A DNA stretch of 64,000 nucleotides from positions 399,176 through 463,175 of the forward strand of contig SAQL01000001.1 in assembly GCA_004020645.1 (NCBI GenBank). Reading direction: 5' to 3'. The notes beneath the pieces are model-generated. The model was not told where the DNA came from, made no database searches, and saw only the letters and a program-made list of their open reading frames with translations. The position numbers and the translations under genes were made by a program. Below are positions 1-64,000 of the stretch, piece by piece (the stretch's first letter is position 1; every line of letters begins with the position of its first letter). The DNA is from Mesorhizobium sp. Its GTDB lineage: Bacteria; Pseudomonadota; Alphaproteobacteria; Rhizobiales; Rhizobiaceae.

Positions 1-7
1 AAGCATC

Positions 8-1009
8 TCAGTTGCCGATCGTGGCGACGAGCAGGGCCTTGATCGTATGCATCCGGTTTTCGGCCTGGTCGAAGACGATCGACGCAGACGACTCGAACAC
101 CTCGTCCGTGACCTCCATGCAGTCGATGCCGTATTCCCGTGAGATGAACGCACCCACCTCCGTATCGGTGTCATGGAACGCCGGCAGGCAATGCATGAAT
201 TTGACGTGCGGGTTGCCGGCGCCAGCCATCACTTCGCGGGTTACCCGGTAGGGCGTCAAAAGACGAATGCGTTCGGCCCAGCCGGATTTGTCCTCGCCCA
301 TCGACATCCAGACGTCGGTGTAGACGAAGTCGGCGCCCTGGACGCAGCCCATCACGTCTTCGTCCAGCCTGAAGCGGCCGCCGCTATGGTCGGCGAGTTC
401 CCTGACATGGGTGCAGAATCCCTCGTCCGGCCAAAGCTCCCTGGGCGAGGCGATGCGCATGTCAATGCCGACCTTCGCTGCCCCGAGCGCCAGCGACAGC
501 GCGACATTGTCGCGACCCTCGCCGACAAAGGTCACCGTCACGTCCGAAATATGCTTGTGCGTGAACTCGCGCATGGTCATCAAATCGGCGAGGATCTGGG
601 TCGGATGCGCCTCGTCGGTGAGACCGTTATAGACGGGCACGCCGGCATGTGCGGCAAGCAATTCGGCCTGGTGCTGGCCAAAGCCCCGATATTCGATTGC
701 GTCGTACATCCGCCCGAGTACGCGGGCGGTATCCTTCATCGATTCCTTGTGGCCGATGTGGCTGCCGCTGGGACCGAAATAGGTGACATGGGCACCTTGG
801 TCATAGGCTGCCACTTCGAAGCCCGTGCGTGTGCGCGTTGAATCCTTTTCGAAGATCAGCGCGATGTTTTTGCGGGTGAGACGCGGTATCTCGTGCCCGG
901 CGAGCTTGGCCGCTTTGAGATCAGCCGCCAGCTTCAGAAGAAATCGGATCTCGTCGGCCGTGAGATCGTCCAGGGTCAGGACAGAGCGGCCGTGAAGATT
1001 GATCGACAC
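8..1009 (-). CDS. arcB: Ornithine carbamoyltransferase, catabolic
   Basis: Cytoplasmic enzyme of the arginine deiminase pathway; in the catabolic direction it splits citrulline into ornithine and carbamoyl phosphate. The protein is 333 aa, normal for the family. The carbamoyl-phosphate motif STRTR is at residues 57-61, HPTQ at about 135-138, and the ornithine-loop motif HCLP lies near the C terminus. The GTG start at 1009 is preferred because an AGGAA ribosome site precedes it and the family N terminus begins there; the frame stays open upstream to 1063. It sits 17 nt after arcA in an arcD-arcA-arcB order, which favours the catabolic role over biosynthetic argF. A carbamate kinase gene (arcC) would be expected just beyond the left edge. 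Confidence 0.92.
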
Positions 1010-1026
1010 GGGGATTTCCTTTCGGG

Positions 1027-2259
1027 TCAAATCGGGTCGCGGGCAATGGGACAGGTCATGCAATGCCCGCCGCCGCGACCGCGACTGAGCTCGGCGCCCT
1101 CGACGGTGATGACTTCAATCCCGGCGCGGCGCAGAAGCGTATTGGTGTAGACGTTGCGGTCGTAGCCGATGACCACGCCGGGCTCGAGAGCAACGACGTT
1201 GTTGCCATCATCCCATTGCTCGCGCTCGGCCTCATAACGGTCGCCACCGGTGGCGATGATCCGCAGCGATTTCAATCCAAGGGCTTGGGCAACAACCTCT
1301 GTGAACGGTTTTGTCTCGTCCGTGACCTCGACCGTTGCCGCTCCGTCGCCCGGCCGCAGCGAGAAGGTGCGCAGCCGCTCGACCACCGGCGGGTACATCG
1401 TGACCAGATCGCGGTCGCAGAAGGTGAAGACGGTGTCGAGATGCATGAAGCTGCGGTCCCGCGGCATCAGCGCGGCGATCACGCGCGTCGCTTCGCCAGC
1501 AGCGAACAGGCTGCGTGCGAGGCCGCCCACGGCTTGTGGCGTGGTCCGCTCTCCCATGCCGACGAGAACCGTTCCATCGCCGATGGGCATGACGTCTCCG
1601 CCTTCCAGGCTGATGCCGGTTCCCGGATCAGGTGAAACGAAGGAGATGCCGCTGTCGCGAAAGCGGGAGTGGAAGCGGTAGACGGCTTCGACATTGGCTG
1701 CTTCCGGCCGCCTCGCGGGCCAGTACATGGCATTCACCGAGGTCGAGCCATAAATCCAGCAGGAACTGTCGCGGGTGAAAAGCTGGTTCGGCAGCGGTGG
1801 AAGCACGAAGTCCTGGGGTGCGAGCGTCCTTCCGGTCAATCCTCTTGGTTCGAAAGGCAGCTCTGCGCGAGCGATGCCGCCGACAAGATAGGACGCCAGT
1901 TGCGGCGAGGGCATCTCGTTGAGCCACCCCCGCATCTCGTCGACCATGTCGAGCCCGACGACACCGGGATGGATCCGGCGATCAAGAAGCCAGTCGCGGG
2001 CCTTGGTCAGACTCATGGTGTCGGCCAGGAGTTCCCCGAACGAATGCACCACAACGCCGCGTTCCCGCAGTGCGTCGACGAAGATATCATGCTCCTGCCG
2101 TGCCTTCTTGACCCACAGGACATCGTCAAAAAGCAACGCCTTGCAATTGTCCGGCGTCAGCCTTTGCAGGCTGAGATCAGGGCGGTGCACCAGCACCTCG
2201 CGCAGCCGGCCAACTTCAGAAAGGGCGCCAAGCTTGGTCGTGGTGACAGGGGCGTTCAT
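1027..2259 (-). CDS. arcA: Arginine deiminase
   Basis: Hydrolyses arginine to citrulline and ammonia, the first step of fermentative arginine use. The product is 410 aa, the usual size. Family landmarks are visible: [15 protein letters not shown], the MHLDTVF histidine region and the C-terminal GGGHCMTCP motif with the nucleophilic cysteine. The ATG at 2259 overlaps the arcD stop codon as ATGA, so the two are translationally coupled; the longer open frame to 2460 lies inside arcD and is not needed. Together with arcD and arcB it forms a compact operon, probably driven by the FNR-type box at 3785. Confidence 0.94.
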
Positions 2260-3722
2260 AGCGGGTTGATGCTCCCGTTCCAGATGAGGTAGGCGGCAGC
2301 GATACCGGCGAGGGCGAGCGATGCGGCGAGTGCTGCTTCGGCAGGATGGAAGATGCGCTGGTTGGTTTCGCGGCGCGCCCAGATGAAGAAGAGGATGCCG
2401 GGCGCATAGAGGATCGCGCACATGAACAGGTAGGCGGGTCCAGCCGCGTAGACGAGCCACAGTCCGTAGACCGTCGCCAGCAGTCCGGCGAAAAGCGGAC
2501 CGGCACGCTGCTCGCTGTTCGCGTAGCTCTCCCCGGTCAGCGCGAGCTTGGCCGCGTAGGCTCCAGAAAAGATGTAAGGCACCAGGATGGCTGCGGATGC
2601 GATGTAGAACAGCGCCTGATAGGTGCTTTGCGCGACGAGCGTGATCACCAGGAATGCCTGGACCAGCAGGTTGGTGATCAAGAGCGAGGTCGACGGCACA
2701 CCACGCTCGCTCTCCCGGCCGAAGAATTTCGGCATCGTCCCGTCCTTGGCGGCGACATGCGGGATTTCCGCGGCAAGCAACGTCCAGCTCAGGAAGGCGC
2801 CGACCACCGACACGACAAGCGCGATGTTGATGAGGATGGCTCCCCAGGGCCCGACAACCGCCTCCAGCACGCCTGCCATAGAGGGGTTCTTCAGCGCGGC
2901 GAGCTCAGGCTGGCTCAAAATGCCGAGCGACAGCAAGGAGACCAGGGCATAGAGCGTGAGGCAGGTGAAGAAGCCCAGAACGGTCGCCATAGCTATGTCC
3001 TTCCGGCGTTCGGCCCGGCCGGAGAATACGCTGGCGCCTTCGATGCCGATGAACACCCACAGCGTCACCAACATCGTGCTTTTCACTTGTGCGGTAATCG
3101 AGCCGAGACTGGCGTTGCCAAACCCGGTGAAGTCGAGCGACCAAACTTCCAGCTTGAACGCGACTCCGACGACTCCCACGAACAGAACAATCGGAGCGAT
3201 CTTTGCCACCGTGACAATGACGTTCACGATCGCTGCCTGCCGGATGCCGGCGAGAACCAGGGCGTGGATCAGCCACAGCAGGATCGATGCACCGAGCACC
3301 GCCTGCCAAGTGTTTCCGTCACCGAAGGCCGGAAAGAAATAGGACAGCGCGCTGAAAACGATCACCGCGTAGGAGACATTACCGACCCAGGCGCTGATCC
3401 AGTAGCCCCAGGCGCTGTTGAAGCCAATGAAGGGGCCGAAGCCAGCCTTGGCATAGGCATAGGGGCCGGCGTCGAGTTCGGGCTTGCGGGTTGCGAGCGA
3501 CTGATAGACGAAGACCAACGCCAGCATGCCGATCGCGGTGATGGCCCAGCCAATCAGGACGGCAAGAGGACCGGCGCCGGCCGCCATATTCTGCGGTAGG
3601 CTGAACACGCCAGAGCCGACCATCGAACCGATCACCAGTGCGGTGAGCGAACCCACTCGGAGCTTTGTCGCTGCTGCGGTCGTCACCTTTCGGATAGGGA
3701 TGTTGATTCCAGCGGTAGTCAT
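2256..3722 (-). CDS. arcD: Arginine/ornithine antiporter, APC family
   Basis: Integral membrane antiporter that brings in arginine and exports ornithine, feeding the deiminase pathway. The product is 488 aa with about 12 to 13 hydrophobic segments. The first membrane helix carries the APC-type glycine-rich motif ([14 protein letters not shown]). The ATG at 3722 is chosen because GGGAGAG lies just upstream; in-frame starts at 3758 and 3740 are less well supported. The stop overlaps the arcA start by 4 nt. An FNR-type box lies 62 nt upstream of the start. Confidence 0.9.
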
Positions 3723-3784
3723 GATGCTCTCCCGTTGCATGGCGTTGATGGGAGGCAATAAACAGAGAAGGAGGGGCGGCCGCT

Positions 3785-3798
3785 TTGATGCCGGTCAA
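3785..3798. promoter_or_regulatory. FNR/FixK-type box upstream of arcDAB
   Basis: TTGATGCCGGTCAA fits TTGAT-N4-GTCAA, the classic rhizobial FixK half-site pair. It ends 62 nt upstream of the arcD ATG, a usual place for an activator site. A second, weaker match (TTGATGGGAGGCAA at 3745-3758) lies too close to the start to be preferred. Confidence 0.75.
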
Positions 3799-3995
3799 AG
3801 AGAATTTGTCCTCGCTGCATCCGAACTATTGGATTTCGCAAAGGTCCCGAGAGGTCTGGAATGTTGTGTTCATGCGTGTCGTCAGAAGACGGTCCGGCCC
3901 ACGCTGGCTCCTGGCCCCAGAACGTCTAGGCGATGCGTTGCCTCGTTCAATCAAGGTTTCGGTTTGGAGCAATCAAGCACGTTGGGCTTAGCCTT

Positions 3996-4009
3996 TTGAT
4001 CTCCATCAA
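3996..4009. promoter_or_regulatory. FNR/FixK-type box upstream of the BON-domain gene
   Basis: TTGATCTCCATCAA is a perfect inverted repeat TTGAT-N4-ATCAA, 78 nt upstream of the ATG at 4088. It faces the BON and alcohol dehydrogenase genes. Confidence 0.8.
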
Positions 4010-4087
4010 CGCGCCATCCGCCACATCTCTGCATGTTTAACATCGTCAACAGAGTGGGTGCGACCCGCTCGGAACAGAGGTGCAAGT

Positions 4088-4735
4088 ATGAACGACAATA
4101 CTTTGCGACAGAACGTCATCTTTGAGCTGGAGTTCCAGCCCAGCATCGACGCGGCCAATATCGGCGTCGCTGTCGATAACGGGGTAGTCACACTGACCGG
4201 CCATGTCTCGACCTATGCGCAGAAAGCCACGGCGGAAAAAGCGGTCCTTTGCGTCAAGGGCGTAAAAGGTGTCGCCCAAGAGATCGAAGTGCGGCCTATC
4301 GGCAGCAATGTCACGGCGGACGATGAGATCGCCAAGCGGGCTTTGCACACGATTAGCTGGAACACGGTGGTCCCCGACGGAGCGGTGCAGGTCCAAGTCC
4401 AGAATGGCTGGGTGACCCTCACCGGCAAGGTGGAATGGCAGTATCAGAAAGCCGCCGCTGCCGCTGCCATTCGGTATTTGGCGGGCGTGCTCGGCGTCTA
4501 CAACCAAATCGAGGTGAAGCCGCAAGCATCAGTGGGTGATGTGAAAAAGCGCATCGAAGATGCACTGAAACGCAACGCCGAAGTCGAGGCGCAGGCAATA
4601 AATGTCAAAGTGTCCGATGGCAGGGTTACGCTAGAAGGCAAGGTCAACAGTTGGGCCGAGCGTCGCACAACGGAACGGGCCGCCTGGGCTGTACCCGGCG
4701 TGCGCATGGTCGAAGACCTCATTACAATCGCCTGA
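4088..4735 (+). CDS. BON-domain protein, OsmY-like
   Basis: 215 aa made of three consecutive BON domains (about residues 5-73, 78-145 and 148-214), each with the pattern V-x-V-x-(N/D)-G-x-V-T-L-x-G. BON domains bind phospholipid or other surfaces in osmotic and envelope stress proteins of the OsmY class. No clear signal peptide is visible, so location is uncertain. The ATG at 4088 follows a GAGGTG ribosome site; the longer frame to 4058 lacks one. An FNR/FixK box 78 nt upstream suggests low-oxygen induction, and the alcohol dehydrogenase gene follows after 73 nt. Confidence 0.85.
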   Translation: MNDNTLRQNVIFELEFQPSIDAANIGVAVDNGVVTLTGHVSTYAQKATAEKAVLCVKGVKGVAQEIEVRPIGSNVTADDEIAKRALHTISWNTVVPDGAVQVQVQNGWVTLTGKVEWQYQKAAAAAAIRYLAGVLGVYNQIEVKPQASVGDVKKRIEDALKRNAEVEAQAINVKVSDGRVTLEGKVNSWAERRTTERAAWAVPGVRMVEDLITIA

Positions 4736-4808
4736 TACGTAGCAGCGTCAAAGGGAAGTGAATCGTCATCCGCTTTCTTTTGTTTTTGCGGAATGCATAG
4801 GAGGTGTC

Positions 4809-5792
4809 ATGAAAGCCATGGTGCTTGAAAGCATCGGCACTCCCTTGAAGCTGATCGAGAGACCCGATCCCATTCCTGGGGTGGGCGAAATCAGGTCGAA
4901 AGTCGAGGCATGCGCAATCTGTCGGACCGATCTGCATGTAGTTGATGGTGATCTCCCTCATCCAAACCTGCCGGTCATTCCAGGTCATGAAATTGTCGGC
5001 GTCATTGATTCTGTTGGTGAGGGGGTCGCGAGCTCCCGACTTGGGCGGAGAGTCGGCGTGCCTTGGCTCGGGCATACGTGTGGCCACTGCCCCTATTGCG
5101 CCGCAGGGAGTGAAAATCTCTGCGACCAGCCACTGTTCACCGGCTATACACGCGATGGCGGTTTCGCCAGCCATGTCATCGCCGACGAGCATTTCGCCTT
5201 CGACCTGGATGCCGATGCAGATGCGGTGTCGTTGGCGCCGCTGCTTTGCGCCGGTCTTATCGGTTGGCGGTGCCTGAACAAAGCCGGCGAAGGCAAGCTG
5301 CTCGCGATCTATGGCTTCGGCGCTGCCGCGCACATCATCGCCCAGATCGCTATCTGGCAGGATCGTAAGGTCTTCGCTTTCACGCGGCCTGGCGACGAGG
5401 ACGCACAGGCATTTGCGCGCTCGCTCGGCGCCACCTGGGCCGGCGGTTCGGATGAACATCCGCCCAAGCAGCTCGATGCCGCGATTATCTTCGCTCCTGT
5501 TGGTGCTTTGGTACCAAACGCGCTGCGAGCCGTGCGGAAGGGCGGCCGGGTCGTGTGCGGCGGTATTCACATGAGTGACATTCCAGCGATGCCGTATCGA
5601 TTGCTCTGGGAAGAGCGTGAATTGGTGTCAGTCGCAAACCTGACTCGCCACGATGCAGAAGAGTTCTTTCCCGTTGCGAAGATCGCGCAGGTTCGCACAC
5701 ATACAAAGGTCTATTCGTTGGAACAGGCAAACCTAGCATTGGACGACCTGCGTGCCGGCAGATTGAGTGGTGCCGCCGTCCTGGTGCCGTGA
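4809..5792 (+). CDS. Zinc-dependent alcohol dehydrogenase
   Basis: 327 aa MDR-family dehydrogenase, probably oxidising an alcohol or reducing an aldehyde with NAD(P). Catalytic zinc ligands are recognisable in ICRTD and GHE near the N terminus; the structural zinc lobe has the spaced cysteines CGHCPYC followed by ENLC; the Rossmann turn is GFGAAAH. The start at 4809 has a strong AGGAGG site. It lies behind the FNR-boxed BON gene and may be cotranscribed, which would fit a role in fermentative redox balance. The natural substrate cannot be read from the sequence. Confidence 0.87.
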   Translation: MKAMVLESIGTPLKLIERPDPIPGVGEIRSKVEACAICRTDLHVVDGDLPHPNLPVIPGHEIVGVIDSVGEGVASSRLGRRVGVPWLGHTCGHCPYCAAGSENLCDQPLFTGYTRDGGFASHVIADEHFAFDLDADADAVSLAPLLCAGLIGWRCLNKAGEGKLLAIYGFGAAAHIIAQIAIWQDRKVFAFTRPGDEDAQAFARSLGATWAGGSDEHPPKQLDAAIIFAPVGALVPNALRAVRKGGRVVCGGIHMSDIPAMPYRLLWEERELVSVANLTRHDAEEFFPVAKIAQVRTHTKVYSLEQANLALDDLRAGRLSGAAVLVP

Positions 5793-5806
5793 TCTACTCC
5801 AACCGA

Positions 5807-6397
5807 CTATCTGGCCCGCGCACCAAGCCTGCGCATTTGTCCGAGCCATTTCGCGCGCGTCGCGTCGCTTGCGCCCGCGACCATGCCGAACAACGTCTCG
5901 CGTACCGGACTGATGCCGACAAAATGGAGTATGCTTCGCCGCATGCCAGCAATGCCGTGGCCGAGGAACCAGAGCTGGTAGAGAAGGGAAGGCATGCCCA
6001 TTGTCACCACGAGCCGGGCGGAGCGGCCGCGAAGTAGCGTCTTGGTAAAGCCTCTACCCTTGTCCGGATAGGCGAAGGCCGTTCCCGGCCGCATGACCTG
6101 TTCCAGAAATGCCTTGAGCAAGGCCGGCATGGTCCCGAGCCAAAGTGGAAAGACAAAGACGATGTGCTCCGCCCAGACGATCGCCCCGGCGGCGTCCTTC
6201 AGGCTGTCGGGTATCGCGCCGTGTTCGAACTCCTGCATCGTGCGCAGCATCGGAAAATCGAGCGCTGCCAGATCGATTTGTCGCACGACATGTCCCGCCT
6301 GTTTTGCGCCCTCGGCATAGGCTTGCGCCAGACCGCGGCAGAGGCGGTCCGGAGACGGGTCGGGATGGCCGACCACAACCAGGATGCGTCGCGACAT
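5807..6397 (-). CDS. NAD(P)H:quinone oxidoreductase-like flavodoxin-fold protein
   Basis: 196 aa. The start MSRRILVVVGHPDPSPDR and the core FVFPLWLGTMPALLKAFLEQVMRPG match the NQO1/MdaB/KefF-like FMN or FAD flavoprotein family that performs two-electron reduction of quinones. It converges on the alcohol dehydrogenase with 14 nt between stop codons and lies directly downstream of the 128-aa FNR-boxed gene (27 nt gap), so it may share that promoter. Substrate unknown. Confidence 0.82.
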   Translation of the reverse strand: MSRRILVVVGHPDPSPDRLCRGLAQAYAEGAKQAGHVVRQIDLAALDFPMLRTMQEFEHGAIPDSLKDAAGAIVWAEHIVFVFPLWLGTMPALLKAFLEQVMRPGTAFAYPDKGRGFTKTLLRGRSARLVVTMGMPSLLYQLWFLGHGIAGMRRSILHFVGISPVRETLFGMVAGASDATRAKWLGQMRRLGARAR

Positions 6398-6424
6398 GAG
6401 TTGCTCCCGGCGTTGTTTGGAACG

Positions 6425-6811
6425 CTAAGGCCGTTCGACCCGTGCCACCTGATAGGTGTGCATGGCGCCGTTGCGTTCGATTGACACGTATTCGCCGGTC
6501 ACGAAACGCTCGCCGCCGAGATGGAAGCCGATCTCGTCGTCGCGGTCGCCCTCGGCATAATCGAAATACCACTGTCCGCCCGGCTTGCGACGCAGCCGGC
6601 CGATGAGATCTTGTTCACCGGTGCGGAAGCGGCGAACGCGGCATGCTGCATTATGCTCCTTCCACTCGTCCGGGTCGATCCGACCGTCACCGTTCAATGG
6701 AGCGAGCACGTCATAGCCCTCCTCGCGGTCACCTTCCGGATGTCCCTTTTCACGGGCAAGCAGCAACCGGACATGGCGAAATTTCGGGGTAAGATCCTTC
6801 AGATTGGTCAT
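6425..6811 (-). CDS. Conserved-looking hypothetical protein, FNR-boxed
   Basis: 128 aa with no signal peptide or membrane segment and no family I recognise. It is strongly charged. The stretch NGDGRIDPDEW resembles a single EF-hand calcium loop (D-x-D-G-x-I-D-x-x-E), and the C-terminal half looks like a small beta-rich domain (GEYVSIERNG, MHTYQVARVE). The ATG at 6811 has an AAAGGAG site. An FNR/FixK box ends 48 nt upstream, so expression at low oxygen is likely. The quinone oxidoreductase gene follows 27 nt downstream. Confidence 0.75.
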   Translation of the reverse strand: MTNLKDLTPKFRHVRLLLAREKGHPEGDREEGYDVLAPLNGDGRIDPDEWKEHNAACRVRRFRTGEQDLIGRLRRKPGGQWYFDYAEGDRDDEIGFHLGGERFVTGEYVSIERNGAMHTYQVARVERP

Positions 6812-6859
6812 GGCGAACTCCTTTGACGGAGTTTCATAGCGCCGCGACCAGACTTGGCC

Positions 6860-6873
6860 TTGATCCGCATCAA
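6860..6873. promoter_or_regulatory. FNR/FixK-type box upstream of the 128-aa gene
   Basis: TTGATCCGCATCAA is a perfect TTGAT-N4-ATCAA palindrome, 48 nt upstream of the ATG at 6811 and 23 nt after the end of the MgtC-like gene. Confidence 0.8.
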
Positions 6874-6896
6874 AGGGCTGGGACGTCCTGGCGCTA

Positions 6897-8150
6897 TCAG
6901 ACGTTCAGTGGCAGCAACATCGCGCCATAGCCGGCCACTGCGGCGACCAGAGTTGCCCCGGCCAGTGGCAACCAGAACCTGAGCGGGCCGATAAATATCG
7001 CCAGCGACAGGCGACCGATCGCGTTTGCCGCCAGCGCCGCGAGTACCGCCTGACCTACGGTCTCGACAGGGATCGATTGCTTGACCAGGCGCAATGCGCT
7101 GAGCACCGAGACGTCGACATCGAACGTGCCTGCAAGAGCCGAGCTCGCCAGCAAACCGCGCCCGCCGAATTGAGCAGCCAATGCAGCACTCGCGGTGGCG
7201 ACAACCGCAAAGAGCAGGGCAAACAGCAGCAGCGGGCCCAATTCGAATGGATTGCGTGCCAGCGCACCGCTCTTTTGATCCCGGCCGTCTCGGGCCAGCA
7301 AGAAGACACCGCAGGCGGCGAAGACGATTGCTGCGGCAATTGCCGGAATGGCGACCGCTGCGAAGACGCTTGGCTCGACGATCAGTACCACAGCCCAAAC
7401 GCGCAGCACCGAGACCATCGCCGCCAGCGAAGCAGCGCCGGCGAGCGGCCGTGGATTGCTTGCGGATGCGGCGTTGCGGGCTAGCGCCATGGTCACGGCG
7501 GTGGACGAGACGATTGCACCAGTGAGCGAGCTGACGAGCAGACCGCGGGTGGTTCCCAGGACGCGAACGGCGACATAACCAGCGAACGATATCGACGCCA
7601 TCAGCACCGTGAGGAACCAGACCTCGCACGGGTTGAAGCCGCCCCACGGGTCGATCGTCCGGTTTGGCAGCAAGGGCAAAACGATCGCGGTCATCGCCGC
7701 CAGGATCAGCGCCGAACGAAGCTCGATCCAGGTCAATCGCTTCAAGAGACCGTGCAGGATCTCGCGACTGGCAAGGACTGCTGCGAGCGCCGCCCCTCCG
7801 GCGGCCGCAACCCGGTAATCACCGGCGACGGAAAGTGCACCGAGCGCGAACACGCCAAGGCCCGCTATTACTGCCGTAACGCTGAAATCCTCGTCATGGG
7901 CAGCCTCGCGCGCCTTGTACCAGGCGAAGATTGCCGCAAACGCGATGAAGCCACCGACCAGCACGGAAACTGCGTCGAGCGTATCGGCCAGCGCTGCGAG
8001 AATGCCGCCGAGCAGGCCGGATATGCCGAATGTTCGAATCCCGGCCGTGCGGCTGTGGTCGGGTTCGTCCCGCTCGCGCCAGCCACGTTCCAGCCCGACG
8101 AGGAGGCCTATTGCCAGCGCCAGTCCGAGCCGTGCGATGAGCGGATCCAC
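6897..8150 (-). CDS. MgtC/SapB-family membrane protein with DUF4010-type region
   Basis: 417 aa polytopic membrane protein. The N-terminal 140 residues carry the MgtC/SapB signature (LALAIGLLVGLERGWRER, then RTFGISGLLGG); the remaining 270 residues hold further hydrophobic segments of the DUF4010 type. Family members are tied to Mg2+ limitation, acid or membrane stress, but the transported species is unknown. The start is a GTG at 8150, 12 nt after trxC, in a P-type ATPase-trxC-mgtC order that looks like one operon. Confidence 0.82.
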   Translation of the reverse strand: MDPLIARLGLALAIGLLVGLERGWRERDEPDHSRTAGIRTFGISGLLGGILAALADTLDAVSVLVGGFIAFAAIFAWYKAREAAHDEDFSVTAVIAGLGVFALGALSVAGDYRVAAAGGAALAAVLASREILHGLLKRLTWIELRSALILAAMTAIVLPLLPNRTIDPWGGFNPCEVWFLTVLMASISFAGYVAVRVLGTTRGLLVSSLTGAIVSSTAVTMALARNAASASNPRPLAGAASLAAMVSVLRVWAVVLIVEPSVFAAVAIPAIAAAIVFAACGVFLLARDGRDQKSGALARNPFELGPLLLFALLFAVVATASAALAAQFGGRGLLASSALAGTFDVDVSVLSALRLVKQSIPVETVGQAVLAALAANAIGRLSLAIFIGPLRFWLPLAGATLVAAVAGYGAMLLPLNV

Positions 8151-8162
8151 GACGTGCGGCTT

Positions 8163-8618
8163 TCAGGCTGCGGCGGTCGGCAGGTGATCGCGGACCCACC
8201 TGACGATCTGCCCCGCCGTCATGGCGCCGGATGTGCGCGCAACCTCCTGTCCGCCATGGAAGAGGATCATGGTCGGGATGCTGCGAATGCCGAGCCTGGC
8301 TGCCACGGCCTGCTCATTATCGGAGTTGAGCTTGATCAGGCGAATATGCGGCTCCAGTTCGTTTGCTGCCGCTTCATAGGCCGGCGCCATCATCTTGCAA
8401 GGGCCGCACCATAGTGCCCAGATGTCGACGACAACGGGGAGGCTGCTTCGCTTGACCTGGCGATCGAAGCCCTGTGCGTCGACGTCTTCGGCATGACCCG
8501 AGAACAGCTTGGAGCCGCACTTTCCGCATTTCGCGCCCCCGGCATTGCGCGACGGCGGCAGGCGATTGACACCGCCGCATTTGCCGCAAACCACCAGATT
8601 TTCCTGCGCCATGGCCAT
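8163..8618 (-). CDS. trxC: Thioredoxin 2
   Basis: 151 aa cytoplasmic thioredoxin. It has the extra N-terminal zinc-finger region with two CGKCG pairs (Cys11/14 and Cys31/34) and the redox centre WCGPC at residues 70-74, plus the cis-proline region SIPT. The ATG at 8618 follows AGGTGA. Its place between a metal P-type ATPase (13 nt gap) and an MgtC-like gene suggests a shared stress operon. Confidence 0.93.
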   Translation of the reverse strand: MAMAQENLVVCGKCGGVNRLPPSRNAGGAKCGKCGSKLFSGHAEDVDAQGFDRQVKRSSLPVVVDIWALWCGPCKMMAPAYEAAANELEPHIRLIKLNSDNEQAVAARLGIRSIPTMILFHGGQEVARTSGAMTAGQIVRWVRDHLPTAAA

Positions 8619-8631
8619 TCACCTGCTTCAA

Positions 8632-10485
8632 CTATGCGCGCCCGACACGCCCGTCGCCAAGAGTGCGTAAAGCGTTGAGGATCACCGCTACATCTATGCC
8701 CTCCTGAAGCAGCGCTCCTGCTACAGGCGTGATTTGTCCCATGACTGCGGCACCCATTGCCACGGCCGAGAGCGCCAGCCCCGCAATGATGCTTTGCAAG
8801 GCGATCGCCCGCGTTCGTTGTGCAATGCGAACTGCATCGGCGACGGGATGCAGCCTGTCGGTCAGCACGATGACGTCCGCCGCCTCCGAGGAGGCGGTAG
8901 CACCCCGCGCGCCCATGGCGATACCGACCGTTGCGGCCGCGAGGGCAGGGGCATCGTTGATGCCGTCGCCAACCATCATCGTTGGTGCCAGGGCTTTCTC
9001 GGCTTCAACCGCCGCCACTTTCTGGGCGGGGAGAGCGTCGGCCACGACGGCATCGAGGCTGAGCAACGCCGAAATGCGCTTCGCCGCCACGCCGTCGTCG
9101 CCTGTGAGCATGACCACACGCGCAATACCGGCCGAGCGCAGGTTGCTGAGGGCATCGCGAGCATCCACGCGCAGCGCGTCCCCGAAAGTGAATATGCCGG
9201 CAAGTCGCCCGTCGAGCGCTACAAAAACCCTGAGTACCGGATCGTTCTGGTATCGCCTTTCGCCGCTTTTCGCCCAACCGGGCAGCGGTTTGTCGGCGAG
9301 CACGAGAGCCCGCGATCCCGCCGCGATCGACATGTTGCCGACCCGGCCCTTCAGGCCCGCGCCGCGATACTCGCGGACATTGCACGGATGCGACAGCATC
9401 AGCTTTCTGCCGCGCGCCGCCCGGACGATCGAATCAGCGAGCACATGGTGGGAGGCTTGTTCCAACGATGCCAACAACTGCAGCAGATGGTCGGCATCAC
9501 GGCCGGGCGCGGCTTCGATCTCGATGAGCTCGGCGCCGCCGATGGTCAAGGTCCCGGTCTTGTCGAAGATCGCGGTTCGGACTTGCGCAAGGGCCTCCAG
9601 AGCCACGCCGCCTTTCATCAAGATGCCGGCACGCGCGGCGCGCGATACGCCTCCGATGAAGGCAACGGGAGCAGCGAGGATGAGCGGGCAAGGTGTCGCG
9701 ACCACCAGAACGGCGAGCGCTCTGATTGGATCGCCAGAGATGTACCAAGCGGTGCCGGAGACCAGCAAAGTGGCTGGCAGCAGGAACAGCGCAAAGCGGT
9801 CGGCCATGCGGATGAACGGGGATTTCGCGGTCTGTGCTGCAGCGACCATGCGCACGATTGCCGCATAGGTGCTCTGTTCTGCGAGTGCCGATGCCCGCAT
9901 GCTGAAGGCCTCACCGTTGTTGAGGGTGCCGCTGCGCAGCGCGTCGCCTGCGCTCCGCCGTTCGGGCAGTGGTTCGCCGGTTACCGCGGACTCGTCGAGA
10001 GAGGCCGAAGCATCAAGCAGGATGCCGTCGACCGGGAGCAGTTCGCCGGCTCGTACCAAAAGCTCGTCGCCGACAGCAACGTCTTCGACGCAAATGGTCT
10101 CTGTTCCCAGCGTTGACGTCCGATGGGCGACACGCGGTGACCGGTCGGTCAATGCCTTGAGGTTTCGCTCCGCGCGCCCGCGGGCAAAGTCCTCGAGTAC
10201 CGTGCCGCCGGCATACATGATCGCGACCACCACTGCCGCCAGGGATTGACCGAGCAGCAGCGCGGCGGACATCGACACCAAGGCAATCGCATCAACGCCG
10301 AAGCGGCCGATCCAGAAATCGCGCAAAATGGAAATGGCGAGAGCCACCACCACGGGCAGGGTCGCAATCGTCCAGATCGTGTCGGCCACAAGGGATCCGA
10401 ACCCGGCTCGCCAGACTCCGACCCCAAGGGCGAGACCCAGGATGGCAATGACCAGCAATGCGCGTCGCAGGGTGGACTCATTCAT
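8632..10485 (-). CDS. Heavy-metal P-type ATPase with TPC motif
   Basis: 617 aa P1B-type ATPase. The phosphorylation motif DKTGTLT, the MLTGDD loop and the hinge GDGINDAPAL are intact. The transmembrane metal site reads TPCP rather than the CPC of copper pumps, and there is no N-terminal HMA domain, so copper is unlikely; TPC and SPC motifs occur in pumps assigned to cobalt, iron or nickel. The C-terminal helix contains QEGIDVAVILNALR. The start at 10485 is chosen for its GGAAAG site; a longer start at 10518 is possible. A hybrid FNR/NnrR box lies 91 nt upstream, shared with the divergent Pat-like gene. Confidence 0.88.
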   Translation of the reverse strand: MNESTLRRALLVIAILGLALGVGVWRAGFGSLVADTIWTIATLPVVVALAISILRDFWIGRFGVDAIALVSMSAALLLGQSLAAVVVAIMYAGGTVLEDFARGRAERNLKALTDRSPRVAHRTSTLGTETICVEDVAVGDELLVRAGELLPVDGILLDASASLDESAVTGEPLPERRSAGDALRSGTLNNGEAFSMRASALAEQSTYAAIVRMVAAAQTAKSPFIRMADRFALFLLPATLLVSGTAWYISGDPIRALAVLVVATPCPLILAAPVAFIGGVSRAARAGILMKGGVALEALAQVRTAIFDKTGTLTIGGAELIEIEAAPGRDADHLLQLLASLEQASHHVLADSIVRAARGRKLMLSHPCNVREYRGAGLKGRVGNMSIAAGSRALVLADKPLPGWAKSGERRYQNDPVLRVFVALDGRLAGIFTFGDALRVDARDALSNLRSAGIARVVMLTGDDGVAAKRISALLSLDAVVADALPAQKVAAVEAEKALAPTMMVGDGINDAPALAAATVGIAMGARGATASSEAADVIVLTDRLHPVADAVRIAQRTRAIALQSIIAGLALSAVAMGAAVMGQITPVAGALLQEGIDVAVILNALRTLGDGRVGRA

Positions 10486-10576
10486 GCGATGCTTTCCGAT
10501 TTTGATCGATGCTTGCAATCGCTAAGGGGCAGCGTCGATCTCGCGCAACAGCTAATCGCGACAACCGCAAAACGCT

Positions 10577-10590
10577 TTGATTCAACGCAA
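10577..10590. promoter_or_regulatory. Hybrid FNR/NnrR-type box
   Basis: TTGATTCAACGCAA joins an FNR/FixK half site (TTGAT) to an NnrR/DNR-type half site (CGCAA) with the usual 4-nt spacer. It is 51 nt upstream of the Pat-like TTG start and 91 nt upstream of the divergent P-type ATPase. Confidence 0.6.
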
Positions 10591-10641
10591 CGAACCGGCA
10601 AGATCGACTGGTGATTATCGCCGGGAATAGGAGGCACAGGG

Positions 10642-13323
10642 TTGACCATCCGAAATCTCGAACATGCATTCGCTCCGAAGTCGGTTGCCGTCTTCGGAGC
10701 ATCGGGGTGCGACGGCTCTGTCGGGCGTGTCGTCTTCGACAACCTCGTGAACGGTGGCTTCGAGGGCGAGATCTGGCCGGTCAACCCGAAATATTCGCAA
10801 GTGGCTGGCCGACGCTGCTACGCCAAGGTGGCCGATCTGCCAGCCATTCCCGACCTCGGCGTCATCGTGACGCCTCCGCAAACGGTTCCCGGCATCATAC
10901 GGGACCTCGGCGAAAAGGGCACGCGGGCGGCGGTCGTTATCACCGCCGGCCTGACGCGCGAGAAGGGATTGCGGCAGGCCATGCTCGATGCTTCGAAGGC
11001 CACTCTTTTGCGCATCATCGGACCCAACACGCTCGGACTGATGATCCCGCCTGTGAAGCTCAATGCTGGATTCGCACATATGGCGGCCAGGCCCGGCAAC
11101 ATTGCGCTGCTGTCGCAATCCGGCGCCATCGCCACATCGGTGATCGACTGGGCGGCGGACAATAATGTCGGCTTCTCCCAGATCATCTCGCTGGGCGACA
11201 TGGCAGATGTCGATGTGGGAGACTGCCTCGACATGCTGGCGGGTGATGCGCGCACGCGCGCCATCGTGATGTACCTCGAAACCATATCCAATCCACGCAA
11301 GTTCATGTCTGCGGCACGCGCGGCGGCGCGCATCAAGCCGGTCATCGCGATCAAGTCCGGCCGGCACGAGCAGGCAGCGAAAGCCACGGCGACCCATACC
11401 GGAGCGCTGTCGGGCGCCGACCGTGTCGTCGAAGCTGCGTTGCTGCGCGCCGGTATCCTGCGCGTCAAAGGTCTGACCGAACTGTTCGATGCTGTTGAGA
11501 CGACAGCCCGTTTCGCTCCGCTGCAACGAGCCCGCGTCGGCATTGTCACCAATGGCGGCGGCGCCGGTGTGCTTGCCGTCGATCAACTCATCGACTGCAA
11601 TGGCGAACTGGCAGAGCTCTCGCCGGAAACAATCGCCCGATTGGAGGCCGTCCTGCCTGCCACCTGGTCCCACGCCAATCCGGTCGACATCATTGGCGAC
11701 GCTTCGCCGGAGCGCTATCGGGTCGCGATCGAGGCCGTCGCGGCCGATACCGGGACCGACGTTGTGCTGGTCATGAACTGCCCGACCGGGCTTGGCTCGC
11801 CGCTTGCTGCGGCAAGCGCCGTGGCGACACTCGCGCGGGACGGCAAGATAGGCAACAAACCGGTTCTGACCTGCTGGCTTGGCGAACACACGGCGCGCGA
11901 GGGACGCCGTGTTCTTCAGGATGCCGGAATTGCCAGTTTCGAGACGCCTGCGGACGCCGCAACAGCCGTCTCCTATCTCAGCGACTGGTCGCGAGCCCAG
12001 CGGGCGCTGATGCGAGTTCCGCCGAGCCGCAGCGAGGACACGATGAGCGATCGAGAAGCCGTGCTTGCCATTTTCAGGCAGGTCGCCAAAGAGGGTCGGC
12101 GAATGCTGACCGAACCGGAAGCCAAGGCGGCGATCTCCGCCTATGGCGTTCCCGTGCCCGAGACCATTGTCGCCAAAACCGCTAGCGAAGCGGAAAAAGC
12201 CGCCGGCCGCCTTTTGAAGAGGGCGGAACAGGTCGTCGTCAAGCTGCTGTCAAAGGCGATTTCGCACAAGTCCGACATCGGTGGCGTGGTGCTCAACCTC
12301 GCGACCGCCGCAGCGGCCGGAAAGGCCGCCAGGTCAATCGAAGCGCGAGTACGCAAGCAGGCTCCGCAAGCCATTATCGAAGGCTATACGGTCCAACCCA
12401 TGGTGGTCCGGAAACAAGCGTATGAACTCATACTGGGCATGAGTTGCGATCCCATTTTCGGCCCCGTCGTCCTCTTCGGTGCCGGCGGCGTTGCGGTCGA
12501 GGTGATGGACGACATAGCGTTCGCACTGCCACCGCTCGACGATGTGCTTGCCGGCGAACTGATCGAGCAGACGCGGACTGGCCGCTTGCTTGCCGGGTTC
12601 CGCGACCACAAGCCGGCTAATCGTGGGGCAATCGTTGCGGCGCTCAATGGGCTGTCGCAGATGATCGTCGACTTTCCATGCCTCGTCTCCCTGGACATCA
12701 ATCCATTGTTGGCCGACGCTGATGGCGTGATCGCACTCGATGCCCGCATCGAGATCGAGCCGGGACGCGTCGAAAAACCGGGGCCGAACCCGGCGCTCGC
12801 CATCAGGCCTTACCCGTCGGGCTGGAATAGGGATGTTTCGGTGGGCGGCGCGCACTATCACATTCGGCCGATCAAGCCGGCCGACATCGCGCTCTATCCG
12901 CAATTCCTCGCCAGAATTTCTCCGGATGATCTGCGACTGCGTTTTTTGTCGCCGCGCAAGAACTTCTCCGACCAGATGCTGAAACGGCTCACTCAGCTCG
13001 ATTATGACCGCGACATGGCTTTCGTCGCGCTGGAAGCGAGCACCGGCGCGCTGGCAGGGGTAAGCCGGCTGTCCTGCGATCCGGATCACACTGTCGCCGA
13101 ATACGCGTTGCTCGTACGCACGGACCTGCAGGGTCATGGTCTCGGCTGGGAGCTGCTCAGGCAGATCGTCGAGTATGCAAAGGCCGATGGGATCGGTCGG
13201 ATCGAAGGCATTATGCTCAACGAGAACACCAAGATGTTGGCAATGTGCCGCGAGTTCGGCTTTTCGGTGGGGCATCATCCGAGCGAGCCCGGCCTAGCTG
13301 AGGCAACGCTCGAACTCCGTTGA
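10642..13323 (+). CDS. Pat-type fusion: NDP-forming acyl-CoA ligase plus GNAT acetyltransferase
   Basis: 893 aa in the order CoA-binding domain (about 5-130), succinyl-CoA-ligase-like domains (130-460), ATP-grasp (about 480-700) and GNAT N-acetyltransferase (about 720-893). This is the layout of Pat/PatZ protein lysine acetyltransferases, which control enzymes such as acetyl-CoA synthetase. The ligase half keeps THTGALSG with His252 at the usual phospho-histidine site, so it might still form ATP from acetyl-CoA. The TTG start at 10642 has a strong AGGAGG site. The hybrid FNR/NnrR box 51 nt upstream suggests induction without oxygen. Confidence 0.9.
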   Translation: MTIRNLEHAFAPKSVAVFGASGCDGSVGRVVFDNLVNGGFEGEIWPVNPKYSQVAGRRCYAKVADLPAIPDLGVIVTPPQTVPGIIRDLGEKGTRAAVVITAGLTREKGLRQAMLDASKATLLRIIGPNTLGLMIPPVKLNAGFAHMAARPGNIALLSQSGAIATSVIDWAADNNVGFSQIISLGDMADVDVGDCLDMLAGDARTRAIVMYLETISNPRKFMSAARAAARIKPVIAIKSGRHEQAAKATATHTGALSGADRVVEAALLRAGILRVKGLTELFDAVETTARFAPLQRARVGIVTNGGGAGVLAVDQLIDCNGELAELSPETIARLEAVLPATWSHANPVDIIGDASPERYRVAIEAVAADTGTDVVLVMNCPTGLGSPLAAASAVATLARDGKIGNKPVLTCWLGEHTAREGRRVLQDAGIASFETPADAATAVSYLSDWSRAQRALMRVPPSRSEDTMSDREAVLAIFRQVAKEGRRMLTEPEAKAAISAYGVPVPETIVAKTASEAEKAAGRLLKRAEQVVVKLLSKAISHKSDIGGVVLNLATAAAAGKAARSIEARVRKQAPQAIIEGYTVQPMVVRKQAYELILGMSCDPIFGPVVLFGAGGVAVEVMDDIAFALPPLDDVLAGELIEQTRTGRLLAGFRDHKPANRGAIVAALNGLSQMIVDFPCLVSLDINPLLADADGVIALDARIEIEPGRVEKPGPNPALAIRPYPSGWNRDVSVGGAHYHIRPIKPADIALYPQFLARISPDDLRLRFLSPRKNFSDQMLKRLTQLDYDRDMAFVALEASTGALAGVSRLSCDPDHTVAEYALLVRTDLQGHGLGWELLRQIVEYAKADGIGRIEGIMLNENTKMLAMCREFGFSVGHHPSEPGLAEATLELR

Positions 13324-13347
13324 GGTCGATCACCCTGCGGCAACCAG

Positions 13348-14910
13348 TCAGGAGGCCGTGTGTAGTGACGATCCTTCCTTTTGGGACGTGTCTCCTTCGG
13401 AGAACCTTCTCAACTCGGCGGCGATATCGGCGAGCTTTCGATCGGCGTCGACCTTGCGCCAGGTGGACGGGGTGGCCTTTCGCTGCAATTGCCGCGACAA
13501 TATATCGACCGTGGCGTCAGAAGGACCGCCGCTGCGCTCGCTCACCCGCTGCCAAAGAACGAGCGGATCCGCCTCCAGCCAGAATCCGGCGAAAGCAACG
13601 CCTCTTTCGCTTGCCGTCTTCTCGATGCGCTCACGATCGGCCGGCCGGTCAAAGACGGCATCGGCGACCACCGAACCGCCTTCGGCAAGGATCAAGTCGG
13701 CACGCCATGCCATTTCGCGGTAGACGCGGTCCGACACCTCAGGTCGATAGGCCCGGTCCGGCAGCTTTGTTTCGGCCGGCACCCCATGCAGGGCTTTGCG
13801 GATGCGGTCGCTTTCGACAATGCGTGCGCCGGGCGGCGCGCCGACATGTGCGGCGAGTGCCTCGGCAACGGCCGTCTTGCCGGAACCGCTCAAGCCGCCG
13901 ATGGCGATCAGCCGCGCCGGCTTTTCCTCGAGAAGTGTTCGGGCGAGCTCGAAATAGGATCTGGCCTCGGCGATCAGCCCGCCGGAATCGGCACTGCCTT
14001 CCTCGATCTGGGTTGCTGTGACATGCGCGCGCACTGCGGCCCGCACTGCCATGAAAAACGGCAGGAGGATGAAGCCGTCCTCGTCGTCTGCTTCGTCGAG
14101 GTAGCGGTTCGCCACCAGGTTGGCGAGTTCCGGAAAGCCGCGATGCCAGAGGTCCATCAGCAGGAAGGCCAGATCGTATAGCACATCGATGCTGGCGATC
14201 TGCTCATTGAATTCGATGCAATCGAAGAGGCGGGGCTCTCCATCGAAGAGACAGATATTGCGCAGATGCAGATCGCCGTGGCATCGTCGGATCTTGCCTG
14301 CCGCCTCCCGCCGGTCGAGCAGTTTGCGATGACGGGCGAGGGCGGTGCGGAAGATCTCGGTGAATGCCTTGATCTCGGCTTGCTCGAAAACATGGCTGGT
14401 GGCAAAGCCGGCTTCGTTGATGGCGAGCACGCCTGCCAGGTTCGAGGATCCGCTGCCCCTGTGGATCTCCGGCGCCACGCGATGATAGCGCACGATCATG
14501 CGCGCGACCGCCGTCATCAGCGCAGGCGTCAGTTCGCCGCCGACTGCCATTCGATCGAGCAGCTTCGACTGATCGAAGCGGACCATCTCGATCGCCGCAT
14601 CGACCAGTTCGCCGCTCCCGCCGAAGGCGAGCTTGCCGCCGGCCTCTCGCGTGATGCGCCGCACACCGAGATAGAGGCCGGGCGCGGTCCTGGAGTTGAG
14701 CTCGACCTCCTTCTCGCAAGCGGCGAGCCGCAGCGCCGGGGTCGAGAAGTCGACATAGGGCAGCCTGACCGCTCGCTTGATCTTGTAGGCGCGCTCGCCA
14801 ACCAGAAAGATACGCGAGATTGGGTCGATCGCCTCGACCGGTCCGCTCTCGCCATATGCGGCAGGGTTATACAGAAATGCGACAGTGGCCTGCTGGTCGT
14901 CGACGATCAT
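13348..14910 (-). CDS. Two-domain protein: aminoglycoside phosphotransferase-like plus P-loop kinase
   Basis: 520 aa. The N-terminal 330 residues resemble the APH/choline-kinase fold (HGDLHLRNICLFDGEPRLFDCIEF holds the catalytic His-Gly-Asp and metal-binding Asp). The C-terminal part is an AAA_33-type P-loop kinase (GGLSGSGKT). Such fusions are common in proteobacteria with no agreed function; antibiotic resistance should not be assumed. The ATG at 14910 has a perfect AGGAGG site, so the longer frame to 15141 is discarded. Its neighbours are universal stress and Pat-like genes. Confidence 0.85.
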   Translation of the reverse strand: MIVDDQQATVAFLYNPAAYGESGPVEAIDPISRIFLVGERAYKIKRAVRLPYVDFSTPALRLAACEKEVELNSRTAPGLYLGVRRITREAGGKLAFGGSGELVDAAIEMVRFDQSKLLDRMAVGGELTPALMTAVARMIVRYHRVAPEIHRGSGSSNLAGVLAINEAGFATSHVFEQAEIKAFTEIFRTALARHRKLLDRREAAGKIRRCHGDLHLRNICLFDGEPRLFDCIEFNEQIASIDVLYDLAFLLMDLWHRGFPELANLVANRYLDEADDEDGFILLPFFMAVRAAVRAHVTATQIEEGSADSGGLIAEARSYFELARTLLEEKPARLIAIGGLSGSGKTAVAEALAAHVGAPPGARIVESDRIRKALHGVPAETKLPDRAYRPEVSDRVYREMAWRADLILAEGGSVVADAVFDRPADRERIEKTASERGVAFAGFWLEADPLVLWQRVSERSGGPSDATVDILSRQLQRKATPSTWRKVDADRKLADIAAELRRFSEGDTSQKEGSSLHTAS

Positions 14911-14977
14911 TGCCTGCCTCCTGTTTGGCTGCGCCGGTGAAACGACCAAGGCCTTATCGAGGAAGTTGTTCCTCGAG

Positions 14978-15367
14978 TTATCGCTGTAGGGTCTGGACGT
15001 AACAAGCCAGTTCATGGATCCGTTCCCTGGTGACGATTTCTCCAGCGTTCGGGCCGTACTTCTTGGCGTCCCCGGGAAGGAACTGTCGACCCCAGACCGG
15101 CATGTCGCGCTCGCCATGCTCCGGCACGACGTAACGGCCATCGATCACCGCGAAAACGCGCCAGTAGGGGAATTCGCCGCCGTTCTGCTTGGACAGGTGC
15201 GTCAGGTCCGCTGGGCGGCTTCAACATTTCATTTCAGGGCCATGGCAGACGGCACATGAGTTCATGTATTCCGCCTTGCCGTTGCCGACTTCCTGGGCGC
15301 CGGCCGCGTTGAAGGCCAAACCTGCAAACACTGCTGCGATCAGGATTTTCCCTGACGAATCCACCAA
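14978..15367 (-). pseudogene. Broken small c-type cytochrome gene
   Basis: On the minus strand a TTG or GTG start (15367/15364) opens a signal peptide (KILIAAVFAGLAFNAAGA), followed by EVGNGKAEYMNSCAVCHG with a CXXCH haem site. A TGA at 15223-15221 stops the frame nine residues after the first cysteine. The same frame resumes with ADLTHLSKQNGGEFPYWRVF and runs to a TAA at 14978, including DMPVWG with a likely axial Met. The piece between haem motif and ADLTHL is shorter than in relatives, so a small deletion has damaged it. An intact FNR/FixK palindrome stands 39 nt upstream. Confidence 0.8.
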
Positions 15368-15406
15368 TTGCTTGGGTGAAAGCTACAGGCCGGGTTAGCG
15401 AGCACA

Positions 15407-15420
15407 TTGATGCGCATCAA
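15407..15420. promoter_or_regulatory. FNR/FixK-type box facing the cytochrome pseudogene
   Basis: TTGATGCGCATCAA is perfectly symmetric. It lies 39-42 nt upstream of the broken cytochrome c start and 108 nt from the divergent universal stress gene, which has its own box. Confidence 0.75.
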
Positions 15421-15441
15421 ATGCCGCCACGCTCACGGTGT

Positions 15442-15455
15442 TTGATTCAGCGCAA
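15442..15455. promoter_or_regulatory. Hybrid FNR/NnrR-type box facing the stress gene
   Basis: TTGATTCAGCGCAA pairs TTGAT with CGCAA. It is 73 nt upstream of the universal stress protein start at 15529 and 21 nt from the neighbouring FNR-type box. Confidence 0.6.
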
Positions 15456-15528
15456 TGAACGCGCCGGCCATCCTCGATAATGACTGAAACCACGACTGAT
15501 CCTTCACTTGAAATGAGGAGTTGCCGCC

Positions 15529-16365
15529 GTGACTTTCAGGACACTGCTTACGATTACCGGACCGAACCAGGGCGAGGGTGATCTGAAGCTCGCCGCCTCG
15601 CTGTGCGAACAGATAGATGCCCATCTCTCCGTGCTGGTTCTCGAGCTTGCCGCGCCGCCCTCAGGCGGTGAGTATGCTGTTGTCCTCTCACCAGCTTGGC
15701 TGGAGGAGCGTCAGGCCGACCTGAAAAGGCTCAAGAAACGAGTTTCGGAGGTCGCGGCATTTGTTTCCCAAACTGCCGTATCGGTTGATCTGAGCGACGA
15801 CTATCCCGATACCACCTGGGCGGACGAGATCATCGGAAGGCGTGCCCGCTACGCCGATCTGGCCATTCTGGGGCCGGACCTGCTCGCAAGCCATATACTG
15901 AAGGATAAGGTCATCGAGGGCGTCTTGTTTTCGTCCGGCAGGCCCCTTCTGCTCGTTCCCGAGGGCTCGCGGCCGACACTGAAGCCGAAACGCGTGCTCG
16001 TCGCTTGGGACGCTCGTCTGGAATCTTCGCGGGCCCTGCGCGAGTCGCTTGACCTGCTGATAGGCGCTGAGGACGTGCACATTGCCATCATCGATCCAGT
16101 TGAAGATGAATACCACCATGGCGCGGAACCGGGCGCAGATGCTGCGGCCTTTCTCGCACGGCACGGCGTGAAGGTAACGGTCGACAGGCTGCCGAGCTCG
16201 AACCATTCAGTCGCCGACGTCCTTCGCCGGCACGCTGTCGACACCGCCGCCGACCTGATGGTTATGGGCGCCTACGGTCATTCGCGGCTGCGCGAGCGCA
16301 TCTTCGGTGGCGTCACCAAGTCGATGCTTGAGAATCCATCGCTGCCGATCATGATGGCCCGGTAG
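15529..16365 (+). CDS. Universal stress protein, two UspA-like halves
   Basis: 278 aa cytoplasmic protein. The C-terminal half is a clear UspA domain ending in MGAYGHSRLRERIFGGVT, the ATP-loop pattern G-x2-G-x9-G; the N-terminal half is a more divergent copy. A GTG start at 15529 follows GAGGAG. It is one of three such genes in this region, each with an FNR-family box upstream; this box is the hybrid at 15442. Confidence 0.88.
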   Translation: MTFRTLLTITGPNQGEGDLKLAASLCEQIDAHLSVLVLELAAPPSGGEYAVVLSPAWLEERQADLKRLKKRVSEVAAFVSQTAVSVDLSDDYPDTTWADEIIGRRARYADLAILGPDLLASHILKDKVIEGVLFSSGRPLLLVPEGSRPTLKPKRVLVAWDARLESSRALRESLDLLIGAEDVHIAIIDPVEDEYHHGAEPGADAAAFLARHGVKVTVDRLPSSNHSVADVLRRHAVDTAADLMVMGAYGHSRLRERIFGGVTKSMLENPSLPIMMAR

Positions 16366-16383
16366 CCATTCCAAGAAGCAGTC

Positions 16384-16415
16384 GGGCCGGCGCAATACTG
16401 CCGGCCCGTGCTTTT
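16384..16415 (+). terminator. Rho-independent terminator-like hairpin
   Basis: An 8-bp perfect stem GGGCCGGC / GCCGGCCC (16384-16391 with 16400-16407), an 8-nt loop, then GTGCTTTT. It lies between the converging stress gene and the FMN-binding oxidase-like gene. The U tract is short, so strength is uncertain. Confidence 0.6.
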
Positions 16416-16451
16416 GGTGCAACTTGCTGGGCCGAGAGCTGGCGGAACAGT

Positions 16452-16898
16452 CTACTCGCTTGCTTCCCGGCCCGACACCTGTTCGATGAGAATCCGGAAG
16501 AATACGTGGGGTATGCTGTCCGACACCGGGGGGGTGACCGGCTTGAGTGCGCCAGGCTCCCACCAGTCAGAGTGCTTGCTCAACACCGACCACGCATGGT
16601 CGCGTTGAGCCTTGTAGCCGATCCGGTCGGGCAGCTCTTCATAGCGGCCATCGACCACCACGCTTCTCCATCCCCGCCCCTGGCCGCGTTCGTCGATCTG
16701 GACGCACACCAGCGGATTGGAACGCATCCAGTCGATTTTCTTGCCCGGCATGGAAAACGCATAAAGATGATTGTCTGCGTGGGCATAGTAGAATGGCACG
16801 ACGTAGGGCTGGTCGTCGTTGGAACATGCCAGCCGGCCTACGCGATTGCTCGCCAGCACTTTGCTGCATTCCAAGACCGAAAGTGTGCGGATCAGCAT
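16452..16898 (-). CDS. Pyridoxamine 5'-phosphate oxidase-family flavoprotein
   Basis: 148 aa with the split-barrel FMN-binding pattern: LASNRVGRLACSNDDQPYVVP near the N terminus and a central YAFSMPGKKIDWMRSNPLV segment. Family members reduce small molecules or bind haem or FMN; the exact substrate is not readable. The ATG at 16898 has a GGAGA site. No FNR-type box is seen directly upstream. It ends next to a terminator-like hairpin shared with the converging stress gene. Confidence 0.82.
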   Translation of the reverse strand: MLIRTLSVLECSKVLASNRVGRLACSNDDQPYVVPFYYAHADNHLYAFSMPGKKIDWMRSNPLVCVQIDERGQGRGWRSVVVDGRYEELPDRIGYKAQRDHAWSVLSKHSDWWEPGALKPVTPPVSDSIPHVFFRILIEQVSGREASE

Positions 16899-17054
16899 CG
16901 GTGGGATCTCCTGTTTTTCTTTTCTCGGCTATCCTGTCGGTCGTCGTTTCATATCGCTCAGTTCAACTCGGCGTGCTTTGGAAAGCATCTGGAGGCTTCT
17001 TACATGGGTCGAGTTTCCGTGACCTACATAGGTGCGGCGCCGGCGCGCGCGATC

Positions 17055-17882
17055 TCAATTCGATAAAAGTCGGTGGAAAGATCCAGCCTGAAGGACAGAG
17101 CGTGTCACGCCTCCGAAAGCCCATTCCCGAGCCCGGCTATGACCATAACCGCCTAGAACAATGAGATCAGCTGCAATCTGCTGCCCAATCTGAAGAAGAA
17201 TTTCTGCCGGCGCTGACCGGCGGCTATCCATCACTTCGGATCGTGCCTTCACTCCATGACTTGCCAGAAAACGCTGCGCGTCCTCCACGCCGGCACGGCA
17301 CGTCACCTCACCACCACCTTCAACGGTGGCGATCACCACGTCTCTAGCGTCGACCAGGAATGGCAGAGCGTCAACGACGGCGCGCCTGGCCTCGCGTGTG
17401 TCACTCCACGCAATCAGAATGCTCTCGGGCCTGAATGGCGCAAGTGTATCAGACGCGACAAGAACGGGGCGGCCCGCGGACAGAATCAGGCCGCCCGCAT
17501 CCACGGTCCGATGATGGTCGATCATAAAATCCTGCATTGGAGGTCCGACAACAATCAGATCGGAGGCGCGGGCGTTGAGCGCAAGCTGCTGGGTCGGATT
17601 GCCGACTACGCCCCGCCATGAGGCCCGGTCGCTGCCGTTGACGGTACAGAGGAATTCCTCTTTCAGGCAATTCAGGCGACCTTCTATTTCATCGACCTGA
17701 CACCATATCGCCTGTGCGGCAGCCCCGTCCTCCATGCCCTTTGGCATGACGAAATGCCCTTCACCCGCGCAGAAGGCGATCAGATCGGCGTCATGCGTTT
17801 GGGCAAGCTCCCATGCGAACGCTACGCGCGGTGCAGCGATGGCATCAATGTCCAACTGAACCATAATCGTCCTGAAAGCCAT
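17055..17882 (-). CDS. Universal stress protein
   Basis: 275 aa protein with a UspA C-terminal half (VLGGYGHSRAREWAFGGVTRSVL) and a divergent N-terminal copy. The ATG at 17882 follows AAGGAG; the frame to 17951 would run into the regulatory box. The FNR-type box at 17938-17951 is 55 nt upstream. It diverges from the phasin gene, which has a separate box. Confidence 0.88.
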   Translation of the reverse strand: MAFRTIMVQLDIDAIAAPRVAFAWELAQTHDADLIAFCAGEGHFVMPKGMEDGAAAQAIWCQVDEIEGRLNCLKEEFLCTVNGSDRASWRGVVGNPTQQLALNARASDLIVVGPPMQDFMIDHHRTVDAGGLILSAGRPVLVASDTLAPFRPESILIAWSDTREARRAVVDALPFLVDARDVVIATVEGGGEVTCRAGVEDAQRFLASHGVKARSEVMDSRRSAPAEILLQIGQQIAADLIVLGGYGHSRAREWAFGGVTRSVLQAGSFHRLLSN

Positions 17883-17937
17883 CACCCAAGCTCCTTCGCG
17901 CTTGGCGCAAGAGGGCCACGAAAACGGGCCAAGGACC

Positions 17938-17951
17938 TTGATGCGCGTCAA
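17938..17951. promoter_or_regulatory. FNR/FixK-type box upstream of a stress gene
   Basis: TTGATGCGCGTCAA matches TTGAT-N4-GTCAA and lies 55 nt upstream of the ATG at 17882. Confidence 0.75.
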
Positions 17952-18011
17952 AAACGAATGAACTCAAATAGTGCTGGTCGCTTCCATATTTGTGTCAGGG
18001 TCCGGGCGTCG

Positions 18012-18025
18012 TTGATCTCGATCAA
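18012..18025. promoter_or_regulatory. FNR/FixK-type box upstream of the phasin gene
   Basis: TTGATCTCGATCAA is a perfect TTGAT-N4-ATCAA palindrome, 76 nt upstream of the ATG at 18102. It is 60 nt from the box for the divergent stress gene. Confidence 0.78.
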
Positions 18026-18101
18026 CGACCAGTCGATGACGGCCGCTAGTGTTGTTTGGCAAACATTTAGGTTCACGACGGCCCCACAGGGAGTAATCGC
18101 C

Positions 18102-18485
18102 ATGAAAACCAATGCCGGGTCCTCGCACTTCGCCTTACAGCCCTTGCCGACAGCGACGAATGGCCCGAAGTTACTCATCGCAGCAGCTGGCCTTCAGGCC
18201 CACGCTCTCAAGGCAATGATGCGGTATCAGGTCGAGACGCTATCTTTCCTGAAGCACCGCTGCGAGCAGAATGTCAAAATGGTCGATGATCTCGTGGCGG
18301 GTAGCGAATTCAACGACGCTTTCGATGTGCTCAGCAACTTCCTTCAGAACGCGACCTCGGAATATGCAATGGAAGCCGGCAAGGTAGCCTCGATCAGCTC
18401 CAGACTTGCTTCGGAAATCGCGAGGCATGTTCGCAGGCAAGCCGTGGCGACGATTGAGGACATGGCAGCAAGCACGGTGGCCTGA
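18102..18485 (+). CDS. Phasin-family protein
   Basis: 127 aa, helical and without cysteines in its core. LQAHALKAMMRYQVETLSFLKHRCEQNVKMVDDL followed by alanine-rich helices fits the phasin pattern, proteins that coat polyhydroxyalkanoate granules. The ATG at 18102 has a GGGAG site; the longer frame from 17754 is an accidental extension through the divergent stress gene. An FNR/FixK box suggests a link between low oxygen and carbon-storage granules. Confidence 0.75.
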   Translation: MKTNAGSSHFALQPLPTATNGPKLLIAAAGLQAHALKAMMRYQVETLSFLKHRCEQNVKMVDDLVAGSEFNDAFDVLSNFLQNATSEYAMEAGKVASISSRLASEIARHVRRQAVATIEDMAASTVA

Positions 18486-18489
18486 CGAA

Positions 18490-18507
18490 CTTTGATCGAA
18501 TCAAAGC
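18490..18507. other. Short hairpin or off-spaced FNR-like palindrome
   Basis: CTTTGAT-CGA-ATCAAAG: 7-bp arms around 3 nt. It resembles an FNR box but the spacer is 3 nt rather than 4, so it may simply be a small hairpin behind the phasin gene. The cytochrome gene starts about 40 nt downstream. Confidence 0.35.
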
Positions 18508-18543
18508 CAAAGACACGCGAGGGCAAAGGCATTCCCGATAAGT

Positions 18544-18888
18544 TTGAAGTGGGTGACTTGTCTTTCGGTGTATTCTGCCCACGCGGCAATTGTCGCTGTA
18601 GTGCTTGGGCTAACTACCGTGTTGGTGAGCGCCGATCCCATCGCGCACGGAAGGGCACTGGTTGAGGTCAATTGCGCGCGATGCCATGCGGTTGGACAAA
18701 CAGACGTGAGCAGCCATCCCGACGCACCTGAACTTCGCAAACTTTCGCAGCGTTATCCGCTCACTGATCTTGAGGAGGCACTGGCCGAAGGCATTTCAAC
18801 CGGTCATCCGGACATGCCTGAGTGGGTTGCCAGCCCAGACCAGATCGATGCAATCATCGCCTATATCGGAAGCTTGCAAAGACCTTGA
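18544..18888 (+). CDS. Small periplasmic cytochrome c, class I
   Basis: 114 aa with a hydrophobic export signal (about residues 13-30), the haem motif CARCH near residue 44 and a likely axial methionine in HPDMPEW, giving a single-haem electron carrier. The start is uncertain: TTG at 18544 or GTG at 18553, neither with a strong ribosome site. It may replace the broken cytochrome gene at 14978-15367. It follows the phasin gene after 58 nt. Confidence 0.82.
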   Translation: MKWVTCLSVYSAHAAIVAVVLGLTTVLVSADPIAHGRALVEVNCARCHAVGQTDVSSHPDAPELRKLSQRYPLTDLEEALAEGISTGHPDMPEWVASPDQIDAIIAYIGSLQRP

Positions 18889-18952
18889 CCGTTGCGATTG
18901 GCACGCAGGCAGTCCGGGTGCAAAGCCCGACGCCAAACAAGCGCTCGTGGAA

Positions 18953-18966
18953 TTGATCTGGCGCAA
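18953..18966. promoter_or_regulatory. Hybrid FNR/NnrR-type box
   Basis: TTGATCTGGCGCAA. It lies 193 nt upstream of the SDR pseudogene start, farther than usual, so it may be a relic or drive a leader. Confidence 0.45.
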
Positions 18967-19159
18967 TCAGAACAGTGGTGCGGTTGCTAGAGTTAATGGA
19001 TTGCGGGATTCAAGCGATGTCTCCCCGGTTCAACGCCGAAACCATTCGCACAGACACTCTTGGGCCTCACAGCCAGAGATGATTTCGCGCGGTTGATGGC
19101 GATCGATTTCCCGGTATGCGCCGCTTCCACCAGAAGCACGCAAACAATGGAATACCACT

Positions 19160-19906
19160 ATGAAGGCCTGCGAAGGGAATACCGCCATCGTCACCGGAGC
19201 CGTGTCTAGTATAGGCGCTCGCGATCGCAATTGAGCTGGCTTCACGCGGGGCACAAGTCACGCCGCGCATCTGGAAACGGCATCCGCAGTGCGCAAGGTG
19301 ACGCAGATCGTCTCGGCGGCCGGCAACGCGCGCCTGTCAGGTGGACGTAGAAGAAGCGCTCGGACGAACAGATGGTTGCGTTTGCGGTTGAGACGATCTG
19401 CGGGGCTGCGCCTCGCCGTCAACAACGCCGGCATCGGCGGGCCTGGTGAGGCAACCAATTATCCTCTCAGTGACTGGCAAAGGATCATGGACGTCAACCT
19501 CAACGGCGTCTTCCGTGGGCTGAAATATGAGATCGCCGCCATGCTGAAATCGGGGGGAGGCGCGATCGTCAACATGTCATCCATTCTCGGTTTGGTCGGT
19601 TGGCAAAATGCCTGCGCCTATGTGGCGACCAAACATGCGCTCGTTGGGCTTACCAATGTAGCGGCCATGGAGTATGCCGCGCAGAATGTTCGCGTTAATG
19701 CGGTTGGGCCGGCGTTCATTGATACGTCTTTGCTGACGAAGAATTTGGATGCGGAAACGATTAGACTTTTAGCAGCATTGCATCCAATTGGCCGCCGGGG
19801 AAGTCCAAGGGAAGTGTCGGCACTGACGTGCTTCCTCCTCTCCGGGAACGCAAGCTTCATCACTGGCAACTATCATCTCGTGGATGGTGGCTACACGGCC
19901 AGATGA
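19160..19906 (+). pseudogene. Short-chain dehydrogenase/reductase, several frameshifts
   Basis: An ATG at 19160 begins MKACEGNTAIVTGAVSSIG, the Rossmann TGxxxGxG region, then stops at TGA after 24 codons. The homology continues in other frames: AIAIELASRGAQVT, then AAHLETASAVRKVTQIVSAAGNA, then NNAGIGGPGEATNYPL and, to the TGA at 19904, an intact C-terminal half with the catalytic tyrosine region (CAYVATKHALVGLT). At least three indels are needed to restore it, so it is a true pseudogene rather than one sequencing error. The glycine-rich motif is also altered. Confidence 0.85.
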
Positions 19907-19952
19907 GTGGGTGCTGACGGGCACGTTATTGTTGCTCTCGCCCACTTGGAAA

Positions 19953-19966
19953 ATGATTCAGATCAA
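19953..19966. promoter_or_regulatory. FNR-like box, one mismatch
   Basis: ATGATTCAGATCAA keeps the TGAT-N4-ATCA core; the outer T is A on the left. It is 38 nt upstream of the small gene at 20005. Confidence 0.5.
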
Positions 19967-20004
19967 GGCAGGAACCTGCCGCTTCCACGCATCATAGGGG
20001 GATG

Positions 20005-20229
20005 ATGTGGAAGCCAATCTCAAGCGCTCCGTTCGGTCGTGAACTCGAACTCGCCGTCCTCGACGAGGACGGCGAACATGCGCTTGTCTTCCCTTGCTTA
20101 AAGGGGCGGGAAGGTTGGAAGGCTGCCACGACCGGCGCACGCGTTGACATCCACCCGACTCACTGGCGCGACTGGGTGCCTGATAGGGTCCCGGCAGATA
20201 ACGGCTTGTCTCTCCGTGACTCGCCTTAA
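20005..20229 (+). CDS. Small hypothetical protein
   Basis: 74 aa, no signal peptide or membrane segment, and rich in Trp and acidic residues (WKPISSAPFGRELELAVLDEDGEHA). I do not recognise the family. The ATG at 20005 follows AGGGGG; an ATG at 20002 abuts it. An FNR-like box is 38 nt upstream. Its stop overlaps the converging fixJ stop by 4 nt. A 25-bp near-perfect inverted repeat (20051-20075) lies inside the coding sequence. Confidence 0.65.
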   Translation: MWKPISSAPFGRELELAVLDEDGEHALVFPCLKGREGWKAATTGARVDIHPTHWRDWVPDRVPADNGLSLRDSP

Positions 20230-20840
20230 CGTTTGGATTCCACGATCAATGCCATGCGCACGAGATGCGACAGGCTGCTCGCGGCCATCTTGCTCATGAC
20301 ATTGGCGCGATGGATCTCGACGGTGCGCGGGCTGATGCCTAGATCGTAGGCGATCGACTTGTTCGGCAGGCCTGACACAAGCCCATCCAGCACCTGCCGC
20401 TCCCGCTCCGACAGCGTCGACAGACGGCCATGGATTTCCGCGGATTGAGGGTGAGCTGCATGGACCTGGTTGCGGTTGCCCAACGCAGAGCGGATCGCAT
20501 CGATCAGAATATCGTCGTCGAAAGGTTTTTCGATGAAATCGGCGGCACCTTCTTTCATCGCCTGGACGGCGAGCGCAACATCGGCATGACCGGTCATGAC
20601 AATGACCGGGATCGAATGTCCGCGGGATCTGAGCTGTCGCAGGAACTCGATGCCGTCAATGCCGGGCATGCGAACGTCCGTCACGATACAGCCGTCGAGA
20701 TTGCCCGTCGCTGTGGCCAGAAAAACCGACGCCGATTCGTATAGGCGCACAGCGAAATCAGCCGTCGCCAGAAGAAAACCAAGCGACTTGCGAACCTCGA
20801 CGTCGTCGTCGACCACATGCACAAGATCGTTACCGGCCAT
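20226..20840 (-). CDS. fixJ: FixJ-type response regulator
   Basis: 204 aa, the normal FixJ length. The receiver domain (1-120) has the acidic pocket DDD at 11-13 and phospho-acceptor Asp55 in TDVRMPG. A LuxR-type helix-turn-helix follows ([43 protein letters not shown]). The ATG at 20840 lies 11 nt inside the end of fixL, so the pair is coupled. FixJ-phosphate normally activates fixK and nifA; no fixK-like gene is adjacent here. Confidence 0.92.
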
Positions 20841-22401
20841 TGGCGACTTCTTCCTTCTGCACGATGCGCAGGGTGAATCGGAAAGCGGTTCCTCCAGCGG
20901 GCATTGCTTCGGCCCAGATGTGACCACCGTGCGATTCGACGATAGTGCGGCAAATGGAGAGGCCAACGCCCATGCCCTGCTTTTTGGTGGTGACAAATGG
21001 CTGGAAAAGCTGGGCAGAGACTTCCGGCGCTAGTCCAGTGCCTGTGTCTATCACACTCACCTCAGCCATTCCGTCATCGCGGGCGACGGTCGTGACGTGC
21101 AGCTCACGGCGTGGCACACCTTGCATGGCTTCCACCGCGTTCCGCATCAAATTGAGCAGAACCTGCTGAATCTGGATGCGGTCGGTCAAGACCAGTTCGG
21201 CGGCCGGATCAAGCTTGTAGCTGACGCGCACATCTATTTCTCTTGCGCCGACCAGGGCCAGTGACGAGGCTTCCTCGATGATCGCCGGCAGGCGTTCGAC
21301 CTGTCGCTCGCTTTCGCCTCGTGCGACGAAGTCCCGAAGATGGCGAATGACGTCTCCGGCTCTCAATGCCTGTTCCGCTGCCTTTTCGACGGCGTCCCTC
21401 AGCACCGGCGCGTTCTCTTCCGTGCTTTTTTCGAGAAGCCGTCGGCTGCCCTTGAGGTAGTTCGTGATTGCCGTGAGCGGTTGGTTGATCTCATGCGCCA
21501 AAGTCGAAGCCATTTCGCCGAGCGCGGTAAACCGCGCCATATGGAGAAGCTCCTGCTGTTGCTCCTGTATTCTTGCTTCCGCTCTGTAGCGTTCGGTCAA
21601 GTCCCGGCAGAAACCGGTAAAGAAGCGGCCGGTTCCAGGATGCATTTCACCGACGGAAAGTTCCATCGGAAAAGTTGAGCCATCCTTACGCATCCCAGTG
21701 ACGGTGCGGCCGAGCCCGATGATCCGGCGCTCGCCGGTCGATAGATACCGGTGCAGATAAGCATCATGCTCTTCGCGGTAGGGCGACGGCATCAGCAGCT
21801 TGACGTTCTGGCCGATGACTTCGCTCGACTGGTAACCGAACAGCGTTTCGGCAGCAGTGCTGAAGGATTGAATTCGGCCTTGTTCGTCGATGACGACCAT
21901 TGCGTCGGGCACCGTCGCCAGGATCGAGCGCAAATGATCTTCGCGCAATCGAAGGGCGGCGTTTGCATAGGAGAGCTCGCTGACGTCCGTGCCTTCGACA
22001 AAAATAGCCGTGATGCGACCATCGTCGGCCTTGATGGGCTGATAGACGAAATCGAGGATGCGCTCTTCGACCGGCTCATCAGCCTTGTTACGAAGGGCGA
22101 CCTTCACGCCCTGGCCAATATAGGGTTCACCAGTTGCGTATACCTGGTCCAGCAGTTCGTAGAAACCCTGGCCTTCGAGCTCGGGCAGAGCCTCGCGAAC
22201 CGATTTCCCTATTACTTGCCTCTGGCCAATCAGGCGTTGATAGGCGGCATTGGTCAACTCGAAGACATGACCCGGCTCACGCATCAACGTCATGAACCCC
22301 GGGGCCTGCTCGAACATCAGGGAGAGCCGGTCGTGATCGGCCGTGGCCGGCCCTTCACCGCGAGCGCCGGTTGATAAGTCACGTGTTTGTTTGTCGTCCA
22401 A
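20830..22401 (-). CDS. fixL: Oxygen-sensing histidine kinase FixL
   Basis: 523 aa: an N-terminal PAS (about 25-145), a haem PAS (about 150-270), a HisKA domain with phospho-His303 in LAHEINQPL, and a HATPase ([24 protein letters not shown]). The second PAS keeps His212 in REEHDAY and Arg232 in IIGLGR, equivalent to the haem-ligating His and oxygen-sensing Arg of rhizobial FixL, so haem-based oxygen sensing is very likely. No transmembrane segments are seen, so it should be a soluble form. A TTG start at 22401 follows AAGGAC. It diverges from a stress gene. Confidence 0.93.
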
Positions 22402-22526
22402 ATGAAGTCCTTTGATCGGGGAACCCGCAACGCAGTCTAGTTATCATTCATCGCTTTGCTGCACATCCCTCCCAGCAATGCAAACCGACAAAACAGCGAG
22501 TCGCGGCCGAGTGGGTAGGTAGGTTT

Positions 22527-22540
22527 TTGACTCGCATCAA
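22527..22540. promoter_or_regulatory. FNR-type box upstream of a stress gene
   Basis: TTGACTCGCATCAA (TTGAC-N4-ATCAA), 65 nt upstream of the ATG at 22606 and 125 nt from the divergent fixL start. Confidence 0.7.
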
Positions 22541-22605
22541 GGCATCGAATGCCGGCGGATGCACTTCATTATCGCATTCAAACGCTCCGGCGAAAGGCGA
22601 CTGCA

Positions 22606-23418
22606 ATGTCCTACAAGTCAATTACTCTAAACCTTGCCGTAGATGCACCTCCTACACCCATGGTGAAGTTAGGGATCGAGCTTGCGGATCGCTTCGGGGC
22701 TCACCTTATCGGCCTGGCGGCTGCAGACGTCCCGCCGCTCGTCGCGACCGGCGACGGCATGGTCTACGAAGGCGAGATCATGCAGATCCAGCGGGCAGAA
22801 ATCGAAAAGCGGCTTGCCGAACTGCGCGCCGAATTCGTGAGGCTGGTTCCTGAGACCATCAGCAGCGAGTGGAGGCAGGAAGTCTGCAGCCCGACCCGCT
22901 TTCTTAGCATCTGCGCCCGCGCCGCCGACCTCATCGTTACCAGCGGCGGGGAGGGAGAAAATGTCTATCGCGCCGTCGAGATAGGAAGCCTTGTACTCGG
23001 CACAGGCCGGCCAGTCCTGATCACCGCAAGCAATGTCGAGCATATCATGGCAAAAACCGTGCTGGTCGCCTGGAAGGACACCCGGGAGGCACGACGGGCG
23101 CTTGCCGATGCCTTGCCTTTCCTCGCCAAGGCCAACGAAGTGGTCATCGCCACAATCCATAGCGATCGCGACGACAGCATCCGTGACAGCCTCGCCGATG
23201 TCGCCGTCTTTCTTGAACACCACGGCATCATGGCGCGAACCGAACTGATCGCCGGCGAGGCTGATGGTGATCGTCTGCTGACATTCGCGCGCTCGATCCA
23301 TGCTGACCTGGTCGTCTCCGGAGCATACGGCCACAGTCGCCTGCGCGAATGGACGTTCGGCGGCGTCACGCGTACGCTGATCGAAGAGAGCAGCATCAAC
23401 CGTTTCATGTCGTATTGA
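22606..23418 (+). CDS. Universal stress protein
   Basis: 270 aa. The C-terminal UspA domain ends VSGAYGHSRLREWTFGGVTRTLI; the N-terminal half is a degenerate copy (MSYKSITLNLAVDAPPTPMVKLGIELADRFGAHL). The ATG at 22606 has an AAAGG site; the frame from 22549 is an upstream extension. It closely resembles the protein at 17055-17882 (TVLVAWKDTREARRALADALPFL versus SILIAWSDTREARRAVVDALPFL), pointing to duplication within this region. An FNR-type box is 65 nt upstream. Confidence 0.88.
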   Translation: MSYKSITLNLAVDAPPTPMVKLGIELADRFGAHLIGLAAADVPPLVATGDGMVYEGEIMQIQRAEIEKRLAELRAEFVRLVPETISSEWRQEVCSPTRFLSICARAADLIVTSGGEGENVYRAVEIGSLVLGTGRPVLITASNVEHIMAKTVLVAWKDTREARRALADALPFLAKANEVVIATIHSDRDDSIRDSLADVAVFLEHHGIMARTELIAGEADGDRLLTFARSIHADLVVSGAYGHSRLREWTFGGVTRTLIEESSINRFMSY

Positions 23419-23476
23419 CCACCGGTCGCATCACAAACTTCAAGCCCGCCAGTTTCATCGTTCAGAGGGATTCCTG

Positions 23477-23490
23477 TTGACCGAGATCAA
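23477..23490. promoter_or_regulatory. FNR-type box upstream of the DUF6455 gene
   Basis: TTGACCGAGATCAA (TTGAC-N4-ATCAA), 53 nt upstream of the ATG at 23544. Confidence 0.7.
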
Positions 23491-23543
23491 TGCAGCGGTC
23501 GCCAGCACGGCAATAACCTGCCGAGAAACGGGAGTGAAACGAC

Positions 23544-23813
23544 ATGAGTTTTCTCGACTACCTGATTTCAGTTGACGCCAGGACCGCCTTGATGGGCCGC
23601 ATGATGCAGAAGCTCGGCGTCGACAAACAATTGAAGGTCGTTCCGGACCATGTTGCCGTCACCAATCGGGCGGTGGACCGCTGCCGCTCCTGCGGGCACC
23701 AGGATGAATGCTCGACTTGGCTCGACGAACACCAACAAGCCGATGATCCGCCAGACTATTGCCGCAACCGCGACCTGATCGCACGGCTACAGCACGCGGC
23801 CGGCCAACGATAG
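23544..23813 (+). CDS. DUF6455-like small cysteine protein
   Basis: 89 aa soluble protein. RCRSCGHQDECSTWL followed by DYCRNRDLI gives four cysteines in the DUF6455 arrangement, which could bind a metal or a cluster; function is not known. The ATG at 23544 is preceded by GGGAGTGAAACGAC. An FNR-type box 53 nt upstream places it in the low-oxygen set. Confidence 0.75.
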   Translation: MSFLDYLISVDARTALMGRMMQKLGVDKQLKVVPDHVAVTNRAVDRCRSCGHQDECSTWLDEHQQADDPPDYCRNRDLIARLQHAAGQR

Positions 23814-24321
23814 AGCGTCGTGCGGACATGCTACTGTTCGCGTCACCAGGCTGCGTGCCGCAGCTTCGCCGATGTCCTGGGGGGGCATCGCTCGCGCAAT
23901 GTTTCGCATCTGCTGGCTGATGTCGTTCCGGCGCATACCGCCCGCGAGCCTGCACTCCGCGCCCATATAAACAGCCGACTGCCCTCAAGCCACGGCTGCC
24001 CGCTTTGCTATCAAGGCTGCCATGACAGGAACCTGGGAGCGATGCCTCGCAAAGGCGCACCGCTAACGACAATGCGATGCGCCGGCAGTTCTTGCGCGGG
24101 GTGATACGTGCTGATTTGCGGACATCAACAAGGTTGGCCAATAAAGATATATTGACAATGTTTCTTTATGGTGCGATTCCAACCCATATCGATGAACGGC
24201 TCCCTTTGAAAGCAAATGCATCGACGCCATCATGGATGACTCCACTCGGCGCGTTGCGGAGCTGTTTGAGTGTGGAAATCATCTTGAGGTCTTTGGGCCT
24301 TCGAAAAACAAGAGCGTGCAC
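23814..24321. other. 508-bp region without a supported gene
   Basis: No open frame here carries a family I recognise. The left two thirds may be decayed coding sequence, but I could not assign it. The right part holds an NsrR-like operator (24144-24166) and probably the haemoglobin promoter and leader. An in-frame upstream start for the haemoglobin exists at 24232. Confidence 0.5.
24144..24166. promoter_or_regulatory. NsrR-like operator
   Basis: A 23-bp imperfect palindrome, AAGATATATTG-A-CAATGTTTCTT, with 9 of 11 arm positions pairing. It has the AAG...CTT ends, 11-1-11 symmetry and AT-rich core of NsrR sites (consensus AAG-N-TGCATTT-N-AAATGCA-N-CTT). It overlaps a TTGACA that could be a -35 element. 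It is upstream of a truncated haemoglobin followed by an nsrR-like gene, which supports the reading. Confidence 0.65.
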
Positions 24322-24786
24322 ATGACTGCGAATGGTCGGAGCAAGAGAACGATCATCATCGGTGGTGCCCCGTTGCCGGACATGCTTGACGAGGCCATGA
24401 TCCGTCTTGTGGTTCACGGCTTTTATGATGAGATTCGCCGCGACGATCTTCTCGGCCCCATCTTTCATGACGCCATCCAGCCCGAGGCGTGGCCGCGCCA
24501 TCTGGCTAAGATGTGCGACTTCTGGTCCGCTACGCTGCTCCGGACGTCCCGTTATGAAGGCCGGCCATTACCGCCACACCTGGCGATTTCCGGCCTTGGA
24601 GTGGCGCATTTCCGGCGTTGGCTAAAGCTGTTTCGCGCAACCGTGCACCGCATTTGCCCACCCGAGGTTGCGGCGTTGTTTATGGATCGCGCACTGCGCA
24701 TAGCTCACAGCTTCCGTCTCGCGGTCGCCTTCAGCCGTGGCGAGACTACGATGGGCATTGAACCGATCGCCGAGAAGGAACTGTGA
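24322..24786 (+). CDS. Group III truncated haemoglobin
   Basis: 154 aa. GFYDEIRRDDLLGPIFH, then HLAKMCDFWSATLLRTSRYEGRPLPPHL and HFRRWLKLFRATV match group III 2-on-2 globins, with the proximal His in the HFRRW segment. Such proteins bind oxygen or NO and are often induced by nitrosative stress. The start at 24322 has only a weak site; 24232 is an in-frame alternative. The upstream NsrR-like operator and the following nsrR-like gene (34 nt later) suggest an NO-responsive operon. A decayed relative lies at 42099. Confidence 0.85.
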   Translation: MTANGRSKRTIIIGGAPLPDMLDEAMIRLVVHGFYDEIRRDDLLGPIFHDAIQPEAWPRHLAKMCDFWSATLLRTSRYEGRPLPPHLAISGLGVAHFRRWLKLFRATVHRICPPEVAALFMDRALRIAHSFRLAVAFSRGETTMGIEPIAEKEL

Positions 24787-24820
24787 TGCCGGGTTCGTGG
24801 TGTTTACGGGAGGTAGATCC

Positions 24821-25270
24821 GTGCGGCTGACTAATTTTTCGGATTATGCCTTGAGAATGTTAATGTATGCGGCCTCTGCCGGTGATCGCCTGATCACGAT
24901 CGAGGAGGTGGCACGCACGTTCAACGTATCCAAAACGCACCTGAACAAGGTTGCCAACACCCTGACGCGCGGCGGTTACTTGAAGGCGGTCCGCGGTCGC
25001 TCCGGTGGCCTTGCCCTCGGGCGGAGCCCCGAGATGATCCGGATCGGCGACGTGGTACGCTTGACCGAGCCAGATTTCGCGCTTGTGGAGTGCTTCGCGA
25101 CCGGAAATCAGTGCGTGCTCACCGGCTGCTGCAAACTTTCAGGCATGTTCGGCGACGCGATGGCCTCATTCCAGAATACCCTTGACCGTTACACGCTGGC
25201 CGACATCGCGCTGATGCCCAAGGACTTTGTCGGCGGGCTGCCTGCATCCGAGGCTTCGGCGTATCGATAA
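24821..25270 (+). CDS. nsrR: Rrf2-family regulator, NsrR-like
   Basis: 149 aa. The N-terminal winged helix begins RLTNFSDYALRMLMYAA and includes TIEEVARTFNVSKTHLNKV. The cluster region CFATGNQCVLTGCCKL provides the cysteines that bind the [2Fe-2S] or [4Fe-4S] cluster that NO destroys. The GTG at 24821 follows GGGAGG. NsrR normally represses NO-detoxifying genes; the putative operator at 24144 would make this an autoregulated unit with the haemoglobin. Confidence 0.85.
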   Translation: MRLTNFSDYALRMLMYAASAGDRLITIEEVARTFNVSKTHLNKVANTLTRGGYLKAVRGRSGGLALGRSPEMIRIGDVVRLTEPDFALVECFATGNQCVLTGCCKLSGMFGDAMASFQNTLDRYTLADIALMPKDFVGGLPASEASAYR

Positions 25271-25345
25271 GCGTGGGTAAGGCCCCGATCTACAATTCAA
25301 CCGCAACGCCGCGCGATTCGCGTCTGCCGGCCCGTGGAGACAAGC

Positions 25346-25489
25346 ATGACTGATCCAAACAAGAACGACACGCCGACGGTCAAGCAATTCGAGTCGGGCG
25401 TCGATCTCAGCAATACGCTGCTTCCCATGCTGATAGGCGGGCTTGTTCTGATCATCGTCGGTGCAATCGCGGTCATGACGTTTGTCTAG
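25346..25489 (+). CDS. Single-pass small membrane protein
   Basis: 47 aa: a polar N terminus of about 24 residues (MTDPNKNDTPTVKQFESGVD), then one hydrophobic helix (LLPMLIGGLVLIIVGAIAVM) and a very short tail. The ATG at 25346 follows GGAG and the frame ends at TAG 25487-25489. I do not recognise the family. It lies 75 nt after nsrR on the same strand and could be part of that unit, perhaps as a subunit or assembly helper of a membrane complex; this is a guess from position only. Confidence 0.6.
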   Translation: MTDPNKNDTPTVKQFESGVDLSNTLLPMLIGGLVLIIVGAIAVMTFV

Positions 25490-25522
25490 TTTTTCCTAGC
25501 CAAACGGCAATGCTCATCAACA

Positions 25523-25536
25523 TTGCGAAAGCGCAA
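25523..25536. promoter_or_regulatory. NnrR/DNR-type box upstream of the DUF1858 gene
   Basis: TTGCGAAAGCGCAA is a perfect TTGCG-N4-CGCAA inverted repeat, 57 nt upstream of the GTG at 25594. Confidence 0.75.
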
Positions 25537-25593
25537 AGAAGGCGGTCTGAGCGGAATCTATGAAGACGCTTCGCAATCACGGAGGACTTCATC

Positions 25594-25809
25594 GTGAAGG
25601 AGCGGAGTTCCATCAGTCCCGACACGGTCGTCGACGAGATCATGAGGAAATGGCCGGCAACGGTGGCGGTGGTGCTGAGTTACAAGATGCTCTGCGTGGG
25701 CTGCCCGATAGGCACCTTCCATACCGTGACTGAGGCATGCCATGAGCATCAGATCAACGAGACCGACTTCCTAGCCGATCTGGTATCGGCTGTTCGAGCG
25801 AGCGGGTGA
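25594..25809 (+). CDS. DUF1858-domain protein
   Basis: 71 aa. SPDTVVDEIMRKWPATVAVVLSYKMLCVGCPIGTFHTVTEACHEH matches the DUF1858 domain, with the CVGCP motif typical of that family; such proteins accompany hybrid-cluster and nitrosative-stress proteins. GTG start at 25594 with GGAGG upstream. The NnrR-type box 57 nt upstream puts it with nirK and pseudoazurin. It converges on nnrR with a 3-nt gap. Confidence 0.82.
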   Translation: MKERSSISPDTVVDEIMRKWPATVAVVLSYKMLCVGCPIGTFHTVTEACHEHQINETDFLADLVSAVRASG

Positions 25810-25812
25810 CAG

Positions 25813-26514
25813 TCAGCCCTTGGTCCGGTTCTCTGAGAGGACCACAAGCCGATGCGCATCCTTGACCGTGACTTTCTGGCGTCCGCTGACAATTATCCCA
25901 CTCTCTTCCCATTTGCTGAGCAAGCGGCTGACGGTGTGCAGTGTCGTCCCTGTCATTTCGGCAATGTCCTGCCTCGAGATCGGAAAATCTATTTCGATGC
26001 CGCTTTCGGTGTTCCGGCCAGTCTGATTTGCCAATCGCAGCAGCGCGTGAGCAACGCGCTGCTCGACCTGTTCAGTGGACATCTCCACAACGCGCGTCTG
26101 GGTTTCTTGCAGCCTGTTTCCGACGGTCCGGTACGTGGTTGACCCAAACGTCGGGAAACGACGCGCCAATTCGGGCCATAACGCATTTGGCCAGGCCAGT
26201 ACGACACAGTCCACCGCAGCTACGGCGCTGGCGGGATAGGTCGTCCGGCCGAGCGCCGCGGCGACGCCAAAAATTTCGCCTTCACTGATGTATCTGGCGA
26301 TGACCTGCTGTCCGTCCGGTGTGGTGCGGACGACGCGTATATGGCCGGCGATCAGCACGTAGAAGGAATGGGCCTCGGTGTCCTGCTCGAAGATCGAGGA
26401 GTCCTTGGCATAGCGAGACGATCGAGCGCCTCGGAGTATCTCGCTCTGCTCTTCGGGCGCCATCCCCTGGAAAAGCGGCAGCCGCGATATCAGTGATCGG
26501 TCCAGCGCAGCCAA
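25813..26514 (-). CDS. nnrR: Crp/Fnr-family regulator, NnrR-like
   Basis: 233 aa: a cyclic-nucleotide-type sensor barrel (about 12-130), a dimer helix, and a C-terminal helix-turn-helix ISRQDIAEMTGTTLHTVSRLLSKWE. It lacks the N-terminal cysteine cluster of FNR, and the recognition helix resembles NnrR, which responds to NO and activates nirK-type genes. TTG start at 26514 with GAGGA. A TTGCG-N4-CGCAA box sits 45 nt upstream, so it probably controls itself and the divergent pseudoazurin gene. Confidence 0.85.
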   Translation of the reverse strand: MAALDRSLISRLPLFQGMAPEEQSEILRGARSSRYAKDSSIFEQDTEAHSFYVLIAGHIRVVRTTPDGQQVIARYISEGEIFGVAAALGRTTYPASAVAAVDCVVLAWPNALWPELARRFPTFGSTTYRTVGNRLQETQTRVVEMSTEQVEQRVAHALLRLANQTGRNTESGIEIDFPISRQDIAEMTGTTLHTVSRLLSKWEESGIIVSGRQKVTVKDAHRLVVLSENRTKG

Positions 26515-26559
26515 GCAGAATCCTCGTCAGTCGTGCGGCAGACCTTTCTTACCCCGAGT

Positions 26560-26573
26560 TTGCGCCAGCGCAA
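26560..26573. promoter_or_regulatory. NnrR-type box between nnrR and pseudoazurin
   Basis: TTGCGCCAGCGCAA is a perfect TTGCG-N4-CGCAA repeat in the divergent region, 45 nt from the nnrR start and 74 nt from the pseudoazurin ATG. Confidence 0.78.
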
Positions 26574-26647
26574 ATTCTCCCGGGGCAGATCAGGCTAAAT
26601 GACATGGAACGGCCAAATGCCGCGAAGACGAAACAAAGGACAAATCG

Positions 26648-27085
26648 ATGAAACTCTCCATCCTGGCCGCCGCAATCTCCATCCTCGCGCTCGTCGGCGG
26701 CGCAAACGCGGAAGAGCACGTGGTGCAGATGCTCAACAAGGGCGAAAAAGGCGCGATGGTCTTCCAGCCGGCCTTCGTCAAGGCCGCGCCCGGCGACACC
26801 GTCAAGTTCGTACCGACCGACAAGACCCACGACGCCCAGTCAATCAAGGGCATGATTCCGGATGGCGCAGAACCGTTCAAGGGGAAAACGAACGAGGAAA
26901 TCACCGTCACGCTGACCCAGGAGGGTGTCTATGGCGTCAAATGCGCGCCTCACTACGGCATGGGCATGGTCGCGCTGATCGCGGTCGGCAAGCCGGTCAA
27001 CCTCGATACGGCCACGGCGGTCAAGCATGCCGGGAAAGCAAAGAAGGTGTTCGCGGACCTGCTCAGCCAGGTTCCGGCCAACTGA
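26648..27085 (+). CDS. Pseudoazurin
   Basis: 145 aa periplasmic blue copper protein that donates electrons to copper nitrite reductase. A signal peptide (about 1-21, cleaved after ANA) precedes the cupredoxin fold. The type 1 copper ligands are His61, Cys99, His102 and Met107, with the C-x2-H-x4-M spacing of pseudoazurin. The NnrR-type box 74 nt upstream and the nearby nirK support a role in nitrite respiration. Confidence 0.93.
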
Positions 27086-27183
27086 TCAACACCGATACAG
27101 CCGTGCCTGCCCGATGTGGGCAGTTTGGGTCGGACGGACCGAGGGCGGCGGTTCATCCGGCCCTTTCATCTTGAGACACAACT

Positions 27184-28358
27184 ATGGGTATTCCACGTCT
27201 GCGGGCCTACTCCGGGCCCGCGATTCTTTCCTACGGGTTCAGGCCCTTCTTTTTCCTCGGCGCGCTCCATGCCGGGCTCTCCGTCATGCTTTGGCTGCCG
27301 ATGTATGCAGGCGAACTCGATGCTCACAGCGCGTTTGTTCCAGTCGACTGGCATGTGCACGAGATGCTGTTCGGCTATCTGCCGGCGATCGCTACCGGGT
27401 TCCTGCTGACCGCCATCCCGAACTGGACCGGCAGGCTGCCCGTGCAAGGTCCACCATTGCTGGCACTGGTTATCCTCTGGATTGCCGGGCGCGCCGCCGT
27501 CTTCTTCTCGGCGAATATCGGCTGGGAAGCAGCCGCTGTCATCGACGTGGCTTTTCTGCTTGCGGTCACGGCTGCGGCGGCCCGCGAAATCGTCGTGGGA
27601 AGGAACTGGCGCAATCTCAAAGTGTTGCTGCCGCTGGCCGTTCTCGCCTGCGCCAACGGCGCGTTCCATGTGGAGGCGCATCTTCAAGGCACATCGGACA
27701 TCAGCCGCAGGCTCGGCATCGCCGCGGCGATCATCCTCATCTCGCTCATCGGCGGCGCATCATTCCGAGCTTCACGCGCAACTGGCTCGTCCGCGAAAAC
27801 CCGGGCAGGCTTCCAGCACCCTTCGACCGTTTTGACGTGGCATCGATAGCCATCTCGGTTGCCGCACTGGGTACATGGACGGTTATCCCGGACAGCAGCA
27901 CCTCGGGACTGCTCATGGCCGCCGCCGCAACTTGCCAGGCATGGCGTTTGTCGCGCTGGGCGGGAGAGCGCACCATACGGGATCCGCTCGTGCTTGTACT
28001 CCATGCAGCATACGCCTTTGTGCCGGTCGGTCTTGCCTTGGTCGCGGCGTCGATCTTCTTTCCCAACGCCGTGCCCGCTGCGGCGGGGTTCCACGCCCTC
28101 GGCGCCGGCGCGATCGGCTCGATGACGCTTGCTGTAATGGCCCGGGCAACGCTCGGACACACTGGGCGAGAGCTCAAGGCAGGAAGAGGAACGTCGTTTG
28201 TCTTCGCGGCCATCCTTCTGGCGGGATCATTGAGAACCCTGGGCGCCTTCGTCCCTGATGATGGAGTGATCCATCTGGCGGGCGCCGCATGGGTGGCGGC
28301 ATTTGCCGGTTTCATTCTGGTCTACGGAACCGCATTGATGAGGCCAAAGGCGCGGTGA
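27184..28358 (+). pseudogene. nnrS: NnrS-family haem-copper membrane protein, frameshifted
   Basis: The N-terminal frame (27184-27849) gives a polytopic membrane protein with FRPFFFLGALHAGLSVMLWLP and DWHVHEMLFGYLPAIATGFLLTAIPNW, the NnrS signature with its metal-binding histidines. Near 27751-27756 the sequence reads GGCGGCGC where GGCGGGCGC is expected; one missing G moves the continuation RIIPSFTRNWLVRENPG into another frame, which runs to a TGA at 28358. The full-length product would be about 390 aa. Either a recent one-base deletion or a sequence error. Confidence 0.85.
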
Positions 28359-28415
28359 AGCGGGCGGCGGCACACCCGCGACGGTCGACAGAACCTGTGG
28401 AACTGCTTCTATTTG

Positions 28416-29279
28416 TCAGATGCCGAGGTACCCGAGGATCAGCTTCCTCCACCCCGGTCGGTCCCGCACCAACCTGAATCCCAGATTGTCGGGAGGCGTT
28501 CCAACGGCACAGCCCCCGCTTTTGCCGTCGCTGACGAAGTTCGACATATAGGTCCTGTGAAATCCTTCAACGACATGGACGCCGCAATTGTCGAGGGAAT
28601 TCGCAACCCCAGTTCCATCCGCCGCCAGTGTTGCGCGGACAAAGCATGTCGATGTCCACTCCCAGACGTTGCCGGAAAGATCGGCGAGGCCACGGGAGTT
28701 CACGCCAAAGGTGCCTCGGCTCCTCGGCAAGGGATCCGGGCTGCGATCGAGTTGGGCCTCGGCCTTGTAGCGGGCAAGCCAACGCTTGGCGGGGTTGTTG
28801 GCGTCGGCTTGGGGCCCCTCAAATCCGCCTCTGAAACGCTCTGCTGCCGCAAAGGCCCATTCCTCGTCTGTAGGCAGCCGCCAGTAATCGCCGGTCGCTT
28901 GAGAATACCACCGGGCATAGGCGCTGGCGTCGAGATAACTCACTCCGGTCACCGGCGCATTGGGCGGGATCTCACGTGTCTCCTGTGGCGACTGGCAGGC
29001 ACCGGCCTTCACACAGTCTGCATAGTCGGCCACGCTGACCTGATAGGTCATGATTTCGATGGGCTTGTTGAACCGTCGCTTGAGGCGGGGATTGGCTTGC
29101 GGATGTTCGCCCCGCAGGAACTCGCCCGGCAGGGAATAGGTGATCGAACCGGGAGGCAAGGTGACCGTGATGGTGACAGGGTGGAGTCGATGTCCACTCC
29201 AGCTGACGGCGGACAAGCCTATCGGCACCGTTGCGGCCGCGATGGCGACCGAGGCAACCTTCAGGAAGGAAAGCGGCAT
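28416..29279 (-). CDS. nirV: NirV, formylglycine-generating-enzyme-like protein
   Basis: 287 aa with an N-terminal hydrophobic export or anchor segment (about 5-25) and an SUMF1/FGE-sulfatase domain: PVTGVSYLDASAYARWYSQATGDYWRLPTDEEWAFAAAERF, then LADLSGNVWEWTSTCF and LGFRLVRDRP. NirV accompanies nirK in many denitrifiers; its biochemical role is unsettled. It follows nirK after 53 nt, and a strong hairpin lies between them. Confidence 0.87.
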   Translation of the reverse strand: MPLSFLKVASVAIAAATVPIGLSAVSWSGHRLHPVTITVTLPPGSITYSLPGEFLRGEHPQANPRLKRRFNKPIEIMTYQVSVADYADCVKAGACQSPQETREIPPNAPVTGVSYLDASAYARWYSQATGDYWRLPTDEEWAFAAAERFRGGFEGPQADANNPAKRWLARYKAEAQLDRSPDPLPRSRGTFGVNSRGLADLSGNVWEWTSTCFVRATLAADGTGVANSLDNCGVHVVEGFHRTYMSNFVSDGKSGGCAVGTPPDNLGFRLVRDRPGWRKLILGYLGI

Positions 29280-29292
29280 GGCTTTTTGTCCA

Positions 29293-29320
29293 TACCCGGA
29301 CAGCGAGTGCTGTCCGGGTA
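29293..29320 (-). other. 12-bp-stem hairpin between nirK and nirV
   Basis: Arms TACCCGGACAGC (29293-29304) and GCTGTCCGGGTA (29309-29320) pair perfectly around a 4-nt loop. On the nirK-nirV transcript no U run follows, so it is not a standard terminator; it could limit read-through or protect the 3' end of nirK mRNA. Confidence 0.65.
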
Positions 29321-29332
29321 ATTGCGGTGTCG

Positions 29333-30439
29333 TCAGTTTGTGGCGATGGCTTTAGGAGCCTCGACCTGCGTCATCAGGTCGTCATTCCACTCGCCTTCGA
29401 CCATGAAATGAGCCGTAGCTCCGAGTTCCACAGCCTCGATCAGATTGTGGTTCACGTAGGCGTAGACCCCCGGCTGCAGGAAGGTGTAGAGCGCCGCGCC
29501 CGCCGATCCGCCGCGAATGAACCAGGTTTCCAGATCCTTGGCCGGCGTGTTGGCAAATTTGCCCTCTTCCCAGACGTAATCGCCGTGACCGCCAATCAGG
29601 TGCGGGCGCGTATCGCGGTTGGCTTGCGAATGGACGATCAATACCGTTTCGCCAACATTCGCCTTCATCGCGTTGTCGCCGGTCAGTGATCCGACCTTGC
29701 CGTTGAACACCACATGTGTCGGGATCAATCCGCGCATCACTTTCATCATGTCGTCGTAACCGTCGCCGGCCGTTTCATAGCTCTTGAAGTTGCCGTTCTC
29801 GTCACGCGGGATATAGAAGTCGTTTTCGCCGATATAGAAGATCCTGTCGTATTTGACCGGCTTTCCCTTGTCGTCCTTCAGACCATCTCGCGGCAGGACC
29901 ATGATCGCGCCGCTCATGCCGGATACGACATGCCAGGGGATCATCGAGCCGCCGGGCGCGCAGTGATAAACGAACGTTCCCGAGCGGGTAGCCTTGAAAC
30001 GCAGGGTCACCTGCTCGCCAGGATTGACCAGCGTGAGTTCGCCGCCGCCCAGCGCCCCGGTTGCGGCATGGAAATCGATGTTGTGGGCGAGCGTGTTGGT
30101 GTCCGGATTGATGAGCGTCAGTTCGACGTAGTCGTCCTGGTGCACAACCATCAGCGGGCCGGGAACAGAGCCGTTGTAGGTCATGGCATTGAGCGTCGTG
30201 CCGTCGGCATCGATGACAACAGGCTTCTCCTCGATCGTCATGGTGAATTCGACGATCTTCGGGCCGCCCTTGGCGACCTGATCGTGCGGATGGACGAACG
30301 GCGGTGCCACGAGCTTGACCTTCTCGCGGGCAAGTGCCCCGATGTCTGCCGGGGCGAACGTTGCGGAAAATGCCGGCATCGCCGCCACGGCGGCAGCGCC
30401 GATGGCTGCTCCGAAGAGGGCTTCGCGTCGCGTGAACAT
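29333..30439 (-). CDS. nirK: Copper-containing nitrite reductase
   Basis: 368 aa periplasmic enzyme reducing nitrite to NO. A twin-arginine signal ([10 protein letters not shown]) leads the protein. Two cupredoxin domains carry the type 1 and type 2 copper ligands: [14 protein letters not shown], the [19 protein letters not shown] segment, and [14 protein letters not shown] near the C terminus. An NnrR-type box lies 65 nt upstream. It pairs with nirV and the pseudoazurin gene. No NO reductase genes are visible in the window, so how NO is removed is not shown here. Confidence 0.95.
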
Positions 30440-30504
30440 GTCAGTCTCCTATCTATCAACCGTTGTGGATGAGTAGAATTTACCTGACCAGACGCATTGT
30501 TTCT

Positions 30505-30518
30505 TTGCGTTGGCGCAA
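30505..30518. promoter_or_regulatory. NnrR-type box upstream of nirK
   Basis: TTGCGTTGGCGCAA is a perfect TTGCG-N4-CGCAA repeat, 65 nt upstream of the nirK ATG. Confidence 0.78.
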
Positions 30519-30669
30519 ATTGAGGAGTTAAAGCTTGGCGAGAGATAGACTTGGATACGGCAATCTTGCGCGTTATTCGAGTTTTTGGGTTGTGTTCGAG
30601 CCAGACACATGCAGTGGCGAAGTTTTCCGAACCAGCGCCGCTATCCGCACTTGGCTCCCGATCAGTTGT

Positions 30670-30816
30670 CTAGCTTTCGTCCCGATCGATCAGGATCCGC
30701 TCGGCAGCTCCGTCGAGATCCTCGTATTGACCGCTCCTCAAAGCCCACAAGAAGCCGGACAGACCTAGCGCGCCGAGAAAAAGAGCTACGGGTATGAGAT
30801 AGACAAGCGTCGTCAT
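30670..30816 (-). CDS. ccoS: Cbb3 oxidase maturation protein CcoS
   Basis: 48 aa single-pass membrane protein: MTTLVYLIPVALFLGALG, then GFLWALRSGQYEDLDGAAERIL, the standard CcoS/FixS pattern with GQYEDLDG after the helix. Its ATG overlaps the fixI stop as ATGA. It is the last gene of fixGHIS and is needed for copper insertion into the oxidase. Confidence 0.9.
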   Translation of the reverse strand: MTTLVYLIPVALFLGALGLSGFLWALRSGQYEDLDGAAERILIDRDES

Positions 30817-33095
30817 GAGGATCGTGCCAATGCGCCGGCAGTGGAACGTTTGCCGCGCGTACCAACCGTCTCGGGTGAGCTCGCGGCAAAGCCTTGCAGC
30901 CTCAGCGCATTGCCAATGACAAGCAGTGACGAAGCCGACATCGCGATTGCCGCGATCAGCGGCGTGACGTGCCCCAGAATGGCGATCGGCACGGCGATGG
31001 TGTTATAGACGATTGCTATGGCGATGTTTTGCCGGATCAGTCGTCCGGCCTTTCGCGAGATGTCGAGGGCAAGGGGTACTGCCGAAAGGCTTTCGCGCAG
31101 GAACACGAAATCCGCCGCTTTGCGGCCGACATCGGCCGCCGTGGCTGGAGCGATCGAGACGTGTGCCGCGCCCAGCGCAGGGGTGTCGTTGAGGCCGTCG
31201 CCAACCATCAGCACCTTGTGGCCGTCTTTCGCCAGCGTTTCGATATACACGACCTTGCCCGAAGGGAGCAGCGCCGGAACAAAGTGATGGATGCCCAACG
31301 TCGCCGCGACCTCGCCGCAAGCAGCTGCGGTATCGCCCGACAGCATTTCCACGGGAACCCGGGCATTGTTCAATTGCTCGACGGCCGCTCTGGCGTCTGA
31401 ACGCAGCGCGTCCTCGAAGACAAAGGACGCGACAATGATCCCATCTTTGGTCAGAACCGTTCCGCCGTATCCGCTTTCGCCGGCGGTTCGGGCCTTCCAC
31501 CCGGCCCAGCCGCGCCGGCCAAGCCGCCAGGTGCTTCCCATGGCGGTCGCTTCGATCCCGAAACCAGGGTGCTCGCTGACGGACTCGAGCTTCGGCTGAG
31601 CAGCAAAGCCCGCAGCGCCGGCTATGGCCATTGAGAATGGATGGCGGGAATGCACGGCCATGTCGCCTGCGATGGCCAGCATGGCCGGATCGATGGACGA
31701 CGCGTTGACGAGCCGGGGCTGTCCGAGCGTAAGCGTTCCTGTCTTGTCGAACACCGCCGTGTCGATCGCCGCCAGACGCTCCATGGCCGAACCATCCTTG
31801 ACCATGACGCCGCTTTCGAACAGACGCCGCGCAGCGACCACCTGCACGATGGGCACGGCGAGACCGAGCGCACACGGGCAGGTGATGATGAGAACGGCGA
31901 TGGCGATCGTTACTGCCTGGTGCCAATCGCCGGTCGCCGCCATCCAGCCAAGGAACGTAACCAAGGCGGTCAGATGGACCACTGGAGCATAGAGCGCTGA
32001 AACGCGGTCGGCGATCCTGCGATAATGCGCGCGACCGCCCTCGGCGGCTTCCATCAGCCGGACCATCTCGGCCAGGAAGGAATCCTTTGCGGCGGCTGTT
32101 GCTTCGATGATCAGCGGGCCTGTGAGATTGAGCGTGCCGGCCTGCACGGTTTCGCCTGATGACACGGTTCTGGGTGTGCTTTCACCGGAAACCAGTGAAC
32201 AGTCGAGATCGGAAGAGCCTTGAATGATCTTGCCGTCGACGGGAATCCTTTCGCCGGCGGTGACCAGCAGCTGCAAGCCGGGTTCGATCTCCTCAACCGG
32301 CAGGTAGTCGCGCGAACCATCCTCGCGCAGCACCATGGCGCCCCGCGCCGCCAGCCGTGACAGGCCGTTCACGGCGGTCCGGGCACGCTCGCGCATCACG
32401 TGATCCAGCGTGCGGCCGATCAACAGGAAGAACAGCAGCGACACCGACGCATCGAAATAGGCGTGGTCGCCATGGTTGATGGTCTCGTAGAGGCTCATTG
32501 CGTAGGCGAGCGAAACGCCAACCGCAATCGGCACGTCCATGTTCATGCGCCCGTGACGCAACGCATTCCATGCCGATCGGAAATAGATTCCGCCGGCGAA
32601 GGCGAGCGCCGGGATAGCGATCAGCGCCGAGACCCAATGGAACAGGTCACGCGTCGCGCCTTCCGCGCCCGACCAGACCGAGACGGAAAGCAGCATGATA
32701 TTGCCCGCAGCAAAGCCGGCGACCGCGACGGCCCGGATCAGTTCCGAAAGCGTCTTGTCTTTTTCATGAATCTCCGGATCGAAAAGATGCGCCGGGTAGC
32801 CCAGCAGCTCTAGTGCAGCGACGATGGGAGGAGCCTCGTTCCCACGCCACTGGACCGAGACCCGTTTGGTCGAAAGGTTGACACGAGCGCGCTCGACGCG
32901 ATCGAGCTTTCCGAGAGCCGTCTCGATCGCCTGGATGCAGGCCGCGCAGTGAACCGTCGGCACCGACAGATCGGTCTGGCGAAGGTCATCGTCAAGCGAG
33001 CGGCTTGCCAACCTGATCTCCTGGCTCGATGGCAAGCTGGATGTCGCTCCGCCCAGATCCAGCGCCATTTCAGCGCCCGGCGCACAGCAGCTCAT
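30813..33095 (-). CDS. ccoI: Copper-translocating P-type ATPase FixI/CcoI
   Basis: 760 aa. An N-terminal HMA domain (about 42-110) has VHCAACI; the transmembrane metal motif is TCPCALGL; DKTGTLT and GDGLNDTPAL are intact. FixI/CcoI exports copper for assembly of the CuB centre of the cbb3 oxidase. Start and stop codons overlap fixH and ccoS by ATGA, so translation is coupled across the operon. Confidence 0.94.
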   Translation of the reverse strand: MSCCAPGAEMALDLGGATSSLPSSQEIRLASRSLDDDLRQTDLSVPTVHCAACIQAIETALGKLDRVERARVNLSTKRVSVQWRGNEAPPIVAALELLGYPAHLFDPEIHEKDKTLSELIRAVAVAGFAAGNIMLLSVSVWSGAEGATRDLFHWVSALIAIPALAFAGGIYFRSAWNALRHGRMNMDVPIAVGVSLAYAMSLYETINHGDHAYFDASVSLLFFLLIGRTLDHVMRERARTAVNGLSRLAARGAMVLREDGSRDYLPVEEIEPGLQLLVTAGERIPVDGKIIQGSSDLDCSLVSGESTPRTVSSGETVQAGTLNLTGPLIIEATAAAKDSFLAEMVRLMEAAEGGRAHYRRIADRVSALYAPVVHLTALVTFLGWMAATGDWHQAVTIAIAVLIITCPCALGLAVPIVQVVAARRLFESGVMVKDGSAMERLAAIDTAVFDKTGTLTLGQPRLVNASSIDPAMLAIAGDMAVHSRHPFSMAIAGAAGFAAQPKLESVSEHPGFGIEATAMGSTWRLGRRGWAGWKARTAGESGYGGTVLTKDGIIVASFVFEDALRSDARAAVEQLNNARVPVEMLSGDTAAACGEVAATLGIHHFVPALLPSGKVVYIETLAKDGHKVLMVGDGLNDTPALGAAHVSIAPATAADVGRKAADFVFLRESLSAVPLALDISRKAGRLIRQNIAIAIVYNTIAVPIAILGHVTPLIAAIAMSASSLLVIGNALRLQGFAASSPETVGTRGKRSTAGALARSS

Positions 33096-33589
33096 TGCAG
33101 TGCTCCGTGAGAAATCATGATCCGGCGAACGTCGCGATAGGATTCTGCCAGACCGGCATCCGTGTCGACTTCGACGATCCAGACGCCATCCCTTGGTGTG
33201 TGCCGCGCGGCAAATTCCTGGCCCGAGGCAACGGCGAGAGTGACGGCTTTGTCCGCGCCCTCGTAGGCAGGATGACGAAACAGCACCTTGACGCTACGCA
33301 AGGGAACCGGCTTGCCGGCGGCATCGTTGAGACTGTAGCGGACTTCGCCCCAAGAGATCGTCAATTTGCCGGTCCAGCCGAGTGCCGCCTGCGCACGCCC
33401 TTCCTCGGCCTTTCGGTTGAATTGCTGGCTGGCCACATAGGAGTTTTCGACGACGAGGCCGGTCCAGCTCGTGCTGGCGAGCGTTGCCATGGTCAGATTC
33501 ACACCAACGATCACGCCGAAAAAACTGAGTATGATGAGCAACATATGCCTGCCGGTGAATTCGCGGTTTTTTTGCGTATGGGCGCTCAT
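33092..33589 (-). CDS. ccoH: FixH/CcoH, cbb3 oxidase assembly protein
   Basis: 165 aa with one N-terminal membrane helix (HMLLIILSFFGVIVGVNLTMA) followed by a FixH domain with SWTGLVVENSYVASQQFN. It stabilises the oxidase during assembly. The ATG at 33589 overlaps the fixG stop as ATGA; the longer frame to 34000 runs into fixG and is rejected. Confidence 0.92.
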   Translation of the reverse strand: MSAHTQKNREFTGRHMLLIILSFFGVIVGVNLTMATLASTSWTGLVVENSYVASQQFNRKAEEGRAQAALGWTGKLTISWGEVRYSLNDAAGKPVPLRSVKVLFRHPAYEGADKAVTLAVASGQEFAARHTPRDGVWIVEVDTDAGLAESYRDVRRIMISHGALQ

Positions 33590-35145
33590 CTGACGATCTC
33601 CGGGGCGTTGAAGGTGGCGGTGTATTCGTCCGTTTCGAAACTCGCCTTGTCCTCGACGCGGAATTTGAATGTTTGTGTCGCGCTTCCGACCTGGTCCACC
33701 GGCTGGCGCACGAAAACCTTCAGCATCTTCAGGCGGTCGGGTTCGACCGCGACGGCGAAGGACCGGTCTGCGGGAAGGTCGATACCGACGACGCTCATTT
33801 CGGCTCCCCGCAGGCCCTGCATCGTGACAACGATCGTCCTTGGCTCGGGGATCATATTGAGCAGCTTGACGGTGTAGCCGTTGCGGATCGAACCGTCGGA
33901 CAGCGTGACGAATTGCGGGTTGCGGTCGTGCAGAACGTTGACTTCGAGCCGGTCGCGCGTCAGCAGCGAATAGAGCAGGGCGAGACCGACTGCCGACCAA
34001 GCTCCCATGTAGACGAAGGTCCGTGGCCTGAAGATCTTGCGGATATGGAAATGGGCCAACTTATCGGAGAAAGCGCCGCTGCCGGTTCGGACCAGCGAAG
34101 GGTTCACCGAGCAAGAGCCGCCAGCAGTCGCCACCGCCATGTTGGCGTTGTAATCGGACAGCGTCGCATAAGAGATCAGCCCGGGCTCCTTGCCGAGCTT
34201 GGCCATGACGCCGTCGCAGGCATCGATGCACAGCGCGCAAGTGATGCATTCGAGCTGCTGACGGTCGCGAATGTCGATTCCCATCGGGCAGACCGCGACG
34301 CAGGCATTGCAATCGACGCAGTCTCCGACGAGCTGCCCCGCGGCCTGGACCTTCTTGGCGTGCCGCGACCGAGGTTCGCCACGCCAGTCATTGTAGGTCA
34401 CGGTGAGCGAATTTTCGTCGAGCATGGCCGCCTGGATGCGCGGCCACGGGCACATATAAGTGCAGACCTGCTCGCGCATCATCCCGCCGAATGTGTAGGT
34501 GGTAGCCGTCAGCACGCCGATGGTGATGTAGGCGACCGGCGCAGCGGTGCCAGCGAAGACCTCGCCAATCAGCGATGGCGCATCGGCGAAATAGAAGATC
34601 CAGGCGCCGCCGGTCGCTGCCGCTATGGCCAGCCAGATCGCGTGTTTCGATACACGCAGCACAAGCTTGCGCGCGGTCCACGGTCCGGCGTCGAGTTTCA
34701 TGCGGGCATTGCGATCTCCCTCGATCGCGCGCTCCACAACCAGAAACAGATCGACCCATACGGTCTGCGGACAGGTATAGCCGCACCAGGCTCTGCCAAC
34801 TCTGGATGTGATTAGGAAAAGGCCGATGCCGGCCATAACGAGAAGGCCGGCGACATAGAAGAATTCCTGCGGCCAAATCTCGATGAAAAAGAAATAGAAG
34901 CGGCGGTTGGCAAGATCGATCAGCACGGCCTGATCGGGAGCAAACGGACCTCGATCCCAGCGCAGCCAGGGCGTCAGGTAGTAGATGCCCAGCGTGATCG
35001 CCATCACCAGCCACTTGAAGCGGCGAAAGCTGCCCGAGGCGCGCTTGGGAAATATCTTCTTGCGCGGTGCATACAGCGGCTGGCGGACCTTGGCGGAGTT
35101 GACCGCCTCGGCTTCGAGCCGTTCTATCTGCGTATTGTCCAGCAC
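33586..35145 (-). CDS. ccoG: FixG/CcoG, membrane ferredoxin-like assembly protein
   Basis: 519 aa. About five membrane helices are followed by a cytoplasmic double [4Fe-4S] ferredoxin region (CVDCNACVAVCP and CITCALCIDACD) and a C-terminal periplasmic immunoglobulin-like domain. CGYTCPQTVW near residue 115 is typical of the family. CcoG is implicated in reducing Cu(II) for cbb3 assembly. GTG start at 35145 after GGAG. A FixK-type box lies 116 nt upstream, giving fixGHIS its own promoter apart from fixNOQP. Confidence 0.94.
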   Translation of the reverse strand: MLDNTQIERLEAEAVNSAKVRQPLYAPRKKIFPKRASGSFRRFKWLVMAITLGIYYLTPWLRWDRGPFAPDQAVLIDLANRRFYFFFIEIWPQEFFYVAGLLVMAGIGLFLITSRVGRAWCGYTCPQTVWVDLFLVVERAIEGDRNARMKLDAGPWTARKLVLRVSKHAIWLAIAAATGGAWIFYFADAPSLIGEVFAGTAAPVAYITIGVLTATTYTFGGMMREQVCTYMCPWPRIQAAMLDENSLTVTYNDWRGEPRSRHAKKVQAAGQLVGDCVDCNACVAVCPMGIDIRDRQQLECITCALCIDACDGVMAKLGKEPGLISYATLSDYNANMAVATAGGSCSVNPSLVRTGSGAFSDKLAHFHIRKIFRPRTFVYMGAWSAVGLALLYSLLTRDRLEVNVLHDRNPQFVTLSDGSIRNGYTVKLLNMIPEPRTIVVTMQGLRGAEMSVVGIDLPADRSFAVAVEPDRLKMLKVFVRQPVDQVGSATQTFKFRVEDKASFETDEYTATFNAPEIVR

Positions 35146-35261
35146 GAGAAACTCCAGTCGCGCAGCTTATGGTCTCGGTGTGCGCAGTCGGACTTTGTTC
35201 TTTTGCCGGTGCCCGAAATGCCGCGTTGAACAAGCCTTGCCGCAGGGTGGCGTGGTGCGCG

Positions 35262-35275
35262 TTGATGCAAGTCAA
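35262..35275. promoter_or_regulatory. FixK-type box upstream of fixGHIS
   Basis: TTGATGCAAGTCAA (TTGAT-N4-GTCAA) in the 215-bp gap between fixP and fixG, 116 nt upstream of the fixG GTG. Confidence 0.75.
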
Positions 35276-35360
35276 TCGCGAACGCCGGATTGCAGTCGAG
35301 ACCCGGCGCAAGCCGGGCCTCGTCGCTTGGCTGGCGAAGGGCCGGGAATAGGACCCCCCT

Positions 35361-36224
35361 CTATTCCCCACCACCAAGCGAATGGATGTAGACCGCTAGC
35401 TCCTTGACCTTGGTCTCGCCAAGACGCTCAACCCAGGCCGGCATCACGCCGTGCTTGGGTGCGCGGACCTGCGCGGCGATTGCCGTTTCGTTCGACCCGT
35501 AGAGCCAGATCGCATCGGTCAGATCGGGCGCGCCGAGCTCTTTGTTGCCCTTTGCATTGTCGCCATGGCAGGCTACGCAGTTTTCGGCGAAGACCTTGGC
35601 GCCCGGCTCGACCAGTTTTGCATCTTGAACCGGGCCGGACAGGCTGGCGACATAGGTACTGACCTGTGCGACCTGATCGCGGGTGATGATCTCGCCAAAA
35701 GCCGGCATTTCCGATAGGCGTGTACCCGGGACGGATGCGAAGCGTATGCCGTGCGTGATCGTTTGCTGGATCTGCTCGGCCGTGCCGCCCCACAACCAGT
35801 CATCGTCATTGAGGTTGGGAAAGCCCTTGGACCCCTGGGCATCGGAAGCGTGGCACTGCACGCAATTGACCTTGTACGCAGCGCTGCCTGCGGCAACAGC
35901 GAATTCGCGCAACGCGTCGTCGCCGGCAATCTCCGAGACGGTTTTCGATTGTATCGCTGCGGCATATTTCGCCTTGGCGATTTCGGCCGCAGCAAGCTCG
36001 TTGTTGACGTCGTCGCGGCTCGAATAGCCAAGCACGCCCTTGGTCGCCGAGGTCAGCATCGGCCATGCCGGATAGGCGATGGTGTAGCCGATCGCCCAGA
36101 CGATGGTGATGTAGAACGTTATGACCCACCAGCGCGGAAGTGGGTTGTTGAGCTCCCTGATACCATCCCACTCGTGGCCGGTGGTGGAGATGCCCGACAC
36201 TTCGTCGATATGTTCATCGCTCAT
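35361..36224 (-). CDS. ccoP: Cbb3 oxidase dihaem subunit FixP/CcoP
   Basis: 287 aa: a membrane helix at about 30-55 (WWVITFYITIVWAIGYTIAYPAWP), then two cytochrome c domains with CVQCH and CVACH haem sites and methionine ligands in LSEMPAFG and GVMPAW. It passes electrons to CcoO/CcoN. It starts 2 nt after the ccoQ stop. Confidence 0.95.
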   Translation of the reverse strand: MSDEHIDEVSGISTTGHEWDGIRELNNPLPRWWVITFYITIVWAIGYTIAYPAWPMLTSATKGVLGYSSRDDVNNELAAAEIAKAKYAAAIQSKTVSEIAGDDALREFAVAAGSAAYKVNCVQCHASDAQGSKGFPNLNDDDWLWGGTAEQIQQTITHGIRFASVPGTRLSEMPAFGEIITRDQVAQVSTYVASLSGPVQDAKLVEPGAKVFAENCVACHGDNAKGNKELGAPDLTDAIWLYGSNETAIAAQVRAPKHGVMPAWVERLGETKVKELAVYIHSLGGGE

Positions 36225-36226
36225 GA

Positions 36227-36376
36227 TCAGTCGTCCTTCAGAGGAATGCGGGCGGCTTCATCGGCCTGCTTGCCACTCCCGGGACGGAATGCGAAGGCGA
36301 CCGTTCCGACGAAGAAAAGTGCCATGGCGAGCAGGGCCCAACTGTCGGCGAACTCTCTCATCCAGTGGTAATCCAT
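36227..36376 (-). CDS. ccoQ: Cbb3 oxidase small subunit FixQ/CcoQ
   Basis: 49 aa: one membrane helix (SWALLAMALFFVGTVAFAF) followed by a basic-acidic tail ending IPLKDD. ATG at 36376 with AGGAGAAGG upstream. It lies between ccoO (11-nt gap) and ccoP, the normal fixNOQP order. Confidence 0.92.
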   Translation of the reverse strand: MDYHWMREFADSWALLAMALFFVGTVAFAFRPGSGKQADEAARIPLKDD

Positions 36377-36387
36377 GGTCCTTCTCC

Positions 36388-37119
36388 TCAGCGGTAGCCA
36401 GCGGCTTCGTCGTAGGTCTTGAAATCGACCAGCGTGCCGAGCATCTGCAGATAAGCGACCAGGGCATCCATCTCGGTCACCTGTTGCGGATTGCCGTCGA
36501 AGTCACCGAGCTTGGCCTTCGGATAGCGGCCTTCCAGGTCGGATGTGTCGGCATTGGGATCGGCCTGCGCCATAATGTCATCTCTGGCGTGAGCGATCAT
36601 GTCATCGGAGTAGGGGACACCGACGCGCCTGTTTGCGATAAGGTGCGTCGAGAAGTCCTTCACCTCGATCGCGGTATCCTTCAGGAAGGCATAGCTCGGC
36701 ATGATCGATTCCGGCACCACCGAACGCGGCTCGACAAGATGCTGAACGTGCCACTCGTTCGAGTAGCGATCTCCGACCCTGGCGAGGTCCGGCCCGGTGC
36801 GCTTCGATCCCCACTGGAACGGGTGATCGTACATCGACTCGGCTGCCAGGCTGTAGTGACCATAGCGCTCGACCTCGTCACGGAACGGCCTGATCATCTG
36901 GCTGTGACAGAGGTAGCAGCCCTCACGCACATAGATGTTGCGTCCGGCGAGTTCGAGCGGCGAATAGGGCCGCATGCCCTCGACCTTCTCGATCGTGTTG
37001 TCGAGATAGAAGAGCGGTGCGATTTCGACGATGCCACCGATCGTCACCACCAGGAGGGAACCAACGAGAAGAAGCGTGGCGTTCTTCTCGATGATCGCGT
37101 GTTTGTCCATCAAGCCCAT
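36388..37119 (-). CDS. ccoO: Cbb3 oxidase monohaem subunit FixO/CcoO
   Basis: 243 aa with an N-terminal membrane anchor ([22 protein letters not shown]) and a single haem c motif CYLCH in [20 protein letters not shown] at 37119 with AGGAG upstream. It follows ccoN after 11 nt. Confidence 0.95.
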
Positions 37120-37130
37120 TTTCTGGCTCC

Positions 37131-38741
37131 TTATTGTGCGGGCTGAAGGGCGGGGATGGAGGCTGGCATCGGCTCCTCCTCGCGTTGGTAGCCGAGGATG
37201 GTCATGGTGATGTTCCAGGTCATGATGACAGCACCGGCGAGATACATCGCGCCACCCACGGCGCGCATGACGTAGTAGGGATGCATGGCGGCCACGGTCT
37301 CGGCGAACGAGTAGACCAGGAAGCCTTGCTTGTCGTACTCGCGCCACATCAGGCCCTGCATGATGCCGGAAACCCACATCACCGCGGCGTAGACGACGAT
37401 CCCGAGGGTCGCCAGCCAGAAGTGCCAGGTAACGAGCCGCAGAGAATAGAGCTGTTCACGGTTCCACAGCTTCGGCACCATGTAATAGATCGCGCCGAAC
37501 GAGATCATGCCTACCCAGCCGAGCGCGCCGGAATGGACATGCCCGATGGTCCAGTCGGTGTAGTGCGACAGCGAATTGACCGCCTTAATCGACATCATCG
37601 GACCTTCGAAGGTCGACATGCCGTAGAAGGCAATGGCCATCACCATCATGCGGATGATCGGATCGGTGCGCAGCTTGTCCCAGGCGCCGGACAGCGTCAT
37701 CAGGCCGTTGATCATGCCTCCCCAGGAGGGCATCCAAAGCATGATCGAAAACACCATGCCGAGCGTTTGCGCCCAGTCGGGCAGGGCGGTGTAGTGCAGG
37801 TGATGCGGCCCGGCCCAGATGTAGAGAAAGATGATCGCCCAGAAGTGGATGATCGACAGCCGGTAGGAATAGACTGGCCTGTTCGCCTGCTTGGGCACGA
37901 AATAATACATCATGCCAAGGAAGCCGGCTGTGAGGAAGAAGCCGACGGCATTGTGGCCGTACCACCATTGCGTCAAGGCGTCCTGGACGCCGGAGAAGGC
38001 GGAGTAGCTCTTGGAGCCCAGGAGAGACGCCGGCATCGACAGATTGTTGATCAGGTGCAGCATCGCGATGGTCACGATGAAGGACAGATAGAACCAGTTG
38101 GCGACGTAGATATGCGGTTCCTTGCGCTTCAGGATGGTGCCGAGGAACAGGACGAGGTAGGCGACCCAGACGATGGTCAGCCATATGTCCACATACCATT
38201 CGGGCTCGGCGTATTCGCGGCTCTCGGTGATGCCAAGCAGGTAGCCGGTCGCGGCCATGACAATGAAGAGCTGATAACCCCAGAACACGAACCAGGCGAG
38301 ATTGCCGCCGAACAGCCGGGCGCGGCTGGTGCGCTGCACGACATACATGGACGTGCAGATGAGCGCGTTGCCGCCGAAGGCAAAAACGACGCCGGATGTG
38401 TGCAATGACCGCAGGCGGCCGAAGTTGAACCAGGGCTCGATGTTGAGATCCGGATAGGCAAGCTGCAGCGCGATGACCACGCCGACAAGCATGCCGACAA
38501 CACCCCAGAACATGGTGGCGATGGCGCCGTAGCGGATTGGCCCATCCATGTAGGCAGAAGGATCGACCGATGCTGCTGGCACAAAGCTGGTGTTGCGCAG
38601 AAGGACGACGACAAAGCCAAGCAGCACGAAGAACAGCACCCACATGTGCTGACGAAACGGCTCGTCCACGCCGAAGCCGGCTGCCACCAGCGCCAGAAAA
38701 GCGAAAAGGCCCAAAGTGACGATTTCTGTGCCGAACTTCAT
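37131..38741 (-). CDS. ccoN: Cbb3 oxidase catalytic subunit FixN/CcoN
   Basis: 536 aa, 12 or more membrane helices; the haem-copper core is visible in [56 protein letters not shown] and [16 protein letters not shown], supplying the histidine ligands of low-spin haem b, high-spin haem b and CuB. It reduces oxygen with high affinity. A FixK-type box 80 nt upstream (38822) is shared with the divergent hemerythrin gene. Confidence 0.96.
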
Positions 38742-38821
38742 GACATGTCCCCGACCGCTGATCCCGATGCGCGGACGCCAATCCGCAGCAACACCAATTC
38801 CGCGGCTACATCGTCGCCGCC

Positions 38822-38835
38822 TTGATCCAAATCAA
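38822..38835. promoter_or_regulatory. FixK/FNR-type box between fixN and the hemerythrin gene
   Basis: TTGATCCAAATCAA (TTGAT-N4-ATCAA), 80 nt upstream of fixN and 57 nt upstream of the divergent hemerythrin TTG start. Confidence 0.78.
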
Positions 38836-38892
38836 AGCTGCATGGTTTTGGATTGGGCAGCGTTGGTTTTGCGAACGAGTGGGAGGCGGCCA

Positions 38893-39414
38893 TTGAACGA
38901 AGAGAAAGAGCGGGGATCGTCGCTGTTCGAAGTGCGCCGCGAGAATTCGATGCTAGCTGGCCGATCCAGCAGAGAGGCAATCCCAAGCGCAGTGATGACG
39001 CGCGCGCACAGGGAAAAACTGCAGCTCTGTGATGCTCTGGAGAAAATCGCGGACGCTTTGCCGAATGTCGATCGCCTGAAGTGCCTTGGCATAGCCAACG
39101 CAATCGTTCCGTTGTTGCGCAATATTCATCAATATGAAGAAACGATCATCTTTCCCGCCTATGAGGCCGCTACAGGCGGCAGCAACAACATTGCCTCAAC
39201 CCGGCGATTGCGCGCCGAACACGTCGAAGACGAATGCTTTGCCGGGGAGGTGACTGAAATCCTGCTGGCGATCGGCCATGGCGAGAGAGTCGAGAATGCC
39301 GAGGCGGTCGGCTTCATGCTGCGTGGCTTCTTCGAAAGCATGCGCCGTCACATCGCATTTGAACGCGAGCATGTCTTGCCGGCGATCGGGATCATCGACC
39401 AAGGCGCAATCTAA
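38893..39414 (+). CDS. Hemerythrin/HHE-domain protein
   Basis: 173 aa. A helical bundle with the iron-ligand pattern: TRAHREKL, HQYEETIIFPAY, LRAEHVEDE and RHIAFEREHVLPAI. Such proteins bind oxygen or handle NO and iron-sulfur repair. The TTG at 38893 is chosen for its GGGAGG site; an ATG at 38950 is possible. Its stop overlaps the converging fnrN stop by 4 nt. The FixK-type box 57 nt upstream makes it a partner of fixNOQP at low oxygen. Confidence 0.82.
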   Translation: MNEEKERGSSLFEVRRENSMLAGRSSREAIPSAVMTRAHREKLQLCDALEKIADALPNVDRLKCLGIANAIVPLLRNIHQYEETIIFPAYEAATGGSNNIASTRRLRAEHVEDECFAGEVTEILLAIGHGERVENAEAVGFMLRGFFESMRRHIAFEREHVLPAIGIIDQGAI

Positions 39415-40142
39415 GCGCCGGAGCGTCGCTCCAGTCGGCTTAGGCTGTCGATAGTCACATGCCGGTTGTTCTCGATCCGGATCACGCCGTCCGTTCTTAG
39501 CCTGGTCAGCTGGCGGCTCACCGTCTCGATCGTCAGCCCAAGAAAGTCGGCGATGTCGGCGCGTGTCAGCGGCAGGTCGAAGGTCGCCGATCTTGCGGTG
39601 GGGTTGACCGTGGGATCGATATTCCTGGCGATCATCAGCAAGAAGCTTGCCACCTTTTCCGAAGCGGTCTTGCGCCCCAGCGTCAGCATCCAGTCGCGTG
39701 CTTCGTCGAGCTCGTTCAGCGTCTGCTTGAGCAGGCGATCCTCGAGTTCCGGCGATTCCTTCATCATCCGTTCGATGGCGGCCTTCGGAAACGAACACAG
39801 GGAAACGGCGGTTGCGGCTTCCGCGTTGATCGCGCTTTCCACCTTGAACGGCCGGCCCAGAAAGTCGGGCGCAAACTGGAGGCCGACGATCTGCTGGCGA
39901 CCGTCGGAAAGGCTCTTTGTCAGCTTGACCACACCCGAAAGCACATTCGAATAGCTGTCGACGGTCTCGGCGTCGCCGATCAGTTCGATCCCGGGCTCAA
40001 CCCTGTGTTTTGACGAGGTCTTGGCGAGTGCGACCAACTGGTCGGGATCGAGCGCACCACAGACTCCGCGATGCCGTGCCTCGCAAGACTGGCAAAGTAC
40101 TGGAATGCCGGCACTGTGAACGTCCTCCCGCACTGTCATCAT
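39411..40142 (-). CDS. fnrN: FNR-type oxygen-sensing regulator (FnrN/FixK-like)
   Basis: 243 aa. Three N-terminal cysteines (Cys17, Cys20, Cys28 in CQSCEARHRGVC) and a central Cys116 supply the four ligands of an oxygen-labile [4Fe-4S] cluster. The C-terminal helix-turn-helix is LTRADIADFLGLTIETVSRQLTRL with the E-x2-S-R recognition pattern that reads TTGAT half sites. Start at 40142 is preferred; longer starts up to 40238 would run into the FNR box. The box at 40225 suggests autoregulation together with divergent hemN. Confidence 0.9.
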   Translation of the reverse strand: MMTVREDVHSAGIPVLCQSCEARHRGVCGALDPDQLVALAKTSSKHRVEPGIELIGDAETVDSYSNVLSGVVKLTKSLSDGRQQIVGLQFAPDFLGRPFKVESAINAEAATAVSLCSFPKAAIERMMKESPELEDRLLKQTLNELDEARDWMLTLGRKTASEKVASFLLMIARNIDPTVNPTARSATFDLPLTRADIADFLGLTIETVSRQLTRLRTDGVIRIENNRHVTIDSLSRLERRSGA

Positions 40143-40224
40143 AATCGTCCCGACGGATCCAAGGTGCCCATAAGATAGCATCGGCGGCAGAAAATCTGTT
40201 GCGGCAGTTTGTCCGCGGAGGGCC

Positions 40225-40238
40225 TTGACCGAAATCAA
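40225..40238. promoter_or_regulatory. FNR-type box between fnrN and hemN
   Basis: TTGACCGAAATCAA (TTGAC-N4-ATCAA), 57 nt upstream of the hemN ATG at 40296 and 82 nt upstream of fnrN. Confidence 0.75.
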
Positions 40239-40295
40239 GGCGACGGTGGCGACCTACGGCCAGAATTCAGCCTTGCAAGGATGATGGAAGGCGAC

Positions 40296-41645
40296 ATGCG
40301 ACCGGAATTGGCTGCCAAGCTTGGCGAGAATGTCCCCCGCTACACCAGTTACCCGACCTCGCCGCATTTTCATTCAGGCGTTGATGCTGCCGTCTATCGA
40401 GGTTGGTTGCAGGGGCTCGATGATGGCGACGAGATCTCGCTGTACCTGCACATCCCCTACTGTGACAAGCTTTGTTGGTTCTGTGCGTGCCACACCAAGC
40501 AGACACGCCATTACGAACCGGTGACCACGTATCTGCGCTCACTGCACGCTGAAATAGCTACCGTCGCCAGTCTTGTCGGAGGCAAGGGCCGTGTGGGTGC
40601 TGTCCATTTCGGCGGTGGCTCGCCGACGATGCTCAAACCCGAGGATATGGTGGCGCTGGGAACTGTCCTGCGCAACAGTTTCGAGTTTCTTCCCGGCGCC
40701 AAGATCAGCGTCGAAATCGAACCCAACGATATGGACGACGCCCGCCTCGATGCACTCGCCGAAATCGGCATGACCCGAGCAAGCCTCGGCGTCCAGGATT
40801 TCGATCCGAAGGTGCAGAAGGCGATCAACCGCGAGCAGAGTTTTCTGCAGACCAAAGCGGTAGTCGAGGGCGTTCGTTCGCGCGGCGTCGAATCAGTCAA
40901 TCTCGACCTGCTCTACGGCTTGCCGCATCAGACCCGGGACAGCGTCTCCTCCACCGTGGCGCAGGCGCTGACTCTGGAGCCGGACAGGATGGCGCTTTTC
41001 GGCTATGCGCATGTGCCCTGGTTTAAGAAGCACCAGACGATGATTGACGAAGCGTGGCTGCCGAATTCGGTCGAACGCTTCGCTCAATCGCAAATTGCCG
41101 CTGGCCTTATGCTGAAGGCAGGGTATCAAGCCGTGGGGTTCGATCATTTCGCCAGATCCGGTGATGCGCTGGCCGTTGCGGCACGGACCGGAACCTTGCA
41201 CCGGAACTTCCAGGGCTATACCGAGGATCGCTGTGAGACACTGATCGGGCTTGGTCCTTCATCGATCAGCCAGTTCCACCAAGGCTATGCACAGAACATG
41301 CCGGCGACCGCCGAATACGGACGCATGGTGGAGCAGGGAGGTCTGGCTGCCGTGCGCGGCATCGAGTTGTCGGAAGATGACCGCGTGCGCGGCTGGATTA
41401 TCGAAAGGCTGATGTGCGATTTCGCCTTCTCGGCGATCGATCTGGTCGAACGCTTCGGCGAAATCGGCCAGAAGCTTCTGCTCCAGGCGAGTTCCGTCGC
41501 CCTTCGTGATCCTGCTCGGTTGCTGGAACTGAATGGCGACAGTTTCGTAGTGCCGGTGGAAAATCGTCCGTTTGTTCGCAGTATAGCGGCCAGGTTCGAC
41601 AAATATTTCGAAACCGGTAAAGCCAAGCATTCGGTGGCAGTCTGA
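40296..41645 (+). CDS. hemN: Oxygen-independent coproporphyrinogen III oxidase
   Basis: 449 aa radical SAM enzyme for haem synthesis without oxygen. PRYTSYPTSPHF leads into YLHIPYCDKLCWFCACHTK, with the SAM cluster cysteines 56, 60 and 63, and the substrate region GGGSPTML. The ATG at 40296 has GGAAGG at proper spacing; upstream ATGs at 40281 and 40284 are alternatives. The FNR-type box 57 nt upstream fits the standard control of hemN by FNR. Confidence 0.94.
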   Translation: MRPELAAKLGENVPRYTSYPTSPHFHSGVDAAVYRGWLQGLDDGDEISLYLHIPYCDKLCWFCACHTKQTRHYEPVTTYLRSLHAEIATVASLVGGKGRVGAVHFGGGSPTMLKPEDMVALGTVLRNSFEFLPGAKISVEIEPNDMDDARLDALAEIGMTRASLGVQDFDPKVQKAINREQSFLQTKAVVEGVRSRGVESVNLDLLYGLPHQTRDSVSSTVAQALTLEPDRMALFGYAHVPWFKKHQTMIDEAWLPNSVERFAQSQIAAGLMLKAGYQAVGFDHFARSGDALAVAARTGTLHRNFQGYTEDRCETLIGLGPSSISQFHQGYAQNMPATAEYGRMVEQGGLAAVRGIELSEDDRVRGWIIERLMCDFAFSAIDLVERFGEIGQKLLLQASSVALRDPARLLELNGDSFVVPVENRPFVRSIAARFDKYFETGKAKHSVAV

Positions 41646-41657
41646 GCACCGGCCTGA

Positions 41658-42089
41658 TCAGAAATGCTCTCCGGTCTTGAATGGGCCGATTCGGGTGCCA
41701 GCCGCGATCAGATAGGCGGTCGACCAGCCAATGAGCAGAAACCCGTTCACCCCCTCGAGCGCCGCCAGCACGCGCCACCCGTGAGCGGGTACGACATCGC
41801 CATAGCCGACCGTCGAAAATGTAATGGTCGAGAAATACAGTGCGGTTTCGAAGTCGGCAAAGATATCGAGCAATCGGTAGAGCCCTGCCCATAGCCAAAC
41901 CTCAGTGGTTATGATGGCAAACAGCCCCATCACTACACTGATCATCGCGACTATACGGCTGCGGCGACCGTGCATGCGAAACCGTCCGACCAGATGCCCC
42001 ATCGCATGGGTAACGGCGATCAGACCGAAGGTGTGAATCAGGACCGTCATGCTTATGACGATCGTGCCGACGAAAAGATTGAGGGCCAT
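41658..42089 (-). CDS. Two-helix potassium-channel-like protein
   Basis: 143 aa. The selectivity filter TVGYGD sits between hydrophobic helices (VWLWAGLYRLLDIF before, LEGVNGFLLIGWSTAYLIAA after), preceded by another one or two helices near the N terminus. This is the pore unit of a K+ channel, without a visible RCK or cyclic-nucleotide domain. It converges on hemN with 12 nt between stops. Confidence 0.83.
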   Translation of the reverse strand: MALNLFVGTIVISMTVLIHTFGLIAVTHAMGHLVGRFRMHGRRSRIVAMISVVMGLFAIITTEVWLWAGLYRLLDIFADFETALYFSTITFSTVGYGDVVPAHGWRVLAALEGVNGFLLIGWSTAYLIAAGTRIGPFKTGEHF

Positions 42090-42098
42090 GCGACGAAA

Positions 42099-42400
42099 TT
42101 AGGAATCTCTCGGGATGCGTTCCTTGCGCGAAATCAAAACCGGCCGAGTTTCGCCGAAGCCAGCCTGTTTGCCACAGACGGTCACGGCGGGAGCGAGACG
42201 AAAGAACATCGCCAGCTTCAGGCTTGTCGCGATCCGCTCAGCTCGGTCGACAAACACCGCCGCCGTTTCCGGAGCGAAGAGTTCAGCCGCCGTCTGGCCG
42301 AACAGGCCTGCCAGATCTCGAAATCGACCTCGGTAACATTCTTGAGTTTGAGGTGTGCCGGCACCAGGCGTCCGTGATCGGGCCGAAGCAATCGAGACTA
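42099..42400 (-). pseudogene. Group III truncated haemoglobin remnant
   Basis: On the minus strand GRLVPAHLKLKNVTEVDFEIW matches the middle of group III globins (compare GRPLPPHLAISGLGVAHFRRW in the intact gene at 24322). After a frameshift near 42317 it continues AGLFGQTAAELFAPETAAVFVDRAERIATSLKLAMFF to a TAA at 42099. The first half, with the distal-side helices, is missing. About 85 residues remain. Confidence 0.7.
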
Positions 42401-42720
42401 TAGAGGCAGCGTTCAACGCGGCGGCGCTGCCGGTAGAGCGCTCGGCGCCTTTCACCATGTTCTACGAGGCTCTGGTCGGGCACGTGGAAGTGCCCGTGCG
42501 TCGCCTCGACCATGGGCGTCGCTCTCAGCAAAACCGATATCCGCAAGACCGCCAACATCGTGCGGCAGCTGAGCGATGATGTGAAGCGCGGTCAGAGCGG
42601 CTGTCGTAGTGTGCCACTCGTGGCAGCGGATTATGTTGCGGTGATTTCGGCACCATAGCATATCTCACCTCCGCAATGAGTATAGACTAAGAGGGGGCGC
42701 CAGGCAGTTAGGGGAGCGTG
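42401..42720. other. Region without a supported gene
   Basis: 320 bp of apparently decayed DNA between the globin remnant and the cyclase. A 48-codon open frame on the plus strand (42512-42658, MGVALSKTDIRKTANIVRQL...) lacks a ribosome site and a family I recognise; I do not call it a gene. Confidence 0.45.
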
Positions 42721-43395
42721 TCACCGAGCCAGTGGATAGGTCTGCGGCGACTTCCGATATGCCTCTTCACAACGCGGCGAACAAAACCACGGCCCTTCCG
42801 GGGCAGCCCGTCGATAGGATGCATACGGAGCATGCATCTTGCACACGGGATCGATCCAGGCCGGGTCAGGCGAAGGGGCAAGCTCGATCTCATAAAGCGG
42901 GCATTCGTCTGCGACCGAGCGTAGCGCCACCTTTCCAAGATTTCGGACCAGAATGCCTTTGGCGGCAGCGGCGTCGGCAATGGGTTGAGTAGCAAGCAAT
43001 TGACCGGGGGATGCAAGCGCAGCAATGCGTGCCGCTATATTGACGGTCGATCCAAACAGATCACCTGCTCTGCGGATGACCGGCCCATGGTTCAGCGCGG
43101 CCCGCGTCAGCGGCAGGCGCGGTTCTTTTCTGCATGCCTGCAACAGCGCTCCAAGCGCCGGGATCGCGACTTCCGGCTCCGGAAACGAGAGCATCGCTTC
43201 ATCCCCGATCCACTTGATCGGAGGCTCGTAGCCAGCAAGCGCCTCGCGGACCATACTCTCGAAAATCTCGAGCACATCGATTGCCGCTGCATCGCCATAA
43301 ACATCCGCGATGGCGCTAAAGCCCGCAAGATCGATGAATGCAACCGTAGCCGACGCGCCGGTGGCGCTCTGCGCCTGGCTGATATCCCTGTCCAT
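42721..43395 (-). CDS. Class III adenylate/guanylate cyclase domain with C-terminal YHS-like domain
   Basis: 224 aa. The cyclase domain (about 15-165) keeps both metal aspartates, Asp22 in AFIDLAGFS and Asp65 in KWIGDEAML, and the GSTVNIAARIA helix. After about residue 178 a short module reads DPVCKMHAPY then WFCSPRCEEAYRKSP, the cysteine pattern of YHS/TRASH metal-binding domains. Such a fusion could couple cyclic-nucleotide output to metal or redox state; this is inference. There is no membrane segment. I see no matching cAMP target in the window beyond Crp/Fnr-type regulators. Confidence 0.82.
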   Translation of the reverse strand: MDRDISQAQSATGASATVAFIDLAGFSAIADVYGDAAAIDVLEIFESMVREALAGYEPPIKWIGDEAMLSFPEPEVAIPALGALLQACRKEPRLPLTRAALNHGPVIRRAGDLFGSTVNIAARIAALASPGQLLATQPIADAAAAKGILVRNLGKVALRSVADECPLYEIELAPSPDPAWIDPVCKMHAPYASYRRAAPEGPWFCSPRCEEAYRKSPQTYPLAR

Positions 43396-43493
43396 GCAAA
43401 GTTATTTAGGGCCTGTCGCACGGTTTCGCGAATCTCAGGCACTACCGTCAGAGCTCAGGGGTGAGTAGCCACACCGCCGCAGAGGTCCGTCCG

Positions 43494-43709
43494 CTACTCA
43501 TTGAGCCCCTTTATTTCCCTTCTTGCCGCCTCTGCGCGGAACTCGAGGTATTTGGCCAAATCGGCGAGATAAACGCCTTTGGCACACTTCTGACTCTTCG
43601 ATCCGCACGAGGAGAAGGGGGCACGAATGGCCGACGGAGGTAGCATCCTGTGAGTCATCTCGGGATTGCTGAACTCCAAGCGCCAAGATGCCACCGGAGC
43701 ACTAGCCAC
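43494..43709 (-). pseudogene. Degenerate second PrtN-like gene
   Basis: The end of this frame, SQKCAKGVYLADLAKYLEFRAEAARREIKGL, matches SQKSAKGVHLQDLASYLDKRREIALSEMRAF in the adjacent PrtN-like protein. Upstream the homology moves to another frame (LLLVRIEES), so a frameshift and loss of the N terminus are likely. It is a tandem, decayed copy directly behind the intact gene. Confidence 0.6.
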
Positions 43710-43965
43710 GTCGGAAGGCGCGCATTTCAGACAGTGCGATTTCGCGCCGCTTATCGAGGTATGAAGCTAGGTCCTGGAGATGAACGCCTTTGGCACTCTT
43801 CTGGCTTCTTTCTGCTCGGGTTAGCGGAAGCTCAATTTCCCCAACGCTCACTTTGCGTAAGAACTTGGTGAGCGTCAGGTGGGAAAAATAATCCTTGCAC
43901 ACGGTCTCAGCGGGGACAATCACGCGTCCCTCATACTGCGCCATGAGTAGGAAGAGTGTGTTCAA
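43702..43965 (-). CDS. PrtN-family regulator (pyocin-activator type)
   Basis: 87 aa. MNTLFLLMAQYEG, then VCKDYFSHLTLTKFLRKVSVGEIELPLTRAERSQKSAKGVHLQDLASYLDKRRE fits the PrtN family, small DNA-binding activators first known from pyocin control and common in phage-like and mobile DNA. TTG start at 43965 with a weak ribosome site. No phage structural genes are seen nearby, so its target is unknown. Confidence 0.75.
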   Translation of the reverse strand: MNTLFLLMAQYEGRVIVPAETVCKDYFSHLTLTKFLRKVSVGEIELPLTRAERSQKSAKGVHLQDLASYLDKRREIALSEMRAFRRG

Positions 43966-44149
43966 TTTCTTCGTTCGCCGCCAGCCATCCGAGGATACTC
44001 AACGGGGTTGCACTGAAGTTCAATTGGAGCAATCGACGCCAAATGGATAAGGCGGCCGTTCAAAGCGTGTGCAAGGAAAGTATGGCGTGCAACTTCGCAG
44101 TGAGAAAAATGTGATTATCCCGAAGTGATGCCGCAGCATTCTGGCAAAC

Positions 44150-44416
44150 TCATAACCTTAAGGTTGTACGTTCTAATGCTACCACCGCGAACAATGCCTG
44201 GACGCGCCGAGTTCCGCTTTGCGCCGATCGTTTGATGTACTGTTTCGGGATGCCGGCGAGCAGGCTGAAATTCGCCTCGCTGGTTGGGGCGACTATCCGG
44301 AAGGCCGATCTTGACAGGGACTGGCAGTCAGTACAGTGGCAGATCCGGACGCGCTCGGGATCGATGTCGGCCTCGAACCTGATCGTCCCGCAGTGGCAGG
44401 AGCCATCGACCTTCAT
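44150..44416 (-). pseudogene. GFA-family zinc protein, truncated
   Basis: MKVDGSCHCGTIRFEADIDPERVRICHCTDCQSLSRSAFR is the N-terminal zinc region of the GFA (glutathione-dependent formaldehyde-activating-like) family, with CHC and CHCTDC. After RVQA the frame shifts: the expected CGS-x-RTYNLKV appears only in another frame, and the C-terminal third is absent. The present frame ends at a TGA at 44150. Probably inactive. Confidence 0.65.
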
Positions 44417-44527
44417 GCTCTCAACGTCCTCCAAGCCGATTCTTCATCGAAGCATTGTGCGGAACGGCCCGGATGGCCGCAATGTGGATCCACACATCTG
44501 TCACTGAACTACTAGCCAGCCGCCAGC

Positions 44528-44559
44528 CTGGCATGTTTGCATGCATGCAAACATGCCAG
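44528..44559. repeat. 32-bp perfect palindrome
   Basis: CTGGCATGTTTGCATG followed at once by its exact reverse complement CATGCAAACATGCCAG, with no loop. It lies in a 285-bp gap between the GFA remnant and the hydrolase gene. The full symmetry and absence of a T tract argue against a terminator; a dimer-binding operator, a recombination site or a cruciform are possible. Confidence 0.9.
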
Positions 44560-44701
44560 CAATGATTGCCTGCTTGCAGCGGCTGACCCAACGCCGACAT
44601 GTTATTGGAAAATTTGGAGCCGACTAGAAGCGGGGATTTCAAGCCGTTTAACGGCCTGACGGCCAATGCCACGCTCATCCTCGCCGGGCCAACTTGTCAG
44701 C

Positions 44702-45712
44702 TCACGACAGAAACCGCTTCAAGCTCAAACCGGCGAACAAAATGTAAGGTGGAATAGCGAGCGAATAGTGACCACAGTTTAATTCCAAAATATTTAGCCT
44801 AGCTCCGGCGTCCTTCAGCCTCTGCATGAGCTTCTCCGATAGCTCTGGCAACACCACTTTGTCTCTCTTAGCCAATACAACGTGAAGATCGAGATCGGAC
44901 CGTGCCAAACTATGCGCATAATTCTCCAAGTTAAGTGGACCCCAGGCCCTTCTGAGATCGGTCAGCTCAATCTCAGGCTCAAGGCTATCACGTATGGATC
45001 GTGTCGCGCGACCCGTCCAAACCATATCCGCTAAACTTCCCCCCGTAAGAAACAGCGAGGCTTTCGTCACGGCCGGGTCATGCGCCGCGACCAACCCCGC
45101 AACCCAGGAGCCCAGGCTCATGCCGAGAACCGAAATCTCCCGGTAGCCCTGGCTCTTCAGCCAAGCTATGAGCTTTCGCCCGTCGCATACGCCCTGCCTG
45201 ACAGACTGGATCGTCCGGCCGAGATTCGGGCTGAGCATGTAATCGGCATGGGCGGAGCCAGGGCGGCTGCGCTCGAAATGATAAGGCATGGCGATCTCGA
45301 CAACCGTGACGCCAAGCAGTGAGAGGAAATTGGCAATCTGGCGATTCCGCGCGCTTGCATTCCAGTGGTGAAAAACCACCATCGCCCGATCGAGCGACCC
45401 GCTTTCCGTGATTTTCGCCCAGACTACATTGTTCGCTTCGATGTCAGTTGAAATGCCCGACGGAAATCTGAGCCACCCCTCTTCCCTTTCAAATCCCTGG
45501 CCGCTCCCGCTCGGCTCATCGAAGAAGGCTGGATCGGCCAGGACACTATCCGCAAGAACGCAAAACTCCTCGATGCTTGCCGCCTTCTTCGCGCCCGGAA
45601 AGGCGCGTTCCGCATCAAGGACGAAATCCGTTGCTTTCTTTCCTTCCTCGCCGCGCCGCGCCCGCTGCTCATCCCAGTGATCAAGCCAGCTATGCAACAC
45701 TCTGCGACTCAC
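44702..45712 (-). CDS. Alpha/beta hydrolase-like protein
   Basis: About 336 aa from the GTG at 45712 (the frame is open to 45805 but then overlaps the upstream gene further). The nucleophile elbow GMSLGSW with its serine, a following GGSLAD, and a late ELNCGHYS give a plausible Ser-Asp-His triad. The N-terminal 100 residues are not typical hydrolase. The gene overlaps the end of the RcgA-like gene by 23 nt, so the two are almost certainly cotranscribed. Substrate unknown; a small-molecule signal or lipid ester is a guess. Confidence 0.75.
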   Translation of the reverse strand: MSRRVLHSWLDHWDEQRARRGEEGKKATDFVLDAERAFPGAKKAASIEEFCVLADSVLADPAFFDEPSGSGQGFEREEGWLRFPSGISTDIEANNVVWAKITESGSLDRAMVVFHHWNASARNRQIANFLSLLGVTVVEIAMPYHFERSRPGSAHADYMLSPNLGRTIQSVRQGVCDGRKLIAWLKSQGYREISVLGMSLGSWVAGLVAAHDPAVTKASLFLTGGSLADMVWTGRATRSIRDSLEPEIELTDLRRAWGPLNLENYAHSLARSDLDLHVVLAKRDKVVLPELSEKLMQRLKDAGARLNILELNCGHYSLAIPPYILFAGLSLKRFLS

Positions 45713-47294
45713 TCGCTTGCCATCGCCCAAACCATGGATCAAACAGGCCGTATATCGCGAACAGCACTCCGGCGCCCAGAAGGATCGAGAAACCGGCAAA
45801 TGCACCGATCAGCAAATAGCCGGCAACGAGCAACGCTACGACCGCCGACATCTTCCACAAAGGCACATGAAGCCGGCTTCCGACGCCTAAACGGATTGCG
45901 CCATACAGAAAAACAAAACAGGTCGAAATAACGATAACAAGGCTGCTGAATTGTGTCGGCAGTCTATAGCTGAATCCATTGCTCGCATCGTCGTGCTCAT
46001 ACCAGGCTGAAGACAGATCGCCGACCAGCCAGGCCACAATATTCATTCCATTCGATGCCAGGTAGGAGCTTTGAAGTTTCATGACAGTGGCGATCAGAAT
46101 GCCCAGAACAGTACATCGGAAAATCCATCGCATCACCCTGAGGCCAGCTTCATTCAGCTCGCTTTCATAATCCACCTCCGGCCGGTCTTTCGATGCCTCT
46201 CCAATTCTCCGAAGATCATCGACGACCGTATAAAGCAAAATGAGACCTGCGAAGAAAAGATAAAAGCACAGGCACATATAAAGATATGCAAGCCCTGTGA
46301 ACACGATCGCTACCGGCGCCGATATGATCTCAGGCCGCACAATCGCAATCGTGCCCCAATCCGTCGCATACTCGTCACCGCCATTCAGCAGCGGGATCAG
46401 GCACACGCCGATCCACTGGAAAAGACCGGCGAACATCACGCAAATCAAAAAGACCGCCCAATATGAATAGGATGATGCTTCGACATTGCGCGTCCAGGCG
46501 TCGTCCCTATCCTTCCGGTCGCCGTGTCCTGCCAGCTTTGAGCGCCCTTCATCTTTCCAAAAGGTCACCAGCTCAGACACGAAGGCAAAAAACAGCGGCA
46601 GGAACACCATGAACGCGAACATCCAGTTCGCCGCCCAAAGAAACCCGACCTGCTTAACGACGCCATCCGCCCGGGTGTATGTCACGTTGTGTATGCCCGT
46701 AATATACGACAAAAACCCGAGAGCGGTGATACCCGCAAACACCGAGGCTGGCAGGTTCAAGGGAGATCCGCGACTGAAAAGCGCCTCCGATCGCCTCGCC
46801 AGGCTGAAACGCCGGCCCGGCCCCCTGGCGTCAGTGTCCCGCGCCAGTTCAGCGGGAGACCCTGTCCCGTCATCGAAAGCCGAAGTCAGCGCCGCATCCG
46901 GAGACGTCAGCGCAATGCTGCCTGCCTCTTTTTTAGATTCTCGTCTCCTGGCCGTTAAACGCGACCGCGCCGCACTGAGCTCCATCTGCCATTCGCGGGT
47001 CGCCACCGGATCATCGCAGCCGAAAACCCTCGCCAGCCAGCGAATATTGGCAGTGCTGATTCCCTTCTCGTTCTCTTGAAACCAAAGCTGCACCGTTCGC
47101 AGATCTACCCCAATCCGGTTAGAATCAATCTGTGAAATCGCCTCTGCGAGAAGCTCGGGCGTCCATGGGCCTGCAGGAAACCCGTCCTTGCCCAATGGCC
47201 GACCAGCACCCGCCGCAGCCAACCGCTTGAATAATTCCTTGAAATCACTTTCATTTCCCGGTGGAGGGAGAAATATTTTTCCATTCTTAATCAA
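45690..47294 (-). CDS. RcgA-like membrane protein with N-terminal DNA-binding-like region
   Basis: 534 aa. The first 110 residues look like a helix-turn-helix domain (LRTVQLWFQENEKGISTANIRWLARVFGCDDP). From about 180 the protein is membrane-embedded, with seven to nine hydrophobic helices and a cytoplasmic stretch in between. The N terminus (KIFLPPPGNESDFKELFKRLAAAG) resembles what I remember of the RcgA family, reported as essential for transfer of a Rhizobium plasmid. TTG start at 47294. The G+C content seems lower than in the trb genes. It pairs with the hydrolase downstream and lies near a conjugation cluster, fitting a role in transfer control. Confidence 0.65.
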   Translation of the reverse strand: MIKNGKIFLPPPGNESDFKELFKRLAAAGAGRPLGKDGFPAGPWTPELLAEAISQIDSNRIGVDLRTVQLWFQENEKGISTANIRWLARVFGCDDPVATREWQMELSAARSRLTARRRESKKEAGSIALTSPDAALTSAFDDGTGSPAELARDTDARGPGRRFSLARRSEALFSRGSPLNLPASVFAGITALGFLSYITGIHNVTYTRADGVVKQVGFLWAANWMFAFMVFLPLFFAFVSELVTFWKDEGRSKLAGHGDRKDRDDAWTRNVEASSYSYWAVFLICVMFAGLFQWIGVCLIPLLNGGDEYATDWGTIAIVRPEIISAPVAIVFTGLAYLYMCLCFYLFFAGLILLYTVVDDLRRIGEASKDRPEVDYESELNEAGLRVMRWIFRCTVLGILIATVMKLQSSYLASNGMNIVAWLVGDLSSAWYEHDDASNGFSYRLPTQFSSLVIVISTCFVFLYGAIRLGVGSRLHVPLWKMSAVVALLVAGYLLIGAFAGFSILLGAGVLFAIYGLFDPWFGRWQASESQSVA

Positions 47295-47731
47295 TGGCTT
47301 ACAGGCGCTGATTTCGTTTCGCTTCGCTCATCTTCGTATCCTATCGTGCTCTCGTCCTGAATCAACGTTTTATCGACCCGGTGCAACGCATCGCAGATCT
47401 CCGGCTGGCCCCTACGGGCGGGCGATCCCCCTTCCGGTTTTCTGCTTGTCCCTCTCTCCCGCTGCTCCGCGCGAACTTGAGGAGGAGGAGCGAGGGCTCC
47501 TGCTCCTTTCGGGGCAGGTGAACCGCTTCGGGGGGAAAAGAGAAAGGCAGCTTGGGAGCTGAGGCGGCAATGGTTGAAACGAGGACAGAGAGCGGGCGAC
47601 GGACCCTTGTGGAGCTGATCAACGAGCACCTGACCGCTCAGAGGGCGGCGAATTCGGTGGTGAGGGAACGGGACGCCCGTCGCTTGGAGACTGACGTTGC
47701 TGGCGTCGCCTATGCAGAGGCTCTGTTGGCA
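47295..47731. other. Upstream region of the RcgA-like gene
   Basis: 437 bp with no supported gene. Parts are purine-rich on the plus strand (around 47475-47550). A plus-strand open frame from 47552 runs into the aldehyde dehydrogenase scrap, but its first 60 codons match nothing I recognise. The promoter of the RcgA-like gene should be here; no box of the FNR type is present. Confidence 0.5.
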
Positions 47732-47836
47732 GCCGTGGCCACGGTGATGGTGATCGTGCCCTGGAACTATCCGTTCCTCACCGCCTGCAACTCGATCGTG
47801 CCGGCGCTGATGGGGGGCAATTCGGCGATCCTCGAA
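47732..47836 (+). pseudogene. Aldehyde dehydrogenase fragment
   Basis: About 35 codons read AVATVMVIVPWNYPFLTACNSIVPALMGGNSAIL, the PWN(Y/F)P cofactor-binding region of aldehyde dehydrogenases. Nothing of the family is visible on either side; the flanking residues of the same open frame do not match. It looks like debris left by rearrangement. Confidence 0.7.
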
Positions 47837-48095
47837 TGGGGTCTCTCCCACGATCAGGAGGCTGTGGTCACCGTAACTGATACCCGATTTGAGCGTATCC
47901 TGAGACGCGTTGGAGGGCCGTTAGAACGCTTTTCTCCGCCGATGCAGATCGATTCCACTAAGGCGTTAGCCGGTCGCTTGCCGATCTCTGAATCCTCCCC
48001 ATTGAATGTGTGTGAGATGGGGCAACTCATAAGCCCCGTTCTCGCAACTTGTTCTAGGCACGTAATAGCCGCCTGATCTAGCTCGGAGGTCGGGC

Positions 48096-48998
48096 ATGCC
48101 TGCCATTGTCCCGGATTTCCGGTTATTCCAATACGCCTTCGCGTCGGCGGAGCATGGCAGCTTTCGCCGTGCAGCGGCCGCGCTGAACGTTCAGCAGTCG
48201 ACAGTGAGTAGGAGCGTCCGCAGCCTGGAGGATCGTGTCGGCGCAAAGCTCTTTGAGCGGGGGCACGCGGGAATACGACCAACGCCGGCCGGCAATCGAT
48301 TCTTGGAAGAAGTCACACTGGGATTCGATCACTTCAGACGTGCCACCCGGCGTGTTGGAGCTTTGCAGCGGGGCGAGCATGGTGAACTCGCGATCGCCGT
48401 CAGCGTGCCATTCATCCTGATGGGTCACGTATTTGAGAGGTTTCGAGAAAGGTACAGAGGTATCTCGGTCGAGATTGTCGAGGCCACATCGAGCGCGAGC
48501 TGCGCGTCAGTTCAGCAGCGCACTGTGGATTTGGCGTTTGTGACGAAGGTCGCGGGACACGGAGAGCTCCGCTCGCTGCATATGGGGAATGAACGCATGC
48601 TCGCGGTGCTGCCGAAATCTCATTCTCTTGCCGGTGCGCGCAGATTGAACCTGGAAGAACTTCGGCGTGAGCGCTTTATCCTTAGCGACGGCGGCTCGGG
48701 ACCCGAAATTGAAGATCACCTCATCCGCCGGGCGGCGAAATGGGGTGTTAGCCCGAACATACAATTGCATCGCGCGGGTCAATGCAATCTCATCAACATG
48801 GTGGCTATGGGGTTTGGTGTGACTATCGTCGTCGGCTCTTCCCTTCGCGCTGCCACCGATGGAGTCGTCCTCGTTCCGCTAGTGGCTCGAAATGCCCTGT
48901 CGCTACGTGCGGTTTGGATGGACACCAACCCCAATCCCGCGCTCAAGCGACTGCTCGACATCGTGCGGGAATCTGGCTGTGCTCGCTTGACCACCTAG
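48096..48998 (+). CDS. LysR-family transcriptional regulator
   Basis: 300 aa. N-terminal winged helix (FQYAFASAEHGSFRRAAAALNVQQSTVSRSVRSLEDRVGAKLFERG) and a C-terminal substrate-binding domain of the periplasmic-binding-protein type. ATG at 48096 with CGGAGG. It converges on the trb operon, its stop being 15 bp from the DUF2274 stop. Similar LysR genes border trb clusters of integrative elements, so control of transfer genes is plausible but not shown. Confidence 0.87.
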   Translation: MPAIVPDFRLFQYAFASAEHGSFRRAAAALNVQQSTVSRSVRSLEDRVGAKLFERGHAGIRPTPAGNRFLEEVTLGFDHFRRATRRVGALQRGEHGELAIAVSVPFILMGHVFERFRERYRGISVEIVEATSSASCASVQQRTVDLAFVTKVAGHGELRSLHMGNERMLAVLPKSHSLAGARRLNLEELRRERFILSDGGSGPEIEDHLIRRAAKWGVSPNIQLHRAGQCNLINMVAMGFGVTIVVGSSLRAATDGVVLVPLVARNALSLRAVWMDTNPNPALKRLLDIVRESGCARLTT

Positions 48999-49013
48999 CT
49001 GCAAGTTGGATGG

Positions 49014-49241
49014 CTAGGCTCCAGGAGATGCCTTGCGCGAACGTGCGAAACCTCTATCGGTCGCGATGAATCGTTGCAGCATCGGAACGATCAAGCGCAT
49101 CGGGTCGCTAACCTGCCGTCCGGACTCACGTGAGAGTACTTCCGCATAGGTCACGAGGTCGCGATGCAGCGCCGCTGGAAGTTCCACTGTCACCTTGACA
49201 GACTTGTCGTCCGGGATCGCGCCGAGCTTGAGCTTTGTCAT
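49014..49241 (-). CDS. DUF2274-domain protein
   Basis: 75 aa. MTKLKLGAIPDDKSVKVTVELPAALHRDLVTYAEVLSRESG has the look of a small ribbon-helix-helix-like domain and matches the DUF2274 proteins that follow trbI in Tn4371-like elements. The ATG overlaps the trbI stop as ATGA and has a GGAGGAGG site. Last gene of the trb operon. Confidence 0.8.
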   Translation of the reverse strand: MTKLKLGAIPDDKSVKVTVELPAALHRDLVTYAEVLSRESGRQVSDPMRLIVPMLQRFIATDRGFARSRKASPGA

Positions 49242-50416
49242 TGGCCTCCTCCGTAGGGTTCGAGCACTAGGTCTCTTGTTACAATCACACGGACCGGGAA
49301 TCCGGGCCGGATGGTGAGCGTGGGCGCGACCTGCAATTGCTTCTGGATGATCTGCTGGCCCGCATCGTTGATGGTGTCCTGGGCGCCACTGCGGATCGCC
49401 TGTATGAGCCGATCCTCGTCGCTCATGGTCAGTTCCGCACCGACCGCGAGCAGTGTCGAGAGGCCGGCGGCCTTCATCAGGTCCCACCAGTGATGGTCGA
49501 CCCCATCCTCAAGTCCGGCATAGCCTTGGGTATCGGATCCAGGCTGTCGCTCGAGGACCATCGACCGGCCATTGGGGAAGATCAGCCGGTTCCAGACCAG
49601 CAGGATGCGCCGTTGCCCGAAAGCGACGCCGTTGTCGTATTCGCCGATGATCCTCGTCCCTTGAGGGATGATGAGCAGATTGCCGGTGGGGCTGTCGTAG
49701 ATTTGCTGCGTGACCTGCGCGGTGATCTGGCCGGGAAGGTCGGACCTGATCCCGGTAATGAGCGCGGCGGGAATGACCGATCCGGCCTGAAGTACATAGG
49801 GTGAGGCCGCCGCCGTCACGCGGTCGGGCGCGACGGTGCGGCGATCGACATCGGCATTGAGAAAGGCAAGCTGCTTGTCCTGCGTTCCGGCTCCGGCGAG
49901 GTTGGGCGCTGTTCCGCCGAGCGCCGGTTGTAAGGTCGGAATACCCGTAGCGGTCGCGGATCGGGTCTGGAAGAAGACTTCGCTGGTACGGGCAGCTTCC
50001 TTTTCCGCAAGGCGCCTTTGTTCCTCCGGATTCGGCTGCTGCGTGGGCAACACCTCGGCTGGGATCGGTCGCCCCTCATCCCTGGCGCGCTTGATGGGGC
50101 CGCCGAGGTCTCCGGGAAGCGGGGGGCCGAGTTGAGGGATGCCGCTGTAGTCGGACGGCAGACCCTGCAAGCCATCCGCCGTCTGGCGGCGCTCGGTCGT
50201 GAACAGTTCATCGCCCGGCTGCTGCCGATCGGCTGTCTGGAGCGCATAGATCAGGGCGCCACCTACACCGAGACCGGCGACGAGCCCAAGGCCGGCGAGC
50301 ACCCTTCGGGAAATGCGGGTGACACGCGGCGCGTCGCTGCGCAGCCGCATGGTCGGCTCAGTGCTCGCTGTCGTGGGCGAAGCTCCCATCGTATTGCCAA
50401 TTTCCGTCTCGCTCAT
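49238..50416 (-). CDS. trbI: Conjugal transfer protein TrbI (VirB10-like)
   Basis: 392 aa. A short cytoplasmic N terminus, one membrane helix (about 38-62, VLAGLGLVAGLGVGGALIYAL), a proline-rich periplasmic linker, then the conserved VirB10 beta-barrel domain (GSVIPAALITGIRSDLPGQITAQV, IPQGTRIIGEYD). It bridges inner and outer membranes in the type IV secretion channel. ATGA overlaps with trbG upstream and DUF2274 downstream. Confidence 0.93.
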   Translation of the reverse strand: MSETEIGNTMGASPTTASTEPTMRLRSDAPRVTRISRRVLAGLGLVAGLGVGGALIYALQTADRQQPGDELFTTERRQTADGLQGLPSDYSGIPQLGPPLPGDLGGPIKRARDEGRPIPAEVLPTQQPNPEEQRRLAEKEAARTSEVFFQTRSATATGIPTLQPALGGTAPNLAGAGTQDKQLAFLNADVDRRTVAPDRVTAAASPYVLQAGSVIPAALITGIRSDLPGQITAQVTQQIYDSPTGNLLIIPQGTRIIGEYDNGVAFGQRRILLVWNRLIFPNGRSMVLERQPGSDTQGYAGLEDGVDHHWWDLMKAAGLSTLLAVGAELTMSDEDRLIQAIRSGAQDTINDAGQQIIQKQLQVAPTLTIRPGFPVRVIVTRDLVLEPYGGGQ

Positions 50417-51402
50417 GACGATGGCCTCCCATCGGTTCGCATGATCCTGACGGTTTGCTGGTGCTTTCCGTTGCCGAGACGCAGTTCAGCGGCGCCGAAC
50501 AGCCGATCGACGATCAGGATGTTCTGATGGATGCGGCTGTTGACGACCTCGGGCTCTCCCTTCGGGCCGATGACGAATATTGGGGGCATCTCGCCCTGGA
50601 CGATCCCGCGCGGGAAAACGACATAGACGCGGCGCCCATCGTCAAATACAGACATCGGCCGCCAGGGCGGCCTGTCGCCGGTCAGCCCGTACCGATGGAT
50701 CCGCGCCGCAACGGCCGGAATAACGGGAGCGGTGGGAACGTTCGTGCGCTGCGATGCGGCTCGTGAATAGGCCCAGGCGACGGCCGGCATGTAGGGCTTC
50801 TCGCCCGCGCGCAGCTCGATCAGATAAGTGCGCCGGTCAGTGGTGATGACCAGGTTCGTCGTGATGTCCGTTCGGGTCGGCTTCACCAGAACATGGACAC
50901 GCCGGGTCGCACCGCTTCCGCTTTCTGTATCGCCGATAATCCAACGCGCGGTGTCACCGGCGGCGATTGGACCAGCGCCGGTCAGACTCTCGCCGGGCTC
51001 CAGCGCGATGTTGGTGATCTGCCCGGGTGCCGCATACACCTGATAGAGCGCGCCCTCGCTCCACGGATAGATCTGGATCGAGTTGTAGTACCCCTCCTTG
51101 CGCGGTTCTACACGTGCGGCGGTGTTGGCGTTTTCGACCCGACCGGTCGGCGTGGTCGCGGGATCGCCACCCCTGGCCGGGGTCCAACTGGGCGGCACAA
51201 GAATGGGACGCGGCGGACCGTCGCCCGTGCTGATGGCGACAGCCGGCAAGGGCGGTACGTTGGCGTCGTAATTGATCTGCGGCGGCTTCGGCGCGGTGGC
51301 GCAGGCCACGAGCGTAGCGGTGGACACGACGAGCACGCCAAGCGTGGATACGGGTTTGATAAAAGCCGGAAAATCGGCTTTGCGGATCGTCGGCCTGGTC
51401 AT
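50413..51402 (-). CDS. trbG: Conjugal transfer protein TrbG (VirB9-like)
   Basis: 329 aa with a signal peptide and lipobox-like TLVACATAP near residue 30, so it is probably exported and may be a lipoprotein. The VirB9 beta-domain follows (YQVYAAPGQITNIALEPGESL, PTRTDITTNLVITTDRRTYLIEL), then a C-terminal domain (PMSVFDDGRRVYVVFP). It forms the outer-membrane core with TrbI. Coupled to trbF and trbI by ATGA overlaps. Confidence 0.92.
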   Translation of the reverse strand: MTRPTIRKADFPAFIKPVSTLGVLVVSTATLVACATAPKPPQINYDANVPPLPAVAISTGDGPPRPILVPPSWTPARGGDPATTPTGRVENANTAARVEPRKEGYYNSIQIYPWSEGALYQVYAAPGQITNIALEPGESLTGAGPIAAGDTARWIIGDTESGSGATRRVHVLVKPTRTDITTNLVITTDRRTYLIELRAGEKPYMPAVAWAYSRAASQRTNVPTAPVIPAVAARIHRYGLTGDRPPWRPMSVFDDGRRVYVVFPRGIVQGEMPPIFVIGPKGEPEVVNSRIHQNILIVDRLFGAAELRLGNGKHQQTVRIMRTDGRPSS

Positions 51403-52088
51403 TGCCCCAGCTCCTTTGACCAGTTGATGGCATTGATGAAGACACCCAGCGGGTTGCGGCGCAGCCGCTCGGCATCGCGCGGCGGCTGGATCACCACGGT
51501 GAGGATAGCGGTCCAGCGCTCGGTGCCGGCAAGCTGGCCGTTTTCGTAGTGGCGCTCGGTCCAGGCGACGCGGAACGAATCCGGCGAGGCGCGGATCACG
51601 CTCGAGACCTCGACGCTGACCTGCTGCTTGCCTACGCGCGTAAATGGGTCGTTGGAGCGCGCATAGTCGTTGAGAGCCACGGAACCGCGATCGGTGGTGA
51701 ACTCGTAGGCTCGCAGCCAGTTCTGGCGCACGATGATCGGATCGGCGGAGATCGAGCGAACCTGTTCTACGAAGCGCGCCAGATGGAATGCGATCTGTGG
51801 ATCGGTGGGGCGATAGTCGGCAACGGCCGGTTCGATTGCGCGGGCCTCCCCGGTTCTATCCACCTCTACAACCCATGGCACGACGGTGCCGCGCGCCGAC
51901 TGCCAGACCAGGGCACCTGAGAAGCCAGCAGACAGGATCAGGCAGCCGAAGGCCATGAGCCGCCAGTTTCTGGCCTGTACGCGCGCCGATCCGATGCGCT
52001 CGTCCCAGACCTTGGCGGCGCGTTGGTATGGTGTCTCAGGCTCCGGCGTTTTGCCGTAGTGAGTGGAGGCTCGTTTGAAGAAGCTCAT
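51399..52088 (-). CDS. trbF: Conjugal transfer protein TrbF (VirB8-like)
   Basis: 229 aa. A cytoplasmic N terminus (YQRAAKVWDERIGSARVQARNWRL), one membrane helix (about 44-64), and a periplasmic VirB8 domain (WVVEVDRTGEARAIEP, ending ERLRRNPLGVFINAINWSKELG). Inner-membrane scaffold of the channel. Coupled to trbL and trbG by ATGA. Confidence 0.92.
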   Translation of the reverse strand: MSFFKRASTHYGKTPEPETPYQRAAKVWDERIGSARVQARNWRLMAFGCLILSAGFSGALVWQSARGTVVPWVVEVDRTGEARAIEPAVADYRPTDPQIAFHLARFVEQVRSISADPIIVRQNWLRAYEFTTDRGSVALNDYARSNDPFTRVGKQQVSVEVSSVIRASPDSFRVAWTERHYENGQLAGTERWTAILTVVIQPPRDAERLRRNPLGVFINAINWSKELGQ

Positions 52089-53443
52089 GTGCGGTCTCTC
52101 TCGGAAAGGCTGATGGAAGCGCCGGCGCCGTGGTTGTCGCCAGATCGCACGGCGTGAGCGACGGCGGTGACGCCGTGGCTCATGGCTTGGCTATGCCGCA
52201 TTCGACGGGCCCAGGCCGGCGGATCATCGGTGGATGTGGATGGTGCACGCGGCTCCGTGGTGCCGCCGCCGACAGTGCCCATCGAGGACGAACCGCCGGT
52301 CGCTGCGAAGGCCGCGCGGCCACCACTATCGAAGGAGGCGCCGAGGCTTTGTGACACGCGCGATGCTGCGCGCTTGAGCGGCGAGCCCGCTGCCGCGCCT
52401 GCGGCGCGCGCGACGCTGGCGAGCCCCGCGGCGACACCCGCCGGTCCGGTCTCGCCGGCAGAGGCGAGCGAATAGGCGGTCGAAGCGCCGCCGGCCAACG
52501 CGGCGCCGCCCCGAACGCCGGCGGCACTCGCCGACCAGGCAGCCTTTCCACCCTTGGCAGCCAGCACGGCGCCGCCACCCGTGGCGATCGCTGCCCCACC
52601 GACCGCGATACCGGTCCCGACTGCGGCGCCGGCACCGAGTTGCGGCCCGCCGGAAACGATGCCGTTGGCGATGCCCGGTCCGAAGATGCCGAGACCGAGG
52701 AGGGAGAGCGCTGCCAAGACGATTGCCATGGCGTCGTCGATGGTCGGCTCCTCGCCACCAAAACCGGACGTGAACTCGCCGAACAGGGTTGATCCGATGC
52801 CGATGATGACAGCGAGGACCAGGACCTTGATCCCCGAGGAGATGACGTTGCCAAGCACGCGCTCGGCCATGAAGGCGGACTGGCTGAAGAGGCCAAACGG
52901 GATCAGCACGAATCCGGCCAATGTGGTCAGCTTGAATTCGATGAGCGTCACAAACAGCTGGACGGCCAAGATGAAGAAAGCGAGCAGCACGAGCGCCCAG
53001 GCGAACAGCAGGCAGGCGATCTGGATGAAGTTCTCGAAGAAGCTCCAGTAGCCCATCAGATCGGAAATGGATTCGAGCAGCGGCCGGCCGGCATCCAATC
53101 CGGTCTGGGCGACACGGCCGGGACGCATCAGATCTGCAACGGAAAACCCGGTGCCCGATGCCATGAGGCCGAGGCCGGCAAAGCTGTCGAAGACGATCTG
53201 TGCCAGGCTGTTCCAGTTGCCGATCAGGTAAGCGAAGACTCCGACGAAGATCGTCTTCTTCACGAAGCGCGCGAGGATGTCCTCGTCGACGCCCCAGGCC
53301 CAGAACAGGGCGGCGAGCGTAACGTCGATGACGATGAGCGTCGAGGCTATGAAGGCCACCTCGCCTCCGAGCAGACCGAAGCCGCTGTCGATGTAGGAGG
53401 TGAAGACCTCGAGGAAGCGATCGATGACGCCGGCGCCTTCCAT
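52085..53443 (-). CDS. trbL: Conjugal transfer protein TrbL (VirB6-like)
   Basis: 452 aa. Five to six membrane helices in the first 280 residues, then a Gly/Ala/Ser-rich, low-complexity tail of about 170 residues (GAAVGTGIAVGGAAIATGGGA...), as usual for TrbL. Starts 3 nt after the trbK stop; stop overlaps the trbF start by ATGA. Confidence 0.92.
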   Translation of the reverse strand: MEGAGVIDRFLEVFTSYIDSGFGLLGGEVAFIASTLIVIDVTLAALFWAWGVDEDILARFVKKTIFVGVFAYLIGNWNSLAQIVFDSFAGLGLMASGTGFSVADLMRPGRVAQTGLDAGRPLLESISDLMGYWSFFENFIQIACLLFAWALVLLAFFILAVQLFVTLIEFKLTTLAGFVLIPFGLFSQSAFMAERVLGNVISSGIKVLVLAVIIGIGSTLFGEFTSGFGGEEPTIDDAMAIVLAALSLLGLGIFGPGIANGIVSGGPQLGAGAAVGTGIAVGGAAIATGGGAVLAAKGGKAAWSASAAGVRGGAALAGGASTAYSLASAGETGPAGVAAGLASVARAAGAAAGSPLKRAASRVSQSLGASFDSGGRAAFAATGGSSSMGTVGGGTTEPRAPSTSTDDPPAWARRMRHSQAMSHGVTAVAHAVRSGDNHGAGASISLSERDRT

Positions 53444-53446
53444 GGC

Positions 53447-53713
53447 CTAGTTCCCTGCTGCCGGCGAAAGGAAACGGCGGCGATTTTCTTCCCATGCGGC
53501 GAGGCATTGGGGGTCGCGCGTTGCGGATTCGCCCATCTGCTGGCAGCGTCGGAGCGTCTCACGCAGCGGATCGGTGCGCGGTGCTTCGGCGGCGGCCGGC
53601 GATGGCCTCGTGGTGGTCGAACTCTCCTCGCGCGCGAGATGGATCGCTGCGGCCGTGCCGGCCACAGCGATGGCGATGACGGCCGCGAGGCGCGCGAACA
53701 TCTTGCCGTCCAT
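53447..53713 (-). CDS. trbK: TrbK-like putative entry-exclusion protein
   Basis: 88 aa: an N-terminal membrane or signal segment (ARLAAVIAIAVAGTAAAIHL), a Pro/Thr linker, then RRCQQMGESATRDPQCLAAWEENRRRFL with two cysteines. Position between trbJ and trbL and the C-terminal pattern fit the alternate TrbK family of trb clusters. Exclusion of like elements is inferred from family only. Confidence 0.78.
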   Translation of the reverse strand: MDGKMFARLAAVIAIAVAGTAAAIHLAREESSTTTRPSPAAAEAPRTDPLRETLRRCQQMGESATRDPQCLAAWEENRRRFLSPAAGN

Positions 53714-53734
53714 GATCTCCCCCTGCGCCTGAGG

Positions 53735-54514
53735 TCAGTTGCCGCCCTGGAACATCCGGGCGTTGCCCGGCTGATAGCCGGGGCCGGGCTCGAGGAAGCG
53801 GCGGCGTTGTTCGCGGCCTTGTTCGGCAGCGGCGGCCTGCTCGGCGGCCGCCAAAGCGTCGGCCCGACCATTCGCCGCGAGCAGTGCCGTCAGGTCGGCG
53901 AGTTGCTGCGCCTGCAGCGCGAGGATCTGGTTACCGGCCTGGGTCGCCTGAAGTGCGCCGGTCGCCCCCTGGCTTTCTCCGACGAGATTGGAGAGTTCCG
54001 TGCGCTGGGTCTCAATGTTGCCGACGACGCCGGCCTGGACCCGCATGGCGTCCTGCAGGGCGCCTACTGTGTTGCCCCAGCGCTCGCGCGCCAGTTCGAC
54101 AAGCTGCTGATCGGACGCGGTGAAATCCATATCGGCGTATTGCTGCGAGAATATCTGGTCGATCTGCTGCACGTCGAAGGCAATGCGCTGCGCTTCTCCC
54201 AGGAGCTGCTGCGTCCGCTGGATCGACTGCTGGAGCTGCTGGAGTGAGGAATACGGCAGGCTCGCGAGATTGCGGGCCTGGTTGATCAGCATCTGGGCCT
54301 CGTTCTGGAGGCTCTGGATCTGATTGTTGATCTGCTCCAATGCCCGAGCAGCCTGCAGTACGTTCTCGGCATAGTTCGACGGGTCGAACACGATGTCGCC
54401 GAATCCGAACAGGGCATGCGCCGGAGTGACAATGATGGGCGAAAACGCTGCAGACACTGAGAGCACGTTGGTGGCGAGAAGAACGGCGCGCATGCGCGAA
54501 CGAAGTCTGGTCAT
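53735..54514 (-). CDS. trbJ: Conjugal transfer protein TrbJ (VirB5-like)
   Basis: 259 aa exported protein. A signal peptide (about 1-35) is followed by a long helical region rich in Gln (FDPSNYAENVLQAARALEQINNQIQSLQNEAQMLINQARNL). VirB5-class proteins sit at the pilus tip. The ATG at 54514 overlaps the trbE stop as ATGA; the open frame to 55045 is inside trbE and is rejected. Confidence 0.92.
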   Translation of the reverse strand: MTRLRSRMRAVLLATNVLSVSAAFSPIIVTPAHALFGFGDIVFDPSNYAENVLQAARALEQINNQIQSLQNEAQMLINQARNLASLPYSSLQQLQQSIQRTQQLLGEAQRIAFDVQQIDQIFSQQYADMDFTASDQQLVELARERWGNTVGALQDAMRVQAGVVGNIETQRTELSNLVGESQGATGALQATQAGNQILALQAQQLADLTALLAANGRADALAAAEQAAAAEQGREQRRRFLEPGPGYQPGNARMFQGGN

Positions 54515-56985
54515 GGGGAAACCTCCGTGTTGGGTTGAGCTGGTGCCGCTGCGTGGGTAGCGAGATTGGTGAGGTCGGGGACGAGGTCGGCCGCCCAGTC
54601 GAGGCCGCGAGCGCGCAGCCAGGCATCGAGGAAACTCTCGCGCCCGTGCTCGGCCAGCACCTCTTCGATCCGGGCGTGATCGGACTTGGCGGAGGCGGCG
54701 CAGAGCGTGAGCGCCACGTCCCCGAGGCCGAGCTCGAACAGGCGATTGCCGCGCCGGGACTGCGCGTAATAGTCCCGCTTCGGAGTGGCCCTGGCGATGA
54801 TCTCGATCTGGCGATCGTTGAGACCGAAGCGTCGATAGATGGCCGTGATATGCGGCTCGATTGCGCGGTCGTTCGGCAACAGGATGCGGGTGTGGCAGGA
54901 GTCGATGATCTCCGCCGCGATGGTGCTTTTTTCGAGCTGGGCCAGCGATTGGGTGGCGAAGACGACGCTGGCGTTCTTTTTGCGCAGCGTGACCAGCCAT
55001 TCGGCGAGCTGCTTCGAAAACCCGGGGTCGCTGAGCGCCAGCCAACCCTCATCCACGATAACGAGCGTCGGTCGCCCGTCGAGGCGTCCGGCGATGCGAT
55101 GGAAGAGGTAGGCGAGCGCAGCCGGCGCCGCGCCCGTGCCGAGCAGGCCCTCGGTCTCGAACGCCAGAACCGGCGCTTGGCCGAGACTTTCCGCTTCGGC
55201 GTCGAGCAGGCGGCCGTAAGGACCGCCGACGCAATAGGGCTGGAGCGCGCGCTTCAGATCATTGGACTGGAGCAGCACTGTGAGGCCGGTGATGGTCCGT
55301 TCCTCGATAGGCGCCGAGGCCAGCGAGGTGAGTGCCGTCCAGAGGTGCTCCTTCACCTCGGGGGTGATGGTCACGCCCTCGCGGGTCAGGATGGCGACGA
55401 TCCAGTCGGCCGCCCATGCGCGCTCGGGCGTGTGGTAGATGCCAGCGAGTGGCTGAAGGGAGACGGATGTCTCTGTTCCGTCGGTGAGTTCGCCGCCGAG
55501 ATCGTGCCAGTCGCCACCCATGCCAAGCGATGCGACACGGATCGAGCCGCCGAAGTCGAAGGCGAAGACCTGGTTCCCCTCGTAGCGGCGGAACTGTAAG
55601 GCCAAGAGCGCCAGCAGAACCGACTTACCAGCGCCAGTCGGGCCCACCACCAGCGTATGGCCAACGTCGCCGAGATGAAGGGAAAGCCGGAACGGGGTCG
55701 AGCCTTCCGTTCTGCCATGGAGCAGCGGGGGCGCTTGGAAATGCTCGTCCCGTTCCGGCCCCGCCCACACCGCCGAAAGCGGGATCATGTGGGCGAGATT
55801 GAGCGTGCTGATGGGCGGCTGTCGCACATTGGCGTAGAGGTGGCCGGGCAGTGTGCCTAGCCAGGCGTCGACCGCGTTGATGGTCTCCACCATGCCGGTG
55901 AAGTCGCGGCCCTGGATGATCTTCTCGACCAGCCGCAGTTTCTCGCTGGCGATGCGTGGATCTGCGTCCCAGACTGTGACGGTCGCGGTCACGTAGGCTT
56001 CGCCGGCGTAGTCCGCGCCGAGTTCCTGTAGCGCGAGGTCGGCATCGGCCGCCTTGTTGGCCGCATCGGTGTCGACCAGGACGGAGGCCTCGTTGGTCAG
56101 CACCTCCTTGACGATCGCCGCGATGGACTTGCGCTTGGCAAACCATTGGCGGCGGATCTTCGTCACCAGCCGTGTGGCGTCGGTCTTGTCCAGCAGGATG
56201 GCCCGTGTCGACCAGCGGTAGGGGAAGGCGAGCCGGTTGAGCTCATCGAGGATGCCGGGCGTGGTCTCGGCCGGAAAACCCATGATGGTGAGAACCCGCA
56301 AATGCGCATCGCCCAAGCGCGGCTCCAGGCCGCCGGCGAGCGGCTGGTCGGCCAGCAGCGCGTCCAGGTACATGGGCGTCTCGGGGACGCCGACGCGATG
56401 GCGATTGGTCGAGACCGTCGAGTGCAGGTAGGTCAGCGTCTCGACGTCATCGAGCCAGCGGCATTCGGGCATGAAGCCGTCGAGCAGGGCGAGCACGCGA
56501 TCGGTGCGATCGACGAAGCCGCGCAGGATCTCCCACGGGTTCACCCCCGTCTGCTCCCGGCCCTCGTACAGCCAGGTCTCGGCGCGCGCGGTGTCTTCCG
56601 CAGGCGGCAGATAGACGATGGTGAGGAAGTAGCTCGACTCGAAATGGGTACCGGCTTCCTCGAAATCGGCCTTGCGCTCGGCATCGACCAAGGCCGAGGC
56701 GGCATCGGGGAATTTGCTTTTCGGGTAAGTCGCGGCGTCATGGCGCTGCGCCTCGACGAAGATGCTCCAGCCCGAACCGAGACGGCGAAAGGCATTGTTG
56801 AGGCGACCCGCGACGCCGACCAACTCGGCCGGCACGGAACTATCTAGATCGGGGCCGCGGAATTTGGCCGAACGCTGGAAGCTGCCGTCCTTGTTGAGGA
56901 CGACGCCTTGGCCGACCAGAGCGGCCCAGGGGAGATAGTCGGCGAGGCGAGCGCCGGCGCGACGATATTCGGCAAGGTTCATCAT
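54511..56985 (-). CDS. trbE: Conjugal transfer ATPase TrbE (VirB4-like)
   Basis: 824 aa. An N-terminal CagE/TrbE/VirB domain and a C-terminal ATPase with Walker A VGPTGAGKS, Walker B LVIVDEGWLAL and the VFATQSLAQLEKS motif. It powers pilus assembly and transfer. It starts 9 nt after the trbD stop. Confidence 0.95.
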   Translation of the reverse strand: MMNLAEYRRAGARLADYLPWAALVGQGVVLNKDGSFQRSAKFRGPDLDSSVPAELVGVAGRLNNAFRRLGSGWSIFVEAQRHDAATYPKSKFPDAASALVDAERKADFEEAGTHFESSYFLTIVYLPPAEDTARAETWLYEGREQTGVNPWEILRGFVDRTDRVLALLDGFMPECRWLDDVETLTYLHSTVSTNRHRVGVPETPMYLDALLADQPLAGGLEPRLGDAHLRVLTIMGFPAETTPGILDELNRLAFPYRWSTRAILLDKTDATRLVTKIRRQWFAKRKSIAAIVKEVLTNEASVLVDTDAANKAADADLALQELGADYAGEAYVTATVTVWDADPRIASEKLRLVEKIIQGRDFTGMVETINAVDAWLGTLPGHLYANVRQPPISTLNLAHMIPLSAVWAGPERDEHFQAPPLLHGRTEGSTPFRLSLHLGDVGHTLVVGPTGAGKSVLLALLALQFRRYEGNQVFAFDFGGSIRVASLGMGGDWHDLGGELTDGTETSVSLQPLAGIYHTPERAWAADWIVAILTREGVTITPEVKEHLWTALTSLASAPIEERTITGLTVLLQSNDLKRALQPYCVGGPYGRLLDAEAESLGQAPVLAFETEGLLGTGAAPAALAYLFHRIAGRLDGRPTLVIVDEGWLALSDPGFSKQLAEWLVTLRKKNASVVFATQSLAQLEKSTIAAEIIDSCHTRILLPNDRAIEPHITAIYRRFGLNDRQIEIIARATPKRDYYAQSRRGNRLFELGLGDVALTLCAASAKSDHARIEEVLAEHGRESFLDAWLRARGLDWAADLVPDLTNLATHAAAPAQPNTEVSP

Positions 56986-56994
56986 CTCTGCACC

Positions 56995-57258
56995 TCACAG
57001 GCCCAGATGCGCGGGGATACGCAGGTGACGGCGCACCACCTCGACGAAGAGCGGATCGCGCCGCGCCGCCCAGACGGCGGCCAGGTGCCCGATCGCCCAA
57101 AGCAGGATGCCGACCAGCCAGAGGCGCAGGCCGAGACCGAGCGCGGCTGCCAGCGTGCCGTTGAGAATGGCCACCGAGCGCGGCGCGCCGCCTAGCAGGA
57201 TCGGCTCAGCTAGCGCGCGGTGCACCGGCGCGGAGAATCCGGGAACGGGCTCGTCCAT
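56995..57258 (-). CDS. trbD: Conjugal transfer protein TrbD (VirB3-like)
   Basis: 87 aa with GFSAPVHRALAEPILLGGAPR and two hydrophobic segments, the VirB3 pattern. Its ATG shares one base with the trbC stop codon (TGATG). Confidence 0.9.
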   Translation of the reverse strand: MDEPVPGFSAPVHRALAEPILLGGAPRSVAILNGTLAAALGLGLRLWLVGILLWAIGHLAAVWAARRDPLFVEVVRRHLRIPAHLGL

Positions 57259-57590
57259 CAGATCACGACCCCGCCGCCGAAGGAGAAGAAGGACAGAAAG
57301 AAGCTCGAGGCGGCGAAGGCGATGCTGAGGCCGAAGACGATCTGCACCAGCCGGCGGAAGCCCCCCGACGTGTCACCGAAAGCCAGCGTCAGGCCGGTGA
57401 CGATGATGATGATCACGGCGATGATCTTGGCGACCGGACCTTCGATGGACTCGAGGATCTGCTGCAGCGGCTCCTCCCAGGGCATGGACGAGCCGGCAGC
57501 AAAGGCGGCCCTGGTCATGGTCAGGCTAAGAGCGGCGGCAAGCGTGGTCGCGGCGACCTGTGGACGAGAGCAAAAGGTTCTGAAGTTCAT
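57258..57590 (-). CDS. trbC: Conjugal transfer pilin TrbC (VirB2-like)
   Basis: 110 aa: a long signal sequence ending near FAAGSSMPWE, then two membrane helices (IIAVIIIIVTGLTLAFG and ...FGLSIAFAASSFFLSFFSFGGG). Major pilus subunit precursor. The ATG overlaps the trbB stop as ATGA. Confidence 0.9.
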   Translation of the reverse strand: MNFRTFCSRPQVAATTLAAALSLTMTRAAFAAGSSMPWEEPLQQILESIEGPVAKIIAVIIIIVTGLTLAFGDTSGGFRRLVQIVFGLSIAFAASSFFLSFFSFGGGVVI

Positions 57591-58573
57591 GACAGAGCTC
57601 CGGTGTTTTCGGGGGTTGAGATGGTTGGGACGAGGGCGTAGTCGCCGGTCGCGGCCAGGCCGGCGACGTGGGCGAGCTCGGCGAGGCGTCGCGTCGAACC
57701 TCGGCCCGAAAGGACGGCGACGAGGTCGATGGTCTCGGCAATGAGCGCACGGGGTACCGTGACGACAGCTTCCTGGATGAGTTGCTCGAGCCGGCGCAGC
57801 GCGCCGACGGCCGTTCCGGCGTGAAGGGTGCCGATGCCGCCGGGATGCCCGGTGGACCATGCCTTCAGCAGGTCGAGCGCCTCGGCGCCGCGCACCTCGC
57901 CGATTGGTATCCGGTCTGGCCGCAGTCGGAGAGAGGAGCGCACGAGGTCCGAGAGGGAGACGAGGCCGTCCTTGGTGCGCAACGCCACGAGATTGGGCGC
58001 GGCGCATTGCAGCTCGCGCGTGTCCTCGATAAGCACCACGCGGTCGCCACTCTTGGCGACCTCGGCGAGGAGGGCGTTGGTGAGTGTGGTCTTGCCTGTG
58101 GACGTGCCACCGGCCACGAGAATGTTCTGCCGTTCGGCAACAGCCTGGCGGAGCAGGTCGGCCTGCGTCGCCGACATGATTTCGGCGGCCACGTAGTCGT
58201 CCAACGTGAACACCGCGACTGCAGGCTTTCGTATTGCGAAGGCAGGGGCCGCGACGACTGGAGGGAGCAGGCCCTCGAAGCGCTCCCCCGTTCCGGGTAG
58301 TTCGGCCGAGACGCGCGGTGCGCCGGCGTGGACCTCGGCGCCGACATGATGCGCGACAACGCGAATGATGCGCTCGCCGTCGGCGGGCGTAAGGTGCTCG
58401 CCCGTGTCGCCGAGACCTTCTGCCAGGCGGTCAATCCAGAGCCGCCCGTCGGGGTTGAGCATCACCTCGACGACCGTGGGGTCTTCCAGAAACCGGGCTA
58501 CAGCCGGACCCAGCGCGGTGCGGAGCATCCGAGTACCGCGTTCGATCGCTGCCGTTCGCTGAGAAGAAACCAT
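57587..58573 (-). CDS. trbB: Conjugal transfer ATPase TrbB (VirB11-like)
   Basis: 328 aa hexameric ATPase. Walker [10 protein letters not shown], the Asp box [10 protein letters not shown], and the [29 protein letters not shown] segment. ATG at 58573 (the frame extends to 58663). First gene of the trb operon; a 160-bp gap to the upstream ribbon-helix-helix gene probably holds its promoter. Confidence 0.94.
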
Positions 58574-58733
58574 CCCGTCGTCCCCATCCGTTGCGGGCGC
58601 GCACAACGCGTGGCCCTGGATCGGGGACAAGTAGAAGAGGCATGAACGGGCCGACCGCAACAAGCCTCAAGGGGTCGTCGTACCGTGGCGTGGAATTACA
58701 GGACAACGGCGAAACGGCCGGATCGGCGTTTGG

Positions 58734-59183
58734 CTATTTCTGTCCTTCAGAACCCGACTCGCCGATGGGCAAGACGTCCTCTGGGATCTCGCTGCGCAGT
58801 TTTGGACCCTGTGCGAGTCGCCGGCCGAGGGCGGCAACAAAGGCGTCGTAGCGTTTGCCGGACTGGGCGCGCGCGGCTGCCTGCGCCGGTTCGGGAAGCT
58901 GTGGCGTTGTCGTGAGCCAGAAGCGCACGAAAACCGCGAGCGTCTCGACTGAAATGCCGAGATCGCGCTCCAGGCGATTGAGACGGCGGTCGATCTGGTC
59001 GAGCCGCTTTGTCATTGCCGCTTCCTGCCGCCCGGCGGCGTCGGGCGAGAGGAACGACGCGATTGCCGCCTCCGCCACGAGCGAGCGGGAGAGGTCACGT
59101 CGGGCTGCGTGCTCGACGAGAGCCTTCATCACGGGCGGGTCGAGGTAGATGGAGAGACGTTGTTTCTTGCCGGGCTTGGCCAT
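58734..59183 (-). CDS. Ribbon-helix-helix (CopG-type) protein
   Basis: 149 aa. KKQRLSIYLDPPVMKALVEHAARRDLSRSLVAEAAIASFL is an RHH DNA-binding domain; a coiled-coil-like stretch (MTKRLDQIDRRLNRLERDLGISVETLAVFVRFWL) follows. It starts 9 nt after traG and precedes trbB, the usual place for this family in Tn4371-like elements, where it may repress transfer genes or serve the relaxosome. Confidence 0.85.
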   Translation of the reverse strand: MAKPGKKQRLSIYLDPPVMKALVEHAARRDLSRSLVAEAAIASFLSPDAAGRQEAAMTKRLDQIDRRLNRLERDLGISVETLAVFVRFWLTTTPQLPEPAQAAARAQSGKRYDAFVAALGRRLAQGPKLRSEIPEDVLPIGESGSEGQK

Positions 59184-59192
59184 AGGTTTGCC

Positions 59193-61178
59193 TCACAACA
59201 TGCCATCGTCGGGGTCGAGATCGGCTTGCCGAGCAACCCTTTGCATGGAGCGGTTAAGGTTGCGCGCAAGGAGCGCCGGATCCTCGTCTGCATCCCGATC
59301 GGCGTCGAACTCGTCTTCGACAGCCAGCACCGCCTCGGCGGCAACTTTGCTGCTCAACTCGGGTTGGCGACGTTTTTCGGACTCGGTCGAATCTTCGTCA
59401 TCACCAACAGAGATCGGAGGCAGGTCGCTGGCGTCAAGCTTCGGCCGCTCAAGCATCGGGAGCGCACTCCAGTCGTTGGCCGAACTTTGTACGAGGTGCT
59501 CCATGCGAGGCGGCGGCAGAATGCGCTCTGTAAGCCGGGCATCCTCGTAGTAGCGGGCCTTCTTGGTTCGGATGGGGTGAATTCCGGCCACCATGACGAT
59601 CTCGTCGCTGGGCGGAAGCTGCATCACCTCACCGGGGGTGAGCAGCGGCCGGGCCGTTTCCTGACGCGACACCATCAGGTGTCCAAGCCAGGGCGAAAGG
59701 CGGTGGCCTGCATAGTTCTTCATCGCACGCATTTCGGTGGCGGTGCCGAGGGCATCCGACACGCGCTTGGCGGTGCGTTCGTCATTGGTGGCGAAGCTCA
59801 CCCTGACATGGCAGTTGTCCAGGATGGAGTTGTTCGGCCCGTAGGCCTTTTCGATCTGGTTGAGGGATTGAGCGATCAGGAACGCCTTCAGCCCATACCC
59901 TGCCATAAACGCGAGCGCGCTCTCGAAGAAGTCCAGCCGGCCGAGCGCTGGGAACTCGTCCAGCATGAGCAGGAGGCGATGCCGGCTGCCGCGGGCTTTG
60001 AGATCCTCAGTCAGCCGCCGCCCGATCTGGTTGAGCAGCAGGCGGATCAGCGGCTTGGTGCGGTTGATGTCCGATGGTGGCACCACGAGATAGAGCGTGG
60101 TCGGTCGTGCGCCGCCGACGACATCGGAGATGCGCCAGTCGCATCGCGACGTCACCTTGGCGACGACCGGATCGCGATAGAGTCCGAGAAAGCTCATCGC
60201 CGTGCTCAGCACGCCGGAGCGTTCATTGTCCGATTTGTTGAGCAGCTCCCGCGCGGCCGATGCGACCACGGGATGGGCGCCGGCTTCGCCGAGGTGGGGC
60301 GTCTTCATCATCGCGGCGAGGGTTGCCTCGATAGAGCGCGCCGGGTCGGACAGAAAATTGGCGACGCCGGCGAGCGTCTTGTCTTTCTCGGCGTAGAGGA
60401 CATGAAGGATGGCCCCCACCAGCAATGCGTGAGAGGTCTTCTCCCAGTGATTGCGCCGTTCCAATGACCCTTCGGGATCGACGAGGATGTCGGCGATGTT
60501 CTGGACGTCGCGGACTTCCCATTCGCCTCGGCGAACCTCTAGCAGCGGATTGTAAGCCGACGATTCCACGTTGGTCGGGTCAAACAGCAATGTGCGGCCA
60601 TGCCTGGCGCGGAATCCGGCGGTCAACTGCCAGTTCTCGCCTTTGATGTCGTGGACGATCGCAGAGCCCGGCCAGGTCAACAACGAGGGAATCACGAGAC
60701 CGACGCCTTTGCCAGACCGGGTCGGTGCGAAGCACAGCACATGCTCGGGACCGTCATGTCGGAGATAGTCGCGCTCGTATCGGCCGAGGATTACGCCGTC
60801 CGGACCGAGCAGGGCGGCAGCTTTGACCTCTTCCTGTTTGGCCCACCGGGCGGAGCCATAGGTCTCGACATTGTCAGCCTCGCGGGCGCGCAAGATCGAC
60901 ATGAGAATGGCGACCGCAATGGAAACGACGCCGCCCGACGCCGCCATGATTGCACCCTCGTTGAAGATCGAGCGCGCATAGGCGTCGTAGGAAAACCACC
61001 ACCAGAAAAAGGCCGGCGGATGGTAGACCGGCCAGCCCGCGAGATCGAACCACGGGGCGCCAAGCTGGGGCTGAAAGCCGAGCCGCCACGCGGTCCATTG
61101 CGTGGCGCCCCAGATCGCGGCCAGCACGATGATGCCGACGATGGCGATCTGGCCCCAAAGTATTTTTGTTCCCGACAT
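59193..61178 (-). CDS. traG: Type IV coupling protein TraG (VirD4-like)
   Basis: 661 aa. N-terminal membrane helices (about 10-30 and 75-95) and a cytoplasmic ATPase with Walker A APTRSGKGVG and Walker B LLLMLDEFPALGRL. It links the relaxase-DNA complex to the trb channel. ATG at 61178 with AAGGAGAAGG. Confidence 0.95.
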   Translation of the reverse strand: MSGTKILWGQIAIVGIIVLAAIWGATQWTAWRLGFQPQLGAPWFDLAGWPVYHPPAFFWWWFSYDAYARSIFNEGAIMAASGGVVSIAVAILMSILRAREADNVETYGSARWAKQEEVKAAALLGPDGVILGRYERDYLRHDGPEHVLCFAPTRSGKGVGLVIPSLLTWPGSAIVHDIKGENWQLTAGFRARHGRTLLFDPTNVESSAYNPLLEVRRGEWEVRDVQNIADILVDPEGSLERRNHWEKTSHALLVGAILHVLYAEKDKTLAGVANFLSDPARSIEATLAAMMKTPHLGEAGAHPVVASAARELLNKSDNERSGVLSTAMSFLGLYRDPVVAKVTSRCDWRISDVVGGARPTTLYLVVPPSDINRTKPLIRLLLNQIGRRLTEDLKARGSRHRLLLMLDEFPALGRLDFFESALAFMAGYGLKAFLIAQSLNQIEKAYGPNNSILDNCHVRVSFATNDERTAKRVSDALGTATEMRAMKNYAGHRLSPWLGHLMVSRQETARPLLTPGEVMQLPPSDEIVMVAGIHPIRTKKARYYEDARLTERILPPPRMEHLVQSSANDWSALPMLERPKLDASDLPPISVGDDEDSTESEKRRQPELSSKVAAEAVLAVEDEFDADRDADEDPALLARNLNRSMQRVARQADLDPDDGML

Positions 61179-61409
61179 CGCCTTCTCCTTACGGAGTACA
61201 GGTCGGGCTACACAGGTGCGTAGTTCAAGATCATCGCGACACTGGTCGTGATGCGGCGTGCCGCAGCGAGGAAAGACCGGTTTGGCACTGCGCAGGCAAG
61301 CGACAGCAGGCTTCCCGAACTGATCGAGGACGGATTCCGCGCGGGCCGCTACAGGCTCCCTCGCAAAATGCGCTAGGCTGTCGAACTGCCTTCATTCAAC
61401 AAGAGTTCG
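61179..61409. promoter_or_regulatory. Divergent region traG / exonuclease
   Basis: About 230 bp between the divergent traG and exonuclease genes. It should hold the promoter for traG and perhaps the exonuclease. I see no clear boxes and no supported gene. Confidence 0.4.
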
Positions 61410-61441
61410 GCGCGACCCACCATATGCGCGACCCACCATAC
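61410..61441. repeat. 16-bp tandem duplication at the exonuclease 5' end
   Basis: GCGCGACCCACCATAT followed by GCGCGACCCACCATAC: two adjacent copies identical at 15 of 16 positions. Being 16 nt long, the duplication shifts the frame of anything translated through it. Confidence 0.85.
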
Positions 61442-62282
61442 GATTGTCCACCTGGTAGACGGCACCTACGAATTGTTCCGCCATTTCTACGGCCAACGGC
61501 GCTTCAATGACGGTCAGGACAAGCCGTTTGGTGCCGTCGTTGGCGTGCTGCATACGGTCGTGGAGATGGTCGAGGGTGGAGCCACACATCTCGGAGTGGC
61601 GACGGATCATGTCATCGAGTCGTTCCGCAATGGGTTGTGGCCCGGGTACAAGACCGGGCAGGGGATCGAGCCGGCTTTGCTCGCGCAGTTCCATCCGCTC
61701 GAGGAGGCCCTTGCCGCGATGGGGGTCGTCATCTGGCCCATGATCGATTTCGAAGCCGATGATGCGCTCGCCGCTGCGGCACACAAAGCGGCGGCCGATG
61801 AGCGCGTCGAGAAGGTCTGCATCTGGACGCCGGACAAGGACCTGGCTCAATGCGTGCAGGGAACGCGCGTCGTCCAGGTCGATCGCAAAACCAAGACAAT
61901 CCGCGACGAAGCCGGTGTGCAGGAGAAATTCGGCGTGGAGCCTGCTTTGATCCCGGACTTTCTGGCCCTCGTGGGTGATAGCGCCGATGGCTATCCGGGC
62001 CTCGAAGGCATCGGTCGCGTGTCAGCCGCACGGCTCTTGGCCCGGTTTGGGCCTCTTGAACGGTTTCCTGACGACGTACTTGGCAGGCGTCACGCGACGG
62101 CATTGCTGTTCAAGACCCTTGCTACGCTTCGAAGCGACGCGCCCACTTTCGAGGACGTCGACGAACTACGCTGGATGGGCGCAACGGATTCCTTCGCGGC
62201 ATTTTGCGAGAAAGTATCGGAACCACGCCTCCTTGAGCGGGCCACCAAGGCCGCCGACAAGGTAGTGAGCTACTCGCAATAG
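61440..62282 (+). CDS. 5'-3' exonuclease of the PolA/FEN type, start unclear
   Basis: About 280 aa. VHLVDGTYELFRHFYGQRRF has the first catalytic Asp, FEADDALAAAA the acidic pair, IWTPDKDLAQC another, and GDSADGYPGLEGIG the helix-hairpin-helix with GD-x-(A/S)-D. This is the flap endonuclease/exonuclease fold. No ATG, GTG or TTG precedes the conserved N terminus in frame; the first usual start, TTG at 61473, would remove the catalytic DGTYE segment. ACG (61440) or ATT (61443) could serve, or an ancestral ATG was lost when the adjacent 16 bp duplicated. It lies between traG and the relaxase. Confidence 0.65.
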   Translation, partial: TIVHLVDGTYELFRHFYGQRRFNDGQDKPFGAVVGVLHTVVEMVEGGATHLGVATDHVIESFRNGLWPGYKTGQGIEPALLAQFHPLEEALAAMGVVIWPMIDFEADDALAAAAHKAAADERVEKVCIWTPDKDLAQCVQGTRVVQVDRKTKTIRDEAGVQEKFGVEPALIPDFLALVGDSADGYPGLEGIGRVSAARLLARFGPLERFPDDVLGRRHATALLFKTLATLRSDAPTFEDVDELRWMGATDSFAAFCEKVSEPRLLERATKAADKVVSYSQ

Positions 62283-62305
62283 CATCAGCCACTGGCCCCA
62301 GTCGT

Positions 62306-64000
62306 TCATAAGCCGATCCCACGCTTACGATTGAAGTTCCAATCGACTCCTGCACCGCCACGGGCGATGCCCGATACGTGCTGACCGACCTTCCTTTCCA
62401 ACGATGGTGTCCACGGCACGAGCTGGAAGCCCAAGCCGCCATCGATCATGGCGAACCTACCCGACGCCAGTGCAAATCGCTGGCGGTAGGTGCCCGAGAC
62501 GTGTTCACCAGTTAACGCCTTGTTGAATGGACGGCCGAGTTCGGCCGCAAGCTTGTCGCCGAGCGCTTCAACCTCACGGCGCTGCAACGTGTCGAGAAGC
62601 TTCCGCGCGAAGATCACCCTGGTGCCCTGGCGCCGCGCCAAGCCTTCCTCGACCAGATGCTCGGCGCGTCGGTCCATGGCGTGCTCTACTTCGGCTCCGA
62701 AGCCGCCGTCGCCCAGCGTGACTGTACCGTGAGCGAGTGCCTGCCGGTCGAGCCAGGTGGCCCCGGTCGCCGAGACCTGGCGCTCGATGGGGAAGTCCGA
62801 TCGAACCGCGATCGCCACCCGGCGCCGGCCTTGCGTGTCGGCGAAGCTGCGCAGTTCGACGATCGAGCCTGGCGCACTATCCCCGGCGGCATCAAGGTCG
62901 GGGAGCCTGATGTGGTGGGCGCGGCCGTCGACACCATCGATCACGGCATACGCTGTCGCCTTGAGCTCATCGTCGAGCCCACGCTCGATCAGGCGCCCTA
63001 TGATCGGTTCCTGCATGTCCTCGCCGGCAAGGACGAAACTGGCAGCGCCGCGCTCGATACCGGCTTCGGCCAAGCCGCGATGAATGCGCTTGATAATGTC
63101 GCCGCGCTCGCCCAATTCGCGCAGGGTTGCTTCCGCTTCATCGGACATGAACCATTGGCCCTGGCCGACCTGTTGAGCGACACCGAGACGTTCTAAGGTA
63201 CGGAGTCGGCCGACTTTGACTGTGTGGTAATCATCCGGCTGCTCGCTGGCCCGTGGAGCGAGATCGATGATGCCGGTGCGTTGGCCATCGCGCTTGAGCT
63301 GCCGGTCAAGATTGGTCCAGCGTTCCGCCTCGACCTGACGCTCGAGCGTGTGGCGAATATTCTGATCGGTGCGCGGCCCGAGTTCCTGTGTGATGAGATC
63401 GCGTGCCCGGTCGCGCATGCCCTCTTTGATGTAATCGCGCGCGATTACGAGATTCTCGCCGTCGTCGCGCTGGCCGCGAACGATCAGATGGACGTGTGGG
63501 TGTTCCGTGTTCCAGTGATCTACGGCGACCCAATCGAGCTTTGTATCGAGGTCCCTCTCCATCTGCGCGACGAGATCGCGGGTGAACGCTCTGAGATCGG
63601 ACATCTCGAGCGCGTCGTCCGGCGAGACGATGAAGCGGAAGTGATGCCGGTCGTCCTTGCAACGATCGGAGAAGGCCTCGGCATCCGCCTCTTCTGTTTC
63701 GGGACCGAAGAGCCTGGCCTTCTCTCCGTCCCGGGTGACACCCTCGCGGCTGAGATAAGCGAGATGCGTCGGCAGATTCCCGCCGCGCAGGTTCATGCGG
63801 ACGACGCGCGCCTTGATCACGGCGCCGCGCGAGCGCGCCGTTAGCAGCCGGTTGGCCTGGACCGATGCACGCTGGCCGCGGCCAAAGCGCGAGCGGTTGC
63901 CGGGCCCGATCCTTCCCTGTCGGGAGACTGAGCCGCCGGCCTTTTGTGCAGCGGCAAGTGCCTGGGCGATGAAGGGTCGTGCGCGTTGCGCCTTGCTCGA
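62306..64000 (-). CDS. Relaxase with DUF3363-type C terminus, 5' end outside the window
   Basis: At least 564 aa; the frame is open to the right edge (SSKAQRARPFIAQALAAAQKAGG... on the minus strand), so the true start lies beyond 64000. The GTG at 63820 is internal. A basic N-terminal stretch leads to IKARVVRMNLRGGNLPTHLAYLSREGVTR, then the relaxase metal site HPHVHLIVRG (His-x-His), followed by a long DUF3363-like domain. It should nick the element at oriT and lead the strand into TraG. VirD2/MobA-like class by motif. It converges on the exonuclease (23-nt gap). Confidence 0.88.
   Translation of the reverse strand, partial: SSKAQRARPFIAQALAAAQKAGGSVSRQGRIGPGNRSRFGRGQRASVQANRLLTARSRGAVIKARVVRMNLRGGNLPTHLAYLSREGVTRDGEKARLFGPETEEADAEAFSDRCKDDRHHFRFIVSPDDALEMSDLRAFTRDLVAQMERDLDTKLDWVAVDHWNTEHPHVHLIVRGQRDDGENLVIARDYIKEGMRDRARDLITQELGPRTDQNIRHTLERQVEAERWTNLDRQLKRDGQRTGIIDLAPRASEQPDDYHTVKVGRLRTLERLGVAQQVGQGQWFMSDEAEATLRELGERGDIIKRIHRGLAEAGIERGAASFVLAGEDMQEPIIGRLIERGLDDELKATAYAVIDGVDGRAHHIRLPDLDAAGDSAPGSIVELRSFADTQGRRRVAIAVRSDFPIERQVSATGATWLDRQALAHGTVTLGDGGFGAEVEHAMDRRAEHLVEEGLARRQGTRVIFARKLLDTLQRREVEALGDKLAAELGRPFNKALTGEHVSGTYRQRFALASGRFAMIDGGLGFQLVPWTPSLERKVGQHVSGIARGGAGVDWNFNRKRGIGL

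Follow-up and report, generated by a model that had tools for sequence, protein, structure and literature searches.

The window, a stretch of 64,000 nucleotides from a Mesorhizobium sp. draft genome, lies on a 562-kb contig (C87) and carries genes of low-oxygen and denitrification metabolism, among which palindromic boxes of the FNR family are spread (Table 1). The island to which it belongs comprises arginine deiminase genes, FixLJ-like genes, three Usp proteins, nirK, nnrS, a pseudoazurin, fixNOQP, fixG, a fixI-type ATPase, a hemerythrin, fnrN and hemN. With regard to a possible integrative conjugative element, Trb genes lie to the right, and the contig has two tRNA genes and, at C87:501500, an integrase match.

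Table 1. Boxes and genes in the window (positions counted from its first nucleotide).
Feature	Position	Strand	Remarks
FnrN/FixK-type box TTGATGCCGGTCAA	3785..3798		upstream of arcD (arcD-arcA-argF, minus strand); kept in pB2-1-1
FnrN/FixK-type box TTGATCTCCATCAA	3996..4009		upstream of BON-domain gene 4058; without aligned relative
FnrN/FixK-type box	6860..6873		upstream of 6425-6811 (without Pfam match) and of flavodoxin-fold gene; kept in pB2-1-1
Hybrid box TTGATTCAACGCAA	10577..10590		between P-type ATPase and acetate-CoA ligase/GNAT gene; still hybrid in pB2-1-1
FnrN/FixK-type box, perfect palindrome	15407..15420		between APH/AAA gene and Usp gene; kept in pB2-1-1
Hybrid box TTGATTCAGCGCAA	15442..15455		upstream of Usp gene; identical in pB2-1-1
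FnrN/FixK-type box	17938..17951		5' end of Usp-like ORF; not alignable to relatives
FnrN/FixK-type box	18012..18025		near phasin gene; not alignable to relatives
Hybrid box TTGATCTGGCGCAA	18953..18966		upstream of short-chain dehydrogenase ORF; not alignable to relatives
Imperfect box ATGATTCAGATCAA	19953..19966		half-site spelling shared by two M. ciceri plasmids
FixJ-type response regulator and PAS histidine kinase (FixL-like)	20226..22401	-	relatives' annotation: fixJ / PAS kinase
FnrN/FixK-type box	22527..22540		between PAS kinase and Usp genes; kept in 3 records
FnrN/FixK-type box	23477..23490		upstream of DUF6455 gene; kept in 3 records
NnrR-type box TTGCGAAAGCGCAA	25523..25536		upstream of DUF1858 gene; identical in 2 M. 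ciceri plasmids
NnrR-like Crp/Fnr regulator	25813..26514	-	recognition helix TTLHTVSR
NnrR-type box	26560..26573		between the nnrR-like and pseudoazurin genes; same sequence in 2 M. ciceri plasmids
Pseudoazurin-type copper protein and nnrS	26648..28358	+	nnrS reading frame split; pB2-1-1 annotation: pseudoazurin, NnrS
SUMF1-type (nirV-like) gene and nirK	28416..30439	-	nirK annotated in relatives
NnrR-type box	30505..30518		upstream of nirK; kept in 3 records
fixI-type ATPase, fixH, fixG	30813..35145	-	fixI-type and fixG by Pfam; fixH from relatives' annotation
FnrN/FixK-type box	35262..35275		upstream of fixG
fixNOQP (cbb3 oxidase)	35361..38741	-	fixQ from relatives' annotation
FnrN/FixK-type box	38822..38835		upstream of fixN; Asn-type relatives have C and G as outer bases
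fnrN, Ile204 type	39411..40139	-	
FnrN-type box	40225..40238		common to fnrN and hemN
hemN	40296..41645	+	Radical_SAM; start from relatives' annotation, ATG present
Hybrid site TTGCGCGAAATCAA	42124		about 35 nt upstream of ion-channel ORF

The window holds 33 matches to the exact form TTG-N8-CAA, against 11.2 in 100 dinucleotide shuffles (sd 3.7, largest 28), and 17 of the 18 palindromes listed by the sequence-only reading have this form, the box at 19953 carrying one mismatch. The strict form, TTGAY-N4-RTCAA, occurs 43 times in the genome (7.66 Mb), compared with 7 matches to the reversed-pattern control. In the interval of some 36 kb covered by that list, 11 strict sites were found where 0.15 would be expected from the rate elsewhere, a 72-fold excess which confirms the unusual density claimed for it; the proposed extent, on the other hand, is too small, the cluster reaching about 38 kb leftward beyond the window edge and spanning approximately 80 kb, with the window as the right half of the island. 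Accordingly, C87:360000-441000 (81 kb) contains 17 of the 43 strict sites against 0.28 expected (61-fold), and the remaining 481 kb of the contig only 2. Since the reversed-pattern control is imperfect, the spellings ATGAY..RTCAT and GTGAY..RTCAC were added, and each occurs once inside the 81-kb island. The claim that all boxes are non-coding is nearly borne out, 14 of the 17 strict island sites lying outside crudely called ORFs and the box at 17938 falling at the start of one; the box of fixG is 117 nt from the called start. Likewise, the absence of boxes from the right-hand 24 kb holds for the strict classes, with one hybrid site at 42124.

Each of the 13 alignable exact boxes of the earlier list still reads TTGN8CAA in one relative or more. 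Plasmid pB2-1-1 (Mesorhizobium sp. B2-1-1, NZ_CP083955) resembles the window in gene content, most of the genes being shared and arranged in two blocks, and there 11 of 11 alignable listed boxes are kept versus 2 of 11 other alignable TTGN8CAA matches; it differs in having nos and ba3-oxidase genes, among others, between its two blocks, none of which were seen between those of the window. The loose form TTGMN-N4-NKCAA, found 508 times in the genome compared with 273 for the reversed control, is the one point in favour of regarding the boxes as chance matches, and single, isolated loose matches are therefore weak evidence. For the strict boxes as a group, however, a chance origin is rejected on account of the genome-wide counts, the control spellings, the 60-70-fold local enrichment and the conservation, and its probability is negligible. 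A low-oxygen/denitrification island, as previously proposed, is thus well supported by gene content, density and the boxes kept at orthologous promoters; a literature search found no account of this gene set in Mesorhizobium.

The proposal of a single regulon is not supported, as the boxes fall into two classes that agree with two regulators of the island, TTGAY.. with FnrN/FixK and TTGCG..CGCAA with NnrR. The three sites of the form TTGCG-N4-CGCAA are conserved, match the published NnrR motif TTGcg-N4-cgCAA upstream of denitrification genes (PMC1274295), and are most likely bound by the NnrR-like protein. The NnrR denitrification regulon described for alphaproteobacteria shares both the motif and nirK-type targets with the window, whose NnrR boxes differ in being interleaved with FnrN-type boxes in one island and are otherwise ordinary (PMC1274295). 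The TTGAY-N4-RTCAA sites, in turn, are most likely bound by the island FnrN, of the Fe-S type by its cysteines and with Ile at residue 204, and by two FixK-like proteins (helix LGLTIETVSR) encoded left of the window. It may be asked whether these boxes serve mainly FixLJ-FixK, with FnrN in a minor role, for which FixK2 of Bradyrhizobium offers a parallel. The FixLJ-like genes of the window, the two FixK-like genes and a strict box that precedes one fixK by 100 nt point in this direction, but the island also encodes FnrN, with a box at its own promoter, and symbiosis of R. leguminosarum depends critically on FnrN even though both regulators bind anaeroboxes (PMC7888657). We consider a predominance of FixK rather unlikely, although it is compatible with the explanation favoured below.

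The same genome harbors, on contig C47, a second FnrN-hemN-fixNOQP module, in which residue 204 of FnrN is Asn and the operators read CTGA...TCAG, as opposed to Ile204 and TTGA on C87. Together, these data lead us to propose, with a probability of about 0.64, that the boxes are the predicted operators of a low-oxygen/denitrification island of about 80 kb and that the two FnrN paralogs use separate operator codes. Residue 204 takes the position of R180 in CRP and L195 in FixK2, with which (4i2o) the window FnrN was aligned; L195 makes a hydrophobic contact with thymine (PMC9104804), and in the CRP/FNR family the third base of the motif is correlated with residue 180 (PMC1274295). Cys16, 19, 27 and 115, the candidate [4Fe-4S] ligands, do not vary among six aligned FnrN representing both types, and the FNR-type recognition helix (E..SR) reads ETVSR in 85 of 85 FnrN rows. 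In intact boxes at fnrN and fixN, the canonical TTGAY-N4-RTCAA is found with the Ile204 type and not with the Asn204 type, which is still FnrN by its cysteines and sequence.

The association was assessed in 80 named loci out of 235 relatives in the scan (37 Ile, 41 Asn). With Ile204, intact boxes read TTGA...TCAA at fnrN in 36/36 cases and at fixN in 35/35; with Asn204, C1 is present in 40/40 intact boxes at fnrN and C1/G14 in 39/39 at fixN. Across the 315 columns of the fixN promoter alignment (36 Ile and 39 Asn rows, the window among them), a perfect split of the types is seen at box positions 1 and 14 alone, the next best column reaching 0.92, and in the fnrN promoter alignment, where L078 and L080 have no intact box at the position, the best column is box position 1 (37/38 versus 41/41). 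On the protein side, residue 204 is the sole column with one letter per type (39 I, 44 N), positions 17, 34 and 197 (the latter in the HTH) and the C-terminal extension also having no letter shared between types. In a sample of the genus (best 30 loci), C1 at fnrN accompanies 24 Asn and 4 Ser, and T1 accompanies 2 Ile, while at fixN a box occurs in 28 of 29 new loci and agrees with the residue type in all 28; five FnrN from other genera, four with Ile and one with Val, are preceded by TTGA boxes. Both types occur together in at least 14 genomes. We hypothesize that residue 204 reads the outermost base of each half-site and that a change from Ile to Asn, together with T1 to C1 in the operator, altered the code of one paralog; the two modules, together with FixK, which has a helix resembling that of the Ile type, would therefore be at least partly insulated in one cell. 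In the genome of the window this CTGA circuit would comprise fnrN/hemN and fixN on C47 and, less surely, a hemN on C170. CTGAYN4RTCAG has 39 genome matches against 7 for the reversed control, an excess not taken as regulon size because many matches lie inside called ORFs.

At fnrN and fixN, no intact box of the Ile- and Asn-type loci in the set of 80 departs from this match, but several observations speak against the proposal. At fixG, considered as a third promoter with a switched code, the Ile type has TTGA...TCAA in 34/34 loci examined, but among 38 Asn-type loci 25 have no box by the pattern used, 8 carry TTGACCTGCAGCAA, 2 an unchanged TTGA, 2 CTGA in one half and 1 ATGA; the box is mostly lost rather than switched. 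A nifZ operator was likewise dropped, the CTGA site before nifZ lying at the end of fdxN and not being conserved. An unlinked hemN shows mixed spellings, the Ile locus L109 has an extra CTGACAGCAATCAT next to its TTGA box, and the two Phe204 loci have T1 boxes, with a fixN box ending in CAT. On the tree, one change between Ile and Asn, one to Ser and one to Phe suffice, so that the locus counts are not independent; Asn and Ser as one clade has a p-AU of 0.81, and the Phe type may or may not have originated inside the Asn clade. Furthermore, HcpR proteins with Ser or Pro at the residue-180 position have a T motif (PMC1274295), and the main contacts named for E. coli FNR in the passage cited are E209, S212 and R213, not residue 208 (PMC4505428), so the base may depend on more than this one residue.

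Several of these observations could be accommodated by one shared oxygen regulon, in which drift fixed CTGA, a variant that is tolerated, a single time in the ancestor of the Asn-type modules, to be inherited from there with its neighbours, both FnrN binding both spellings. Asn arose once on the tree, 11 of the 40 intact Asn-type fnrN boxes are half-switched (C on one side only), the fixG box is mostly lost, and FnrL ChIP peaks of R. sphaeroides include half-CTGA sites (PMC2908626). Nevertheless, the outer bases changed together at two promoters and in both fixN half-sites and were then fixed, no other fixN promoter column splits the types perfectly, and the changed residue is known to face that base (PMC9104804, PMC1274295). 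A shared regulon is judged unlikely, and separate operator codes are retained as the preferred explanation.

Co-evolution of the same residue and the same base is described for CRP/FNR by Rodionov et al. 2005 (PMC1274295), who contrast Arg-G with other residues-T between deep families, whereas here Ile-T and Asn-C distinguish close paralogs of one genome. Tsoy et al. 2016 (PMC4999443) studied these regulator families in Rhizobiales, with anaeroboxes of the same kind; the passages on DNA-contacting residues report no group-specific changes and a single profile, in contrast to the FnrN group with Asn at the contact position and a different operator found here, and those on redundancy invoke backup or affinity differences, not a changed operator code. 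A literature search of titles, abstract openings and selected passages found no earlier account of the Asn/CTGA pair, and PMC10100741, in the passages retrieved, treats a subject outside the FnrN family.

A more far-reaching possibility, to which we give somewhat less than even odds, is that Mesorhizobium has two mutually insulated regulons, an Ile204/TTGA one shared with FixK on the free-living low-oxygen/denitrification island and an Asn204/CTGA one that controls a cbb3 oxidase and hemN of its own and has escaped FixLJ-FixK. Among the 25 nif-gene plasmid records listed out of 160 there are seven Mesorhizobium plasmids, four of the Asn type by residue reading and three without such a reading (AR02, AR10, CP050295), an eighth Mesorhizobium record lying outside the listed set; the second circuit may therefore serve symbiosis. 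The draft genome of the window carries nifH on C162 rather than on C47 or C87. M. loti fixK and fixJ mutants still fix nitrogen (PMC3538637), which a separate Asn204/CTGA circuit could help to explain. Why rhizobia keep several copies of the same oxygen regulator is a question that the literature leaves unanswered ('Why So Redundant?', PMC4999443). If the operator-code split is true, a change of one residue and one base pair separating two paralogs in one cell would be a concrete answer to this redundancy and would clearly exemplify how duplicated regulators become insulated, and predictions of Mesorhizobium regulons with a single TTGA profile could miss one of the circuits.

A pattern scan of the whole genome (7.66 Mb, 241 contigs) returned 43 TTGAYN4RTCAA sites, and the dense cluster of FNR-family boxes (14-bp palindromes, TTG-N8-CAA) that the sequence-only reading had described as one regulon is real, with 11 of these strict sites in its interval against 0.15 expected from the rate elsewhere in the genome. 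Its extent was understated, since 6 of the 17 strict sites (0.28 expected from the rate elsewhere) at 360000-441000 of contig C87, where the window spans 399176-463175, lie left of the window and only part of the cluster had been seen. Of the 18 boxes listed, 17 are exact. Three carry the motif published for NnrR (PMC1274295, in part), which has 19 sites genome-wide against 12 for a reversed control and 3 in the window region against 0.08 expected; the remainder are TTGAY..RTCAA, hybrids TTGAY..CGCAA or the imperfect 19953. When window positions were mapped onto nine stretches from seven records, 14 of the 18 were alignable in some relative (3996, 17938, 18012 and 18953 had no alignment), and each of the 13 exact boxes among them remains TTGN8CAA in one relative or more. 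Plasmid pB2-1-1 of Mesorhizobium sp. B2-1-1 (NZ_CP083955) keeps 11 of 11 alignable listed boxes, versus 2 of 11 other alignable TTGN8CAA matches.

As an island it resembles the known low-oxygen gene clusters and looks ordinary among them. Pfam matches comprise arginine deiminase genes, BON, flavodoxin-fold, MgtC/DUF4010, thioredoxin, P-type ATPases, an acetate-CoA ligase/GNAT protein, APH/AAA, three Usp genes, phasin, a FixJ-type regulator, PAS kinase, Rrf2, DUF1858, an NnrR-like regulator, a pseudoazurin-type protein, NnrS, a SUMF1-type protein, a nirK-type multicopper protein, fixI-type ATPase, fixG, fixP, fixO, fixN, hemerythrin, FnrN and HemN; two FixK-like genes and more boxes lie left of the window. 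Much of this gene set recurs in pB2-1-1 as two blocks, separated by genes that include nos and ba3-oxidase genes, and shorter parts are found in plasmids of M. ciceri and other Mesorhizobium. The pB2-1-1 counterpart of the short-ORF stretch (see table) contains hemA and a cytochrome c gene, which suggests local decay in the window.

Features of the island and its surroundings (window coordinates unless a contig, C87 or C47 of the same genome, is named)
Feature	Position	Remark
TTGCG-N4-CGCAA boxes	25523, 26560, 30505	
Hybrid boxes TTGAY-N4-CGCAA	10577, 15442, 18953, C87:363136	FNR-type plus NnrR-type half-site, FNR half left in all; first two also hybrid in pB2-1-1
Imperfect box	19953	ATGATTCAGATCAA
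Hybrid box	42124-42137	TTGCGCGAAATCAA; ~35 nt upstream of ion-channel ORF (41658-42089); absent from the earlier list
Short/overlapping ORFs	17055-19906	Usp-like, phasin, partial short-chain dehydrogenase
Split nnrS frame	27184-28358	Of 371 profile positions, 2-179 fall in the first ORF; remainder in another frame
Two long ORFs without Pfam match	44702-47294	Lower GC, about 56-57%
Trb-type conjugation genes	49238-61178	Right of island; TrbI, TrbG-like, VirB8/TrbF, TrbL, TraG-type ATPase, TrbB-like, T4SS coupling protein; in pB2-1-1 a Trb cluster adjoins the island on the left
Reverse-transcriptase-like ORF (by eye)	C87:473209-474594	Near ParB-like ORF
VirB-type transfer genes (by eye)	C47:15000-20600	Immediately adjoin the Asn-type FnrN/fixNOQP module (L200)

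The nearest FnrN to that of the window (99% identity) belongs to a Mesorhizobium isolate, which makes the genome Mesorhizobium-like. Four other plasmids carry CTGATCCATGTCAG (window orientation) as their fixN box, and the LTIETVSR of the window FnrN corresponds to LTNETVSR or TTNETVSR in the three FnrN aligned from this group. Residue 204, the third of this motif, was typed in the best 80 of 235 relatives from a scan of named genomes, giving 37 Ile, 41 Asn and 2 Phe; the following promoter counts refer to these 80. Ile-type loci have T1/A14 (the outermost box bases) in all 36 intact fnrN boxes (L078 has none) and in all 35 fixN boxes (L078 and L105 gave no fixN). Asn-type loci have C1 in all 40 intact fnrN boxes (L080 has none), with G14 in 29 and a half-switched A14 in 11, and C1/G14 in all 39 fixN boxes (L083 lacks fixN, L106 the box). 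Both Phe-type loci have TTGATTTCGGTCAA at fnrN and TTGACCTGGATCAT at fixN; these loci (L087 and L091, M. waimense and M. sophorae; LALRFETVSR, fixN box ending in CAT) possibly represent a third operator code. Across 200-nt promoter alignments, perfect Ile/Asn separation at fixN (36 versus 39 rows, 315 columns) occurs at box positions 1 and 14 only, the next column reaching 0.92, and the best fnrN column is box position 1 (37/38 versus 41/41, counting L078 and L080, both without an intact box). In the protein, 204 is the sole position with one letter per type; positions 17, 34, 197 (in the HTH, Ala/Gly versus Ser) and the C-terminal extension likewise share no letter between Ile and Asn types.

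A genus sample, in which the Asn-type protein matched 54 of 61 genomes, may overlap the named set. Its 30 loci, one per genome, are the best matches to that protein and hence biased to Asn: 24 Asn (the window's genome among them) and 4 Ser all have C1 at fnrN, and the 2 Ile have T1. A fixN box was found in 28 of the 29 new loci (none at L269), always agreeing with type: C1/G14 in 22 of 23 Asn and in the 4 Ser, T1/A14 in the 2 Ile. Four relatives in the genus (L262-L265) combine Ser204 with CTGA operators. Five FnrN of other genera, from Pararhizobium, Shinella (2), R. etli and Paracoccus, carry Ile or Val and are preceded by TTGA boxes, hence Ile/TTGA is probably ancestral.

Residue 204 corresponds to V208 of FNR, and exchange of V208 takes part in the CRP/FNR specificity swap. 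Aligned with FixK2 (PDB 4i2o), Ile204 of the window FnrN lies opposite the Leu of LGLTLETVSR, and for this leucine, L195, hydrophobic contact to a thymine is described (PMC9104804, in part). Ile, Val or Phe may accordingly favour T through its methyl group, and Asn or Ser may favour C. Across the family, CRP residue 180 and its matching base are correlated; HcpR, which has a T motif despite Ser or Pro at this position, is a warning that context matters (both PMC1274295, in part). We put at roughly 0.64 the probability of the overall explanation of the island, in which Ile204/TTGA and Asn204/CTGA reflect an operator-code switch between FnrN paralogs, and no higher because further FnrN positions separate the types and the major contacts named for E. 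coli FNR (E209, S212, R213; PMC4505428, in part) do not include residue 208. Tsoy et al. 2016 report no group-specific changes in contact residues and one Rhizobiales profile, and attribute redundant regulators to backup or affinity (PMC4999443, in part); anaeroboxes common to FnrN and FixK are described in R. leguminosarum (PMC7888657, in part), and M. loti R7A fixK and fixJ mutants remain nitrogen-fixing (PMC3538637, in part). No report of the Asn/CTGA pair was found in the literature searched.

The FnrN tree needs one Ile/Asn change and single changes to Ser and Phe, so the locus counts are not independent events. A switch of the full regulon does not fit the fixG, half-switched fnrN, unlinked hemN and nifZ results. 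Among the same best 80 of 235, leaving out 3 Ile and 3 Asn loci without a usable fixG start, fixG has TTGA...TCAA in 34 of 34 Ile-type loci, and in 38 Asn-type loci 25 have no box by the pattern used, 8 have TTGACCTGCAGCAA, 2 unchanged TTGA, 2 half CTGA and 1 ATGA; that pattern found none at the two Phe loci. An unlinked hemN has mixed box spellings, and no conserved nifZ site was found. Given these misfits, and half-CTGA sites among R. sphaeroides FnrL ChIP peaks (PMC2908626, in part), insulation of the two FnrN modules may be partial.

Grouped by record title, Ile and Asn types occur together in 12 named genomes and Ile with Phe in one (best 80 of 235). In M. amorphae CCNWGS0123 the Ile type is chromosomal and the Asn type lies on plasmid pM0123d. 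The window's genome also has both, and a pattern scan of contig C87 found 0 CTGAYN4RTCAG sites. The putative matched switch of residue and operator, by which paralogous FnrN modules within one cell would differ, is the part worth pursuing.
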